Below are positions 1 through 64,000 of a stretch of DNA of 64,000 nucleotides, one piece after another. The DNA comes from Berberis thunbergii (lineage: Eukaryota > Streptophyta > Magnoliopsida > Ranunculales > Berberidaceae), in assembly GCA_003290165.1 (NCBI GenBank), contig QNQO01000448.1:434001-498000 (forward strand). The letters are read 5' to 3'. Under the pieces are notes generated by a model. The model was given only the letters and a program-made list of their open reading frames with translations, was not told where the DNA came from and did not search any database. Numbering within the stretch: position 1 is the first letter of the stretch; each line of letters starts with the position of its first letter. The position numbers and the translations under genes are program-made.

Positions 1-299
1 CCTTTCTTTATTGGGCAATATAAGGATCGGGTTTGGTGTACTATTATTACAATAAATATTTATCATTTGTTGTTAGAGAGACTATGGCAGTTTCAGTGAT
101 GATTGATTCACGATGGATATATGAACACTTATATGTCCCGTGATATTGAAAGACTAAAATTTATACTACAGCCACTTCGTCCTACACCTGCGAAAATGTT
201 ACCCTATGGGGTTGATATGGGAGTATAACATGTGCAAGCCTCTACAGTTGTAGTACAGGAGATCCTTGATGATATATACGCACAAGTACGATTACTTCA

Positions 300-1123
300 C
301 CATTTCAGTTACCAGATCATCTCATTCCATTTCGCATGCAGAAACTCATAGATATTTGCAATGATGGTGGCAGATATTTGCCTCCATTACGAAATATTCA
401 ACATGCTATTGAGCTAGTACTAGAAGCGCCTACTCCTAATAGCCACATTATTGCATGGCCCCTAAGGAACATGAGTTACAATAGCAGGTAAATGAACTTT
501 CAGCCAAAGGCTACATTCGGGATAATAAGTCGCCTAGTGCGGTTCGTGTTTGTTAGTACCCAAGAATGATGACTCGTCGTATGTGAGTGGATTCGCGAGC
601 CATTAATAAGATCACAGTCAAGTATTGTTTTCCAATTTCTAATCTGGAAGACATGCTTGATAATTTGTAAGGTGCCATGGTATTTACCAAGCTAAATCTT
701 AAGAGTGGCTACCATCATATTTGTATGCGGCCTGAGGATGAATGGAATGCAATCTTTAAGACGAAGAAAGCTTGTATGAGTGGTTAGTCATGCCCTTCGG
801 TCTGTCCAACGCCCCTTCAACATTTGTCTAGTATTGACACATTCTACAACATTTTATCAATAAATCTGTTGTCATTTACTTCAAAGACATCCTTATCTTT
901 AGTTGCATAGAGGACAAACACTTGCAGCATGTACAGACTACCTTAGTTCTGAGAAACCATAAATTTTATTTAAATATGAAGAAATGTGTTTTCATAATCT
1001 CTACGGCAACCTTTTTGGGTATGTGTTGTTAGGAGGTGGGATGTCTATTAATCAATCTAAGGTACCTGCTATTCGAGATTGGCCTGTAACCTGGGTAATT
1101 AAATCGCTTCGCGGATGCTTTGT
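300..1123 (+). pseudogene. Ty3/gypsy reverse transcriptase remnant
   Basis: The forward strand encodes a decayed Ty3/gypsy RT in several frames with many stops. Recognisable pieces in order are a finger segment (LSAKGYIRDNKSPSA), DSRAINKI, the VFTKLNLKSGYHHI palm segment near 680-720, and IRDWP near 1072. A YxDD catalytic motif is not readable. Homology stops abruptly near 1123 and the same polyprotein resumes near 3005 with the thumb/RNase H junction, so the element was interrupted. It probably continues left of the window. Function is lost. Confidence 0.8.
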
Positions 1124-3004
1124 GATCCAGGACCGAATTATGAATAATCGGATTTAATCAATATTTTTTAAAATCATATGTTTTTAAAATTTAATCATAG
1201 TCATATACAAAAATAAATAATTAATCAAAATATTATAAATTTGTAATTATATTACTTTATTAATTCATCAAATGAACTTAATTTTGCAAGTTGGAACAAT
1301 TATAGTTACTTGGAGATGTTTAGGAACAACACAACAAAAGCTAGCTACAGCAACTAAACAATTGATAACAGTAACTTCGAACAACATGAACTACAAACAA
1401 TAGAAGCAAGAAGTCAAGAATTGCAAGCAACGACAACAACAAATAAAACAACAAAAGTATCAAATGTATAGAACAACACAAGTAGCAAGTAGCAAATGTA
1501 TAATTATATATAGCAACAAAAGTAGCAAATGTATAGAGCAAGAAAAGTAACATAAGCAAATTATGTCGCACCATATTCAAAACATCACATTCAAATTCAA
1601 AACATTTAAATCAAAAGAAGTCTTCATCTTTCTTCTTTATAACATTATCTTCAACCTTATTATGGTTTTTAATTTGTGTTGTCCCAATCATTCAAAAAGA
1701 ATAATTTAACAAAAAAAAAAGTCAATAAATAAAGAGAACAACCAAAATCGTGATCTTAACAAAACATAGATAAATTTGGGTAAGAACTGATGAACTCATA
1801 TTCTCCGTTCTGCATATTGAATAATTTTATAAAAATTTCTTTAAATAAATAAATAGCATAGAAAAAAAATGATCAAAATACAAAAGTTCCCTCAGACTGA
1901 AATATGATACATAAGAGGTATTCATCAGAGAATGAATCTCAATAATCAGTATTAGCATGGTAAGTAAAAGCATCACTGGGAACCATTAGCATCATAATCA
2001 ATCCAAAAAATATATAAACAAGAAATTGGAGAAATAAAGCAAAAGTGTTGGGTGCTCACTGCTCAGATAGTGTATAAAGAGTTATTGTCCCCGATCCACA
2101 AAGGGTCTCATAGAGCTGGGATAATTTCACCGAATCGATGAATGAAATCAACAAAAAAGAATAAGAAGAGATCAACCAAAAAAAGAAAAGAAATTCCAAC
2201 TGTTTTATTTTGCCGAAAGAAGAAAAAAAAATCTAAAAGAAGAGGAGATCTAAAGAAGAAGAGGGACCTTACCTGAAGGAGGAAGGAAATCAGTGTGTTC
2301 TTTAGCTCCGAAATCAACACGAAATCAGTTCGTGTTCTTTCGTTTCTTCTTCTTGCAAGGTATCTTCTTCTTCTTCTTTTGCTCCTCTCCTTCATTTCTT
2401 TTTTCGTTGTTCTTCCTCTCTGCAAATGAGAATCGAATAGTTAGTTTTTTAATCTTATAAAACGATAAATTGGCGAGTCAACTCAGCCGATTATGCGGTG
2501 ACTCACCAATTTTTGGCCCATTTAGTTGAGTTTGCGAAACACTGCCCATTTTAACTCAACCCGGATTGGTGTAGTCTCGCATACCATTTTTTGGGCGATT
2601 ATTCACCGATTTAATAAGACAACCTGTACCCACATGTTCTTCCCAAGTAAGCAGTTTTTATGAGTTGGTTAGTTTTTATCGACACTTTATTGAGGGTTTT
2701 AGCTCTAATATGACACCAATGGCTTAGCTTATAAAAGATGTATTGTTTCTTGTACTACCTATGCCTAACGAAAGCAGCGACGGCTGCGGGTCGAGGCCTA
2801 TACCCACAACAAACTTCCTACTCCGGGAGGGCAAAAACTTCAAAATCCAGATATGTCACCACTCCAACGAGGATCAACCCGACTTTGCTAATAGCCCTGT
2901 GGTCATACGATTTCCCCGGAAGCTCCCTGCTCCTTATAAGAATATAGGAGTCGTTGCCACCAGGGAGGCTCCAGAAATACAATCCCCCGACTCAACAACC
3001 CTTT
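1124..3004. other. Insert of unknown origin splitting the gypsy pol remnant
   Basis: About 1.9 kb separate the RT and RNase H pieces of the flanking pol remnant. The stretch is AT-rich, with a GA-rich part (2110-2420) that gives spurious Arg/Lys-rich translations. An arm pair near 2470-2520 (TTGGCGAGTCA and TGACTCACCAA) could form a small hairpin. An open stretch at 2743-3006 has no recognised domain. No clear terminal repeats or TSD were found, so the element type is unassigned. Confidence 0.4.
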
Positions 3005-4560
3005 AGTTTTCAACTATTAAAATAGTATTAAGAACAGGAGAGGACCCAACCACTATTAAGCTTAAGATGACCACTGCTCCAGTTCTAGTACTGCCAGAGT
3101 TTGGAAAGACCTTTGAATTATCTTGTGATGCATATAAGACAGGTGTGTGCGGAGTATAATCATAGAAGGGATAGCCAATGGCCTTTTATAGTGGGAAATT
3201 GCGGAATGTTCAATTGCATTACTCTAAGTATGATGTTGAATTATTTGTTTTTGTTCAAGCCCTGCATCATTGGAAACATTATATCCTCTATTGCGAGTCT
3301 GTGATTTATTTTGAATATGAAGCTCTCCGTTTCCTTAACTTGCAAAGACATATCGTTAATCGAATTAGTAAGTAGGTCAACAAAATTCAAAAACTTCACC
3401 TTCGCTCTGAAGCATGTTAAGGGATCTCATAACAAGGTAGCGGATGCGCTAAGATGCCATACAGATTGATTGGTTGTTATGGTTATTTCTCTTGACGAGT
3501 TTGATGAGTTACTAGCATTGTATATATCTGATCCTATATATCTTGCTTGTCAATCTATGCCCAATCAGTCAGGTGATTTTCTTTTGTAGGATGGTTCCTT
3601 ATTTCGTGGTAAGGTGTTTTGTATTCCTGCCTCTCGTATGCAAGAAAATATGATTGTTGAGCTCCATATTGGATGTTTGGGTGGCCACTCGAGTGTCAGT
3701 AAGATGTTGTGTTTGTTACGCAAATGCTACTTCTTGTCCACCATGCAATCTGATGTTAATAACCTTGTGCAAAAGTGTTGTGTTAGACAGACTGCTAAGA
3801 GACAATTGACAAACGTTGGCTTGTATTCATCTCTACCCATTCCAGAGAGATCATGGTTGGATGTTTCCATGGATTTTGTTTTAGGATTTTCGGCATTACA
3901 GGGTTACAATTCAAATTTTTTGGTGGTTGACCGTTTTTTTTCAAATGGCTCATTTTATTCTATGTCGAAAGATAAATGATGCACCACGTCGCTAATTTAT
4001 ATTTTCAGGAAGTGGTTTGCCTTTATGGTGTTCCTCGGAGCATTGTGTTTGATCGTGATACGAAGTTTACAGGGCAATTTTGGAAGAATTTGTGGCAACG
4101 TTTGCATTGTTCTTTGAAGTTCTTCATTGCATTTCATCTGAAGAAAGAGATTGTTAATAGGGCCTATTGCGTTGTTTGGTGGGTGAGCATGGTGGTTATT
4201 AGCATTCTGTTTGCCTCATGCAGAGATTGTATATAATAATATGGCGAATAGAAGTACGGGGCATTCACCTTTCAATATTGTGTAGGGTTAGTCTCCTTTT
4301 GTTCTCATTGATTTAGCACCAGAAACTGCTAACTAGTATGGGCCAGTGAGTAGCGACACAATTGTTAAGGCTAAGCGGATAAATTTGATTCACCAGCAAA
4401 TTCGCAGTCGTTTGACTTAAGTATATGATAAACAGAATGATGTTGTGAATAGCCACAAGCGATTCATTTCTTTTGAACCAGGTGCGGACAGGAAAGGGCT
4501 CGAAACTCATGATGAGGCGAATTGGCCCTTTCCTATTTTGCGGCGGATTGGCAATAATGA
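3005..4560 (+). pseudogene. Ty3/gypsy RNase H-integrase remnant
   Basis: This continues the polyprotein of the upstream RT remnant. Near 3070-3330 an RT-associated RNase H is readable (APVLVLPEFGKTFELSCDAY). At 3470-4230 follow the integrase zinc-binding and core regions: a WLDVSMDFV-like segment, a degenerate VVDRFSK-like motif, and YGVPRSIVFDRDTKFTGQFW holding the second catalytic Asp. The tail near 4340-4560 matches the region after the core. Several frameshifts and stops are present. The last codons run into unrelated sequence near 4560 and no LTR could be recognised. Confidence 0.8.
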
Positions 4561-6884
4561 AGTTCGCCCCTAAAATTACTCATATTAAATCACCTTTCAT
4601 CTTTTTAACTATTATGCACACCCGAAATAAAGTTTCAATCCTTTTAACTTCATATTCTACCATTTGCTGCCCTTAAGGCATGTGCCCAGATTCCAAAAAG
4701 CCTCAATTGGCGTGCTTTTTGAATAAAATTAGTATTTTACTAAGCAATAGCAAATTTAAATTCATATAGTTCAGTACAATTCAATATTTATGCCAAACCT
4801 TTACAGGATTACCAAAATCATTTCACAGTTTTCAAGTGGGAAACACCTTCCTTTGTCCTACCAAGATGAGATTAATGTACATCAAAACTAAGTTTCATAT
4901 GTGCTACTTCAACATAAAGTTTTATATTAAATCCATTACTTAGAAGGGGGGAAACAATAATAATTGAGAGTCCAGCCTATAAAAGGTCAAGTAAACCCTC
5001 GTGAGCCTTAAGTATATATGACAGCTTTGCTGAAAATTAATTTTATTATGTTTTGAAAATAAAAGATTGTCCTCGGAAATGTCACACCCCAATTTGGGGG
5101 AAATCTGATTCAACTTGTAATTTTTGATGATATTGAAACTCACAAGTCTTCTCCAATGTGGAATCCTTGACCCTTGAACATTTGATCCAATGCAGTCACT
5201 TGGGAGTTTGAAAAAATAAATATATATATTTTCAATAGAGATGATTCGGATCACTTAATGATTCAAATTTCAAGCGAAGTGTACAGCCGTACAAGTTGTA
5301 CCTTAATCAGATAGCATTGCCACACATGGAAGTACAACATGCAGTAAATATCTCAGCCAGTAGTCTAAAATGAATCACAGGATTACCTTGTAGGTCCCAA
5401 CTTAATAAATTTTAAGATCTGTCAGTCCTGGATGCCAAAGAAGAATTCTTTCCTTTGGCCTAACCTGGAGAAGAAAAACGAGCTAGTAAAGGTAATCAAT
5501 CAACTGATCTGATTCAGTTATTGACCACTCTGACTGAGGTAATAACGGGTGTAGGTACAGAACATGAACGGCACAGAATATAGACTGAAAAACAGTAAAG
5601 CTCATATTAAGAAATGCTGTCTCCATGCAGCAGCTCGCAGGAACATTCTCAAATTTATTATAATCGCTATAGGTCTGGCATATAAACTTGAATATCTTTG
5701 TCCACGTACAAACACTTATATGCTATATCTTTATTTGAGAATTATGGTTTATGAACAGGTGCTTTCAGTTAATCATCCACTTGCCTTGTATTTCAATGTG
5801 AACCTGTCACTTGTTGCATAAAGAGTTTTCTCGTCAACATCGCCAAAACTAGGCCAATTTTCCTTTACCTGAATCAATCATAGACGATGGAAGAAACATG
5901 ACAATGTTCACTGAAAAGAATCCACCACTTTGATGAGTTCTATGAAGATTTCCCTTTTCTGTCAAGTTCTTTTAAGCAAGAATCAGTGTAATACAACTCC
6001 CGCACCATTGGGTCTCTACAACCTTGCTCAGTCATGTTCATCAAATTATTTTTAACCAACTAAAAGAATTAAAATAAAATGGAAGCTAGATTTGTAGCCA
6101 TAGGAACTTCTACAGAACATGAATAGCTCTCATAACAAGCCCTTGAAGAAGTAGATCAAGACATACCTTATTAGTGCTTATTGACATTGCTATTCCTACT
6201 GCAAGGAATGATACTTGCACTTCATACCTCGTTAGTGGTTGCTAACACGGCTAGGCTCTAAGGTATGATATATTATGTTTCAACCTTGATCTTATCAGAA
6301 GAAATTTGTATCCATAACATCCAATGTTTTAACCCCAAAAATACGATCACTAGCATTCACGAAGAAGAAAAAACAAGAGCGCAATTACGTATTAGTCAAT
6401 AAAGTTGATGAATTCCTTGTTTCTTGAATATCTATTTGGGGACCGGACTGAAATTAGCTTCGTTATGACTATCCAAGATACCCTACAAGAGTGTTCTGTT
6501 CTAGCCACATATGGATGCTAATATTCGTCAGACAGACTAACTTTTCCACAAAATAATAATAAGTATTTATTCTGGCAGTTTTCAAAAATATCAATGACAA
6601 AACAGAAAGCAATTTGATCAATTATAACACAATATCAATGGAACGATTAATAGCTTACCTCTCTGTTACTCTGATCAGGCTCTTCCCACCAATCAACAGG
6701 GAACAAGGATTATCAAAATGATCAATGCCAGTAAAACATCATCTACAGTCATCTTTAACTTGAGAAAGTGGAGGATGTGTATCGGATGAGTCCAACTATC
6801 CATGATAATGAAAATATGGTCAAATTTTGAACTCGTGAAAAATTCGTTAGACACATCTAAAGCTAAGGAAGGACAAGACTAGAG
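4561..6884. other. Unassigned intergenic stretch with weak exon-like pieces
   Basis: No complete gene or known repeat is recognised in these 2.3 kb. On the minus strand some short segments have splice-like borders: 5804-5868 (open, reading KENWPSFGDVDEKTLYATSD), about 5387-5466, about 6168-6200 and about 6659-6711. They could be remains of an intron-containing gene, but they are short, one donor is weak, and the joined product is not recognised. A TGTCACACCCC-like string lies near 5089. Element A begins abruptly at the right end. Confidence 0.3.
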
Positions 6885-7370
6885 GTCGCAATATTGCACA
6901 AACCAGAGTTGTCATGCAGAATGGTGAGATGAGCAATAGAGCTCAAACACTGGCAGACTTCATTGCCGAATTCACAGGTAGTAACAAATATCAGCCAAAC
7001 AATGATAAGGAGCAAGGAACTGTTGAATCCCACCCTTAAGGATGAATCCTACGTTGTGATGGAACATCCAACGAGAAGGGAAGTGGAGCTGGAATTATTA
7101 TCTACAAATAGTTGGACTACGATTAGCTAAACATCTTAGAATAAAAGACATCAGTGTTATAACTAACTCCAAATTAGTGGTAAATCAATTGAACGGTGAA
7201 TTCCAAGTAAAAGATGCACAAATGAAAGTGTACCATCAAAAGGCAAACGACCTAATCAAAGGCTTCAATGCAGTTCCCAGCTTGTCAAAAGAAGCGTTAC
7301 ACGCAAAAGTTGCAAAAGTCGTAGTTCCTTACCACAATAGAAGAAAGCTCAATCTTGGAGAATGACACAC
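6885..7370 (+). pseudogene. Tat-type RNase H of element A
   Basis: The sequence begins at an LHKPELSCRM-like segment, continues through QTLADFIAEFT, then DGTSNEKGSGAGIII and LGLRLAKH-like pieces, and ends with ITNSKLVVNQLNGEFQVKDA. This is the extra RNase H carried by Tat/Ogre-lineage polyproteins, whose normal job is removing RNA from the RNA:DNA hybrid during reverse transcription. The first catalytic Asp region (DGTSN) is visible. Frameshifts and stops around 7040-7130 break it. Confidence 0.8.
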
Positions 7371-7439
7371 ATGAAATATGTGCAACATATAAGGAAGTCA
7401 GTTGGATGACACCAATTTTGGCGTACATACAGAAACGGA

Positions 7440-8600
7440 ACTCTGCCAACAGACAAGATGGACGCTCGTAAGCTGTGGAGTAGAGCAGCGCGGTACACGT
7501 TGACAAGTGATAGGTTGTACTAGAGATCTATCACAGGTCTGCTACTAAGATGCCTATTACCCAATGACACCAACAACGTCCTTCGAGAAATTCATTTTGG
7601 CATATGGGGAATCACCCGGGAGGCGGAACACTAGCTCACAAATACCTATCATTAGGGTATTGTTGGCCAACAATGCAAAAGGATGCCAACAAACTTGTTC
7701 GGGTGTGACAAATGCCAACTATTTTCTTCATACACACATGCCAGGTCAGAACATGATATCGGTAGGTAGTCCATGGCCATTTGCAAAATGGGGAATGAAT
7801 GTTGTAGGTTCTTCGACAAGAAGTAACTCCTTGTAGCAGTCGACTACTTCACCAAATGGGTAGAAGTAGTACCACGAGCGAAAATAGGGAAAGTTCAGAT
7901 TGATAACTACTTGTGGAAAATAATAATATGCAAATTCAAAATCCTCAGAACAATTATGACTGACAATGGGACCCAATTCGAAGGCAAAAAAGAAAAAAAA
8001 AGTTGTGCGGGAAGTTGAGCATCAGTCACCACTTCTCAACACCTGGTCATCCGCAAGCAAACGAACAACAGAAGTCACCAACCGAATAATCCTTTAGGCC
8101 ATCAAGAAAAAACTTGCAGCAGCAAAAGGATTATGGGTATCTGAACTGCCAGCCATTATTTGGGCCTATAGGACAAGAAAAGGCTCCAACCGGAGAAACA
8201 CCATTCACCCTAACTTACGGGTCTGAGGCAATGGTACAAGTTGAGATTGGCATGCCCACCTTCAGAACTAAGTAGTTTCGTTTAGAAGAAAACGATGAAG
8301 CATTGTGCGTCGGACTAGATCTTCTCGAAGAAAAAGGGACAACTTCAATCAAAATGGCGGCCTACCAGCAGAGAATGGCCAATTATTACAATAAGAAAGT
8401 CAAACCATGTGCATCAAAAACTGGTGACTAAGTACTCACAAAGATTCAGCTGAATACAAAAGAATCAAGAGCAAAAAAGTTAAACCCAAATTGGGAAGGG
8501 CCATACAAAGTGGACCAAAAACATACTGGTTAGAAAATAAAAACGGAGAACAACTCAAGAGGCCATGGAATGTAGAACACCTAAAAATGAATGATCAATA
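7440..8600 (+). pseudogene. Tat-type integrase of element A
   Basis: Fragments of a gypsy integrase are readable in alternating frames: a zinc-finger-like HFGIWG segment with later CQMP cysteine, LLVAVDYFTKWVEVVP in the core, IMTDNGTQFEGKK with the second catalytic Asp, then TPGHPQANEQ and ETPFTLTYGSEAMV. The C-terminal part includes AAYQQRMANYYNKKVKP and LNPNWEGPYKV. Many stops interrupt it, so it is dead. It lies directly downstream of the RNase H, as expected for this lineage. Confidence 0.85.
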
Positions 8601-8649
8601 AACACTCACATTCCAGCAAGTTCCCGTCTCTCATTCCAGCAATTTCGGT

Positions 8650-9830
8650 TAGTCGGGACAACCAAGTCAGACCAGACATTTAAATTTAAAAAAAATTGTC
8701 CGATCACCAAGTCGGACAACGAAGTATATACAGCTAGCCAAAACCATCAAATCAGACTAAATATTTAAATTCAAAAATATTCTTATCCGATAAACAAGTT
8801 GGATAATGAAATGTCTCCAACTAGTCAATACAACCAAGTCAGACTAGACAAGTATTTAAAAATCTTTTTGTCTGATCACCGAGTCGGACAACGAGGTGTA
8901 TGTAGCTAGTCAAGACAACCAAGTCAGACTAGACATTTAAATCAAAAAATCTTCTTTTTTGATCACCGACTCGGATAACGAAGTGCATGCAGCTAGCCGG
9001 GAGTCGAGACAACCAAGTCAGACTAAATATTTAAATTAAAAAAATCTTCTTGTCAGATCACCAATTCGGATAACGAAGTGTATGAGCTAGTTAGGACCAT
9101 AAAATCAGACTAGCTATTTAAAAATCCTTCGTCCAATCACCAACGGACAACGAACTTTATGCAGCTAGTCGGGACAACCAAGTCAGACTAGACATTTAAA
9201 TTAAAATATCTTCTTGTCCGATCACCAAGACGAACAATGAAGTGTATGCAGCTAGTCAGGACCACAAAGTCAAACTAGGTATTTAAAAAAACATTATTGT
9301 TCAATCACCAAGTCGAACAACGAAGTGTATGCAGCTAGTTAGGACCACAAAGTCAGACTAGGTATTTAAAATCTTTTTGTCCAATCATCAAGTCGAAAAA
9401 CGAAGTATATTCAACTAGTCAGGACAACCAAGTCAGACTAGACATTTGCTTCAAAAAACTCTTATCCAATCGCCAAGTCAGACAACAAAGTGTATACATC
9501 TAGTCAGGACCACCAAGTCAGACTAGACATTTACTTCAGAAACCTTCTTGTCCGCCAGACTAGATATTTTATTCTACTCTGAAATGAAGTCAGACAACAT
9601 GTGTTTCGCCAGGCAAGACCACCAAGTCTGGTTTTACATTTCATTCAAAATCTTCCAAGTCTAAACTACCAATTTAGACTACGAAGTGTATCTACGAAGC
9701 TCAGACCTCAAAGTCAAGCTACATTTATCATATTTTCAAAGTCTGAAATACCAAGTCAGACTACAATATGTATCTATGTAGTCAGGCCTAATACATCAAC
9801 TCAAACTACCACCACATCGCAAAAACCCAA
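8650..9830 (+). repeat. Tandem 80-90-bp repeats in element A
   Basis: About ten diverged units follow the integrase. Each holds variants of GATCACCAAGTCGGAC, then AACGAAGTGTATGCAGCTAG, then CCAAGTCAGACTAGACATTT and an A/T-rich spacer. The copies from about 9550 on are more degenerate. A homologous array sits at the same place in element B (30680-31570), in reverse orientation on this strand. Tandem repeats after the integrase are a known habit of Tat-lineage elements. No open frame runs across them. Confidence 0.85.
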
Positions 9831-10759
9831 CGAAGTCGTCGAAGAAACTACTTTACAAAGCGGAACATTGATTCGAAAGAAGTATAAAAAGGGGCAAGAC
9901 AAAACATAAAGAGACAAATAAGTGCAGTTGAGCCAAAAACAAAAATTTTATTTATTTGGTTACATCATCAGAAGGGATTACTAGAGAAATAGTTGAAGGA
10001 AGTGAAACATTATCGTCATCAGCAGGGTCGGTAGGAAGAAGTGAAACATGATCTTCATTGTCCACGAAAGGAATGGAACATCTTCAAAAACATGGTAAAC
10101 TATCGCACGGTACTTGCTAAGGTCCCAGCCCTCCTCCGCTTCCACATAATCGAGAAGTTCAATTCTGCCAGAAACAGCCTTGTTGAACTTCAGCTGCATT
10201 AGCCTTCGACTGCATAACAAGTACAGACATTTCGTGCCTGGCCCGAACAAGCTTTTCTTCAATTCCAGATAACCTTTGATATGCTTGCTCTTTCAGGCTT
10301 TTCTTCATAGTCAGCTGCTCCTTCACAAAAGTAATCGCCACAGTCATCTGCTCCACTTGCCTCTCAACAGCCTCGAGGAGAGCAGATTGTAAACCCACCA
10401 TAGACAATGCCTTATCACAAGCTTCCTTCGCGACAGTCAACTCACTATTTGTGGTAAATAGCGACGAATGAAGCTTCGCAACATTGTCACGAAGGAAGTC
10501 CATCTCATTCTATCTAGAAGCCACTTCGACAGTAAACTTATCCCTGACAGCCTCCGTCTCCTTCAAAGTATCCTGATAAGCATTAACTACCTTCCTTTGA
10601 TAAGCAACATCCTTCAACTTATCTACTTGAGAGACAGCGTCAAAAACTGTAGTAGTTGTTGCACATAACTCTTATCCAAGGAATACACCTATTCACGGGC
10701 AGCCTGATACTCTGACCACATCCTCCCAACATAAGTGACATGGGACATCCTCTGTTCAG

Positions 10760-10821
10760 AGCAAAGAAAATAGTCAAAAATAAGTAAAGGAGCAAAGAAA
10801 ATAGTCAAAAATAAGTAAAGG
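10760..10821. repeat. 31-bp tandem duplication
   Basis: Two perfect adjacent copies of a 31-bp A-rich unit (10760-10790 and 10791-10821), each starting AGCAAAGAAAATAG. They lie in the antisense gene of element A and look like a simple slippage duplication. Confidence 0.9.
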
Positions 10822-11591
10822 AAAAAATAGAAAAGTTGAACATTTTACCTCCGTTATATACTTCACACCTTTCTCAAGGTGATCTCCAAGAGCATGAATA
10901 GGCATATGGGCTTTACTCATCAACCACTGATGCCATGAGTTGATATGATTGCGTGCACTCTCCTCCATGTCAATCTCCGAGTGTCATGAAAACCCACCAT
11001 TCGTATTGATGCAGATGGCCCTGGGGATGGGCTCCTTCCAGCTGACTTGTGGATGGAACACAAAAGGGTCAACGATAATTGAGGAGCCACCTTGGTCACC
11101 CCAGCAGTGACTGGAACACCGGTGATGACAGACGCACCGGCCTTTCCTTTCTTGTCAGTAGAAGGAACAACAACAAACGACATTGGATAGAAAGGAGGAG
11201 AATCAGATAATTCCTTCATACTTACATCAACAGGAGGAGGAGACTTGGAGCTCTGCAGTGACCAGCAACAACCTCGTCAAAAACCAGATCAAACTCGAAG
11301 TCGTCCAAAGATAGCTCCGTGTTTGGATCCTGAGACTTCTTCAGCACAAGACGTGTCATTTGGTTCTTGCTGATGTCCGTCAAACAATCATAAGCAAGGA
11401 GGTCATTCTCATATTCAACAAGCAGAGCACGAGGACGGGCAACTTTCTACTCTTCGCCAAAGCCCGTTGCATCTCATCTTCCTAAGCAGCAAGATGGGAG
11501 TCATCCTCATGGTTCTTCAAAGAACCAGAATCCGTAGTCCCTAATCTCTGGATAATAGAACGATCGGGACTCACTCCCCACTCCGGAACCA

Positions 11592-11924
11592 AGGAATGTG
11601 ATTTCTCAAAATATGTCAAAATTTCACGAAATGTTTCCTATTTCGAAATTATCGAAATCTTTTTCGAAATTCGAAATATGTCAAAATTTTCTTGAGAAAA
11701 GAAATAAATATTTTAATCTATATATTTTAACATGTATAATGTTATTTTGGTATCAAAAGTTTGTTATGTGAGTGATTCTTATGTAATATGTAGTATGTAT
11801 GACACTATGAGCCTATGAGACTTTTATGTAGTATTTAATAGCTTAAAATGCATAACTTATATTGCTGAATTCGAAATTCCAACCGAAATTTTTGTGTTTT
11901 TTCTGCACAAAACGTTAAAATTAA
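11592..11924. other. 333-bp AT-rich insert in the antisense gene of element A
   Basis: The 7-mer GGAACCA stands on both sides (11585-11591 and 11925-11931), which may be a target-site duplication. The insert interrupts the antisense gene. Its left part is rich in TTTCGAAAT palindromic motifs. No terminal inverted repeats are evident, so the element class is open. Confidence 0.5.
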
Positions 11925-12975
11925 GGAACCAGAATTAACTCAAAAAATGAAATCACAATCCTTGTTCGAAACCACAAGAGGAAGGGCAATCGGAACATCC
12001 CTAGTGGCAGAGACGACTCCAGCAAAAGAACCCAACCCAACAAGCCTCTTCCACTTTACAAGCTGACCAGAATCCAAACCACTCATAACCTTCCTTTTGA
12101 AAGGACTAGGGGGCCTCGAAGTCCTCTTCCTCGTGGTCAGATCCGCACCCAGACCACCAACGCCAATAGAAGGACTAGGTTGAGCAACAATGATGCGGGT
12201 CACATTCATAAACAACCAATGACCTGGGATCCAAGGAAGGGTTGGGAAATCGATTCCTCATCGACTCTGGTCAATAACCTCCAACTCGAGCACATCTTCA
12301 AATGGGGTCCAAGGGAGATAATCAATCCCTCATCGACGGTTTTTCTGTCAGTTGCAAGTTGTTCAAGTTTCTGAGGGTCTTGAATGACCTGAAAATAGGT
12401 CTACCGAAAAGGTTGAAGTACCCAGACTCCATGAAAGCATAGAACCAGGTCTTCTGCCAAAACTTGAAATCATCTTTCGTTTTGCCCAGATAAGCAGGCA
12501 AGAGCAGAGAATGCAGCACATTCTCATTCAGACGGATACAGGCCCACAGAGCCTTAACCAAAGTACCAACCAAGATCCTCCAGCCATTGGGACCCAACTA
12601 AGCAGGAGGAATACCAATCAAGTCAAGATAAGACCACATGATTTTCGGAATTGGGAAACGGAGACCAGCCTTGAACATTCCAAGGTACAGGGCTATGTAA
12701 CCAACCTTTGGCTGGATAGGGCTATCACCATCTCCTGGCAGTACAAAATGCAAGTCGAACGGAAGAAAATATGCATGACGGAGGTCATCCAAGGCAGCCT
12801 GGGCTATTAGTATCAAATCAAAGAAACTCCCTACAGGCAGTCACTTGGTTAACACTAAGAGCTCTCTTTGGATTCATGGTGAAACGTTTGTTAACTCATA
12901 AAGTAGGACGAAAAAAAACAAATAAGCTTTGCAAATGAAAAAAAGCATAAAAAAAGATAACACACCTCTCTAACA

Positions 12976-12986
12976 CCCTTTTATAG
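12976..12986 (-). promoter_or_regulatory. TATA box of the antisense gene of element A
   Basis: CTATAAAAGGG on the minus strand starts 109 nt upstream of the first ATG at 12877. The same string stands 108 nt before the ATG of the homologous gene in element B. This conserved placement supports a real internal promoter directed against the element. Confidence 0.65.
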
Positions 12987-13237
12987 AATTAGACAGTGAA
13001 CAGACAATAAGAGATCATGCAAGAAATTATAGTTGCACGAATCCCTAAAATCACGCCAAAACAAGCTGAATGGTGACGTAATAGAGTACCCGTTAAATCG
13101 TAGCCATTGAGTTGATAGTTATTAACGACATTAAATGTTGAGCAATCGCACAGAGAAGTGATGATGAACCTCGATAACCTACCGCCGCATAGTTGGTTGT
13201 CACCCAAGTGAGGCCACTAACTAGGGGGAATAGTTGA

Positions 13238-13806
13238 TGATACATTAAACAAACATTCGATCATGGCCGAGCACATGGCACAATTAACAGGTTCGGTCAC
13301 TAAAGCCCAAAAAGGCATTTTTAAAGGACTATGATCCAGGTTAAAGGCCTAGACCTCAAGCCCTACGAATCTCAATGGTGTTATGAAGGAGACAAGCCAT
13401 TGCAGGTGCATCGACTTGTGCGTTCAACCCTCGCCGGACATGTGACAACTAAATTGATGAGAATTGCCTTACCAGATGCTTTGCCCAGGGTACAAGAGTC
13501 GGTCTCTTGACAAAGACGTATCTCAATGAAGGAGGAAATTGTCATGAGAAACCTCCCCCTTCATAGCGCCATGCATTCTTAAGTCACGTAAAAAGTTAAT
13601 TACTCATTATATAGGGTAAAGGAGGGAGAAGAGGAAACATGTACAAAAAAACCCTACAACTACACGTTGTCCAAGTTCATCTTGATCTTCTTCTTAATTT
13701 ACTGACTTAAGCTTCAGAGTGCCTTCGGCCACCAACAAGGTGGTATTTGAAGATCTAACCCTGTTTTGTAGGTTAGACCTCGAGGAGAACAAATTTGGAA
13801 GCATCA
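13238..13806 (+). repeat. 3' LTR of Tat element A
   Basis: The 569-bp repeat begins TGATACATTAAAC and ends GAAGCATCA, giving TG...CA ends. A polypurine tract stands just upstream. It aligns with both LTRs of element B, for example at CTCAATGAAGGAGGA, CTGACTTAAGC and GGCCACCAA-AAGGTGG. The partner 5' LTR is not in the window. Confidence 0.85.
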
Positions 13807-14175
13807 TGTATGATGAACCCAAGAACCTTTTTATATAATTAAATATGGAAAAGAGAATATGTTCAGTGGAAAATGAACATTGGACACCCTCTACAAAAGT
13901 AAAAATGAACATTGGAGACCCTCTGCAAAAGTATACATCATGTAGATTATCCCATCTAAAAATGATAATAAATAGAAGGAAGTCAATCATAGCCATCCGG
14001 CCGCTCACGAGAAGGAAAACAAGCAGTAAGCTAGTGAAGGAAAATAAGCATGTCATAAATGGACTAGAATGAAAAGGAATTTCTCTGAATTTCTTCCAGT
14101 TACATCCCCAAAGCCATAGACTTCCACTTACACTTCCAATGTATCCAAGACTTTTTTAGGGTTGTATACTAATAA
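13807..14175. other. Spacer between element A and a hAT-like element
   Basis: No gene is seen. A short imperfect direct repeat (AAAATGAACATTGGA, near 13870 and 13904) is the only visible structure. Confidence 0.5.
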
Positions 14176-14183
14176 GGTTTAGG

Positions 14184-14839
14184 CAAGGATGCATGGACAC
14201 GGACACGCGCGCCATGTCGGACACAAACATGGACACGACACACAGACTCGAGAATTTTTCGAAAACTAGGACTCGGGGACACGTCGACACGTGATACTAT
14301 TTTTTTAAATAAGTCATATAAACATAAACAATAATCTAACAAAGTGTCTTCCTAGAGTGTCTTCATTTTTGTTGCAAGTAGAAAATACACAAAGAAGAAA
14401 AAATGTAGAGAAAAGAAGAGATGCAAAGGCGGAGAAGAAGACACTCTGTTATAAGAAAAAACAAAGTTGAGAAAAAAATAGTAGAGAAGATAAAGGGAAG
14501 AAGCAAATGAGAGAAGAAGAAGCATAGACAATCTCTTTGCTTTAGTGGCTCTTTGCCTATTTTTTGAATCTCAATTGAAATAGTCATTCATTTAAGATAG
14601 ATCAACAACCATTAAATTAGGTGATTATTTGCACACATTCAAAAGTAAAAAAATGAAGTCGGTTGTCGAGTCTTGACTGTGTCAAGTGTATCGGAGGCGT
14701 ATCCTACATGTTGACCACATTGACCATGTGTCTGACACCTGCCAACACGTTGACTATGTGTCTGACGCGTGTTGAAAGCATGTCGAGCGAGTGTTAATGT
14801 CGGATACGAAAATTTTTCCGAAGAGTTTGTGCTTCCTTG
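14184..14839. mobile_element. Non-autonomous hAT-like element, 656 bp
   Basis: The ends form imperfect inverted repeats: CAAGGATGCATGGAC on the left and CAAGGAAGCACAAAC as the reverse complement of the right end. The 8-mer GGTTTAGG flanks both sides (14176-14183 and 14840-14847), the TSD length of hAT elements. Subterminal regions are rich in GTGTC/GACAC motifs, which may be transposase-binding repeats. No transposase is encoded. Confidence 0.75.
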
Positions 14840-14847
14840 GGTTTAGG

Positions 14848-15179
14848 TCAATCATATCAACACCCCAAACCCATGGTTAAATGAGCAAGTCGTGTCGTGT
14901 TGACATAGAACAATGTCATACTTTGGCTAACCCAAACCCATTAATTTCACGTTGGGCACAAATTGCCACCCCTAATCAGGACCGTCAAAGAATTTGCCCT
15001 AGTTGGACCAAAGCTATAGGTTGCAGAGCACTATTAACTAAGAGATTAGAGCTTATATGAATTAGAAAATACCCACACCAAGAGCTTTGATCCATCTTAA
15101 TCAATGTGTAAATGGTCTTCCACACAAAAAAAGTTAAAAGTGTGAAATAAGACACTTATCCATATTCGGAAGTGACTTG
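14848..15179. other. Spacer without recognised content
   Basis: AT-rich sequence between two MITEs. No open frame, repeat or RNA gene is recognised. Confidence 0.5.
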
Positions 15180-15506
15180 GGGTGTGTTGCATGGAATTCA
15201 ATTTCATTGAATCAATGGGAGACCACTTGTGTTTAATAAAATTTTGATCAAAATGCGGTAGACCATTTATCATAGATCTACGTTTTGATTGAAAATTCCA
15301 ACTCCTAGTCCTTACTCCTCACAAAGAATTGAATTCTCATATTTCATGGGAGTTCAACTCCCACTTTAATCAAAATTTAGAATTTATGATACTTGATCCA
15401 CCAAATGTTGATCAAAATTTGCTTAAAAACAAATGATCCCCCCATTAATTCAAGTGGTCCCCATGGATTCCACTGAAATGAACTCCATACAACCAAACAC
15501 ACCTTA
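15180..15506. mobile_element. PIF/Harbinger (Tourist-like) MITE, about 327 bp
   Basis: The left end reads GGGTGTGTTGCATGGAATTC and the right end, reverse complemented, reads AGGTGTGTTTGGTTGTATGG, the common Tourist-like plant terminus. The left copy lacks about five bases of it. The flanking trinucleotides are TTG and TTA, a plausible degenerate TWA-type duplication. Internal sequence is partly self-complementary. It is non-coding and related at its ends to the larger Harbinger-like element at 45890-49524. Confidence 0.7.
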
Positions 15507-15578
15507 GACTCTATGGTATACCGGTATACCAGGTTAAGGGAAATTTTGGTTGGAACTGGAGAGAATAGAAAATATATA

Positions 15579-15598
15579 TGTGTGTGTGTGTGTGTGTG
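15579..15598. repeat. (TG)n microsatellite
   Basis: Ten TG units in a row, preceded by a short AT run. Confidence 0.95.
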
Positions 15599-15770
15599 GA
15601 TGCTCTTTTACGAAGAAAATGTAGTTTAAGATGAACTTCGTGAGAAACAGAGTTACTAAGAATTGAGTAATGTGGTCTTGCATCCACATGGCATTAACTA
15701 ATTTCAGACAAGAGCACATATCCTTGTTCATTCATCTCACAAACAGCGATACCAAAATATCTTGTGGAAC

Positions 15771-15930
15771 TAGGGATAAAACGGGGCGGATTTGGGCAAA
15801 TCCGTCTCCGCATCGCCAGGGATCGCATATTCCCGAATTTGCCCCAAAAAATTGATGATTTTTTTAAACCATCCCCAAATCGTCACAGATGACGAATATC
15901 AGCCCTACCCCGATTAACTATTAACCAAAA
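15771..15930. mobile_element. Decayed hAT-like MITE piece
   Basis: The stretch begins TAGGGATAAAACGGGGCGG, similar to the widespread plant hAT MITE terminus, and has the typical alternation of GGGGCGG and TTTGCCCC motifs. The right end and TSD are not clear, so this is a family resemblance only. A similar GGGGCAGATTTGGG piece lies near 59490. Confidence 0.4.
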
Positions 15931-16071
15931 AAAATAAAAAATAAAAAAAGTTCAAAAAATGGATTGAAAAAGGGTCTCTTACAAAGATACCTTGAAACAT
16001 TGAAGATCTAAGGAGATTTTGAAGTCAACCAGAACACAGAAATGACTTGGAAACTATCGCCCCCACCCCTC

Positions 16072-16799
16072 ATCATCATCATCATCAAAGCCCATTCCCG
16101 AGATTGTCGGGGTCGGCTACATGAATTTTGGTTTTCCAAGCAATGCGATCTTCCCACATTTCCTCACCTAATCCAAGCTCAATGATATCTTCATTCACCG
16201 TCTTCATCCAAGTTTTCAACGGTCGTCCCCTCCGTCTACACCCTCCATTAACTTGCCAATCTAAACATTTTCTAATTGGCGCCGTGCTTGGTCTCCTCCG
16301 CACATGACCAAACCAAGTTAAACGTCTTTCTCTAATTTTTTTTCCTCTATGAACGCTACACCTAAGTATTTCCTAGTTCTTTCATTTCTAATTTTATCCT
16401 TACGAGTTTTACCACACATCCACCTTAACATACGCATTTCTGCTACTGTCATCTTATGCGTATGTTGTCCCGTAGTAGCCCAACATTCTGAACCGTATAG
16501 CATGGCTGGTCGAACAATGGTCTTATAACATTTCCCTTTTAGCCTTGCAGGCATCCTTCTATCGCACAATACTCCTGACGCCATTCGCCATTTCAACCAA
16601 CCAGTTTTAATCCTGTGGTCTACATCTGCTCCAATAGCCTCATTCTTTTGAATTATAGACACTAGGTATCGAAAAGCCTCACAATCCGGGACCTCGACAC
16701 CTTCAATCTCAATTGCATTACTTCTCCCTCTTGGTTCACACCCAAAGTTGCACACTAGATACTCCGTCTTCGAACGGCTAATTCTAAAACCTTTACTCT
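16072..16799 (-). mobile_element. RTE-clade LINE, 5'-truncated
   Basis: The minus strand encodes the C-terminal part of a non-LTR reverse transcriptase: RLRW-type helix remnants, MASGVLCDRRMPARLKGK, MLYGSECWA, MTVAEMRMLRWMCG, then, after a break near 16315, RRPSTAPIRKC and RGRPLKTWMK and the terminal IHVADPDN. The 3' end is a run of GAT trinucleotides (16072-16086 on the plus strand), a hallmark of plant RTE elements. An 18-bp duplication (CTATCGCCCCCACCCCTC) flanks it at 16054-16071 and 16800-16817. The copy is a short target-primed insertion with a damaged frame. Confidence 0.9.
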
Positions 16800-16817
16800 C
16801 TATCGCCCCCACCCCTC

Positions 16818-17149
16818 TCATTAAAAAAAATACATTACACAATTTGATTAGGTTAATGAGATCTCTTTCTTTCTCTATGTTTTTCTTTCTTTTTTTTCTT
16901 TATGTTGTGCCATTGTTGTAGTAAGAAAGAGAATGAGACCATTCCTCCCCTCCTTCATTTCCTTTTTGATCTTCTCCACACGTTTTAGCTGCAAAAAGAA
17001 AAGTTTATTTACTGGTTCATTCGTTCTATTTTGCTCTGGCTGTTTTCTCAAAGGCTTTATTAATTGGGAAGTCGACTTTGTTGGTGTGAAACTGATTTGC
17101 AATTATAACGCCCAATCACAAAGTGAGGCATTTAAAGCTCAATCTACTA
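16818..17149. other. Spacer left of the copia break
   Basis: A T/C-rich stretch (16860-17050) gives only shadow translations. Near 17150 the sequence changes abruptly into copia pre-integrase sequence. This is the left breakpoint of the proposed inversion. Confidence 0.5.
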
Positions 17150-18450
17150 GTTGTAAAAAACATAGGAGATTTGTAGGAGATTTGTTTAAGTTTGTCATCA
17201 AAATAGTAGAGACCGTCCACCATTCTAGCACTGCCAATCATCATCCCCGTGCTCATATCCTGGAAATCACAGTGAGAATAAAAAAATGTAACACGACAAT
17301 TAGAATCTTTAGAGAGTTGACTCACAGATAAGAGATCACAAGCAAGATTAGGGACATGAAGGACAGATTTTAGGGTGATGTTTTAAAAAATTTTGATAGA
17401 ACCTTTTCCTGCAATAGATGAAAAGTTTCCATCTGCAATTCTGACTTTTTTTACCGTCGGTACAAGGCGAAGCACCTGAATCAATGATCCAAGGTGTAGG
17501 ACTAGAATGACCAATAAAAGCACAAGAGTTGCCACCTGTTTGAGCTTGAGAAACACTAGGAATACCCGACTCTATATTGGATTTCAGCAATTTTAGTAGA
17601 CAATCCAGCTATTCTTTACTAAAGGGACCACTATAAGCATCATTTGCACGAGCAGATCGACCTCCATGCTTGCTTCTCTTCCAGTTGTTGCACACGTCAC
17701 ACCAAATCCGAGGCATGTCCTCGGCTCTATTCTTGTTATTGGAAGTTTTGCTCGCATTTGCATCAGCAACGACTAGGGCAGAATTTTCAATCGGCGTCCC
17801 ATTCCCTTTTTACCTAGCATAACATTATGGCAGCTTTCCTCCCTTCGAACTTCAGAGAATACTTCTCCAAGTGAAGGAAGCGGACCACGATTGATGATCC
17901 TCCCCCTTACTTCATCAAATTCTACATTCAGGCCAGCAAGAAATTTGTAGATGCGATCGTTTTCCACTGTCTTCTTGTGGTGATTGCAATCAGCTGGAGA
18001 TTTCCATTCATAATTATTGAAAATATCCAAATCCTGCCACAACCTTGTCAAAATATTGAAGTATTTGGTGACATTGTCTTCCCCTTGTCGAATTTCTCCA
18101 GGTTGTAGTTGCAGCTCATACACTTGAGATTGATTGCTAAGATCAGAATACATCTAGTGAATATTATCCCAGAGTTCCTTGGCAGTTGGATAACACATAT
18201 AGTTAGAGGCGATGTCTTCATCCATGGAATTGACAAGCTAGGCTATAACCATGGAATTTTGTGCATCCCAAGTGGCATAAGTCGTATCCTTCAAATCAGG
18301 TACCTTTGTATCACCAATCAGGTACCCAATCTTTCCTCTCCCTCGAATATACATACGCACTGATTGTGATCAGCGTAGGAAATTGTCTCCATTAAGGCGT
18401 ATAGTGGTAATTTGAACAGAGTGTGAGCCAAAAGACCTAGATTCAGACAT
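17150..18450 (-). pseudogene. Copia gag-protease-pre-integrase remnant
   Basis: Translation starts at ATG 18450 (MSESRSFG). The copia-like N-terminal domain follows (SVRMYIRGRGKIGYLIGDTK), then the gag core at 18153-17780 with LWDNIH, GEDNVTKYFN, LAGLNVEFDEVRGRI and EVFSEVRREES. The aspartic protease signature WIIDSGAS is at about 17497-17470. The pre-integrase part (MIGSARMVDGLYYFDDKLKQ) is at 17250-17180. In-frame stops (for example before MYSDL) and frameshifts disable it. Confidence 0.85.
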
Positions 18451-18524
18451 TGTGAGAGGCTAAGAGTCAAGAATAGTCCAAATAACCTTTTCCAAATGCA
18501 GACAAGAATTAGGAGATAAGTTCC

Positions 18525-18536
18525 AGCTCGATACCA
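18525..18536 (-). promoter_or_regulatory. Primer-binding site of the copia 5' half
   Basis: TGGTATCGAGCT directly follows the 5' LTR in element orientation. It matches the TGGTATCAGAGC site complementary to initiator tRNA-Met, with one base lost. Confidence 0.75.
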
Positions 18537-18794
18537 TGAAGATTTATGAGGAAGAATGATTCTTGTGTATATTTTCACCTAGTATCTTCAGGTTTAAATA
18601 CAAGAATATAGACTCAATAATAATAATTGCTTTCTAACCACTAACTATAGTAATTACTCTCTACCAACTAATAACCAACTCCCAACTACTTTCTAACAAC
18701 TAATATCCAACACCCAACTAATTACATTAATCACACAAAGACAAAATTCTAACACAACTCCTGGAGATCAGCAATAATATTCTTTTTTCCATCA
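18537..18794 (-). repeat. 5' LTR of the split copia element
   Basis: The 258-bp LTR reads TGATGGAAAAAAGAATATT at its start and ends ATAAATCTTCA on the minus strand. It aligns over its full length with the 3' LTR at 62135-62393, with scattered substitutions and small indels. Confidence 0.9.
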
Positions 18795-19500
18795 GGAAGA
18801 TGTTGGGTCTTCCCGTGTTTGGTGATTGACATCCTTGAATTTGAGAAATATGAGACTTTGGAGCCGACTACAAGGAAGCCTTGGAAGCTAACTCCACATA
18901 CTATCTTATGGAGTTTAAAAACAATGGAATCTTCATGGATGGGAAAATCTTTACAAGCGCTATAGCAGTATGGGTCTCCTGGTGTTGGGACAAGCCACTC
19001 TGCTTCTGAGTAGGACGGGTTTGAACATTTTATTTTCTCAATTGGACGAACATTCTAAAACACCTAGAAATCTAGATTTAGCCACTTTTAAATTTCACCA
19101 TCAATAAAACTTATCTGTCTTGCTCCAGAAAAATAATAATAATGTCTGTCAAATCCCTAATAATGTTTTCTAAAAAAAAATATGACTGTAGGATCTTAAA
19201 ATTGCCTCTAGTTTTTAATACAGTCAAAACGACGTAAGAATTGATAAAAATAAATGGTTTAAAAAGGATTTAACACGTTGGTTGGAGAGCACTCTACCTA
19301 CCTAATCACCTATTGCATTATATTCTTGTAATTCAAATCATAGAATGGTGATGCTTCATAAGCTGTATTGAAAATCAATAATTTACCTAAAAAAGAAGAG
19401 AAATGAAAAAAAAAAAAAAAAAAGGTGTTACTCTAAAAATATGGGTCTTCTTACTAGTTACTACTAACATATATCTAAGCCACAAGTAAACTACACAGAC

Positions 19501-19568
19501 CTTGGTAAACCTTCTGGTGTAGTTTCAGCCACTAGTTGTTCTAATTGCTCCCGTAAAGTAGCAACATA
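19501..19568 (-). other. Exon-like fragment of an unidentified gene
   Basis: A 68-bp open segment on the minus strand reads YVATLREQLEQLVAETTPEG and ends LPR. It is bordered by a good acceptor (CTATCTTGCAG) and a GT donor (AAG/GTCTGT). The peptide is leucine-rich and coil-like and does not identify a family. It may be a stranded exon of a decayed or captured gene, or chance. Confidence 0.35.
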
Positions 19569-20754
19569 CTGCAAGATAGAGTGACAGCCAAAAAATAAAA
19601 TAACATAAGAAGATCAAAGGCATAAGTTGCAACAACTATATAAGAACCCTCACAACACTTAAAACTGACTATGAACCAACAAACCATATAAGATGCAACC
19701 TGAGTCGTCACACAATAACTAAGCCCTCCTATGACATGTCCAACCAACAATACTTGGACACCCAATGGCACTGGCAAGTTTCCTGATACTCTCTTCAAAT
19801 GTGTCAAAGTGAGCATTGGTAAGGCTGATCAAATGAAATTTTGGCACGATCTGTTTTGTGGCAAGGGCAGCTTAAAAAAATCACTTCCTAAACTTTGACA
19901 AAAACACATCAACATGGATTCTATTGATAACTACTATGTACTTCTTAGTTACTACGTATGAATGTTATTTCCCCCTTAGAGAGATATTAACAAAGGGGAA
20001 AGAAAACCAAAGATACACAATTACCCATTTACACAAAGACAAGATTTCCCCATGAGAACATAAAATCATCCAGATGATAGTTCCCCCATCTCATCCCATG
20101 CCCACCCCTAATATTAAGAGGGTCTCCAACATAACAAAAAAAAATTCTTCATTTGGAAAATTTAAATCTTTCTCAAAATAAATTACCTACCCACACACAC
20201 AGAAACAAGTAAATAAATTATTATCAAATGTGGCATGAAACCCAAGTCTTAGACAAATGCTGATACTCTTTTCTGATCAATCATATTATTACGCAGCCTT
20301 CTGCGGTATCTGTTTCGGTCTTATTGAATCACATGATTGGAATCTCCATGAAACAAATATAGAAGTTAAAAATTAAATCAAGGGCCCCAATGTGTTTCCT
20401 CTTTGCCCATGTTTGCCTTTCTCCTTTCTTTAAAACCTCTTTCTGCCCATAACATCATCTTCTCCGTGACACTTCTTCCATCACCTCCTTCATTGCCACC
20501 ACCATTGCCCTCCGTCCTTCCTCTTTTCCCCTTCTCTATTAGTAATTATTCTCCCTCTCTTTTTATTCCCTCCTCTCTAATATTTCCTACAGGATTAGAA
20601 AATATTACAAAGTATATTACCATACTCATACCCGACAAAGATTAACCTACATACCATCACATCTGTGCATTGAAAATGCACATGCACTTAAAAGACACAT
20701 ACAAAAATGTTTGTTCATCAAAACTTAACAAAAAAACCAGATATGTGTGTATGT

Positions 20755-20778
20755 GGAGAGAGAGAGAGAGAGAGAGAG
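20755..20778. repeat. (GA)n microsatellite
   Basis: Twelve uninterrupted GA units. Confidence 0.95.
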
Positions 20779-20861
20779 GGGTCTTTGGGTTTTGTTCCAA
20801 ATGGGTTCACTAAGGAAACATTCAACAATTGAACATGATTTGAAGAGAAAATATTAAATAC

Positions 20862-21405
20862 TGTTAGGATCTGACTTATTCTGGTTATGTCCTGCAGAAA
20901 TGAAGCACATCAACTCAAGTCTTATTGGCAGAAATCAGAAAGAAGATGGATTGAATCCTGCGGTCTCAGCAAACAAAATGCCAAACAGAGATTTGCAAGA
21001 AGGAATGCTGATCATGCAACTTTCAATACAAAGAATAGAAGAACAATTGAATTGAATTGAATTGAATGATATGTATTGATAAGAAGGCTATTCGAGATGC
21101 CCTAGAGAGTAATTGCTCAATGTACTATTGTTCTTACAAAATTGAAATCCCCCTATTTCCTCCAGTTCTAGTCCTATTTATAGCACCTTGTCTACTTGTA
21201 TCATTCCCACTTAAATCCCAATTGTAGCCACTTGTATTCTGTATTCAATTACACAGCTTGCTTCTGTTACAACTTGCATTCTGTTACAACACCTTGCATA
21301 TTTTCGTAGCAACAATTAGCACAAACTGTCCTCCTCTTCTGCACTTACTGATTCCTTATTGCATTCTTCCTCCTTGTGTAAGTAAATCTGATAGGGGACC
21401 TATCA
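20862..21405 (-). repeat. 3' LTR of gypsy element C
   Basis: The 544-bp LTR is nearly identical to the partner at 25317-25875. It contains an ATTGAATTGAATTGAATTGA run and a TATTTATAGCACC segment that could serve as TATA region on either reading. Confidence 0.92.
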
Positions 21406-21418
21406 TTACCCCTGCCCC
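21406..21418 (-). promoter_or_regulatory. Polypurine tract of element C
   Basis: On the minus strand GGGGCAGGGGTAA stands directly before the 3' LTR, the expected site for priming plus-strand DNA. Confidence 0.75.
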
Positions 21419-22467
21419 AAAGACGCACCTTGTTGGTTTAACAAATCAAATGCCTCCCACATAGCTTCATAAGCAGGTAAATCCTTCCATTTGATTAGAA
21501 CTTCCAACGTACCTGGCTCGCCCTTGACAGTCTGCCTGACATCCAACACTGTCTCTGGTTGCACCACTAATTCAACATCATCAGTCAAGTGAGAAGAGAT
21601 AGGAGACATAAGAGAATAAGGCACTTTAGCCCGGCATAACAGAGAAACATGAAATACTGAATGAATTTGGGAGGAAGGAGGTAAGGCCAGCCTATAAGCC
21701 ACAGAGCCTACTTTGGCTAAAATCTCATAAGGGCCATAAAACCTGGGCGACAACTTCTGATTATTACGCCGAACCAGTGATTGTTGGCGGTATGGTCTGA
21801 GCTTCACAAAGACCTTGTCGCCTACTTCAAAGGCTTCATCTCTCCTAGATTTATCAGCAAACCACTTCATCCTCTGTTGTGCTTTTTGTAAATTCTCCCT
21901 TAACTTCTCCAAAATACTGTCTCTGGCTGATAATAACTGCTCTATGGAAGAGACGGTTGTACTGCCTGTGGTGTAGTGCAATAGTGGAGGAGGATCTCGT
22001 CCATAAAGTATCTTGAATGGGGCATAACCAGTGGCCGAATGGGAGGACGTATTGTACCAATACTCGGCCCAAGAAAGCCATTTGGACCACTGTTTGGGTT
22101 TTTCGGAAGCAAAACACCTCAGATATGTTTCAAGACAACGGTTGAGCACCTAGGTTTGGCCATCCGTTTGTGGATGATATGTCGTACTGTGTGTCGATTG
22201 TGTGCCTTGCAACCTGAACAACTCACAACAAAAGTGACTGATAAAAATTTTATCCCTGTCCGAAATAATGGAGATAGGTGTTCCATGAAGTTTGACAACT
22301 TCCCTAGAGAACATTATTGCAACTCCTTTGGCAGTAAATGGGTATTTCAACCCTATAAAATGACCATATTTACTGAGACGATCCACAACTACCATGATAG
22401 TGTCCACCATACCCGAATTAGGCAACCCTTCTATGAAGTCCATTGTCACTTCATCCCAAACTTCCTA

Positions 22468-22626
22468 ACTTCCTAACATCAGCTTTCATTCTTATCCAAT
22501 AGAGTAGGTAGTGGGATAGGTTGAAGAAGACCAGCTGGACTGACGACCATTGTTTTATTTCGTTGACACACCTCACATTCGCTTACCAACTTCCTAACAT
22601 CAGCTTTCATTCTTATCCAGTAGAGT
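22468..22626. repeat. Short direct duplication within integrase of element C
   Basis: A 37-bp string beginning ACTTCCTAACATCAGC occurs at about 22468-22505 and again at about 22588-22626 with one difference. The first copy is extra and disturbs the integrase frame just before DFIEGLPNS. Confidence 0.8.
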
Positions 22627-24255
22627 TCTTTGGCTATCTGCTGCCCACAGATGAAGTATGGGATTCTTGAAAGAGAATGGGAATAAGAGAAGAAGTAGAT
22701 GGAATAACTAACCGATCCTTGTAATGTAGTAGGCCATTTACAATCTTAAAACAAGGGCGGCCTGAGCTTTCCAACAGAGTCTGTTTGATTTGCTCGAGAG
22801 TGGAGTCATTCCCAATTTCAGACTTTAATACCGTCCAATCTCTCCAGGTGGGCAAACTGAGATAAGAACAGGATGGTGGAAGAGAAATCATTGACAATGC
22901 ATCAGCCGCTTTATTGGAAGCCCCTAGTTTTTACTGAATTTCAAACTCATATTCCAAAAGTTTACTTACCCATCGTTGGTACTCAGACCCAATGACTCTC
23001 TGTTCCATCAAGAATTTCAAACATTTTTTATCTGCCCTAATGGTGAACTTGCGCCCTAACAAGTAAGCTCGCCACCTTGTCACTGTCAACACTATAGCCA
23101 TGAGTTCCTTCTCGTAAATAGGCTTAAGTCGGGCTCTTTGCCCCAAAACCTGCCTGAAAAATGCTATTGGTCGTTGCAATTGCATCAATACAGCGCCCAC
23201 TGCAAACTGACGCATCTGTTTCGACAACGAACTCTTTGGACATATCCGGCATTGCCAATACTGGTGCCTCAGTCATAATGTGCTTCAGCTGTTGGAAAGC
23301 CATTTTGGCATGTTGATGCCATGCAAAGCTGTCTTTTTTAATTGTGACGTCAAGGGCCAGGCTACCTGACTATACTCTTTCATAAACTTTCGATAGTACC
23401 CCGTGAGTCCCAAAAACCCCCTTAACTCAGTAATATTTTTGGGTTGTGGCCAATCCAACATTGCCTGAATCTTTGATTTATCCACAAAAACCCCATCCGC
23501 CGAGATCACATGTCCTAAATAACACAGTCTGGAGCATCCGAACTCACGCTTCTTCTTGTTCGCATATAATTGGTGTTTTTATAGTACCCCCAATACCACC
23601 TCAAGATGCTCTATGTGTGCCTCAACCCCCTTACTATACACCAGAATATCATCAAAAAAAACAAGCACAAACTCACGTAGATAGGGCCGAAAAATTGATT
23701 TCATCATTGCCTGGAAAGTCGTCGGTGCATTCGTGAGACCAAACGACATCACCAAGAATTCATAGTGCCCCTCATGAGTTCTGAAAGCCGTTTTGGGTGC
23801 ATCCCCTTCTCTCAAATGAATCTGGTGATAGCCTGACTTGAGATGTAATTTTGAGAAGATAATTGACCAGTGAAGCTCGTCTAACAACTCATCTATAATT
23901 GGAATAGGGAATCGATCAGGTACCATTTGTTTGTTTAATGCTCGGTAGTCCACGCAGAAATGCAAACCCCCATCCTTCTTCTTAACTAGCAAAACTGGGC
24001 TTGAGAAAGGACTCACACTTGGTCTTATAGTCCCTGTTTCCAACATCTCATCGATCAACTTTTTTATCTAATTTTTTTGAATTTGAGGGTATCGATAAGG
24101 TCTGACGTTCACAGGATTTGAGCTTTTATGTAAGATAATCGCATGTTCGAATCCCCTGCGTAGAGGTAGTCCTGGTGGCAATTGGAACACCTTCTGATAT
24201 CTGCCAAACAGCTCTGATATGACTACTGGAACAGCTGAAGCTTCTCCCCATGGAG

Positions 24256-25281
24256 CTAACGTATTCTTTTGTTCGACCATAATCCCTTCTTGCGTTTGGC
24301 TTGGAACTCTACATCGGAGAGCTTCATGATCTCACCTTCTGGAACTAATCCTTTCTCATGGTTTCTAGAAACAACTGGTTTCTGGTAGCGATGAGATGGA
24401 TCTTTCTCTGTTTGTCTGTCGTGTTCTCTAGAAAACCCGAGATTATGATGCCCTAATGGGCCCGATCCCATATTTCTTTGATCTCCCATGGGCTTTTGTT
24501 GGTAACTTTGAAAGCCCATTTTATAAAAGCCCATTAGGGTTTGCTTTTCTTCTACCCTAAGAGTCAAGTCCATTGCCCGACCCAGTTGACCCGGCTCCAG
24601 CATCCTCACTCCTGCCCGGATTGTTGGCTTCAAGCCATTGATGAACTTACTAAAATATATGTCTTCAGTAAGTGTTTTCAATGGTGTCGCCAGTGTGACA
24701 AATTGTTTTCGATACTCTGCTACAGATTCTTCTTGTCTAAGAGCAAGAAATTTCTCACACAAAGAACCCTCTTGAGCAGTTCGAAATTGTTTCAATAACA
24801 AACCCTTAAGTTCTTCCCACAATAGGATCGGACGACGTTGTTTTCCCCACTGATACCAAAGAAGTGCATCTGCCTCAAATGAAATGACTACGACTTCGAT
24901 CTTCTCTTCATTTGTATACCGCTGTAAGGCAAAGAATCTTTCAGCTTTGAGTATCCACCCATCAGGGTTTTATCCTTCAAACACTGGCATATCTAATCTC
25001 CAGGGTTTCCTATCATATTGATACCCTTGAGATGATGAACCTTCTCCTACCCCACCAATTGGACTTTGTGCATCAAGATTGGTTGGAGGTATTTGATCAT
25101 TCTCTGTAGTAGAAGCAGTCTTTAAAGCTTCTTGTTTTATTTTCATCATCTGATCCATTATCTGTATCATTTCTTGAAAACCCCCTTTCAATGATTCTAT
25201 TTGTTCTTGAACATTTACTACAATTTCTTCCATAACTTCAATTTTGGCAGTAGCACTTGATCCAACCCATTTTCCAGCCAT
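24256..25281 (-). pseudogene. Gag of element C
   Basis: Translation from ATG 25281 (MAGKWVGSSATAK) gives a coil-like N terminus, a Ser/Gln-rich linker and a gypsy-type gag core: NPDGWILKAERFF, LWYQWGKQRRPILWEELK, LLLKQFRTAQEGSL, EYRKQFVTLATPL and FINGLKPTIR. One in-frame TAA at 24970-24972 replaces a residue just before NPDGW. The frame ends shortly after QAKRKKGLW, where a CCHC knuckle is normally found, and the sequence passes almost directly into the RT N terminus. Knuckle and protease are therefore missing. Confidence 0.85.
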
Positions 25282-25300
25282 TACTCCTAAGAATCGGACT

Positions 25301-25314
25301 GCTCTGATACCAAA
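25301..25314 (-). promoter_or_regulatory. Primer-binding site of element C
   Basis: TTGGTATCAGAGCAG on the minus strand lies two to three bases inside the 5' LTR and matches the 3' end complement of initiator tRNA-Met. Confidence 0.85.
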
Positions 25315-25316
25315 TT

Positions 25317-25875
25317 TGTTAGGATCTGACTTATTCTGGTTATGTCCTGCAAAAATGAAGCACATCAACTCAAGTCTTATTGGCAGAAATCAGAAAGAAG
25401 ATGTATTGAATCTTGCAGTCTCAGCAAACAAAATGCTTAACAGAGATTTGCAAGAAGGAATGTTGATCATGCAACTTTCAATACAAAGAATAGAAGAACA
25501 ATTGAATTGAATTGAATGATATGTATTGATAAGAAGGCTATTCGAGATGCCCTAGAGAGCAATTGCTCAATGTACTATTGTTCTTACAAAAATGAAATCC
25601 CCCTATTTCCTCCAGTTCTAGTCCTATTTATAGCACTTTGTCTACTTGTATCATTCTGACTTAAATCCCAATTGTAGCCACTTGTATTCTGTATTCAGTT
25701 ACACAGCTTGCTTCTGTTACAACTTGCATTCTGTTACAACACCTTGCATATTTTCGTAGCAACAATTAGCACAAACTGTCAACAATTAGCACAAACTGTC
25801 CTCCTCTTCAGCACTTATTGATTCCTTATTGCATTCTTCCTCCTTGTGTAAGTAAATCTGATAGAGGGCCTATCA
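25317..25875 (-). repeat. 5' LTR of gypsy element C
   Basis: The 559-bp LTR differs from its partner by scattered, mostly transition-type changes and by a 20-bp tandem duplication of CAACAATTAGCACAAACTGT at about 25760-25799. Confidence 0.92.
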
Positions 25876-25880
25876 AATAC

Positions 25881-27313
25881 CAAACAAAACATCACTAATT
25901 TCTTTCACTTGGACCCTCAGTTAATCTTTTGAATAGTTAATCTTTCCTTGGGTTAGTCACATTCTATCATTCACACTCCATCCACACTTGGACCCTCAAC
26001 CTCTTTCATGTTGGTTAGTCTCATACTCATCCTAACGTTCGCACATCTATCTAAGCTATAGTTTCAATGTTTGCTATTATAAGACCCAAAAAAAACACAA
26101 AGAAACCGAATAACATCCTCAAATGAACTCATCTTAAATGTCAGCTTTCATTATAATAATCAATTCTAATTCATTTTCCAACTTTTATGCCAAAAATTTA
26201 ATAAATAAATAACTGAGATTATTTTGTTCTGTTCAAAATTTTCTCAAATTTATGATTTTTATCCTAATCTCCCCCGGTTGAGCCCTAGTAAAAGGTTAGT
26301 GATTGCAATGATGGTTTTGATAGAGGTTAGCAATAGAGATAGTGTAAATACCTTAGGCCCTCTTTGTTTTAGGGTTTTTGTTCCTACTTCAGAGTGATTC
26401 CAGAGAGACTGTGCACGTATGTTATCGAAAATTAGATGCTCGTATGATCGAGATGAATAATGAAACCGCATAGGCTACCAGTGTTGTTCTCCCTCCCTCC
26501 TATTTGTTTCTCTTTTATGTTTTTTCTCTTCCTCTTTATTATCTGAATATTTGTCTGCCTAAACCTACACAAGTCATTTTCCTCCTTCCATTTCCTCTTC
26601 CCCACATATCAATCCACATAAACAAGCAAGACATGGCACTTCCTATTTACTTTTTTCAAACACACATGATCTATTTGAAGTGTTGTAAGTCTGCGAATTC
26701 AAAGTAATCAATAAAATACATTGCACCCAGAAAGAACACACCTCAGAGAAGTAGATTACTTTGCTCATCTTTCTTCCAACTGGGTTCACCATGGATATAG
26801 TAAAATCATGCCTACCAACATAACATAACATTGCAATAATGGCCTCATTTCTTTCACTCCGGACCGATCATTGATTTCATCCCTTAACATGAGATGATTT
26901 CCTTTACGTGACATGTTTATTCAAAATCTTTTCCTCCAATCATTATCATCATTTTGTGGTTCTTGTTCTTGTCTTGTTCAATTGTTTTCTCAAGATTTGT
27001 GATTCTTCTTCTTGGTAATTTTCTTCAATTGAACGAACCCTAGAAAGTTACTAATTGCAATGATGAGATTTAATGCATACATAAATAGTGAGAAAGTGCA
27101 ATTAATTAAAGAGGAATACGAGCAGATTATCTATTGTTTCGCACTTTTGAAGATGGAGAGAGCGTGGGTATCTTTATTCGCTTCGCACTTGTGAGCAGAA
27201 AGAGTGGGTACCGGTAGGATGGCAATCGAGAATTGAAACGGTGGTTGATGATGACCTTCACGCCCACCATATATTGAGAGAGTAATGGCCAATGTCACCT
27301 TGTTTAAGGATGT
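25881..27313. other. Intergenic stretch without recognised gene
   Basis: The sequence is T/C-rich. Two segments resemble each other (around 26228-26320 and 26985-27075, both with TTCTCAA, ATTTNTGATT and TTGCAATGAT), which suggests an old duplication. No coding domain or RNA gene is recognised. Confidence 0.4.
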
Positions 27314-27643
27314 TGATGCGTCCAAATCCAGTTTCTTAGAGATCCCACTTACAAAACAGCGTTAGATTGTCAATGACCACCTTTTTGGTGGCCAAAGGCA
27401 CTCTAATGCTTAAGTCAGTTAATCTGTGGAGAAGACTAAATTTAGACAGAGTATAGTTCGGTTAAATTTACATACTCGCGGTCAAATATTTCCTTTATCT
27501 TATATAATGTCCGGCATTAATTATTCGCATGACTTAAGCATGTAGGGAAAAATGAGGGGAAACGTTATTTGCAACGGTCTCCTCCTTCATTGAGGTACTT
27601 TGACGCGTGTACGATCATGATTCGAGTCTTATTTGATGTATCA
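27314..27643 (-). repeat. 3' LTR of Tat element B
   Basis: The 330-bp LTR runs TGATGCGTCCAAATCC to TTTGATGTATCA on the plus strand. Relative to the other LTR it lacks about 190 bp after CCTTCATTGAGGTA. Confidence 0.88.
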
Positions 27644-27876
27644 TCAGCTACTCCACTAGTTAGTGGGCATGTTTGTGTGGCCACTAACTCTACGTCGGTT
27701 GACTTTTCGACTTCATCATTATTTTTTATGCAGAGCGTTTAATGTCGTTAACAACTGTCGATATGGTTGTTATTTTGATGTCCCACTCGCGTGTTCGTTT
27801 CAGCGCAATTTTGGGATTTCGTGCAGTCATCATACCTCGCACGTCTTCCCATTAGTAATTTTTTCGTTACCCAACC

Positions 27877-27887
27877 CTATAAAAGGG
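27877..27887 (+). promoter_or_regulatory. TATA box of the antisense gene of element B
   Basis: CTATAAAAGGG starts 108 nt before the ATG at 27985. The homologous gene in element A has the same box 109 nt before its ATG. The flanking sequence is also conserved between the two elements. Confidence 0.65.
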
Positions 27888-27984
27888 TGACGGAGATTTG
27901 TGTTTCTTTTTTTACATTGTCTCCATTATTAGAGTTTGTTTCTTTTCACTTTCTTCATTATCTATCTTACACAATTCATTTCTC

Positions 27985-30557
27985 ATGGCTGCTAACAAAT
28001 TTCTTAATGGTGATGATCTTTGAACTTAGGCAGGCAACACAAGGGACTTTGGACTATATTCGTCAGGCATTCTCTCTTCCTTCTTATCTGGAGATTTTTT
28101 TACCTAGGATCGATAAAATTTCTGCTCGTTCAAGGCTTGGTTACATTACACTGTATCCTGGCATGTTCAAGTTTGGTCTTCGACTTAATTATGGCTCCAG
28201 AGATCTTTTGGTCTTATTTGGACGTTTTGGGCATTGATCATGCTCAAATGGGTCCCAAGGGATGAAGGGTGATGGTTGCAACCATGGCGAGATCCATTCT
28301 ATCTAGTGTTCCTATGAATGAGAAGACTCTACACTTTGTGTTGAGGATTTCGGTAAACAATAGTCGTATTTGTTTTTTTTTCATTCTCCTGTTTGTTTTG
28401 GGAAGCCTAAGGATGATTACAGGTCTTGGGCGAAGCCTTGGTTTTATGCGTCCATGGATTCTGAATACTTCAAGCTTCACAATCGACCCATTCTGCAGTC
28501 GTTCCTAGAGCTCAGGAAGGGAAGTAAATTGTAGTTGACTGCAGCAGAACATGCAATCCGTGATCGATTTTTCTCGCTTCCTCAAGCCCCTATGGAGGAT
28601 TTCTTGCCTTGGATGTTGTCGAGTGTAGTGGCTTGTATACTATGAATGAAGTGGAGTGTGTTGCGTTTCTTGAGGCTCAAGCCTCTGAAGTTACTATTGC
28701 TCATGTTGGCCATGTCGTCGTTTCTGACGATGAGGGGGAATGTGAGGCTCCTGTTAGCATTGGTGATGCTAGCATTGATGAAAAAGTGAGCTCTGTTAAT
28801 AAAGTTACAGATCTTGATGATCCTGTTGTTGTTGGTGGTAATGGCTCGACCACTAAGAAGAAGAAAGCCCCTAGGCCTGCCAACCCATCGAAGCAGCTGG
28901 CGATTAGTCCTGGTTATGTTCCAAAGAGGAAGAGGCTTGTTGGTTCTGCTCAGAGGGTTGCTTGAATTGCTCCTTATCTGAGATCGTCTAGAAAAGAGGA
29001 TGAAGATGAGGCTCGTCTTTTTTCTCAAGTGGCTGAGGAGATAAATCAAGCTCTAGAGAGAAGCAATAAGGAGGTATCTCACCCGTTGAACGAGCATGGA
29101 AGGAGCCTCATCTCTACTCATGGCGTGCCCGATCTTACCAAGTCGTCGGATGATGGTCATCGTGTCATTAATAATAGGATGATACAACTCGCTTTAGAGC
29201 TATCTCGTAATCCAACTAGCGCGAAGACCACAACTGACTTTAACTATAACTCTATCTTTGACGAGGTTGAAGTTGACAATGGTAAAAATTCTAAGTTTCC
29301 TCCTCCTCTTCCTCCTCCAAGTCATGTTGCTGGTATAGCGAAGTTGCCTACTTCTCTTGCTCGTCCACACCTGCCATTGTTGCCTTGAAGAAGAATGGTA
29401 AGAGTGGTACTTCTGTCATCACCACTATTTCGACTGTCAACCCGATGACCAGAGGAGGGGCTTCCATTCTTCCAGATCCCACTATTATTCATTCGCAAAT
29501 CTTTTGGAAGGAGCCAATCCCCGGAGAGATCCATATAAACTCGAAGAAGTTCAATTGGTTCTCTGACATAGATACCGAAGATAGTGCGCGTAATTTGATC
29601 GTCTCATGGAATAAACATTTGATTGAGAGGGTGTCGATGCCAGTGTTTCGGCCAAGTGATCACCTTGATCATGATCTTAAACAGATCATGGAGGAGATGA
29701 ATCATCTCACTTATGTTGGGATGATGGGGTCAGATTATAAGGCAGTCGTGGAGAGGAAGATGGTGGGGCATGCATTGTTGTTTTCCCACGTTCTCTGCCA
29801 GTCTAATGAGTTGAAGGCGGAGCATGAAGAATAGAAGAAGGCAGTTGTGGTTGTTCGGGCTTCATTGAAGTAAGTAGAGGCCATCCGGGACAAGTTTGCT
29901 ACTGAACTTGAAACCTCGTAAAAGGAGATGAACAAGATTCGTAATCAATTGGATGTTTTTGAGGAGTTGTCCAGTGAGAAGGTTGGTCATGACGAGGCAA
30001 TGCATTTTTTTGATGAGAAATATGTTTGTCGTAGGATCGCTGAGGAGCGGGTATAGCAGTTGACCGTTGAGTTTGCTACTGTTAAGTTGGAAACTTCTGC
30101 GAGTCTCACTATTGTTGAAGGAGAACTTGTATCGACCAGAAATTAGCTATCAGTGGTTACAGATAGGTTGAGGGTTGCATAAACAGAGGATTGGAATAGG
30201 GTCGTTGATGGCAGGAATGAGATCATCGACTTTATTGAATCAGAGGAAGGTCTCGATATGTAAAATTATCGTGACTTTGTTGATCCACCAAGTGATTCAG
30301 CTAACAAAGGTCAACCGTCTTCTCCTCCCTCGGATCCTGTTGTTGTGGTCGAAACCGATCCTGTCAGTGGAGGTAAAACACCACCATCATCTGTTGAAAA
30401 GAAGGGTCTGACTCCTTCCAAAGACAAGGATCTAGCTCCTCTCTCTGATCATACCACTGCAGTTGATACCCAACCTTCTCTGTCTATCCCTGTTTCGAAT
30501 AGTTTTGTTATCTCTTCTCCAATTATTGTATCTTTTTCCCCGAATGTAACCAAATAG
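27985..30557 (+). pseudogene. Antisense internal gene of Tat element B
   Basis: The gene runs opposite to the retroelement, between its tandem repeats and 3' LTR. The 'putative gypsy type transposon' domain is readable at about 28070-28530 over two frames: GYITLYPGMFKFGLRL, IFWSYLDVLGIDHAQMGPKG, TMARSILSSVPMNEKTLHFV and a KPWFYASM-like segment. Then follow an acidic/Lys-rich middle (28609-28965, with TTKKKKAPRPANPSKQ), a second part to about 29830 with ILPDPTIIHSQIFWK and NLIVSWNKHLIERV, a coiled-coil-like part and a Pro/Ser-rich tail ending at TAG near 30557. Frameshifts and stops disable it. Function is unknown. Confidence 0.75.
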
Positions 30558-30679
30558 ATGATGAATGAAAAATTTCTTTTTGTTTATACTAGTGTGTTTT
30601 TTTTGTTTTTTTGTCATCTTCGTAGTGATTTTTTTATCTGCATGTCTTCGTTTATATATTGTGTCTTTGGAAATTGTTG

Positions 30680-31570
30680 TGGTTGTAGCCTGACTAACGC
30701 CTAGACTAACCCTGTTATCTAGTCGTAAACAATAAATATGGTTTGACTTCGTTTTCTTACTTTGTATATCTCTTTGTCTAACGTAGTAGTTTAGACTTGG
30801 CTGAATTTATGCTTTTGAACTTGCTTTTTAGTTGTATGAGACTTTTGATACATCATGACTTGTTAGATGTACTTCGTGATCGGATTAGAGGATGTACGAT
30901 TAAGTCTAACTTAGGTGTCCTGACTTCTTTAAGTACACTTCGTGGTCCGACTTGTTGGTCAGGCCAAAACAATTATTTTTTTTGCGTAAATCTGACTTAT
31001 GTCCTAACTAAACACTTTTTCGTGTTCTCATGGACCAAAAGATTTTACGAGTCAGTCTGACTTGTACGTTCAGACTCTTTTAAGCACACTTTGTAGTCTG
31101 ACATGTTTAGTCGAACCATAAGATTTTACGAGTAAGTCTGACTTATACTTCCACACTCTTTCAAGCATACTTTTGTGGTCCGACATGTATAGTCAGACCA
31201 GAAGACTTTACGAGTGTGCCTGATTTATACGTCCAGACTCTTTTAAGCACACTTTGTGGTCCGACATGTTAGTGGGGCCATAAGTTTTTCCGAGCAAGTC
31301 TGACTTATGTGTCCAGACCCTTTTAAGCACACTTCGTGGTTCGTCATGTTAGTCGGGCTAGAAGATTTTAGGTTGAGTCTAACTTATATGTCAAGACTCA
31401 TTAGGTTTGTTTCATGGTTGATCGGACTAGAAGTTTTATGGGTACGTCAGACTTATTTGCCCTGACTCCTTTTTTAAGCTTGCCTCGTGGTCTGACATAT
31501 TGGTTGAGCTAGAAATTTTGCGAATAGATTCTTAATCTGACTTTGATGTCAGCACTGGATTAGATTGTTT
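30680..31570 (-). repeat. Tandem repeats in element B
   Basis: About ten diverged 80-90-bp units hold variants of GTCTGACTTAT, GTCCAGACTC, AAGCACACTTCGTGG and GTCGGACCAGAAGATTTT. They correspond to the block at 8650-9830 in element A when that block is reverse complemented. The array lies between integrase and the antisense gene in both elements. Confidence 0.8.
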
Positions 31571-31789
31571 GAACACGATACGAAGGGTTCCTGGAATTTG
31601 GAAGTTTATTGATAATACTTTTTCAAGTATTTGACGATCCATGATCGTTGTAGTTGTCCACCCTTCAAATCTTCTAACCAGTATGTTCCTGGTTTGTTGA
31701 TTTTAACCACTTTGTATGATCCTTCCTAGTTTGGGTTTAGTTTGCCCATGCCTTGTTCTTTTGGATTGAGTCGGACTTTTCTAATAACC

Positions 31790-32760
31790 TAGTTGTTGAT
31801 GCTAAATGTACGTGGCTTTACTTTTTTATTGTAGTACCTTGTCATTCTTTGTTGGTAAGTTGTTGTTTTAATCGAGTTTTTTTCTTGTTTCTTATCGAGA
31901 AGCTCGTAGTGCCTCGTTATCCTCTGTTCGAAACTTTTCGGTTCTAAATGTTGGCATGTCAATTTCCACTGGTACCATTGGCACAAATCATATTCTAGGG
32001 CAAACATTGTTTCTTTGATCAGATATCTCTTTATTATTCTGTAGGCCTTGAAGATGCCTAGCAATTTGGAGCTTCATTTTGATTGCTTCTAGGATTGTTA
32101 TGTTGGTCACCTCTGCTTGTTTGTTTGCTTGTCGATGGGTGAGTGCTAAGAAGTGTTGTTTGATATTTAAGTTTTCGTACAACTTTTTGACTTTCTTGCC
32201 TCCGAATTGTTATCAATTGTCAGTGAAAATTATAATGGGGATTCGAAATCTGCATATTATATTCTTCTAGAGGAAGTTTTCAATTTGAGATTCTCCAATA
32301 TTTGCCAACGGTTCTACTTCTACCTATTTAGTGAAGTAATCCACTGCCACGAGGAGAAATTTCTTTCTGTTGGACATTGGAAGTGCTCCTACAATGTCCA
32401 TTCCCCATTGCACAAATGGACACAGACTACTCATCGAGATTAGGTTTTGGCCCGCCATGTAAGTGTATGGAGCGAATCATTGACATTTGTCACAAGTCAG
32501 AAACACTTCATTTGCACCCTTTTGCATTGTTGGCCAGTAGTATCCCAATGTTAAGGCTTTGTGGGCTAATGTCCTTCCTCCTGAATAGTTCTCGCATATG
32601 CCGAAGTGAATTTCTAGTAGAACATAGTCGACATCGCCAGGTGAGAGAAGCGTATGGAAAACCTTTTGTAGAGTTTGACGTTAATCAGCGTGTATCGTAC
32701 TGCTCTGTTTCATAGTTTACAGGCCTTCATCTTATCTGTTGGAAGTGCTCCACTTTGTAT
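31790..32760 (-). pseudogene. Integrase of Tat element B
   Basis: The minus strand shows a badly broken Tat integrase. Recognisable are a zinc-finger-type segment near 32550-32500, a WITSLNR-type remnant of the core, TDNNSE for the second Asp region near 32215, ALTHRQANKQAEVTN near 32140, and a C-terminal TTYQQRMTRYYNKKVKPRTF close to 31800. The last segment matches element A at 8350-8410. Stops are frequent. Confidence 0.7.
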
Positions 32761-32822
32761 ATATGTTAGGATTGGAGTCATCCAAATGCTATCCTGATCT
32801 GTGTTGCACATGTTTTTTGCAT

Positions 32823-33266
32823 CTAGTTTTCTAGTATTGAACTCTCACGTATTGTGACGAGTGGATTATCAGTTTCTTCAACTCGCGATGCCTCATTGGC
32901 CACTCTGTCAGCTCTGTCGTTTTCTGCTCTTGCACATCGTTGAACGGTTATTGCTTTGAAGCTTTCAATCAATTCATTTGCCTTTTCATGATAGGTTTTC
33001 ATCCGTGCGTATTTGACTTGGAATCTGTCATTCAACTGGTCGACCACCAATTTGGAGTCAGTGAAAATGATGACTTCTTCTACTCCGATGTGTTTGGCCA
33101 ATTGTAATCCCACTATCACTGCTTCATACTCGACTTCATTGTTTGAGGCCTCGAAACTAAATTTTATTGCATTTTCCAACATCACACCTTCCGAGTTGTA
33201 CAAAACTATTCTACATCCACTCCCCTTCTTGTTGGATGCTACGTCACGTCGCAGCGTAGAATCCAC
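32823..33266 (-). pseudogene. RNase H of Tat element B
   Basis: A 147-residue open stretch encodes the Tat-type RNase H with little damage: GSGCRIVLYNSEGVM, EASNNEVEYEAVIVGLQLA, VIIFTDSKLVVDQLN, a KANELIESF helix and RAENDRADRVA. The Glu of the YEA segment and the Asp of FTDSK fit catalytic positions. Residues before the open start decay into stops. The upstream neighbour on the minus strand is RT and the downstream one integrase. Confidence 0.85.
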
Positions 33267-33289
33267 TCGTGAGAAGTTAATTCAGTGTT

Positions 33290-34680
33290 TTCTCCCTCTT
33301 GATTGTTGTTTGGTCATTGCTTGTTGACACCTGTGAACTCGGCGATAAAATTTGTAATGTTTGAGCTTTTATTGTAGTCTCAGGACCATAAATGATGTTG
33401 AATTGACCGAGCTCCACTGCCCATTTTATCATTCTTCCGGATAGCTTTGGTTTGTGCAATACCGACTGAAGTGGTTGTTTGGTCATGATAGTGATGGGGT
33501 GGGGTTGAAAGTATGGTCGCGGTTTTCTTGAGGATACGACCAGGGTGAGCGCCACTTATCCAGGAATGGGGTAATTAGCTTATGTGTTCGCAAATGTCTT
33601 ATTGACATAGTAAACTCGCTTTTGTGTGTCGTTTTCCTCTCGTATTAGTGTTTAATTGACTACATGTTCGGACACTGATAAGTACAAGTACAATGTTTCT
33701 CCTATTTTTGGCTTTGACAATAGTTCAGGCTTTAGAAAGCCTTTTCACATTCCTCACTCCATTTGAACGTTTTGTTCCCTTTCAAGATCTTGAAGAAGGG
33801 AAGGCACTTATCTGACGACCTGGAAATTAATTTGTTGAAGATTGATATCCTACAATTAAGGCTTTGTACGCCTTTAATGTTGGTAGGCGACTGCATGTTG
33901 AGGAGCACTTGAATATATTTCAGATCAGCTTCGATTCCTTTTTTATTGACCATGTACCCGAGGAATTTCCCGAATTCTAATCCGAATGTACATTTTTCAT
34001 TTTATACTTTCGAAGCTGGGAGAAGGCTTGCTCGAGGTCTTCAATGTGGTTTTTTTGTATCGGCTCTTGACTAGCATGTCGTCAATGTATGCCTCCATGG
34101 TCGTGCCTATCTGATCTTCGAACATCCTGTTCACAAGACGTTGGTACGTCGCTCCCACAATTTTTAGTCTGAATGACATTACTCGGCAGCAGTACATCCC
34201 TATTTCTGTTAAGAAAGATGTTTTCTCCTAGTCTGTGGATGCATTTATATCTAGTTGTAATCAGAGTATGTGTCCATGAAGCTTAGAAGCTTGTGTCCAG
34301 AAGTGGCGTTTACTATCTGATCTATTCATGGGTGTGGGAAACTATTTTTCGGGTAGGACTTATTTAGATCTGTGTAATCTACCCACACCCTCCATTTACC
34401 AAGTTTTTTTTACCAAAACTGTGTTGGTCAACTAGTTCATGTAATGAGATTCCTTTATCACCCTTGCATTCATTAAACGAGACACCTCTTCTTTAATTGC
34501 CTGGTTACACTCTGAGGCGACTGACCTCCTTTTCTACCAGACTGTCTTCTTATCCGGATAGGCTTGCAACCTGTGAATGATGACGAAGGAAACAGTGCCA
34601 CCATGTCTTTCATCATCCAGGCAAAAACGTCATGGTTGTCTTTCAACAGTTGGATCAGCTGCTTAGTTAGTTCTAGGTGA
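33290..34680 (-). pseudogene. Reverse transcriptase of Tat element B
   Basis: RT pieces occur in order: DNHDVFAWMMKDM near 34650, VSRLMNARVIKES near 34480, SFRLKIVGATYQRLVNRMF and the catalytic MEAYIDDMLVKS at about 34110-34070. The thumb and connection follow, ending at PLQSVLHKPKLSGRMIKWAV and GPETTIKAQTL near 33340. Multiple stops and shifts are present. Confidence 0.8.
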
Positions 34681-34832
34681 AGTTTTGTGCCAATTCTGAC
34701 TGTTTTTCTTCCCTCTTCATCGTGATGGAGTGGTTTTGTTTCTTCTTTTAGTTGTCCAATATTTGGTAGGTTGTGATTTACCTGAAATTGACTGGGTTGC
34801 TACAATGGCTTCTTTGGTCGTGATTGTGATTG

Positions 34833-35410
34833 TTATATGTTTGGCACGTTCATTGTTGCGTAATGGCATTCACGTGTAGCTGGTTGATCTCCTTTGATTA
34901 CCATGACATCGTCATCAATGTGATACTTATGACATTGATGCATGGTAGAGGACACTACACCCATTTCGTGTAGCAAAGGTCTTCCTAAAAACATGTTGTA
35001 TGTGGATGGTGCATCAACAATAAGGAAGTTTGTTAATAGGACTCGTTGTTTACCCGACTGGCCTGCTTTGACTGATAATCGAATCATTCCGAGTGGGCGG
35101 CATTGTTGTCCACTAAAACCTACCATCGGTTGGTCGTTGGGTGTGAGGATCTCTTCATTGATTGCATTTTGCAGAATGCTGACAAGTACAAAAGGTTGGC
35201 TGAGCTACCCATGTCGACTAGTACTCTTTTGATCTCCCATCTGGCTATCAATACTGAAATCACCAAGGCGTCATTATGGGGGGGGGGGGAATGAAATCCA
35301 TGTGCATCATTTTCGAAAAAGTCAGAGTTCATTGATTTGTTTCGATGCGCTAAACGGAAGGCTCCAGGTGTCGGATCCTCATTTGTAAATCCCATATTAA
35401 TCGCTTCCAT
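34833..35410 (-). pseudogene. Protease region of Tat element B
   Basis: Two overlapping frames give a retropepsin-like region: IKRVLVDMGSSANLLYLSAF holds the active-site triad position as DMG where D-T/S/N-G is usual, and DAPSTYNMFLGRPLLHEM is the conserved flap-distal segment of Tat proteases. A frameshift near 35125 separates the parts. A 12-G run at 35278-35289 lies upstream. Confidence 0.8.
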
Positions 35411-35879
35411 GATCGGTTAGATCTTTATGTCTATCTAGCTACACCATGTAGGACATATATCAGCTCCCTGGATTGTTCATTTGCTTGACTCGCTTTTAAA
35501 ATCGTAAATGATTTGTACGTCATGTCGACCGCATTCGTTGATCGTTTGTGTCTGGCTTTTGCAAATTGCAGCTTTTCGAGTTTTTGTTTGTTGAATTCAG
35601 ACCTGCCATTGGTCCGATATCTTTTTGACTGGCCACTTTCTTCCCTTGGCTTATCATCTCTTCATATTTTATCTATTCTTTCCGATTTGTTGAGAATGGG
35701 TCTATTCTCGGACTCGTTTTTCTTCTTGGATGCCAACAGCTCCTCAAGGGTGATGTATTTTTTAGTCGTCTTCAATAAGGTCGTCATGTTTCTCGGAGGA
35801 TCCAGATTCAGAGATTTGTAAAATGGTCATTTTTTTTAATTCGGAAGTGAAACTGACTATGGCCGTGTCGTCACTGCAT

Positions 35880-37229
35880 CTGTCGATCATAGTTAAGTTG
35901 TTAGTAAAATGAGTAACATACTACCTAAGAGTTTCTTAAGGCTTTTGCTTGATGTGAAGCAAATAGTGAGGCCCTTTCTGATCCGCTGACTGCTAATAAG
36001 CCTTGTGATAAAGGCAGTGGCCAGTGCCTGGAAATAATCTATTGATCTGGGTAGAAGGTTGTTGAACCAACTCAACGTTGTGGACGTTAGGTTGGTTGGA
36101 AAGGTCACAAAATGGACTTCGAGTTTTCCTTTAATGCCATCATGTGGTAGAAATGTTGTAGATGGTTTGACATATCAGTAGTACCATCATAAGTTTCGAA
36201 CTTTGGGAGGGTGAATTGTTTCGGCAGAGGAGTCTTCATGAGTGCATTGGAAAATGATGGCCTAACCAACTCGTAAAATACATTAGGATCTGTAACTCCA
36301 TTCATGAATGGAACTTGTGGAAGAATTCTATCAGTGTGGGAGCCATTGTGTCACGACCCGATCCACTGAGTATTATATTGTCAGCTTTGGGCCCAAGGCC
36401 TGTACGGCTTTAAAATGCGTAGTTCTTTGTAGATCCAACCTCGTACATATATAGCACATCCCCTTCCCTCACCTAGGCGATGTGGGACTATAATTTCCCC
36501 TTGGTAGCCCGCCCAACCCTTCTTGGGATCCATGAGCCTATTGGGTTTCGCCATCACGGGCCTCTCCACACCTTTCCCCTCAAGTCCGCCTACACAAGGG
36601 TATCACAGTTCTTGTGTGGGGTGCCTAAGGGGGAGGGTGCTGGAAGGGCCCGTGATGGAGAAACCCAATAAGCCCGTGGATCCCGAAAGGGGTTGGGCGA
36701 GCTATCAATGGGAGATTATAGTCCCACATCGCCTAGGTGAGGGAAGGAGATGTGCTATATATGTACGAGGTTGGATTTACAAAGTACTACGCGTTTTAAA
36801 GTCGTGCGGGCCTTGGACCCAAAGCGAACAATATGACACATTGCCTTGTGGTTCACTGCCTTCAAAGTTTGTTCGCTGAAGCTCAGTAGGAGCTTCATGG
36901 TTCTCTTTAACGTGGTTGGCGAAATTATGCTGATGTGGTGTTTGGACGTGTTCGACAAGTGGAGCACGTTCCTTGGTGAGGTTTTCAACCACTTATACAA
37001 GATGATCCATCTCGACCAAGAACTGGTCCACACGAGGATCTGTCATTGTACTGCCAGATGTTTGGGATAGTTGGGCCACCATACCATGTGGTGGTACTGC
37101 ATTACCTGGCATGATTGTTTCTCCTAGTGTTGGATTTGAGGTATGCCCGACTTGTAATTCAGTCTCACTAGCGAAATGGTTGCCTTAACCGTTGCCAAGC
37201 TGAGAGTTTGTAGTATTTTCCATTTGCAT
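35880..37229 (-). pseudogene. Gag of Tat element B
   Basis: A gag frame starts near ATG 37229 (MQMENTTNSQLGNG) and is interrupted by stops and by the foldback element at 36349-36838. The core is clear at 36305-35893: PKFETYDGTTDMSNHLQHF, MALKENSK, STTLSWFNNLLPRSIDYF and LATAFITRLISSQRIRKG, typical of the gypsy gag domain that packages the RNA into particles. Confidence 0.85.
36349..36838. mobile_element. Foldback element with TG...CA ends, 490 bp
   Basis: Two arms of about 235 bp are inverted copies of each other (for example GATGTGGGACTATAATTTCC at about 36480-36499 against the inverted copy near 36705-36735). The outer ends read TGTCACGACCCGATCC and ATATGACA. CATTG flanks both sides (36344-36348 and 36839-36843). 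Removing it restores the gag reading at MAPTLIEFF. The TG...CA ends and 5-bp TSD are like an LTR, the long arms like a foldback MITE. It is non-coding. Confidence 0.8.
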
Positions 37230-37302
37230 TAAATCTCGTTATTATTGATTTGCGTTAAGGAAATTACCAACACAAACGTTCTTTAGAAAAGGAAATTGTT
37301 GT

Positions 37303-37322
37303 TCCCCACAGACGGCACCAAA
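37303..37322 (-). promoter_or_regulatory. Primer-binding site of Tat element B
   Basis: Directly inside the 5' LTR the minus strand reads TTTGGTGCCGTCTGTGGGGA, close to the TGGCGCCGTCTGTGGGAA site usual for the Tat lineage. Confidence 0.8.
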
Positions 37323-37323
37323 C

Positions 37324-37845
37324 TGATGTATCTAAATCCGGTATCCTAGAAATTTGACCTCCAAAACAAGGTTAGATTGCCAAATACCACCTTTTTGGTG
37401 GTCGAAGGCTCTCCGATGCTTAAGTCAGTTAATTTGTGGGAGAAGACTAAATTTGGACAGAGTATAGTTTGGTTAAATTTGCATTATTGTCGAATGTTTC
37501 TTTTACCTTATATAATGTTCGTCATTAATTCTCCGTGTGACTTAAACATGTAGGGCGTGATGATGGGAGACGTTCTTTGCAATGGTCTCCTCCTTCATTG
37601 AGGTATGTTTTGGGGGAGTGATTCCCGCCACGATTTGTTCCTCTGCAACGTCTTTTTTCTCTAAGGGAAAAGATCCGTTGGGCATGAATTCAGACCCTTG
37701 ATTACGACATATTATCAATGATCCTTTTCAGACCTCTTTACTGACTGGGCCTGTCTTTTCAGGCCTAGGTTGAAGTGTCTGTTCCTTGTGATAGATGATT
37801 TTTTACATGTGTACAGTCGTGACTTGAGTCTTATTTGATGTATCA
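37324..37845 (-). repeat. 5' LTR of Tat element B
   Basis: The 522-bp LTR runs TGATGTATCTAAATCCGG to TTTGATGTATCA on the plus strand. It is similar in length to the 3' LTR of element A (569 bp), so the shorter 3' LTR of B probably suffered a deletion. Confidence 0.88.
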
Positions 37846-38149
37846 TTAGGTATATCAAAATTAATTAACCTCGAGCATATTTTTCATACAATCAGCTGGC
37901 CAGTCAGTCCCAAGTTGGTTAAGGGCATGTTGAAATTGTTGCGACTTTTTTACACCACCCCATTTTCACTCTTTGACACCCTCCCTTTCTGTCTAACACC
38001 ACCGCATTTACTTTTTCTGTTTTTTACTTTTTGTGTTTTCTTTTCTAAAAAACAAAAGTGGCAGTTGATGCAGTGCCACCTCGTCTCGTTGCTGCACCCA
38101 CAATCACCTCCTCTATTTCTTTCTATTTTTTATTCATTTTATAACATTT
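37846..38149. other. Short spacer between element B and a copia remnant
   Basis: C/T-rich sequence with repeated ACACC motifs. No gene or defined repeat is recognised. Confidence 0.4.
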
Positions 38150-38526
38150 TTTGTTAGTGGATATCCAAAAGAGTCATTAATGATTATACTATAGTAGAAA
38201 TAAATAAAGTAAAGCTTCATGTGTGTAAGAGGAGATGAAGGAAGAAAGAGAAAATTGAAATAAATGAAAAAGAACAAAAAAAAACAAAAGTTGTGAGAAC
38301 ATGATCGACCTCTCAGCCTTACTTCTCTATTTATAATTTTCAAGATACAAATAATACCAAATTTCTCATATTCTTGGGTTACAAGTTTATGTTGGAACGG
38401 AAAAGTTTGTTTTTCTAATAATAACCAACATAATTAGGAAGATTTGATATTCATAATATTATTACCCAATACGAAATATATTACTGATACTGTTAACAAA
38501 TGCAAAAAGATATAGTATCTTTAACA
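38150..38526 (-). repeat. Probable 3' LTR of a copia element
   Basis: On the minus strand a purine tract (GAAGGGAGG) precedes TGTTAAAGATACTATATC at 38526, as expected for the start of a copia LTR. Inside is a good TATA box (ATTATAAATAGAGAAG near 38335-38320). The far end is not defined, so 38150 is approximate. Confidence 0.55.
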
Positions 38527-38539
38527 CCTCCCTTCAAAT

Positions 38540-39490
38540 TGGAACATATATTCTTCCATGCCTAGCTTGGAACAAATACGATCAAGTATTGTGCGAAATA
38601 TTGGTTTTATGAGCATCAATGAGCTGTTGGTTAGAAGAAACATGCATTGTATAAATCTTTTTAGTAACAACTTTCTCTGTAACAAAATGAATGACAGTCC
38701 ACTTCATTATGTTTAGTTCTCTCATGAAATATTGGATTTGTATCAATGTGAATGCTTGTTTGATTATCACCAAATAGAGGAATATGTGCCTTCAATAGAA
38801 AACCCAACTCTTGCAACAGATGATAAAATTGTATAAGCTCACATGTAGTGTGAGCCCTAGCTTTTTGTTCAACTTCTGCAGTAGATTTCGATACAACAGT
38901 CTGCTTCTTGCTTTACCAAGTAATTACATTACCGTCAACAATTGTACAATACCCAATAGTAGATCTTCGATCAAAAGGAGATCCAACATAATCAGCATCA
39001 GTGTGTGTAGCAAATAATGTCTAGAAATGACCATTTGCATAATATACTAATCCACGACCAGGAGAACCTTTTAGATATCACAAAATATGAACTACAGTCT
39101 AAAAGTGAGGAACATGCGACATGTGCATAAACTGAGATACTATACTAACATCATATGAAATGTTTGGTCGTGTGATAGTAGCATAAATAAGTTTGTCAAC
39201 CAATCTTCGATATCTTTCACCTTCTAAAAATACTTATCCCTCATTTAACTGAAGGTCGTTATTTATATCAACAAAAGTGTCCAACGAGCGTGATGCTAAT
39301 TTACTCATCTCTATAGTGGATCAGTCACATATTGTCTTTGTGGGAAAGATAAATCTTTCTAGGTTAAAATATTTCAACCACCAGCAACTACATATTATTG
39401 ATAGTATTGCGGATTGCCAGTAATGTCTTCCATTTAGCATGATTAATCTCAAGTTCAGAGTCCGATGAAACATCAACTGTACGAACCCTT
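38540..39490 (-). pseudogene. Ty1/copia RT C-terminus and RNase H remnant
   Basis: From 39330 leftward the minus strand reads [39 protein letters not shown] and YLKGSPGRGLVYYANGHF. RNase H follows with THTDADYVGSPFDRRSTIGY, KKQTVVSKSTAEVEQKARAH, an LFGDNQTSIHI segment and ERTKHNEVDCH. Stops and shifts are scattered. The 5' part of this element is missing from the window. It differs in sequence from the split copia element. Confidence 0.85.
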
Positions 39491-41441
39491 TGTCCCTATA
39501 ATTGTGCTTACATATAATCTATAACAATAGCATAAAGATATCAAGAGAAATATCATATCAACCTACAGTTTTCAAGCTCAACATAGCTACAAAATTTATT
39601 ACAACTATTTGTCACCTATGGGAAATTGGTGGAGGCGTGTGTTTTAGGTCTTATGAGAGGCTTCTCCTTGAAGTAGGTAACTATGAATATAGGTGGTTTA
39701 TACAAAAGTTTTCTTTTTACCTATGAGAACACACTCTTGCTAACTTTGCAGTCAGGGGACGTCTTTTGTTTTATTGCAAATGAGTGCATATTTTTTAAAT
39801 GATATATGCCACTGTTCTCAGTAGATTGAAAGCGTTATTCAAACTCGAAAAAATATCATAAACGAGACAAAACTTCAAATATATTCTTAAACGACTACAA
39901 ATTCTTCAAAGGATAAGTTATTAATTACGATAGTAATCAAATTATCTTCTTGAATGAGGTGCATATTAGAACCTTGAAGAGGATGGATTTCTAGTTTATA
40001 AATATTTTCTTGTAAGGCTTTTTCTTGAGCATTTAAGTAGACTCTCATCTATCTATCTGAACATAATGAATCAGAGGAAGCTGCGCGAACGTGCCCTGCT
40101 CATCGCCCTAAAGGTTTGAACCGTGGGGATTTATCTTTGAATCTTTCTCTGTAGCTAAATGACAGTATTTTTGCAACGAAAATAAATAATCAAAACCTCA
40201 CAACCTAGTGTTTGTAGGCATTTTTGCAGCGGAAACAAATAATCAAATATACTCAAAATCTCACAACCTAGGGTTCATAGGCAAAACCCTAACTACACAA
40301 ATAAACTTAAAGAAACTAAATTTTCTTAATCAGCCCCAATTCAACCTCGTCTGCCTATGACAATGGCCAATGGTCTTTATTTTGTAATTGAAAATAACTT
40401 GTCCAACAAGGAACTTCGACCTAGCCTTAATTCTAGTTGCGAAAGCAAAGCCCTAATTAACTACGTTGTATCCAATCCCATTATTCACTAAATAATAAAC
40501 ATATTGCTAATATCTAACATCCACTAGTAAATCTTTGAATTTGTAACAAACAACATCGACAAAATGAGCAACTTGGCGAGTTTGCATGCCACTTAGTGAA
40601 AGGTGAATTGAGCTCTGATAACTAAAAAAATTAAATTTTCCAGGGAAAGCAGTTTTTTTATTTTTTATTTTTTTTATCCTTTACTTTTTCGAAATTGATA
40701 GACAAACTTCTCTTACAGTTCCTTCTCTTAATGTTGTTTTAGCAGAACTTTTAATTATTCTCTTACATTGTTCTAGTTTGTTGGTTTGTGCTACTTATTT
40801 TTTTTATCTCAATGAATTATTGTTCTCTTGATTTATTTTTATTATAATTTGTCTATTATTTTGTATTTTTTATATGAATAAACCACTTCCCAAGGAAGTA
40901 TATTTGGGAGAAAACCCCAACTTTAAATCAAATTCTAGAACTAATCAATTTTGTTATTCTCATTTTTTACAACACTCTAGTTGGGAGATTCTGGATGACT
41001 GGCATGAAGGCTAACAACGCTACTACTACTAGCAACAGATAACTAAACTGGTGGACAGAGATATCATGTAGACTTTTAGCCAAACACTTTGACTATTATA
41101 TTTTTTTCGTGAAAAACAATAGAATTTTGTGAAAGTGTTTTTTATGGTGATGAGATTTTAGCTTATCACGGTTTTGGATTTCAAAATCTATTGTAATTTA
41201 TTGACAAAAGTGCTAATCATGTTTGGTCAGTGGTTCATGTAGCATATCTATAATGATTTTGGATTTCGAAATCTGCTATGTAATTTCTTGACATGAAATT
41301 GATGATTGACATTTTAGGTAGGAATCTCGAAAAACAATTGTTTCAGAATTTGATAGGTTAAACCCATTAGCCAATTTTTTATGGTTGCCTTTGATTAACC
41401 TGCTCATTTTGCACTGCTAATTAAATGTTCTGTATTTTAAT
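39491..41441. other. Intergenic stretch without recognised gene
   Basis: AT-rich DNA. An imperfect duplication lies at about 40150-40270 (GCAACGAAAATAAATAATCAAA and GCAGCGGAAACAAATAATCAAA regions, each followed by CTCACAACCTAG). Another weak internal repeat (GATTTTGGATTTCGAAATCTG) is near 41190-41275. No coding domain or RNA gene is seen. Confidence 0.4.
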
Positions 41442-41986
41442 TATGGTTCTAAAAATCACTAGGCGATAGGCAGGCGGTGAGCAGCAAACATGGGACTAGC
41501 GGCCAGAGGCCTAGGGGATTTTTTGTATTATAATATATAATTTATAAAAGTAAAGCATAATAGGATACAAATTACTTCCAAAATAAATATGCAAAATTTA
41601 TTAAAAATAAATTCTTAATTTTTATTTTTTTCGAACTGGAAAAAAAAAAAAAAACTTGCCTATGCCGATTTTTAGAATAGAGATTTTAGTTAATATTCTA
41701 AAAAAAAGGTCTAGGCGGCTCGAAGCTGCCTATGCAAGCTAGGCGGAATTTTTACTATTATTTTTTTTAATACTTCAAGTTTAGAATTTTTTTTTTTAAA
41801 TTAAGACTCTATTTTCCTTATATATTTTGCATATGTACATTGACATTGAATTGGAAGTAATTTATATGCTATTATGCTGAACTTTTATAAATTATAAACT
41901 ATAATAAATAAATAACTGCCTAGGCTCCCGCCTAATCCTCTAGGTGCTAGTCGCCTACCCACCGCCTAACGTTTTTTAGAACATTG
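41442..41986. mobile_element. Foldback MITE with hAT-type duplication, 545 bp
   Basis: The ends, TATGGTTCTAAAAATCACTA and the reverse complement of the right end CAATGTTCTAAAAAACGTTA, lead into long inverted arms that share AGGCG-rich motifs and, further in, a TAATTTATAAAAGT and AAATTACTTCC block. ATTTTAAT flanks both sides (41434-41441 and 41987-41994), an 8-bp duplication. It is non-coding and could form a long hairpin. Confidence 0.8.
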
Positions 41987-41994
41987 ATTTTAAT

Positions 41995-44185
41995 AAAGTT
42001 AGGTATATGTGTATGTGGAGGTTTGAACCCATGGCCTCTACTTCACTTTGAGGAATGAGACTTGAATAGTGTCACATCTAGTGTGGATGTCTCATTTGAG
42101 GAACTTATAACGAGATGTTTTGGTGAAAGACGACTTGTACCCTAAGAGGTGCCCCTCTTTTATGGAAGACAAAGGACATAATTGGGCTTACAATCACATG
42201 CGCGCAGCTTCGCCCTGCCCCGAGTCAAACCGTGTTTGGGATTAGTACCTCTATTATTTTTTGGATAAAATAGTTTTGACCAAAACTCATTTGCAAACAA
42301 ATTTTACATGTGTGAATTTCTTTTTTTTTTCCGAAACATATAAAATATTTTTTTAATTGCGCGATAATGGGTGATTACTATCTCAAGCCGTTTGCTCATT
42401 TTTTAAGCTATTTTATTTGGGGTTTTTTATCTTCTATATTCGATTTGTGTTTACTAGGAAAATAGTGCGATCAAAATCTTAGTGTTGCTATCAGTGTTCC
42501 TCTTTCACTGTAGATCAATAAGAAACATATTTCTTCATGTTTGTTGTATCATGAGGTGGAGTTTGTCCCTGCTACAACTGAGGAACAAAGATGCGCTTAT
42601 CAGCTTAAAGAAAGTGTGATCCACACCTTAGCTATTCTCGTCATCCAATTGTGCAATATTTGAAACACTTCAGAAATAGATGAAGTTTACAAAGTTCACT
42701 CAATGAAAAAGAACTTCCAATTATGAATGCTCTTAACTGGGTTGTTATGACCATGATGATGGTGGAGCGATAGGTAATACTCCAATTTTCCAACCACAAG
42801 TGGGTTAATCATGGTTAAATTTTTTTTTTTTTTGGTAAGAGTCGGTATAAAGGATGACCCATTTGTAGACAATATTTTTTCCTTTTTTTTTCCTTTCTAC
42901 AAGGGTTATGGGATATTCAGCTTCCATTTTATACCTAACGGACTGGTAAATCAGACATTCTTCGACAATCATAGCCAAATAAACACAAGGAACTCGACTT
43001 TCACTAAGAAAAATCTTTTTGTAAGTCAAATAAAGCTTGAATGTGAGTTCATATTTATTCTGAGTAGAATAGCAACTGAAAATGGCAAACAACGAACCGA
43101 AGATTTATTAGCTCGAATCAACCCCTAATTTCGCCATAACTGTTGGCAACACATGCAAAATACCAAATTTGACTATGTTGTTGTAGTTAAGAGTAAAATC
43201 TTCTGTTATAAACTAGGTTAATTAGTGATTATCTTTAAAAGCATCTGTGTTGGAACTAAAAGTGTGCTAACATCTTATGAGCGGGATGAGAAGATGGTCA
43301 ATACTCTCCTTTTTTATAAACATTATTCATATTTGAAAAATTTTACAAAAAGAATATGCTTGAAACAATGATGATTACACAACCACTTCGAAGAGTGAAC
43401 CACATTGTGTATGTTTGACTTCACTTTAAATCAAACACTAATAAAAACACTTCAAAAATAGGTTAGAAAAATGATGGTGAAAGCCAAATATCTCTTTTAA
43501 AAACATGTATTTATAAAGATTAAAGATTGATCTTAAGCAATGAAGTACACAAACATAAATAAGTTAAAATAAAGAGAAAGTTGAAGACAATATCACAAAA
43601 CACATCGATATAATGAGGTTCCTCTAAATTAGGCTTTGATTGACTCCACAAACTTCTATCAACGTATTATCATTCGAAGAGCCAAAGTACAAACCTTGCT
43701 CTAAGGAAGGCTTATTTTTTTAAACTACAACACGACCTCGCAAGGTCAACTCCATAGGACTTCCACAAGTGATAAACAATGCTTGATTTTTTTTTTTTTT
43801 ACTTTATACGAATATCTATAAAATAAATTGATTAATGAAAGCTTGAACTTGAAAACTCACTTATTTATATCAGTTTATAACTATTCTTAAGTAAATTACT
43901 TATATCAAGAATTGTTGCAATGATATTTTAAACTTTAGACCACCAGCTATAGTTATAGTTTTCTAAGCAGACACCTAGTTATTCAGCACCTACCCATTTT
44001 TATTGTGCTTATTCAATCACATCTGCATTTTTTTAATCCTATCCACATTTAATATTATCCATTCTTATCTTGTCTATCTTATCATATTCAAGCATTTTTA
44101 TCTATCCACATTCATTCTTATCTATTCTTATCATGTTTATTTGATCATTTTGCATCGTCATACTTTTTCGTTCTTCGATCTTGTT
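41995..44185. other. Intergenic stretch without recognised gene
   Basis: Mostly AT-rich DNA with poly-T and poly-A runs (42820, 43785). Overlapping shadow frames on both strands near 42810-43128 have no domain. From 44000 it becomes rich in repeated TTATC, CACATTT and TTGATC motifs that lead into the duplicated segment below. Confidence 0.4.
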
Positions 44186-44376
44186 CACATTTGATCTTAT
44201 TTATATCGCAACGCTTCTTCGATCCTATTCATAATTGATCTTATCCACATTTGTTATTATCAATATTTGTTGTGTTTCACTCTACTAAGGTGTTTTATAA
44301 TATAAATTTATATGTCTACAATTACATTATCCTCATGTATTCTCTTATCACATCCTATTGTCTTCGCTATTCAATC
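44186..44376. repeat. Segmental duplication, copy 1
   Basis: This segment (CACATTTGATCTTATTTAT to CACATCCTATTGTC) recurs diverged at 44709-44876. Shared pieces include ATTATCCTCATGTATTCTC and AAGGTGTTT-ATAATAT. A SINE lies between the two copies. Confidence 0.7.
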
Positions 44377-44405
44377 ATATCCATATTTGGTCTTTTTTTA
44401 AATAA

Positions 44406-44703
44406 CATTTTTATTTTATTTTATTATTTATTAATTCATGCTCGAAGGTTAGATGACTGACCCTATAGGGTTAACCAAACCAGACCCGAAGGCTATAATA
44501 TTGTTACCACTTAATATCCTCGTCAAGACTCGCTTTCACTTCACTCCGGTCTAGTCCATCCAAGCAGCTGCATTCAATACCCGAATGCTTATCAACAGCG
44601 AAGCAAATGTACTCCTAATAACCGGGTGAAAACTCACAAAATCCTAACTGATGAGTCTTGAACATGCGACCTCTCACAAGAAGAGTGGATGTCCAACCTC
44701 TAA
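44406..44703 (-). mobile_element. tRNA-derived SINE, copy 1 (head damaged)
   Basis: It matches the SINE at 53911-54211 along its body, for example GAGTACATTTGCTTCGC, GGATATTAAGTGG and CCCTATAGGGTCAGTCAT on the minus strand, and ends in an A-rich TAATAAAATAAAATAAA tail. A box-B-like GCATGTTCAAGACTC is present, but the box A part of the head is shortened. No clear duplication was seen. Confidence 0.75.
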
Positions 44704-44708
44704 TTATT

Positions 44709-44876
44709 GTGCATATTTGATCTTATCACGTTGTCGCGTTTCCATTCTATCCATAATTGATGTTGCTCACGTTCGTTCTTATTCACATTTAACTCTATTA
44801 AGGTGTTTCATAATATCAACTTATATGCCTATAACTACATTATCCTCATGTATTCTCATATCACATCTTACTGTCA
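44709..44876. repeat. Segmental duplication, copy 2
   Basis: Diverged partner of 44186-44376, containing ATTATCCTCATGTATTCTC and TAAGGTGTTTCATAATATC. The order copy 1, SINE, copy 2 suggests that the SINE inserted in or between tandem copies. Confidence 0.7.
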
Positions 44877-45158
44877 GAACAAGACTCTGATTAGAGTGAT
44901 CATATTGACCACATAGTGCCTTCCTTACTTGGCCATCCATACAGACTTTAAGATCGATTTGATTTGGCCATTCCTTAGCCACTTTTTATGTTAGTATTCT
45001 TTCACCATTTTTTGGTTCACCTTACTTGCCTTCGGATGACAAATCCATATATGAATCCACTTGCCAACCTCTCCCACACGTGATGTGGGATTAATAAACC
45101 AACACCACATGTGCATCATCACCTTGGAGACTGCTTAAGTGTGTTAGACATGTCCTCG

Positions 45159-45785
45159 CAAAAATTCTATGCAGCCCGCCCTATGGCACGGACCCTCTCA
45201 GGCACGTGCCTTTGGGAGGGTGTCTCACACGTGGATGCAAAACCCCCATATTCAGTCTGCTTCGATTCGAATTGAGGAAGAACAATGGCGAGAAACCCTT
45301 AGTAAAACCCTCCCAACCGAGAAATCATCTCCTCCTCATCGACTACTCCTCAACAATCCACGGCGAATTCGCGCATCGATCTGCTCCTCCTCATCGAGTC
45401 GACTGCTCCTCCTCGACTGACTGCTCTTCCTCATCGAATCGACTGCTCCTTCTCCTCGCGCCTGCTCCTCCTCCTCTCACTGCTCCTCCTCCTCTGCGTC
45501 GCTCGCACTGCTCCTGCTCCTCCTTCTTCTGGTATGTAATTTCAAAATCTTTTTGGTTAATTTATCTTCTGAAACTGAAATTATACTGAAAATTAAACTT
45601 AAATTTATCTAAAAAAAATTATACCCTGAAATCAGATAATCCTGAAATTTATACCCTAAAATTTTTTTACAAATTTTTGTTCAATTATACTACTGAAATT
45701 CATGATAATCCTGCATATTTTTTACAAATTTTTGTTAAATTATGCTACTGAAATTCATGATAATCCTACATAACTTTTGTTAAAA
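45159..45785 (+). repeat. Left terminal inverted repeat of the Pack-MULE
   Basis: The outer 380 bp are GC- and CTCCTC-rich and contain a tiny frame (ATGGCGAGAAACCCTTAG). A splice-donor-like site GG/TATGTAAT follows near 45532, then AT-rich sequence with repeated CTGAAATTCATGATAATCCT motifs. The right repeat has the same layout, which suggests an exon-intron start driven from either end. Confidence 0.85.
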
Positions 45786-45952
45786 AATAGATTTGATTAT
45801 ATTTTGTTAAATTTTCTTTTGTATAAATCAATCATAATTTTAGCGTAGTTGCATTTAGAGTTTTAGACCCTTTTTTTATTTGATTCTCAGGGTGTGTTTG
45901 GTTGCACTTATTCCATGGGAATATGATTTCTATTCCCACTTGAAATAGTATT

Positions 45953-46491
45953 TTGGGCGTTTGTTTGAGATTTTACTGGTGGATGAGGGATGCCAGCACG
46001 TGCCACATATTCCCACCTTTGATGGGAATCAGACGCCTTGGATCACCAAGGAAAATTTTTGGCGAGACACATATCGATCGTTCTCTCTGCCTCCTCCATC
46101 GCTACGTAAATTTCTCCACCTCTTCCAGAGCAGAAAACTCTCTTTGCTTTACAATGATCTCTCTTCCTCGAAGGATCTCTCTTCCTCGAAGCATCTCTCT
46201 TCTTCTTCTTCTTCAAGTATCTCTTCTCAGCCGATTCATGCCTTTCATAACAACTTGTTTTCTTCAACAGTTCAACCATTTTCATCATATAGAACTTTCA
46301 AGACTTCGAAGCAAATCACTTTTTTCAGATCTAAAGCAAATCACTTCTTCTTCTTCTTCATATCTAAAGCAAATCATTTCTTCTTATTTAGATCTAATTA
46401 AGCTAAAACATATCGAAATTGATCGAACTAGGGAAGCAAATCGAATTGAAAAAGTGATCGATTCATCTCCACTGCAGAGACTCCATCAAAG
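45953..46491 (+). other. Putative leader exon of the Harbinger-borne transcript
   Basis: A C/T-rich, Ser/Leu/Phe-biased open stretch ends at CATCAAAG/GTATTG, a good donor. TCTTCTTCTTC runs and CTCTTCCTCGAAG duplications are 5'-UTR-like. It could splice to the transporter exon at 46778. Whether it is translated is unknown. Confidence 0.45.
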
Positions 46492-46777
46492 GTATTGCCT
46501 TGATTCCCTTTTGTTTAGTTTGTTCTGTGTTGGTTTGTGTTTCTCCGTTCGATTTGGTGTCTAGGTATTTCGATTTATATTGTTTTAAGAGATGGGTATG
46601 TATAAGTTTTGGTGTTTAGGTTCTGGGTATGTTTTCTGTTGAGTGAGCATATAGATTTATGGTGTTTTCGGAGATGAATATGAGGAAAATTTTGGGGTTT
46701 CAGCTGATAGGAAAATTCAAACTTATCTCATGTAGTCATCTCTTCATGTTTCCACGCAGCATGTGCATTTCCCTCAG

Positions 46778-48386
46778 AGGAAATATAACCTTGGATCGTT
46801 CAACCTATTGGGCCACATTGCACCTGCTCAGGCTGGATCACTGCTTGTTTTGGGATTCTTTCTGGATTACTGGTTAACCAGCCGAAAAGTTTACGAGTAT
46901 GATTACAACGTTATATCTGTGGTAAGTACTGTTATCATACAAAAACTTTTAGTTCTTTTAATGATTTGGAAGTATCAAGTTTTGAAACTGTTCATATTCT
47001 TCTTTTACATGACCATAGAACCCATTTCTCTCTTTAGTTGTTTCATTTGCATGTTACTGGAACATTTTTTACTTGCATCTGATTCATGCTTGTTTAGGCA
47101 TATGTATGGTGTTGGTTCCATGCATCTGCTTCAATTATTTAATGTGTGATGTACTACTCCACCTAAAAACTCAGGCATTGGTGTAGGCGAGAGCCATTAT
47201 GAGCATACGACATTTTCTATTGTTTTTGTGATTTTATTATAGTAAATTGTTTGGTTGCTTACTTCTTAAGGTATGTTTAAATTTTAAACTAGGCTTTTGC
47301 TATCATTTGGTAGTGGAACTCAGGATACCATTCTTTCAAAGGAGTTAGATTCGAAGAATTCAGTCAATTGGCACTCTCTTATTTCCAATTAGTTACTTTT
47401 TTGTAATTATAGTTCACAGTGATTTTATCGAATTGGCGGTTTCTGTCTTCTTTTCTTCCCTTTTTATTTTTTTACTTGTAAGTGTGAGGGTGTTTCCGAA
47501 CAAGGGATGTACTCTATAGGATAGGAGTGGAGATGAAACTATCTGTGATGGGTATGCGTAGGAGGAACAATTATTAAGAATCCACCCTCATTCTTTTGCT
47601 GACCAACTATTTCACACTTGATGAAGCAATTTCATCCGGAACTTACACACAAATAACATTCAAATGTCACAACAAAACTATTCAACCCAAGGAGGTATTG
47701 AGGGTTTTTTCTGGGCCAAGGAGGTCAAGGGATCACGGTTAATATGGTTTTAAATAGTGCTAAAAGTGTGTTAAGACCAAAAATTAGAAAGGCACTTGTA
47801 ACTCTTCAAACTAAAGAGGGCATGTAAAGAGAGAGTTTGTTGGATACTAATCGTTTCTGTCACTTAATATTAGTTTTCTGATGGGTTATAGTTTATGTTT
47901 GATAAAGAAAATGGAAAACAAGTGCTAGAGTTGGAAATGAAATTTTAAGAGTACAAATAAACAACATGAAAATAGAAATAACTTCTGTGACATTTTTCTT
48001 TTATTTTCAATGGAGATATGCGATATCCCGGACAATGTTGAATTATTAGCATACATCTACCTTTTCAGTGTAAGTTTAAACTCTTGTGCTTTTATTACTT
48101 ACTTGCTGCCTTCTACTAATGATTATGGCTGCCCATTGGTCATTTCAGTTTTTCATCACGTTGTCGTGCACAATCGCAATAGGGACCAACCTCAGCCAGT
48201 TCATCTGCATTGGCAGATTCACTGCAGTGTTCTTCCTAGTACTTGGTCACATGAAGACTATCCTTGTACTAGTTTTAGGGTTCATATTCTTTGGAAAAGA
48301 GGAATTAAACATACATGTAGTGCTTGGGATGATTATAGAGGTGGTTGGAATGATCTGGTATGGTAATGCTTCATCAAAACCAGTTG
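46778..48386 (+). pseudogene. Captured nucleotide-sugar transporter fragment
   Basis: Two exons keep intact splice borders: 46778-46921 (CCCTCAG acceptor, GTG/GTAAGT donor) and 48149 to about 48386 (CATTTCAG acceptor). They encode the last part of a UDP-galactose/UDP-xylose-type transporter of the TPT/NST family: [69 protein letters not shown] and [12 protein letters not shown]. These are the final membrane helices of a Golgi antiporter. The N-terminal half and the true C terminus are missing, so no functional transporter is made. The retained intron shows DNA-level capture rather than retrocopying. Confidence 0.85.
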
Positions 48387-48529
48387 GTAAGTTTCTGTAG
48401 TAGTTCATCACCTTAAATCAAATCCCTATGCTTGGACTAATGGTTAGTTTCTGTAGTAGTTCATCACCTTATTTGCTGTTCTATTACACTTGAGCTGCTA
48501 AATTTCAATTTAGGTTTATTTATCTTTAA

Positions 48530-48771
<242 letters not shown>

Positions 48772-49682
48772 ACCAATTCATACAAATTGCTGCTTAGTAT
48801 TGAAGCTACCAATTCAGTTGCTCAGTTTATCTTAGTATTGTTGAAGTAGCTTCATGTATCCAGCTTTCCTGATTTGCAACTATGGCAGTGCTTGGCTTAG
48901 CTTATCTTGTATCAATAGTTGTTTGTTAAGTGCTTAATGTGTGACTTGTTAGAATTGCATTTTTCTTCATATCTGAACCAGATGAATGAGATTTTAGTGT
49001 GCAGTATATTTTCTTTATCAAAGGAAAAACAGGTTATAGCATTTTATCAAACGCACAATTTCTCAACTTGAGCACACATCAAAACCTTTCAATGATGAGG
49101 GGCATGGCTTTATCCTTTTGGGAGAATACAAATTATTTACGTATTCATGCGCTGATCACAAAAATGTTTTTGTTACGGAATAGATTTTTAGCTTGAAGAC
49201 CGGTATTGAACTTTTTTTCTCAATGAAATATTTAAACAGACATTGGGTTCGAAATTATACTGTTAGGATGTTTTGCAGGAAGCAAAATTAAAATCATATT
49301 CTAGTTAATATATAAAGTAGAGTTGTGCGATCTCAATAAATAAAAAAAATTCCCATGATTAGTTTTAGACAACCAAACACTCATAGTAGAAATTGGAATC
49401 CAATTCTCATGGGCAACCAATCATCAAAATTTGTCAAGTCCATGGCATGGGATGCCATGACATGAGATGCCATGGAATGAGATTCCAATTCTCACCTTAG
49501 GATTCCATGCAACCAAACACACCCTCAGAGTTTTATTTCACTTTGACGGTTTGTAAAGTGGATGGTCTTCTGCAGAGACAACTCACTGTCCATTCACTTG
49601 GTGTGTCATTTTATGAAAATCCCTTCTTCAAACTTGTAATCGAGGAGAATTGTCTTACATATACTTTTGTTTCTGCTTTTAG

Positions 49683-50007
49683 TTTTTATATATATGATAG
49701 GAACCAGATGGACGTATTTGAAGTGAACAAGACCAACTATGAGAATTGCATAGCAGATCATCCACTCCATAACTGGACTACTGAAGCTGGAAGGGATGTT
49801 GTTCCACTTAATGTTACTAGGCACTATTACTTCATCAGTGGCAAAGGGTTCTGCTATGGAGGTATGAAGCTTGCTGTAATTGTTAAAAACCCACCACCTC
49901 CTCCAATGGCCTCTCCTTCAAGCCACAAGAACGAATCTCCTGCCTTGGGCAATCACATGGTTGTGAGAATCTCCTGCCTTGTTTCATCCCATTATGTTTT
50001 CTACTAA
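49683..50007 (+). pseudogene. Captured early nodulin-like (phytocyanin) exon
   Basis: After an acceptor (TTTCTGCTTTTAG) an open stretch encodes the second half of a plastocyanin-like domain: NQMDVFEVNKTNYENCIADH, RDVVPLNVTRHYYFISGKGF, then CYGGMKLAVIV and a Pro-rich PPPPPMASPS linker. One of the paired cysteines is kept (ENC and FCYGG). The usual copper-ligand positions around GHC read GFC, as in copper-free early nodulin-like proteins or by mutation. The N-terminal exon with signal peptide is not found upstream. The original protein would be extracellular and GPI-anchored. Confidence 0.8.
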
Positions 50008-50110
50008 TCCAAGCTTAAGTTTATATTGCAACTCTCCCTCTAGGACAGATAGATACTAGCAATTCAGTGAACAGTGAACAGTGATCAGTGTTTTGAGCTT
50101 TTGAGTTTGT

Positions 50111-50231
50111 AAATTTGATTAAGTGTTTTGAGTTTGAGTTGGAGTTTGTAAATTCAGTGAACAATGATCAGTATTTTGAGCTTTTGAGTTTGTAAATTTG
50201 ATTAAGTGATCAGGTTATAAATTTGGAATGG
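50111..50231 (+). repeat. 121-bp inverted repeat, left arm
   Basis: This arm (AAATTTGATTAAGTGTTTTG to AATTTGGAATGG) is repeated inverted at 51866-51986. Just upstream at about 50070-50110 the same motifs (AGTGATCAGTGTTTTGAGCT, TTTGTAAATTTGATTAAGTG) are tandemly duplicated. Further right, 50280-50370 repeats GGAATGCAGAGTTCAATTT. Confidence 0.85.
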
Positions 50232-50630
50232 AGTTGCAGGTTGTAAATTTGATTGTGATCAGGTTGTAAATTCAATTTAGGAACGCAGAGTGTAATTGTG
50301 AGTTCTAGGAATGCAGAGTTCAATTTTAAATTTAGGAATGCAGAGTTCAATTTAGGAATGTAGGTTGTAAATTTGATTGTAGTTGAGCTTCTATCTTGGA
50401 ATGGAGTTGCAGGCCTCCTGATATTGGACTGGAGGGCAGCGAGCTGAACCATGCCTGGGAGGTTATTGTTGATGCTGAACTGCTCCTTGGATCTCTGAGT
50501 TGGTAGTTAGTTGAGTTATTCTTGGTTTTCCTGGAATCATCTCTCGTACTTTTTTTTTGGATTTCTATTTTATATTTTTATCAGTGTCTTATGGGTATTG
50601 GATTTGAAATTGTCACCTTATGTCAAAATG

Positions 50631-50819
50631 GAGAGATTCTAAATGTCAAGGGAATGAGCGAGGGAAATGAGGTGGCGAGGTGAAAGCCGTTCATTTCCCT
50701 CGAGATGCGCGTGAGAAAAGTCAACGCACGCATCTCGAGGGAAATGAACGGCTTTCACCTCGCCACCTCATTTCCCTCGCTCGTTTCCTCGCTCATTCCC
50801 TCGACATTTAGAATTTCTC
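50631..50819. mobile_element. Near-perfect hairpin MITE, 189 bp
   Basis: Two arms of about 80 bp (from GAGAGATTCTAAATGTCAAG and the inverted GAGAAATTCTAAATGTCGAG) are complementary except for a few bases and close over a short loop (GAAAAGTCAACG). GTCAAAATG flanks both sides (50622-50630 and 50820-50828), a 9-bp duplication typical of Mutator-type MITEs. It inserted within the larger Pack-MULE. Confidence 0.9.
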
Positions 50820-51376
50820 GTCAAAATGTAATGTTGTTTAGACAGTTTTTGGTCATGGGAAGTATATATTGAATTGGGGTCAGCTCATTTTTGGCTGAGT
50901 TGTTGCTTTATGAGGCTTTCTCAACGTCCTTTTTTCGTTCTGCCAGTCAATAGCTGATATTTTTAGTGGTGTACCTCATTTTCTTCTGACATGGCTTAAA
51001 AGAATTGGAGTGTCTTATGGAAACTGTTTCTGATATTCACCTTGTACGCATAATTATCAACAGGTTGCCATTCTCTTGGCTGACATTGAGGAATGAGTTT
51101 GGAGGATTTTCGGTTTGAGTCTTTCTTAGTATAGTTCTCCGTTTAACTTATGTTTTTCATGGAGGACTGCCTTCCTCTGCTTATTCCTTTTGTTGATTCT
51201 GGTTGTTTTTAAAAATTTTACATCATGGCATATGATGCAGATCATGCAACCTCTAAGTCAAAATATGACTGTCGGTTCCTCTCACTTGGGTAGTTGAAAA
51301 TAGCAGTTTTGTGTTGTCAATAAAAGTCAGTGGCTTTCATCATCCAAGTTAATTGGTAATTGTAAAAGTTATTAAA

Positions 51377-51868
51377 TCATAAGAATAAATCTAAAACATA
51401 GCTTGCATGGTCATCTGGGGCAAGTTCAACAAGTTGAATCCCAGCTTGTTCCCCCATTTTGAGATTTTTGTGAATTCTACAAGAGGCCGATAAAACCTTC
51501 CACATAACTATGTATGGTTCCACTGGCATGGTTCTTATCATCTCATCTGCCTTATCAAACAAACCTGCATGGCCAAAGAGGTCAATCATGCACCCATAAT
51601 GTGCAATGTATGGTTCGATGCCATAAACCTCAGTCATCTTTTCAAAACAACCTAAACCTTCTTTAACCAACCCTCCATGATTGCAAGCATTCAACACACA
51701 TGCAAAAGTTATTGCATCAGGCCGAATCCCTACATAGTCCATCGTGGAGAAGAGCTGGATTGCTTTCAAGCTCTGACCATTTAAAGCTAAGCCAGAGATA
51801 ATCCCATTCCAAATGTCCACACTTTTCATTCCCACACTTGGCATACATGCTAATAAGTGACGAACCAT
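51377..51868 (-). pseudogene. Captured PPR protein fragment (PLS/E type)
   Basis: The minus strand encodes the end of a plant pentatricopeptide-repeat protein: SVDIWNGIISGLALNGQSLK, GIRPDAITFACVLNACNHGG, YGIEPYIAHYGCMIDLFGHA and an E-motif-like VMWKVLSASCRIHKNLKMGE. A further remnant, SLISMYAKCGN, precedes it in another frame and is joined across a deletion. Such proteins bind organelle RNA, and E-class members take part in editing. Only about three repeats remain. It is oriented opposite to the transporter and phytocyanin pieces and ends against the right arm of the 121-bp inverted repeat. Confidence 0.88.
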
Positions 51869-51986
51869 TCCAAATTTAGAACCTGATCACTTAATCAGAT
51901 TTACAAACTCAAAAGCTCAAAACACTTATCACTGTTCACTGAATTTACAAACTCCAACTCAAACTCAAAACACTTAATCAAATTTA
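51866..51986 (-). repeat. 121-bp inverted repeat, right arm
   Basis: Inverted partner of 50111-50231 with about eight differences. The arms enclose 1.6 kb that contain the hairpin MITE and the PPR fragment. Confidence 0.85.
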
Positions 51987-52606
51987 AAACTCACTCACTG
52001 AAATAAATCTTCCACACTGAAATGGGTTTTTTCTTCGGCTCATTCACTCACTCACTCCACCAGGCTTCAAAGAAGAAGGAGGAGGCGCAATGAATTCTCC
52101 TTGTCAGGAATATTAGCATTGTGCAAAGATAAAAGAGATGGTTTGCTAGGAGAACAACCAATCTTTGCAACAGACAAGTAGAAAGTAGAAAGTGAAACTG
52201 CAATTCGACTAACAAACTAAGCACAACTAGATTTTTAGCTTCTATTACTAGAAAAATGACTAAGAAACCATAGTAGGAAGCTTACAATCAACAGGCTGAT
52301 CCTTAAAAGAAAGCATAGACCTCAATTGGGACCATATATCTTTGAAGGATCCCCTCCCTACTGCAACCATTCACAGCAAAGATGACAATGTGGAAAAAAA
52401 TGCAGCACAGTAGATGTCCTAGTTTTGTACAAGAAGAATTCACTGCAAAAACAGAATTCTGGCACATATGCGAATCATATGAAACTCCAATAAAGAACCA
52501 ATTCGGCAGTAGCTGAAACAAGAAATCGCCCCAAGGGTAAAAAAAATCCCAAATAAAACATCTATATATCATAACAAACACGTTTGAAATACCTCTTACA
52601 GAGAAT
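51987..52606. other. Stretch downstream of the HBD gene
   Basis: On the minus strand this is the 3' side of the gene at 52996-52607 and probably includes its 3' UTR. A cysteine/phenylalanine-rich shadow frame (52620-52303) shows no domain. Confidence 0.4.
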
Positions 52607-52996
52607 TCAAAATGCCACAAGTTTGAACAAAAAAACTACCATTATCATAAGAAACACCACTAGCAGTGCATTAATCAAATCCCTTGTCAAAGCCCATTTA
52701 TCATTGTTCGCTTCAGCTTCACCCGCGCGAGCGTGATACTGATTAGCTTCTAGGAGATTTCTTGCCTCGCAGTTCTTATTTTTGACCTCTATAGCAGATG
52801 ATGAGTTTGCCTCATCGTTATATTCCACCACTTCTGAGCGAACCCACTCTTCATAACTAGCATGAGCCTCGGCAGCTGAGGCAAAACCTTTGTACAAATT
52901 ACCACTATATCCTATTACTTGGATTGCACAATCTTGCCAAGTTTCGTAAATTCCAGGGACACGACCGCGATATACCACATATGCCTTGTATGTCAT
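52607..52996 (-). CDS. RNase H1 N-terminal domain protein with C-terminal anchor
   Basis: An intact 129-residue frame begins at ATG 52996. Residues about 3-50 form the RNase H1 N-terminal hybrid-binding (viroplasmin-type) domain: KAYVVYRGRVPGIYETWQDC, VIGYSGNLYKGFAS and EAHASYEEW. A polar Asn/Glu-rich linker follows. Residues about 107-129 are one hydrophobic segment at the very C terminus (LINALLVVFLMIMVVFLFKL), like a tail anchor. The catalytic RNase H domain is absent. The frame lies just inside the right repeat of the Pack-MULE. That repeat supplies a GC-rich first exon, a donor (GG/TATGT near 53370) and an acceptor-like AAATAAG before the ATG. Binding of RNA:DNA hybrid or dsRNA at a membrane is inferred from family knowledge only. 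Confidence 0.7.
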   Translation of the reverse strand: MTYKAYVVYRGRVPGIYETWQDCAIQVIGYSGNLYKGFASAAEAHASYEEWVRSEVVEYNDEANSSSAIEVKNKNCEARNLLEANQYHARAGEAEANNDKWALTRDLINALLVVFLMIMVVFLFKLVAF

Positions 52997-53029
52997 TGTT
53001 GGGTTAAGATCCTTATTTCAACATACAAA

Positions 53030-53746
53030 AATTTGTAAAAAATTTCCAGGATTCTCATGAATTTCAGTAGTATAATTGAACAAAAATTTGTAAAAATTTT
53101 GCAAGATTATCATGAATTTCAGGGTAAAAAAATTTTAGGGTATACATTTCCTGATTTCAGTAGTATGAATTTTAGGATTATCTGATTTCAGGGTATAAAT
53201 TTTTTTGATAAATTTAAGTTTAATTTTCAGTATAATTTCAGTTTCAGAAGATAAATTAACCAAAAAGAATTTGAAATTTTCAGTATAATTTCAGTTTCAG
53301 AAGATAAATTGAAGTATAATTTCAGTTTCAGAAGATAAATTAACCAAAAAGAGTTTGAAATTACATACCAGAAGAAGGAGGAACAGGAGCAGTGCGAGCG
53401 GCGCAGAGGAGGAAGAGCAGTGCGAGGAGGAGCAGGTGCGAGGAGGAGAAGCAGTCGATTCAATGAGGAGGAGCAGTCGAGGAGTCGAGGAGGAGCAGTC
53501 GATGAAGAGCAGATCGATGCGCGAATTCGCCGTGGATTGTTGAGGAGCAGTCGATGAGGAGGAGAGGATTTCTCGGTTGGGAGGGTTTTACTAAGGGTTT
53601 CTCGCCATTGTTCTCCCTCAATTCGAATCGAAGCAGACTGAGTATGGGGGTTTTGCATCCACGTGCGAGACACCCTCCCAAAGGCACGTGCCTGGGAGGG
53701 TCCGTGCCATAAGGCAGGCTGTGGACGTGGGCTGCGTAGAATTTTG
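53030..53746 (-). repeat. Right terminal inverted repeat of the Pack-MULE
   Basis: It is the inverted counterpart of 45159-45785 and about 90 bp longer, because a TCAGTTTCAGAAGATAAATT unit is repeated three times (53228-53340). It has the same small ATGGCGAGAAACCCTTAG frame and splice-donor region. The repeat ends directly upstream of the HBD gene, so it likely acts as its promoter and leader. Confidence 0.85.
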
Positions 53747-53910
53747 CATGTCCTCGCTCTCCACCTCTACAAGAATCATAAATAATTGTGGTAAAGTATG
53801 ATGGGTGTGAAAGTGGTGGTTATGGTAATGGTGGTCACAGTGGTAGTGGTAGTTATGGCAGTGTGCTAACAATGGTGTGGTTGTGGATTTTTTTTAATTG
53901 GGTAGTTGAC

Positions 53911-54211
53911 ATTTATTTATTTATTTATGTCTGAAGGCTATATGATTGACCCTATAGGGCTAACTAAACCAAGCTTGAAGGCTACAATATTGTTGCCACT
54001 TAATATCCTCATCATTTCCATTTCACATGGAGACTTGCTTTCATTTCGCTCGGGTCCAGTCCATCTAAGCAGATATTAAATATCCGAAGGTTTATCGATG
54101 GCGAAGCACATGTACTCCTAATATCGGGAGAAAACTCACAAAATCATAACTTGTGAGTCTTGAACTCTCGACTTCTCACAAGGATAGTGGATGTCCCACC
54201 AACTGAGCCAC
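53911..54211 (-). mobile_element. tRNA-derived SINE, copy 2
   Basis: On the minus strand the head GTGGCTCAGTTGGTGGGACA is a good pol III box A, and AGAGTTCAAGACTC about 35 nt later resembles box B. The body matches copy 1 at 44406-44703. The 3' end is an ATAAATAAATAAATAAAT tail. An imperfect duplication flanks it: AATTGGGTAG (53896-53905) and AATTGGTAG (54212-54220). The two copies bracket the Pack-MULE but lie in the same orientation. Confidence 0.85.
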
Positions 54212-54772
54212 AATTGGTAGACGATTGCTGAGTGGAAGTAGTGGTTGTAATGATATAGTGGTTGACTGTGGGTGGTTATCAAATTGTTGCATAAACAAGA
54301 TATGTAAGTTGTATGAAAAATATTGTAAATATTATTTGATAAGCTACGACTAGGGGTAATGCCATAAATTTGAAATGATCTGGGCTTAAAAGTAAAATTT
54401 ATAATTGTAGTAGAACACTTTGTGGATGGAATTCAAGAGATGAAGATTTTTCATATATATGAAGATTAATATACAAATTTGCTTACCCATTTAATAATTT
54501 AGAGTTGACAAAAAATCATTAGCTGTATAAGACCTAATTTAATCAAGTAAATGTACAAAGTGGTGTTTATGTATATATAAAAGCTAAATCAAATTAAATG
54601 AAGTAATAATGTAATTTTGTTAAACTAAATAAAAAAAAGATAAAAGATGGGCCTAAGTAGTTTAAAGAAAACTTAAAAAAAAAAAAGACAGAAAAACCAT
54701 GTAGTGTTATGGAATTGAAACTTACTAAAAAAAAACACAATAAAATAAATGAAATTTTTTTTTCCAATAATA

Positions 54773-54776
<4 letters not shown>

Positions 54777-54817
<41 letters not shown>
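54777..54817. repeat. (TA)n microsatellite
   Basis: About twenty TA units in a row. Confidence 0.95.
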
Positions 54818-56639
54818 CACTAAAAACAACTGCAACATGGGGCATCTCTATTTACATTAGAAGAAAAAAAAACCAGATAGATGCTTATATGCTTCACTTA
54901 AGTCTGATTTCCTAACCACATTATCTCCAAAGTCTAGGAAATATATCAAATGTTTTGGATCTTATCAGTTACATTGTTTTGCTCAGTTATTTTATATTCA
55001 CTTCATCACTCATGATCCACACTTTGTCCAAGCTTTATCTACACACCAAACAAGGACTGTTTTTTACTACCATAAATGCTACCATATCTTGGCCAAAGTT
55101 GTGTTGATTCATAATCATAAAGTCATTATAATTTATGCACTTTCTAGCATAATCATATATAATAAAAGAAAATGTAACTCTATGAAATCAAACCGTAGTC
55201 TAAAATGAGAACTAACTGAGACTGCACTGCAAAAAGTAAAGCAAAGCAATGGTATTTATTGTATCATATTATTCATTAGTTTTTAATAGATGGCTTCGCC
55301 TCCAGCAACATCATGCTCCACAACTCCATCATTATCTCTTCAGTGACTGAAGTTGAATCCACCTCATTTGCTAATTCATCTTCCTCGATTCTCCGTGTGA
55401 CACTGTGTACTTTAAAAAAAAAAATTATTTCTTGCTAAAAAAGATATTGCTAAGCAGTTGTAGTTTTAACACTTGTATCTTTTTTTTCTCTCGCAATTTT
55501 AACACAATAATCTACTTTGTAACATATGTAATAAAAGTTACAATCATTTTTTTTTATTGTTATTATAATGGCATGTATCTGGAAATTTTTTACCTACATA
55601 TCTATTGATCATTAAACCTATGTAATAAAAGTTTTCTCCAATAAGAGTCGTAGATCCCCATGCTCTATTAGTGATATGTGTACTTGAGGACACACAACCT
55701 TTTGATCCTAGCTAACAATTAATTTTTCCTATTTTCCTTTCGACTGATTTCTCCTTGTATTAGCTTTATCATTCATCTTGTCTATTTAAATCCAATGTAG
55801 AAATAATGAAGTCTGGAATCAAATTATTATTGTTTACTTAATAATATATTTGAATCACAAAGAAATGAGAATGCAGAAGATGAATAATTCTTCCTAATCC
55901 AGCACAAGCGAAAACAAATGTGAAGTCCAACCATGTACAACTGTCACTATGAATTATCGAGGATGGATATAATAATGTTCTTGATTGGGTTTTAAACGAT
56001 AATAATTGTGGAGTCAAATCAAATGTTTCCAGTTTGAGTTTAAAAAAAGTGTGGATGTATAAATAAACTCAACAAATCTCGAAGGATTTAGGTTTTTAAA
56101 TATCCTTATGGCTGATGAGGCAAGTTGAGTTTGTATCAAAGAGAATAAGGAAAATGAATTCTTAAATAATAAATAAATAATTAAAATGCTATTGGCTCTA
56201 TCTTTTATGTGGGTTCTAAGGACACATGTCGGAGGATAGAACTCTGACAGATCTAAGATTGCACACGTCAGACAAAGCAAATTAAAAAGTTCGCTCCACA
56301 CCTCATCTTCTTCACCTGTCAGCAGTGCAACCGAAGTTGAATAATCATTTCTACCTTTTCTACATCTCTCAGTAATTTTTTGAGTGATACGATGTCGATG
56401 TTCACTTAAGATTGCTTCTAGTGAGAAGCACACTTGAACTTTTGGCACAAATTTTAGGAAAGGATAATATTCATTTAAATGGAAAAATTGCACCTCAGGC
56501 AGCAACTAGACATTGCAAAAACAGCCCATTATTACCAAAAGTTCTAACACGCAGCCGTCGTCAGGGTGAACTCTTTAAGTTGAAAGTCCAATCCAAGTAG
56601 GAAACCTGAACTCGCACGAATAAAGCCACCACTTCGTAC
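54818..56639. other. Intergenic stretch left of the ADA1 gene
   Basis: AT-rich DNA without recognised gene. The minus-strand open stretch at 56505-56014 (163 residues) has no domain I can name and is interrupted by low-complexity sequence. It may be a shadow. TAATAAAAGTTA motifs recur near 55525 and 55622. Confidence 0.4.
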
Positions 56640-57257
56640 TTATATTGACCCAAGAGGTCTCCAGGTCCCCCAAATAAGAACCTCAATTTCCCTCCCGTCG
56701 TTCGCACAGAAACTCAAGTCGAGAGCGAAAGCCCGAACGAAGACAAGCTCGCGTGATCGACGCACTTAGGTCAGCTTTTCTTCCTCTCTTTGTTTCTCTA
56801 CTTCATCTATCGTCTTTTCGAATTCCAGCTTTTTTTTTTCTAGGGTTTTATTGCTTTGTTCTCCTCGCTATAATGTTCAAGAATGTAGGTTGTCGAATTT
56901 TGGTTTCCGTTCTTCAGTTGCTTCAATTCGATTGCTTTCTTTCGCTTGTGTGTGTATTAATGAGTCACTGCTTCCAATTGTTCAACTTTGCAACTATTTG
57001 TTTCATCAGGTGAATAGTTACGCAATCGGATCAACCATTTGCAGGTTTTGAGCTCAATTTCTGTGTGGGTTTTGTTCTCTTGATTCGTTGTCCAAACCCT
57101 AGAGTTGAATTTGGGTGAATCGGTTGTGAATATTGCTGGAGGAGAGCGGAGTGAGGAAGTTAGGGCTTTGGGGGTTGGGTAGAAAGGGTGGGTTTGATTT
57201 TCTGGATCTATTGGGGGTTTTCTGTTTTGAGGATTAGGGGTGGATTCTGTCATTAAA
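56640..57257 (+). promoter_or_regulatory. Probable promoter, 5' UTR and leader intron of the ADA1 gene
   Basis: A GC-richer stretch (56660-56765) is followed by a donor-like TTAG/GTCAGC at about 56768 and by intron-like T-rich sequence with acceptors at about 56843, 57009 and 57044. Downstream of the last acceptor (TTTGCAG) no ATG occurs before 57258. A 5'-UTR intron is thus plausible. Confidence 0.5.
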
Positions 57258-58268
57258 ATGCGGAATTTTGCTAGAATTGACACAGGGGAGCTGAAGTCTC
57301 AGATAATGAGGAAATTTGGGCATCGGAAGGCGGAGAAGTACTTTTTTCAGTTGAACCGGTTGTTGAGTCTTAAGATTAAGAAGTCTGAGTTCAATAAGGT
57401 ATTTATTAGTACAATTGGGAAGGAGAATGTTCAACTTCATAATAAGTTCATTAATTCGATCATCAAGAATGCTTGCCTTGCGAAGGCTACCCCATCTAGA
57501 GGAAGCAAGGGGGAGGGTGGTAGAATTGCAAATGGGCATCTTCAGTCTCTCCGCAGGGGTAGGTCTCAGCATTTTCGTGAGCGCAAGTCCACGGACCGTC
57601 CTAGTCCACTTGGGCCAAATGGGAAGGTGCAAAGTATTGTTTGCGGTGAATCGGCCCCAAGAACGCAAAGTCTCACTGAGCTGGTTTCTCCTGGTAGCAG
57701 GCCCCATGTTGATGTTTTCTCTGTGGAAGAGGGAGAAGAAGTTGATCAAATGATGGGAAGCCCGAGTATTCAAAGTAGAAGTCCTGTCAGAGCTCCATTA
57801 GGCATCCCCATGGGCACGGGTGGGTCACGTAAGGCTCTTGGTACCAACTTTTTTACATCAGTTCCTCTGGAGAACTGTCGTAACAGTTACGAGCTTCCTG
57901 ATACAATGTCTTTGAAGAAGCGGTTGGAACAGAAGTTGGAGAAAGAGGGCCTTCGCATCACCACTGAGTGTGTTGATTTGTTGAATAATGGATTGGATGC
58001 ATTTTTGAAGAGATTGGTGAAGCCATGTGTTCAACTAGTTTGGGCTAGGTCTGTTCATGAACAGAAAAAGCAAGTTGAGAGTCAAGTAACTTCTGGTTTA
58101 AATGGGATTTGGCCTTACGGATATATGCAACAACAACCGGTTCATTCCAAATCTGTGTCACTGTTGGATTTTCGAACTGCAATGGAGTTGGATCCCAAAT
58201 GTCTTGGAGAAGATTGGCCTGTACAGCTGGAGAGGGTTTGTTTAGGCACAGCAAAGGGACAGCGATGA
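57258..58268 (+). CDS. SAGA complex subunit ADA1/Hfi1-type (SAGA-Tad1 family)
   Basis: A single open exon encodes 336 residues from ATG 57258 to TGA. An in-frame GTG lies 18 nt upstream, but ATG is the normal choice. The N terminus has the family signature: ARIDTGELKSQIMRKFGHRK, YFFQLNRLLSLKIKKSEFNK and NVQLHNKFINSIIKNACLAK. The middle carries the plant-conserved DRPSPLGPNGKVQS and VEEGEEVDQM. The C-terminal histone-fold-like part follows (ELPDTMSLKKRLEQKLEKEG, DLLNNGLDAFLKRLVKPC), ending with SLLDFRTAMELDPKCLGEDW. ADA1 bridges the histone acetyltransferase, SPT and TAF modules of the nuclear SAGA coactivator in RNA polymerase II transcription. Length is normal to slightly short. It is the only complete host gene seen here. 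Confidence 0.9.
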   Translation: MRNFARIDTGELKSQIMRKFGHRKAEKYFFQLNRLLSLKIKKSEFNKVFISTIGKENVQLHNKFINSIIKNACLAKATPSRGSKGEGGRIANGHLQSLRRGRSQHFRERKSTDRPSPLGPNGKVQSIVCGESAPRTQSLTELVSPGSRPHVDVFSVEEGEEVDQMMGSPSIQSRSPVRAPLGIPMGTGGSRKALGTNFFTSVPLENCRNSYELPDTMSLKKRLEQKLEKEGLRITTECVDLLNNGLDAFLKRLVKPCVQLVWARSVHEQKKQVESQVTSGLNGIWPYGYMQQQPVHSKSVSLLDFRTAMELDPKCLGEDWPVQLERVCLGTAKGQR

Positions 58269-59812
58269 ATTGCCAATAAAAAGAAAAAAAGAAAAAGAAA
58301 AAAAAGAAAAAAAAAGGGGGAGTGACCAAAAACCCTTTTATTAATTTTTCCATACTGAATGAGATAAAGAATTTGGTTTAATCACTCAGAGCTATGGTAT
58401 GCAATTCCAAGATTCACTCTGGTTGCGAAGTTGACTTTCATCTTTCATGCATTTGTATTGCGGAAGGGTTCAGGTCATGGTGTCTATATTTACTGTAAGC
58501 GCTACTGAGCACTGATTCTTGGTGATGGGAAATTTTGCATGGTATAGCGTAAACATCCCACCTCAATTTATTACCAAAAAAGCAGTTTTAGAACTTCAAG
58601 TGCATTTTTCAACTAATTTCCACTATATGTTCACTGTATTACCTTGGAACTGTACTTAGCTTTAGTTTGGATGCAACTAGTGCTGTTGAATCATTAGCAG
58701 TTTTAAGGATCATAACTTCAATAAAAGCTTCTTTCATGAATTTATGCTTTCCAGTCGCAATGCTCACATTGACTTATAGGCTTTTAATGTTTAATGTTGC
58801 ATCTGAATCACTTTCTTGTTTACAGTGCTTATAGTTTTTATGTCTTTCCTGTAAAAGGCCACTTACGATTTGTTATTTCATAGATAATTCTACCTCACTG
58901 GTGAGTGTAATGAAGTGTATGAGTGTCAAATATTCAAATTTGGGTGTGAACTTTAGTGAATGTCTAGAGGAAGGCATATGTACTGCCCGAATATGGGTAG
59001 AGTCCAGTGTGGGTGTGCTCCAATATGTGTAAAAGTTCAGTTTGGGTGTTGGTTCTGAGGTGTAATGAAGGGCTTCAATCATTATTTTCAAGCACTGAGG
59101 TGCGAGTCAAGCAGCTAGATTAGCAAGAGACTGAAGGCACACCAGGCTAAGGTGTAAGGCAATCATTTCAAATTAAACAAAGTGGTAAAGAAAAACACAA
59201 AGAAGATAAAAGGAACTTATGAAAAAGGTCTTAACTGTACAAACTCAATTCAACATTCTATAGGAAACCATTTTTTTATTTTCATCTTCTAAGTCGTGCA
59301 TGATCGGGAGCAAAAGTTTTCAAATTCCACTCTCCATTTAACTTGCTATCTCAGACAGACTTAATAATGTGATAAAGACTTTCCCTTTTGCATATATATG
59401 GGGTTTGAAGCAAAACGAGATCAGATTCCACATAGGGTTGGTGATGGGTGGTCTTACACATACATCTGCTCTGCCCCACCCCGCCCTGAATGGGGCAGAT
59501 TTGGGTTTGCTTTAATGGATTTTGAGGTGGGTTTGGAGATTCAAATTGTCTCTATCACGGATTTGGGTCGGATACGGATATGACCATATCTACCTCGCGA
59601 ATATTCGTTTATATATAAATTATTACTAAAATACCATTATAACATAGAAACCCTAAATCCAATTCCTAATTCCCTACTCTCCATTTTCCTTTCTTTTCTT
59701 CTTCACATCACACAACGAACCCTTTTGCCTCCGCCTCCACTAGGACCACCACTAGCCACCGCTGTCTCTACTCCTATGTGCATCTTCATCATCATTTTCA
59801 AGATATCTCAAA
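58269..59812. other. 3' flank of ADA1 and intergenic stretch
   Basis: A GA-rich run (58277-58320) follows the stop, and the 3' UTR likely lies in the next few hundred bases. At about 59390-59600 motifs such as CCCCACCCCGCCC and GGGGCAGATTTGGG resemble decayed hAT-type MITE sequence. No other gene is recognised. The right end (about 59812) is the abrupt start of copia sequence and the proposed right inversion breakpoint. Confidence 0.45.
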
Positions 59813-59904
59813 CAAATCTCCTTTGTATTTTGCAAAAAATTCCTCAGTAATAAACAAGCTCACATTTTTGGTACTAGTATTAGTTCTCTCCCTGTCTGTG
59901 AGCA

Positions 59905-62127
59905 AATAATGATTTGGCATCTCAGACTAGGACATCCTAGCTTTTCTTATTTGAAGTATCTATTCCCTGTCCTATTTAAAAATGTGGATTGTTCATCTTT
60001 TCAATGTGAAAGTTGTCATTTATCAAAGAGCCATCGGAATACTTACAGTTCAAAACCATATTGTGGCGCAAAACCATTTTACTTGATTCATAGTGATGTT
60101 TGGGGTCCTTCGAAAATTACCACATCTTCAAGTAAAAAATGGTTTGTAACTTTCATTGATGGTCGCACTCGACTTTGTTGGGTATATTTGATGAACGATA
60201 AATCTGAAGTTGAAAATGTGTTCAAAAGTTTTTCCAATATGGTTGAAAACCAATTTCAAACAAAAATAAAAATACTTCATTCCGATAATGGAACTGAGTA
60301 TTTCAATTTTTGGGAAATTTCTTAAAGGAAAAAGGTATTCAACATAAATCTACTTGTAGTGATACTCCTCAACAAAATGGTATCGCCGAGAGAAAAAACA
60401 GACATTTACATGAAGTTGCACGTGCCATTATGTTTTCAATGAATGTTCCAAAATATCTATGGTGAAATGCAATTTTGACCACATCTTATTTGATAAATAG
60501 AATGCCTACTCGTATTTAAAAATATATTACACTCTTAGAATATTTCAAGATTTTTTCCTTGAATATCGACTTTTCTCTGACTTACCCTTGAAAATTTTTG
60601 GGTGCATTGTTTTTGTTCACATACCTAGTAGACTTCGATCCAAACTTGATCCTAGGGCAGAAAAGTGTGTTCATTGGTTATGCCCCAAATAAAAGGGGAT
60701 ATAAGTGTTATAATCCTAAAGCAAATTTTTTTTTTGTGAGTATGGATGTCTCGTTTGTGGAAAGTCAACCTTACTTCGGACAAAACTGTTTTCAGGGGGA
60801 GATAGGAAATAATGAAGCTCAGTTTTGGGAAACAGTTGTTTCTCTACCTAATACCTTTTTTCCTGTGCTAGTTCTTGATTCTTCCACATCTAATAGCAAA
60901 GAAACTAGTAGTCACACTAATGAAAAAACGGGAAACACTAGTCGACCATTGCCAAACTCAGATGATTTACAAACTTCACAAACAGGGGGAGAAATTCTAA
61001 GACATGATCACATTAATCCCACCTCATAGCTCCGTGTTTACACTCGATGGGGTATTCATCAAATAAATAAATATTTTCCTACAACTCTAGCATAAAACCG
61101 ATCACCGTCTCCGAGCAATAGTAATCCGAGCAATGATCCATTTACTACTCCAGGTAATTCTAATCCTTTGTCAAATTCCACTCCTACTGCTTTCGATCTT
61201 GATGTACCTATAGCTCTAAGAAAAGGAGTTCAAACTTGTACAAAACATCATATTTACTTCAAAAATCTCCCACTTGTTTATCCCGAAAACCATTCAAGAA
61301 GCCTTAGATAATCCAGATTGAAAACTAGCAGTTTTGGAAGAGATGAACGCTCTGAAAAAGAATGGGACTTTGAAGATAGTTAACTTACCGAGGGAGAAGA
61401 AAATGGTAAGATCCTAATGGGTGTTTATGGTTAAGTGTAGAGCTGGCAGAAGTATTAAGAGATACAAGGCACATTTAGTGGCAAAAGGTTTTACACAGAC
61501 ACACGGTATTGATTACCAAAAGACGTTTACTCCAGTCGCAAAGATTAATTCAATCCGTGTTTTACTATCCTTAGCCGTTTGTCTTGACTGGCTCTTACAC
61601 CAGCTAAATGTAAAAAATGCATTCTTAAATGGGGATTTGGAAGAGGAAGTCTTTATGAGCCTACCACCTGGGTTTGAAAAACATCTTGGTGAAGGGAAAG
61701 TGTGTAGATTAAGAAAAACCTTGTATGGCCTCAAACAATCTCTTAGAGCGGATCTTCTTGGAGAGACAGTTCTACTCAGTTGCAGAGTAGCAGAGACACC
61801 GACTGGCCTAATTTGAAGTTCCAATCTGCTAAACCCGAAGATGTGAAGAACATGAAACAATTTCAGAGGCTGGTTGGTAAGTTGATGTATCTATCGCATA
61901 CCTGCCCATATATAGCTTTTGTAGTGAGCATGGTAAGTCAGTTAATGCACTCACCAGGTCCAAAACATTTCAAGGCGGCATACAGAATCCTAAGGTACTT
62001 AAGGGAATCACTAGGAAAGGGCCTACTGTTTGAAAAGCACAATCACCTACAAACTGAAGTATATACAGATGCAGACTGGGCTGAGAGTATAATTGCTGGC
62101 TATGGAAGATATCTTAAACCAGCTTGA
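59905..62127 (+). pseudogene. Copia pre-integrase, integrase, RT and RNase H remnant
   Basis: The pre-integrase/zinc part reads MIWHLRLGHPSFSYLK and CESCHLSKSH. The integrase core has LIHSDVWGPSK with the first Asp and ILHSDNGTEYF with the second, at 59909-60325; after a shift, TPQQNGIAERKNRHLHEVAR follows. RT shows KARLVAKGFTQ-type YKAHLVAKGFTQTHGIDY, KNAFLNGDLEEEVFM and LRKTLYGLKQS at 61421-61740. A deletion there removes the YVDD active-site part. Sequence resumes at FQRLVGKLMYLSHTCPYIAF and TDADWAES, after which RNase H is cut off by a deletion up to the purine tract. Stops and shifts occur throughout. Confidence 0.88.
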
Positions 62128-62134
62128 GGGGGAG
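62124..62134 (+). promoter_or_regulatory. Polypurine tract of the split copia element
   Basis: TGAGGGGGAG stands directly before the TGTTGG start of the 3' LTR. Confidence 0.85.
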
Positions 62135-62393
62135 TGTTGGAAAGAAGAATATTATTGCTGATCTCTAGGAGTTGTGTTAGAATTGTGTGTCTTTGAATGA
62201 TTAATGTAATTAGTTGGGTGTTGGATATAGTTGTTAGAAAGTAGTTGGGAGTTGGATATTAGTGGGTAGAGAGTAATTACTATAGTTAGTGGTTAGAAAG
62301 CAATTATTATTATTGAGTCTATATTCTTGTATTTAAACCTGAAGATACTAGGTGAAAATATACACAAGAATCATTCTTCCTCAGAAATCTTCA
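62135..62393 (+). repeat. 3' LTR of the split copia element
   Basis: The 259-bp LTR runs TGTTGGAAAGAAGAATATT to CAGAAATCTTCA. It matches the 258-bp LTR at 18537-18794 (reverse complement) nearly base for base. Confidence 0.92.
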
Positions 62394-62398
62394 CTTCC

Positions 62399-63771
62399 AA
62401 ACAAAGAAAGTGACTGCATACTTCATAAGAAAGGTTGCAACACACTAAAATGGTTTCTCGTTTTATTCGTAAAGCTATAACCCATGCAAACCTCATCGAC
62501 AACCTTATTCATTTTTGGTGCTATAAAGCATGTGAACAAGGGTGCTTGTGCAGCTTGGAGTATCCTTTGTATAATGAAGGGTTGACATTTTGTTTGTTTT
62601 GGGTGCTCATGCAAAAACTACATGTTGACATTACAAAACAGGGAAAAATTAGTGTTATGTTTATCTTACGTATCTGGATATTGTTGGTCAATGATCAATG
62701 CTTTTGGTTTATAGAGCATGACTATCATAACATGTTACATCCCGTATCTGAGTTTTGTTAAAAGGTCTATACATGCATGTGCTTGTGACCCTTATTATCT
62801 TTTTGTAATAAATATGCTGCTAAATTTGGGCGGGTCTAAACTTTAAATCAAATTTTATCAAAGACATATTTTTTAAAACCTTTTTTCCCCCCAAAAAAGG
62901 AGTCTAATTTGCCAGTTAGATTTTGTAAAAATAAAGGAGCTATCATTTACTCCCTTTTTTATTTAAAGAAATATGATACTTTAAAAGATTACAATACTTT
63001 CCTGCTTTTCTGATAATATAGAAAGAGAACCTTTCCCAAAGCCCATTCCATGTACAGGGTAAATCCATCCATGCTTTTTCCTACTCAAAATTTGTTTGAA
63101 AGGCAAACAAGGTTAACCAATTAAATACCATTCTCCTCGAGCCTTACCAGCCGAGATAGGATCTGTTGGAAAAATTTTGAGGTTAGCTTGTTTTTATTGA
63201 GTTCAGATTAAAAATAGTAATTTAGTGTCAAGATGACTTGTGATGCTATCCACCACAATCTACCAACTAATCAAGCCAACATTGTCAAAATTGACATGGC
63301 TTTGGTTCTGCAGAGAACAAGCATTGACAATTAGATATTTAGGTTTTCTATAATTTTTTTCAGAAGGTCGTTTGTAGTTAAAACGGTCCAATGTCTACAC
63401 TAGTTGGATGAACAACTCCCCCACCCCTGAATTAATTCATTTTTTTTCTTGGTAAATGTTGCTCTTGTACACCTGAAACTAAGAACACTTTTTCAATGGA
63501 GTTCACGGTATGGATTTGCTTATTATGCAGACAAAGTGAAATATCTGAGTGTTGTATTTCAAATGTACATATTGGACGCTAAAACAACCCTAATAAGCTA
63601 TTTGTCGTCATTTCCAGTCTTCTGCGCCAGAACCCTTGGAGGTGTTGATAAGACTTTAGATGGGCAAAGCCCTTATAGGAAAGAGGAAGAGAATCGTGTA
63701 CCCTCTCCTTGAGGTTTGCGTAGGAGATTAGTGTAAGTGAAGCTGAAATTTCTTTCCTGTGAAAGATGTTC

Positions 63772-63773
<2 letters not shown>
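62399..63773. other. Intergenic stretch without recognised gene
   Basis: AT-rich DNA. Open stretches on both strands are short and without domains. No repeat with defined ends is seen. Confidence 0.4.

Positions 63774-63818
<45 letters not shown>
63774..63818. repeat. (TTA)n microsatellite
   Basis: About fifteen TTA/ATT units in a row. Confidence 0.95.
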
Positions 63819-63819
<1 letters not shown>

Positions 63820-63888
63820 TCTAAGGGTCACTCTTCATTGCCTCTTATTGCCGTATTTAATGATGATATGTTGCAACAAATCAGGTCT

Positions 63889-63969
63889 CAAACAAAAGTA
63901 GAAGATGCAACTAATGAGATTACAGATAATGATCCATCGAAGCCGGTCAAGTTGGATGCTGCAGCATAG
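63889..63969 (+). other. Possible terminal coding exon of an unidentified gene
   Basis: After an acceptor-like ACAAATCAG an open segment reads SQTKVEDATNEITDNDPSKP and ends VKLDAAA with TAG at 63967-63969. The acidic, polar composition is like a C-terminal tail. Neighbouring exons were not identified, so this is a weak call. Confidence 0.3.
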
Positions 63970-64000
63970 GCATACATTGAAATGCACAAGTATTCCTATT

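Follow-up and report, generated by a model that had tools for sequence, protein, structure and literature searches.

A Copia-type retrotransposon of Berberis thunbergii found in two opposite halves, very probably split by a single inversion of about 42.65 kb

The locus and the two halves of the element

The window, the whole 64,000-nucleotide stretch of Berberis thunbergii DNA that was analysed, contains a single Copia-type LTR retrotransposon in the form of two complementary pieces lying on opposite strands approximately 43,000 bases apart, with a Gypsy-type element and an ADA1-like gene among the sequences located between them. The features needed for the description of the locus are the following:

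17191..18536, minus strand: left half of the Copia element, with primer-binding-site region, gag-like and protease-like sequences and the first part of the pre-integrase region, last residues ...GLYYFDDK
18537..18794, minus strand: 5' LTR of the Copia element (window self-blastn, LTR alignment)
18795..18799, minus strand: target-site duplication CTTCC, 5' outer flank, read in element orientation
20862..25875, minus strand: Gypsy-type element B, with AATAC on both sides, inside the putative inverted segment
57258..58268, plus strand: ADA1-like (SAGA-Tad1) gene, one open frame, PF12767, inside the putative inverted segment
59840..62134, plus strand: right half of the Copia element, with FLSNKQA linker, gag_pre-integrs, integrase, SH3-like, RVT_2 and an RNase H-like remnant
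62135..62393, plus strand: 3' LTR of the Copia element (window self-blastn, LTR alignment)
62394..62398, plus strand: target-site duplication CTTCC, 3' outer flank, read in element orientation

The two LTRs have paired TG...CA ends, are accompanied by the 5-bp target-site duplication and are 95.8% identical over 260 BLAST columns, 257 of which are aligned bases, with 9 mismatches, and 3 of which are gaps. The K2P divergence between the LTRs is 0.036. The Pfam matches of the right half (gag_pre-integrs, integrase, SH3-like, RVT_2) follow the Copia order, the first of them covering positions 20–67 of its profile, and several frame breaks are present in this half. The left half contains a 126-aa piece that gave no Pfam match and that, from its position and its resemblance to such proteins, may be taken tentatively as gag.

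The relatives used for comparison number 123, namely the best 120 of 263 protein-database hits (E≤1e-10), among which are proteins named from Ilex, Cucumis, Vitis and Prunus, and 3 more obtained, out of 4 candidates, with an 88-aa frame of the left half. Neither these 3 hits nor the best 120 of 263 include a member of the same subfamily, the closest of the 120 being 60–79% identical. When the 123 relatives were aligned to the window by tblastn (E≤1e-3), all matches except one fell on the two halves, the exception being that of relative P0111 at 52976–53161 (33.9%, E 1.5e-4, with the low-complexity filter off). Furthermore, among the self-blastn matches listed, the LTR pair is the only similarity common to both halves, and a search with seven peptides of the element found no second copy of this Copia family in the window. 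Three elements of the initial annotation, that is the complementary content of the opposite-strand halves (from domain order and from the tblastn of relatives), the match between the LTRs (from the identity check) and the presence of CTTCC at both outer flanks in element orientation, are all borne out.

As to the sequence lying between the halves, the ADA1-like gene is recognized by PF12767 with an E value of 9.3e-56 on the open reading frame 57231–58268, and its four best relatives, among the best 120 of 686 hits, are from Thalictrum, Macleaya, Coptis and Ranunculus (57–61% identity), a set that points to a host resembling the Ranunculales. The LTRs of element B have a divergence of 0.032, a value so close to that of the Copia LTRs that the order in which the two elements were inserted is not readable from it. 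A distant Copia RNase H-like relic, matched by one of the seven element peptides (41%), is located at 38979–39218. Elements B and C and the ADA1-like gene would be inverted with respect to the ancestor only if they were already in place before the inversion.

Two candidate exons were also considered, one at ~19502–19570 on the minus strand (YVATLREQLEQLVAETTPEGLPR), upstream of the Copia insertion site, and the other at ~63884, beyond that site; the idea that the inversion interrupted a host gene to which both belong was not retained, since neither was assigned to a family, the PDB matches were at chance level and a common gene did not emerge.

The break in the element and the repeat adjoining it

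The position of the break within the Copia element can be judged from the linker, defined as the stretch from YYFDD to a conserved WH, a pattern readable in 34 of the 123 relatives. Its length is 20 residues in 19 of these, 21 in 12, 19 in two and 24 in one. When the halves are rejoined on paper (...YYFDDK followed by FLSNKQAHIFG...), the linker comes to 21 residues by manual count; since 33 of the 34 readable relatives have 19–21 residues, the two halves would abut almost exactly, at about 17191 and 59840. On the left side, 38 of the 42 tblastn matches that end in the vicinity of the break stop at 17182–17200 and the remaining four extend to 17110, 17146 and, in two cases, 17176. On the right side, 17 of the 111 matches starting before 59950 begin upstream of 59840, ten of them reaching 59822 and four reaching 59801–59816. 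These overruns are read as chance extensions because, at the DNA level, the similarity between each element end and the opposite flank is that expected by chance (the scores are reached in 140 and 825 out of 1000 shuffles); the borders are nonetheless soft by some codons. Runs of A occur at both breaks, and the AAA at 59837–59839 is ambiguous at the right border. The resulting segment and the repeat found next to its ends are:

17191..59839, no strand: putative inverted segment of about 42,649 bp, each border uncertain by ~3 bases
17151..17189, minus strand: left copy of an imperfect repeat of 39 bp situated in the flank outside the element, 31/39 matches
59797..59835, plus strand: right copy of the same repeat in the non-element flank, 31/39 matches

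The initial annotation had placed the borders at 17150 and 59813; the breaks do lie near these places but the borders themselves have to be moved by about 41 and 27 bp, respectively. Likewise, the overlap of ~33 bp that had been noticed at the two junctions exists but is not pre-integrase sequence, as had been supposed, being instead the 39-bp repeat, which is located outside the element. Indeed, in the relatives YYFDD passes straight into the linker, the similarity is confined to the flanks (flank versus flank scores 38, a value that none of 1000 shuffles attained), and none of five 4-residue words of the shared stretch occurs in the proteins of the 123 relatives. Were the LKQIS... stretch, common to both junctions, counted as part of the element, the linker would be ~32 residues long.

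The repeat is internally repetitive on its left side, where two copies of ACAAATCTCCT are found (17164–17174 and 17175–17185) as opposed to the single copy on the right (59812–59822), so that the target side, once rejoined, contains three. An inverted repeat adjoining both breaks would be expected after a staggered break at the target, and the overlap had been taken in the initial annotation as a sign of such breaks. However, over its full length the repeat shows a higher divergence than the LTRs, although the latter must predate the inversion (8/39 versus 9/256 differences, binomial P 5e-5; P rises to 0.011 when only the best 25 columns are counted and to 0.44 when the 16-bp core alone is taken), and for this reason the repeat does not establish staggered breaks. 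Either an older imperfect tandem repeat was present at the target and was broken between its copies, or a staggered break was followed by error-prone repair; the first of these two possibilities is as likely as the second.

The sequences around the far breakpoint offer, in addition, two candidate parts of a hAT-like element, both of which are suggestive only:

15771..17190, plus strand: candidate left part of a hAT-like element, TGTGGAAC followed by TAGGGATAAAACGGGG
59433..59836, plus strand: candidate other part of a hAT-like element, reading, when re-inverted, ...AACCCTA followed by TGTGGAAT

The end at 15771 (TGTGGAAC, then TAGGG) was chosen by eye, and upon re-inversion the end at 59433 would become its inverted partner, with TGTGGAAT adjoining. 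If the left end is fixed, a single partner is found in 64 kb (7/8 duplication, TAGGG, 11/19) and it lies beside the break. The far breakpoint may have split a transposon of this type, with the proviso that the pairing is at chance level in an unbiased scan for end pairs, which found three, the controls averaging 1.45 and reaching at most 7; the subterminal similarity, too, does not exceed chance (its scores are equalled or surpassed in 30 and 98 of 500 shuffles). A more elaborate scenario, in which one inversion cut both the Copia and the hAT-like element, so that its reversal would restore CTTCC/CTTCC as well as TGTGGAAC/TGTGGAAT, and in which the far break fell between the copies of an older tandem repeat acting as a pre-existing fragile site, is tentative and rather unlikely.

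Origin and age of the split

A single inversion of about 42.65 kb (17191–59839) is by far the simplest account of the split Copia element and, judging from the sequence, very probably the correct one. The CTTCC flanks, the halves that abut when compared with relatives, their opposite orientation and the presence of one LTR at each outer end, all of which can be read directly at the locus, are the grounds for the one-insertion/one-inversion reading, and one reversal accounts for both junctions; the central proposal of the initial annotation, namely that a single inversion severed a single Copia insertion, is therefore upheld.

The sequence of events and the repair pathway that we infer would be as follows. 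One Copia element would have been inserted first, with duplication of CTTCC. Two double-strand breaks would have occurred later, one inside the linker, in the interval between protease and integrase, and the other ~41 kb upstream of the 5' LTR, at an A-rich and locally repetitive site. End joining at short A-runs would then have reconnected the ends in the wrong orientation, so that ~42.65 kb were flipped; at the break, the coding sequence of the element shows neither a visible loss nor a visible gain. Two breaks followed by end joining fit the data best because the junctions are devoid of long homology, of a transposon terminus and of an 8-bp element duplication, the only repeat common to the two breakpoints being that of 39 bp at 79%.

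Of the other explanations, the one that survives best, though improbable, is an assembly artefact whereby the segment has been mis-oriented, the element being intact on the actual chromosome. The window is indeed rich in repeats, a circumstance favorable to such an error, but it does not contain a single N, and the inverted repeat at the junctions would be too short and too diverged to mislead long reads.

Still less probable is that two members of one Copia family were inserted separately and lost complementary parts in independent truncations. Plant genomes commonly contain truncated copies, but this explanation requires complementary content on opposite strands, the chance equality of the 5-bp outer flanks (0.0013, from base composition) and two truncations meeting within ~2 codons of each other in an element of roughly 4 kb, a coincidence whose probability can be estimated at about 0.003 from the linker comparison.

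Ectopic recombination between two oppositely oriented copies of the element has a negligible probability: it is a known route to inversions having transposon copies at both breakpoints, but, in the part of the literature consulted (PMC2775673), it is expected to yield a pair of chimeric copies whose target-site duplications have been swapped, instead of the two halves and one duplication present here. Furthermore, the second copy was found neither among the self-blastn matches listed nor with the seven peptides, and the anatomy of the locus contradicts this mechanism unless later deletions took the remainder of both copies. Alternative transposition in which a hAT-type element used the Copia element as its target, to which the candidate hAT-like ends that may lie near the far break and the occurrence of such inversions in maize lend some color, can be dismissed with equal firmness, for it predicts that the junctions contain transposon termini together with an 8-bp target duplication (PMC8225341, as far as excerpted), whereas the candidate termini lie some 1.4 and 0.4 kb off and no element duplication is found at the break.

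Returning to the single inversion, an upper limit can be set to its age. If substitutions accumulate at 1.3e-8 or 7e-9 per site per year, the LTR divergence places the Copia insertion at about 1.4–2.6 million years ago and, the inversion being younger than the insertion, this figure represents its upper bound.

Significance and comparison with known inversions

A mobile element and its target-site scar constitute a built-in orientation marker that is readable from one genome alone and that reveals the flip, locates the break to a few bases and sets an upper limit to its age. In many genomes split elements go unrecognized because annotation enters their halves as two fragments; pairing complementary halves by their common target-site duplication would find small inversions without recourse to a second genome. 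In the present case, the event would acquire local importance if the flip altered the neighbourhood of the ADA1-like gene. In the part of a maize paper that was consulted (PMC2773423) nothing was found on split elements.

The element has the domain order, the paired LTRs and the 5-bp target-site duplication of plant Copia retrotransposons, from the typical members of which it differs in being decayed and split in two. The event itself is probably real, a small and well-preserved inversion of a known kind. In Drosophila, according to the excerpts available of PMC7584159 and PMC2775673, inversions arise via two breaks and end joining, either cut-and-paste or staggered, and there, as here, the junctions have no long repeat in common; unlike those cases, the present one concerns a plant and a segment of 42.6 kb, and its duplicated-looking stretch is more diverged than LTRs that must predate the event. 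The maize p1/p2 inversions of 80.9–81.8 kb, ascribed in the accessible portion of PMC8225341 to reversed-ends transposition of Ac/fAc, are likewise in the range of tens of kilobases, and a hAT-type sequence is perhaps nearby here too, but the Berberis junctions have neither a transposon terminus nor an 8-bp duplication. Finally, the 1.17-Mb inversion of Arabidopsis is, as described in the part seen of PMC5664140, also a plant inversion with a transposon at its breakpoints; there, Vandal5 was inferred to be the cause, whereas the retrotransposon of Berberis looks like a passive victim.

Retroelements and candidate retroelements besides the split Copia element

Further elements or candidates in the window:

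20862-25875, Gypsy-type element (element B of the initial annotation), chromodomain present, AATAC at either side
27314-37605, repeat pair (its element C), copies 27314-27597 and 37324-37605 as putative LTRs
38979-39218, minus strand, Copia RNase H-like relic

The LTR divergence of the Gypsy-type element amounts to 0.032, and the K2P distance between the two copies of the repeat pair is 0.19. The relic, which displays 41% identity (E 4e-13) to the RNase H-like piece in the right half of the split Copia element, belongs to an older Copia family, distinct from that element.

Repeats around the plastocyanin-like frame and tandem array

44424-44698 / 53913-54200, direct pair, 79%
45172-45587 / 53313-53721, inverted pair, 92%
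8650-9554, tandem array, period ~85 bases

Both pairs lie within 44275-54200 and flank the plastocyanin-like frame at 49501-50007; this region is perhaps the Pack-MULE of the initial annotation, whose ends would then be arranged in a mixed way.

Possible exon and LINE-like fragment

19494-19613, minus strand, possible exon YVATLREQLEQLVAETTPEGLPR, preceded by a splice-acceptor-like site
16072-16799, minus strand, reverse-transcriptase-like 3′ fragment, GAT repeats at its end

The possible exon is located near the Copia insertion site, and neither family search nor PDB matching found its gene. A Pfam search with the reverse-transcriptase-like fragment gave no match. On its two sides, at 16054-16071 and at 16800-16817, the minus strand carries the 18-bp direct repeat GAGGGGTGGGGGCGATAG, checked in the sequence; 16054-16817 as a whole resembles a 5′-truncated LINE insertion.
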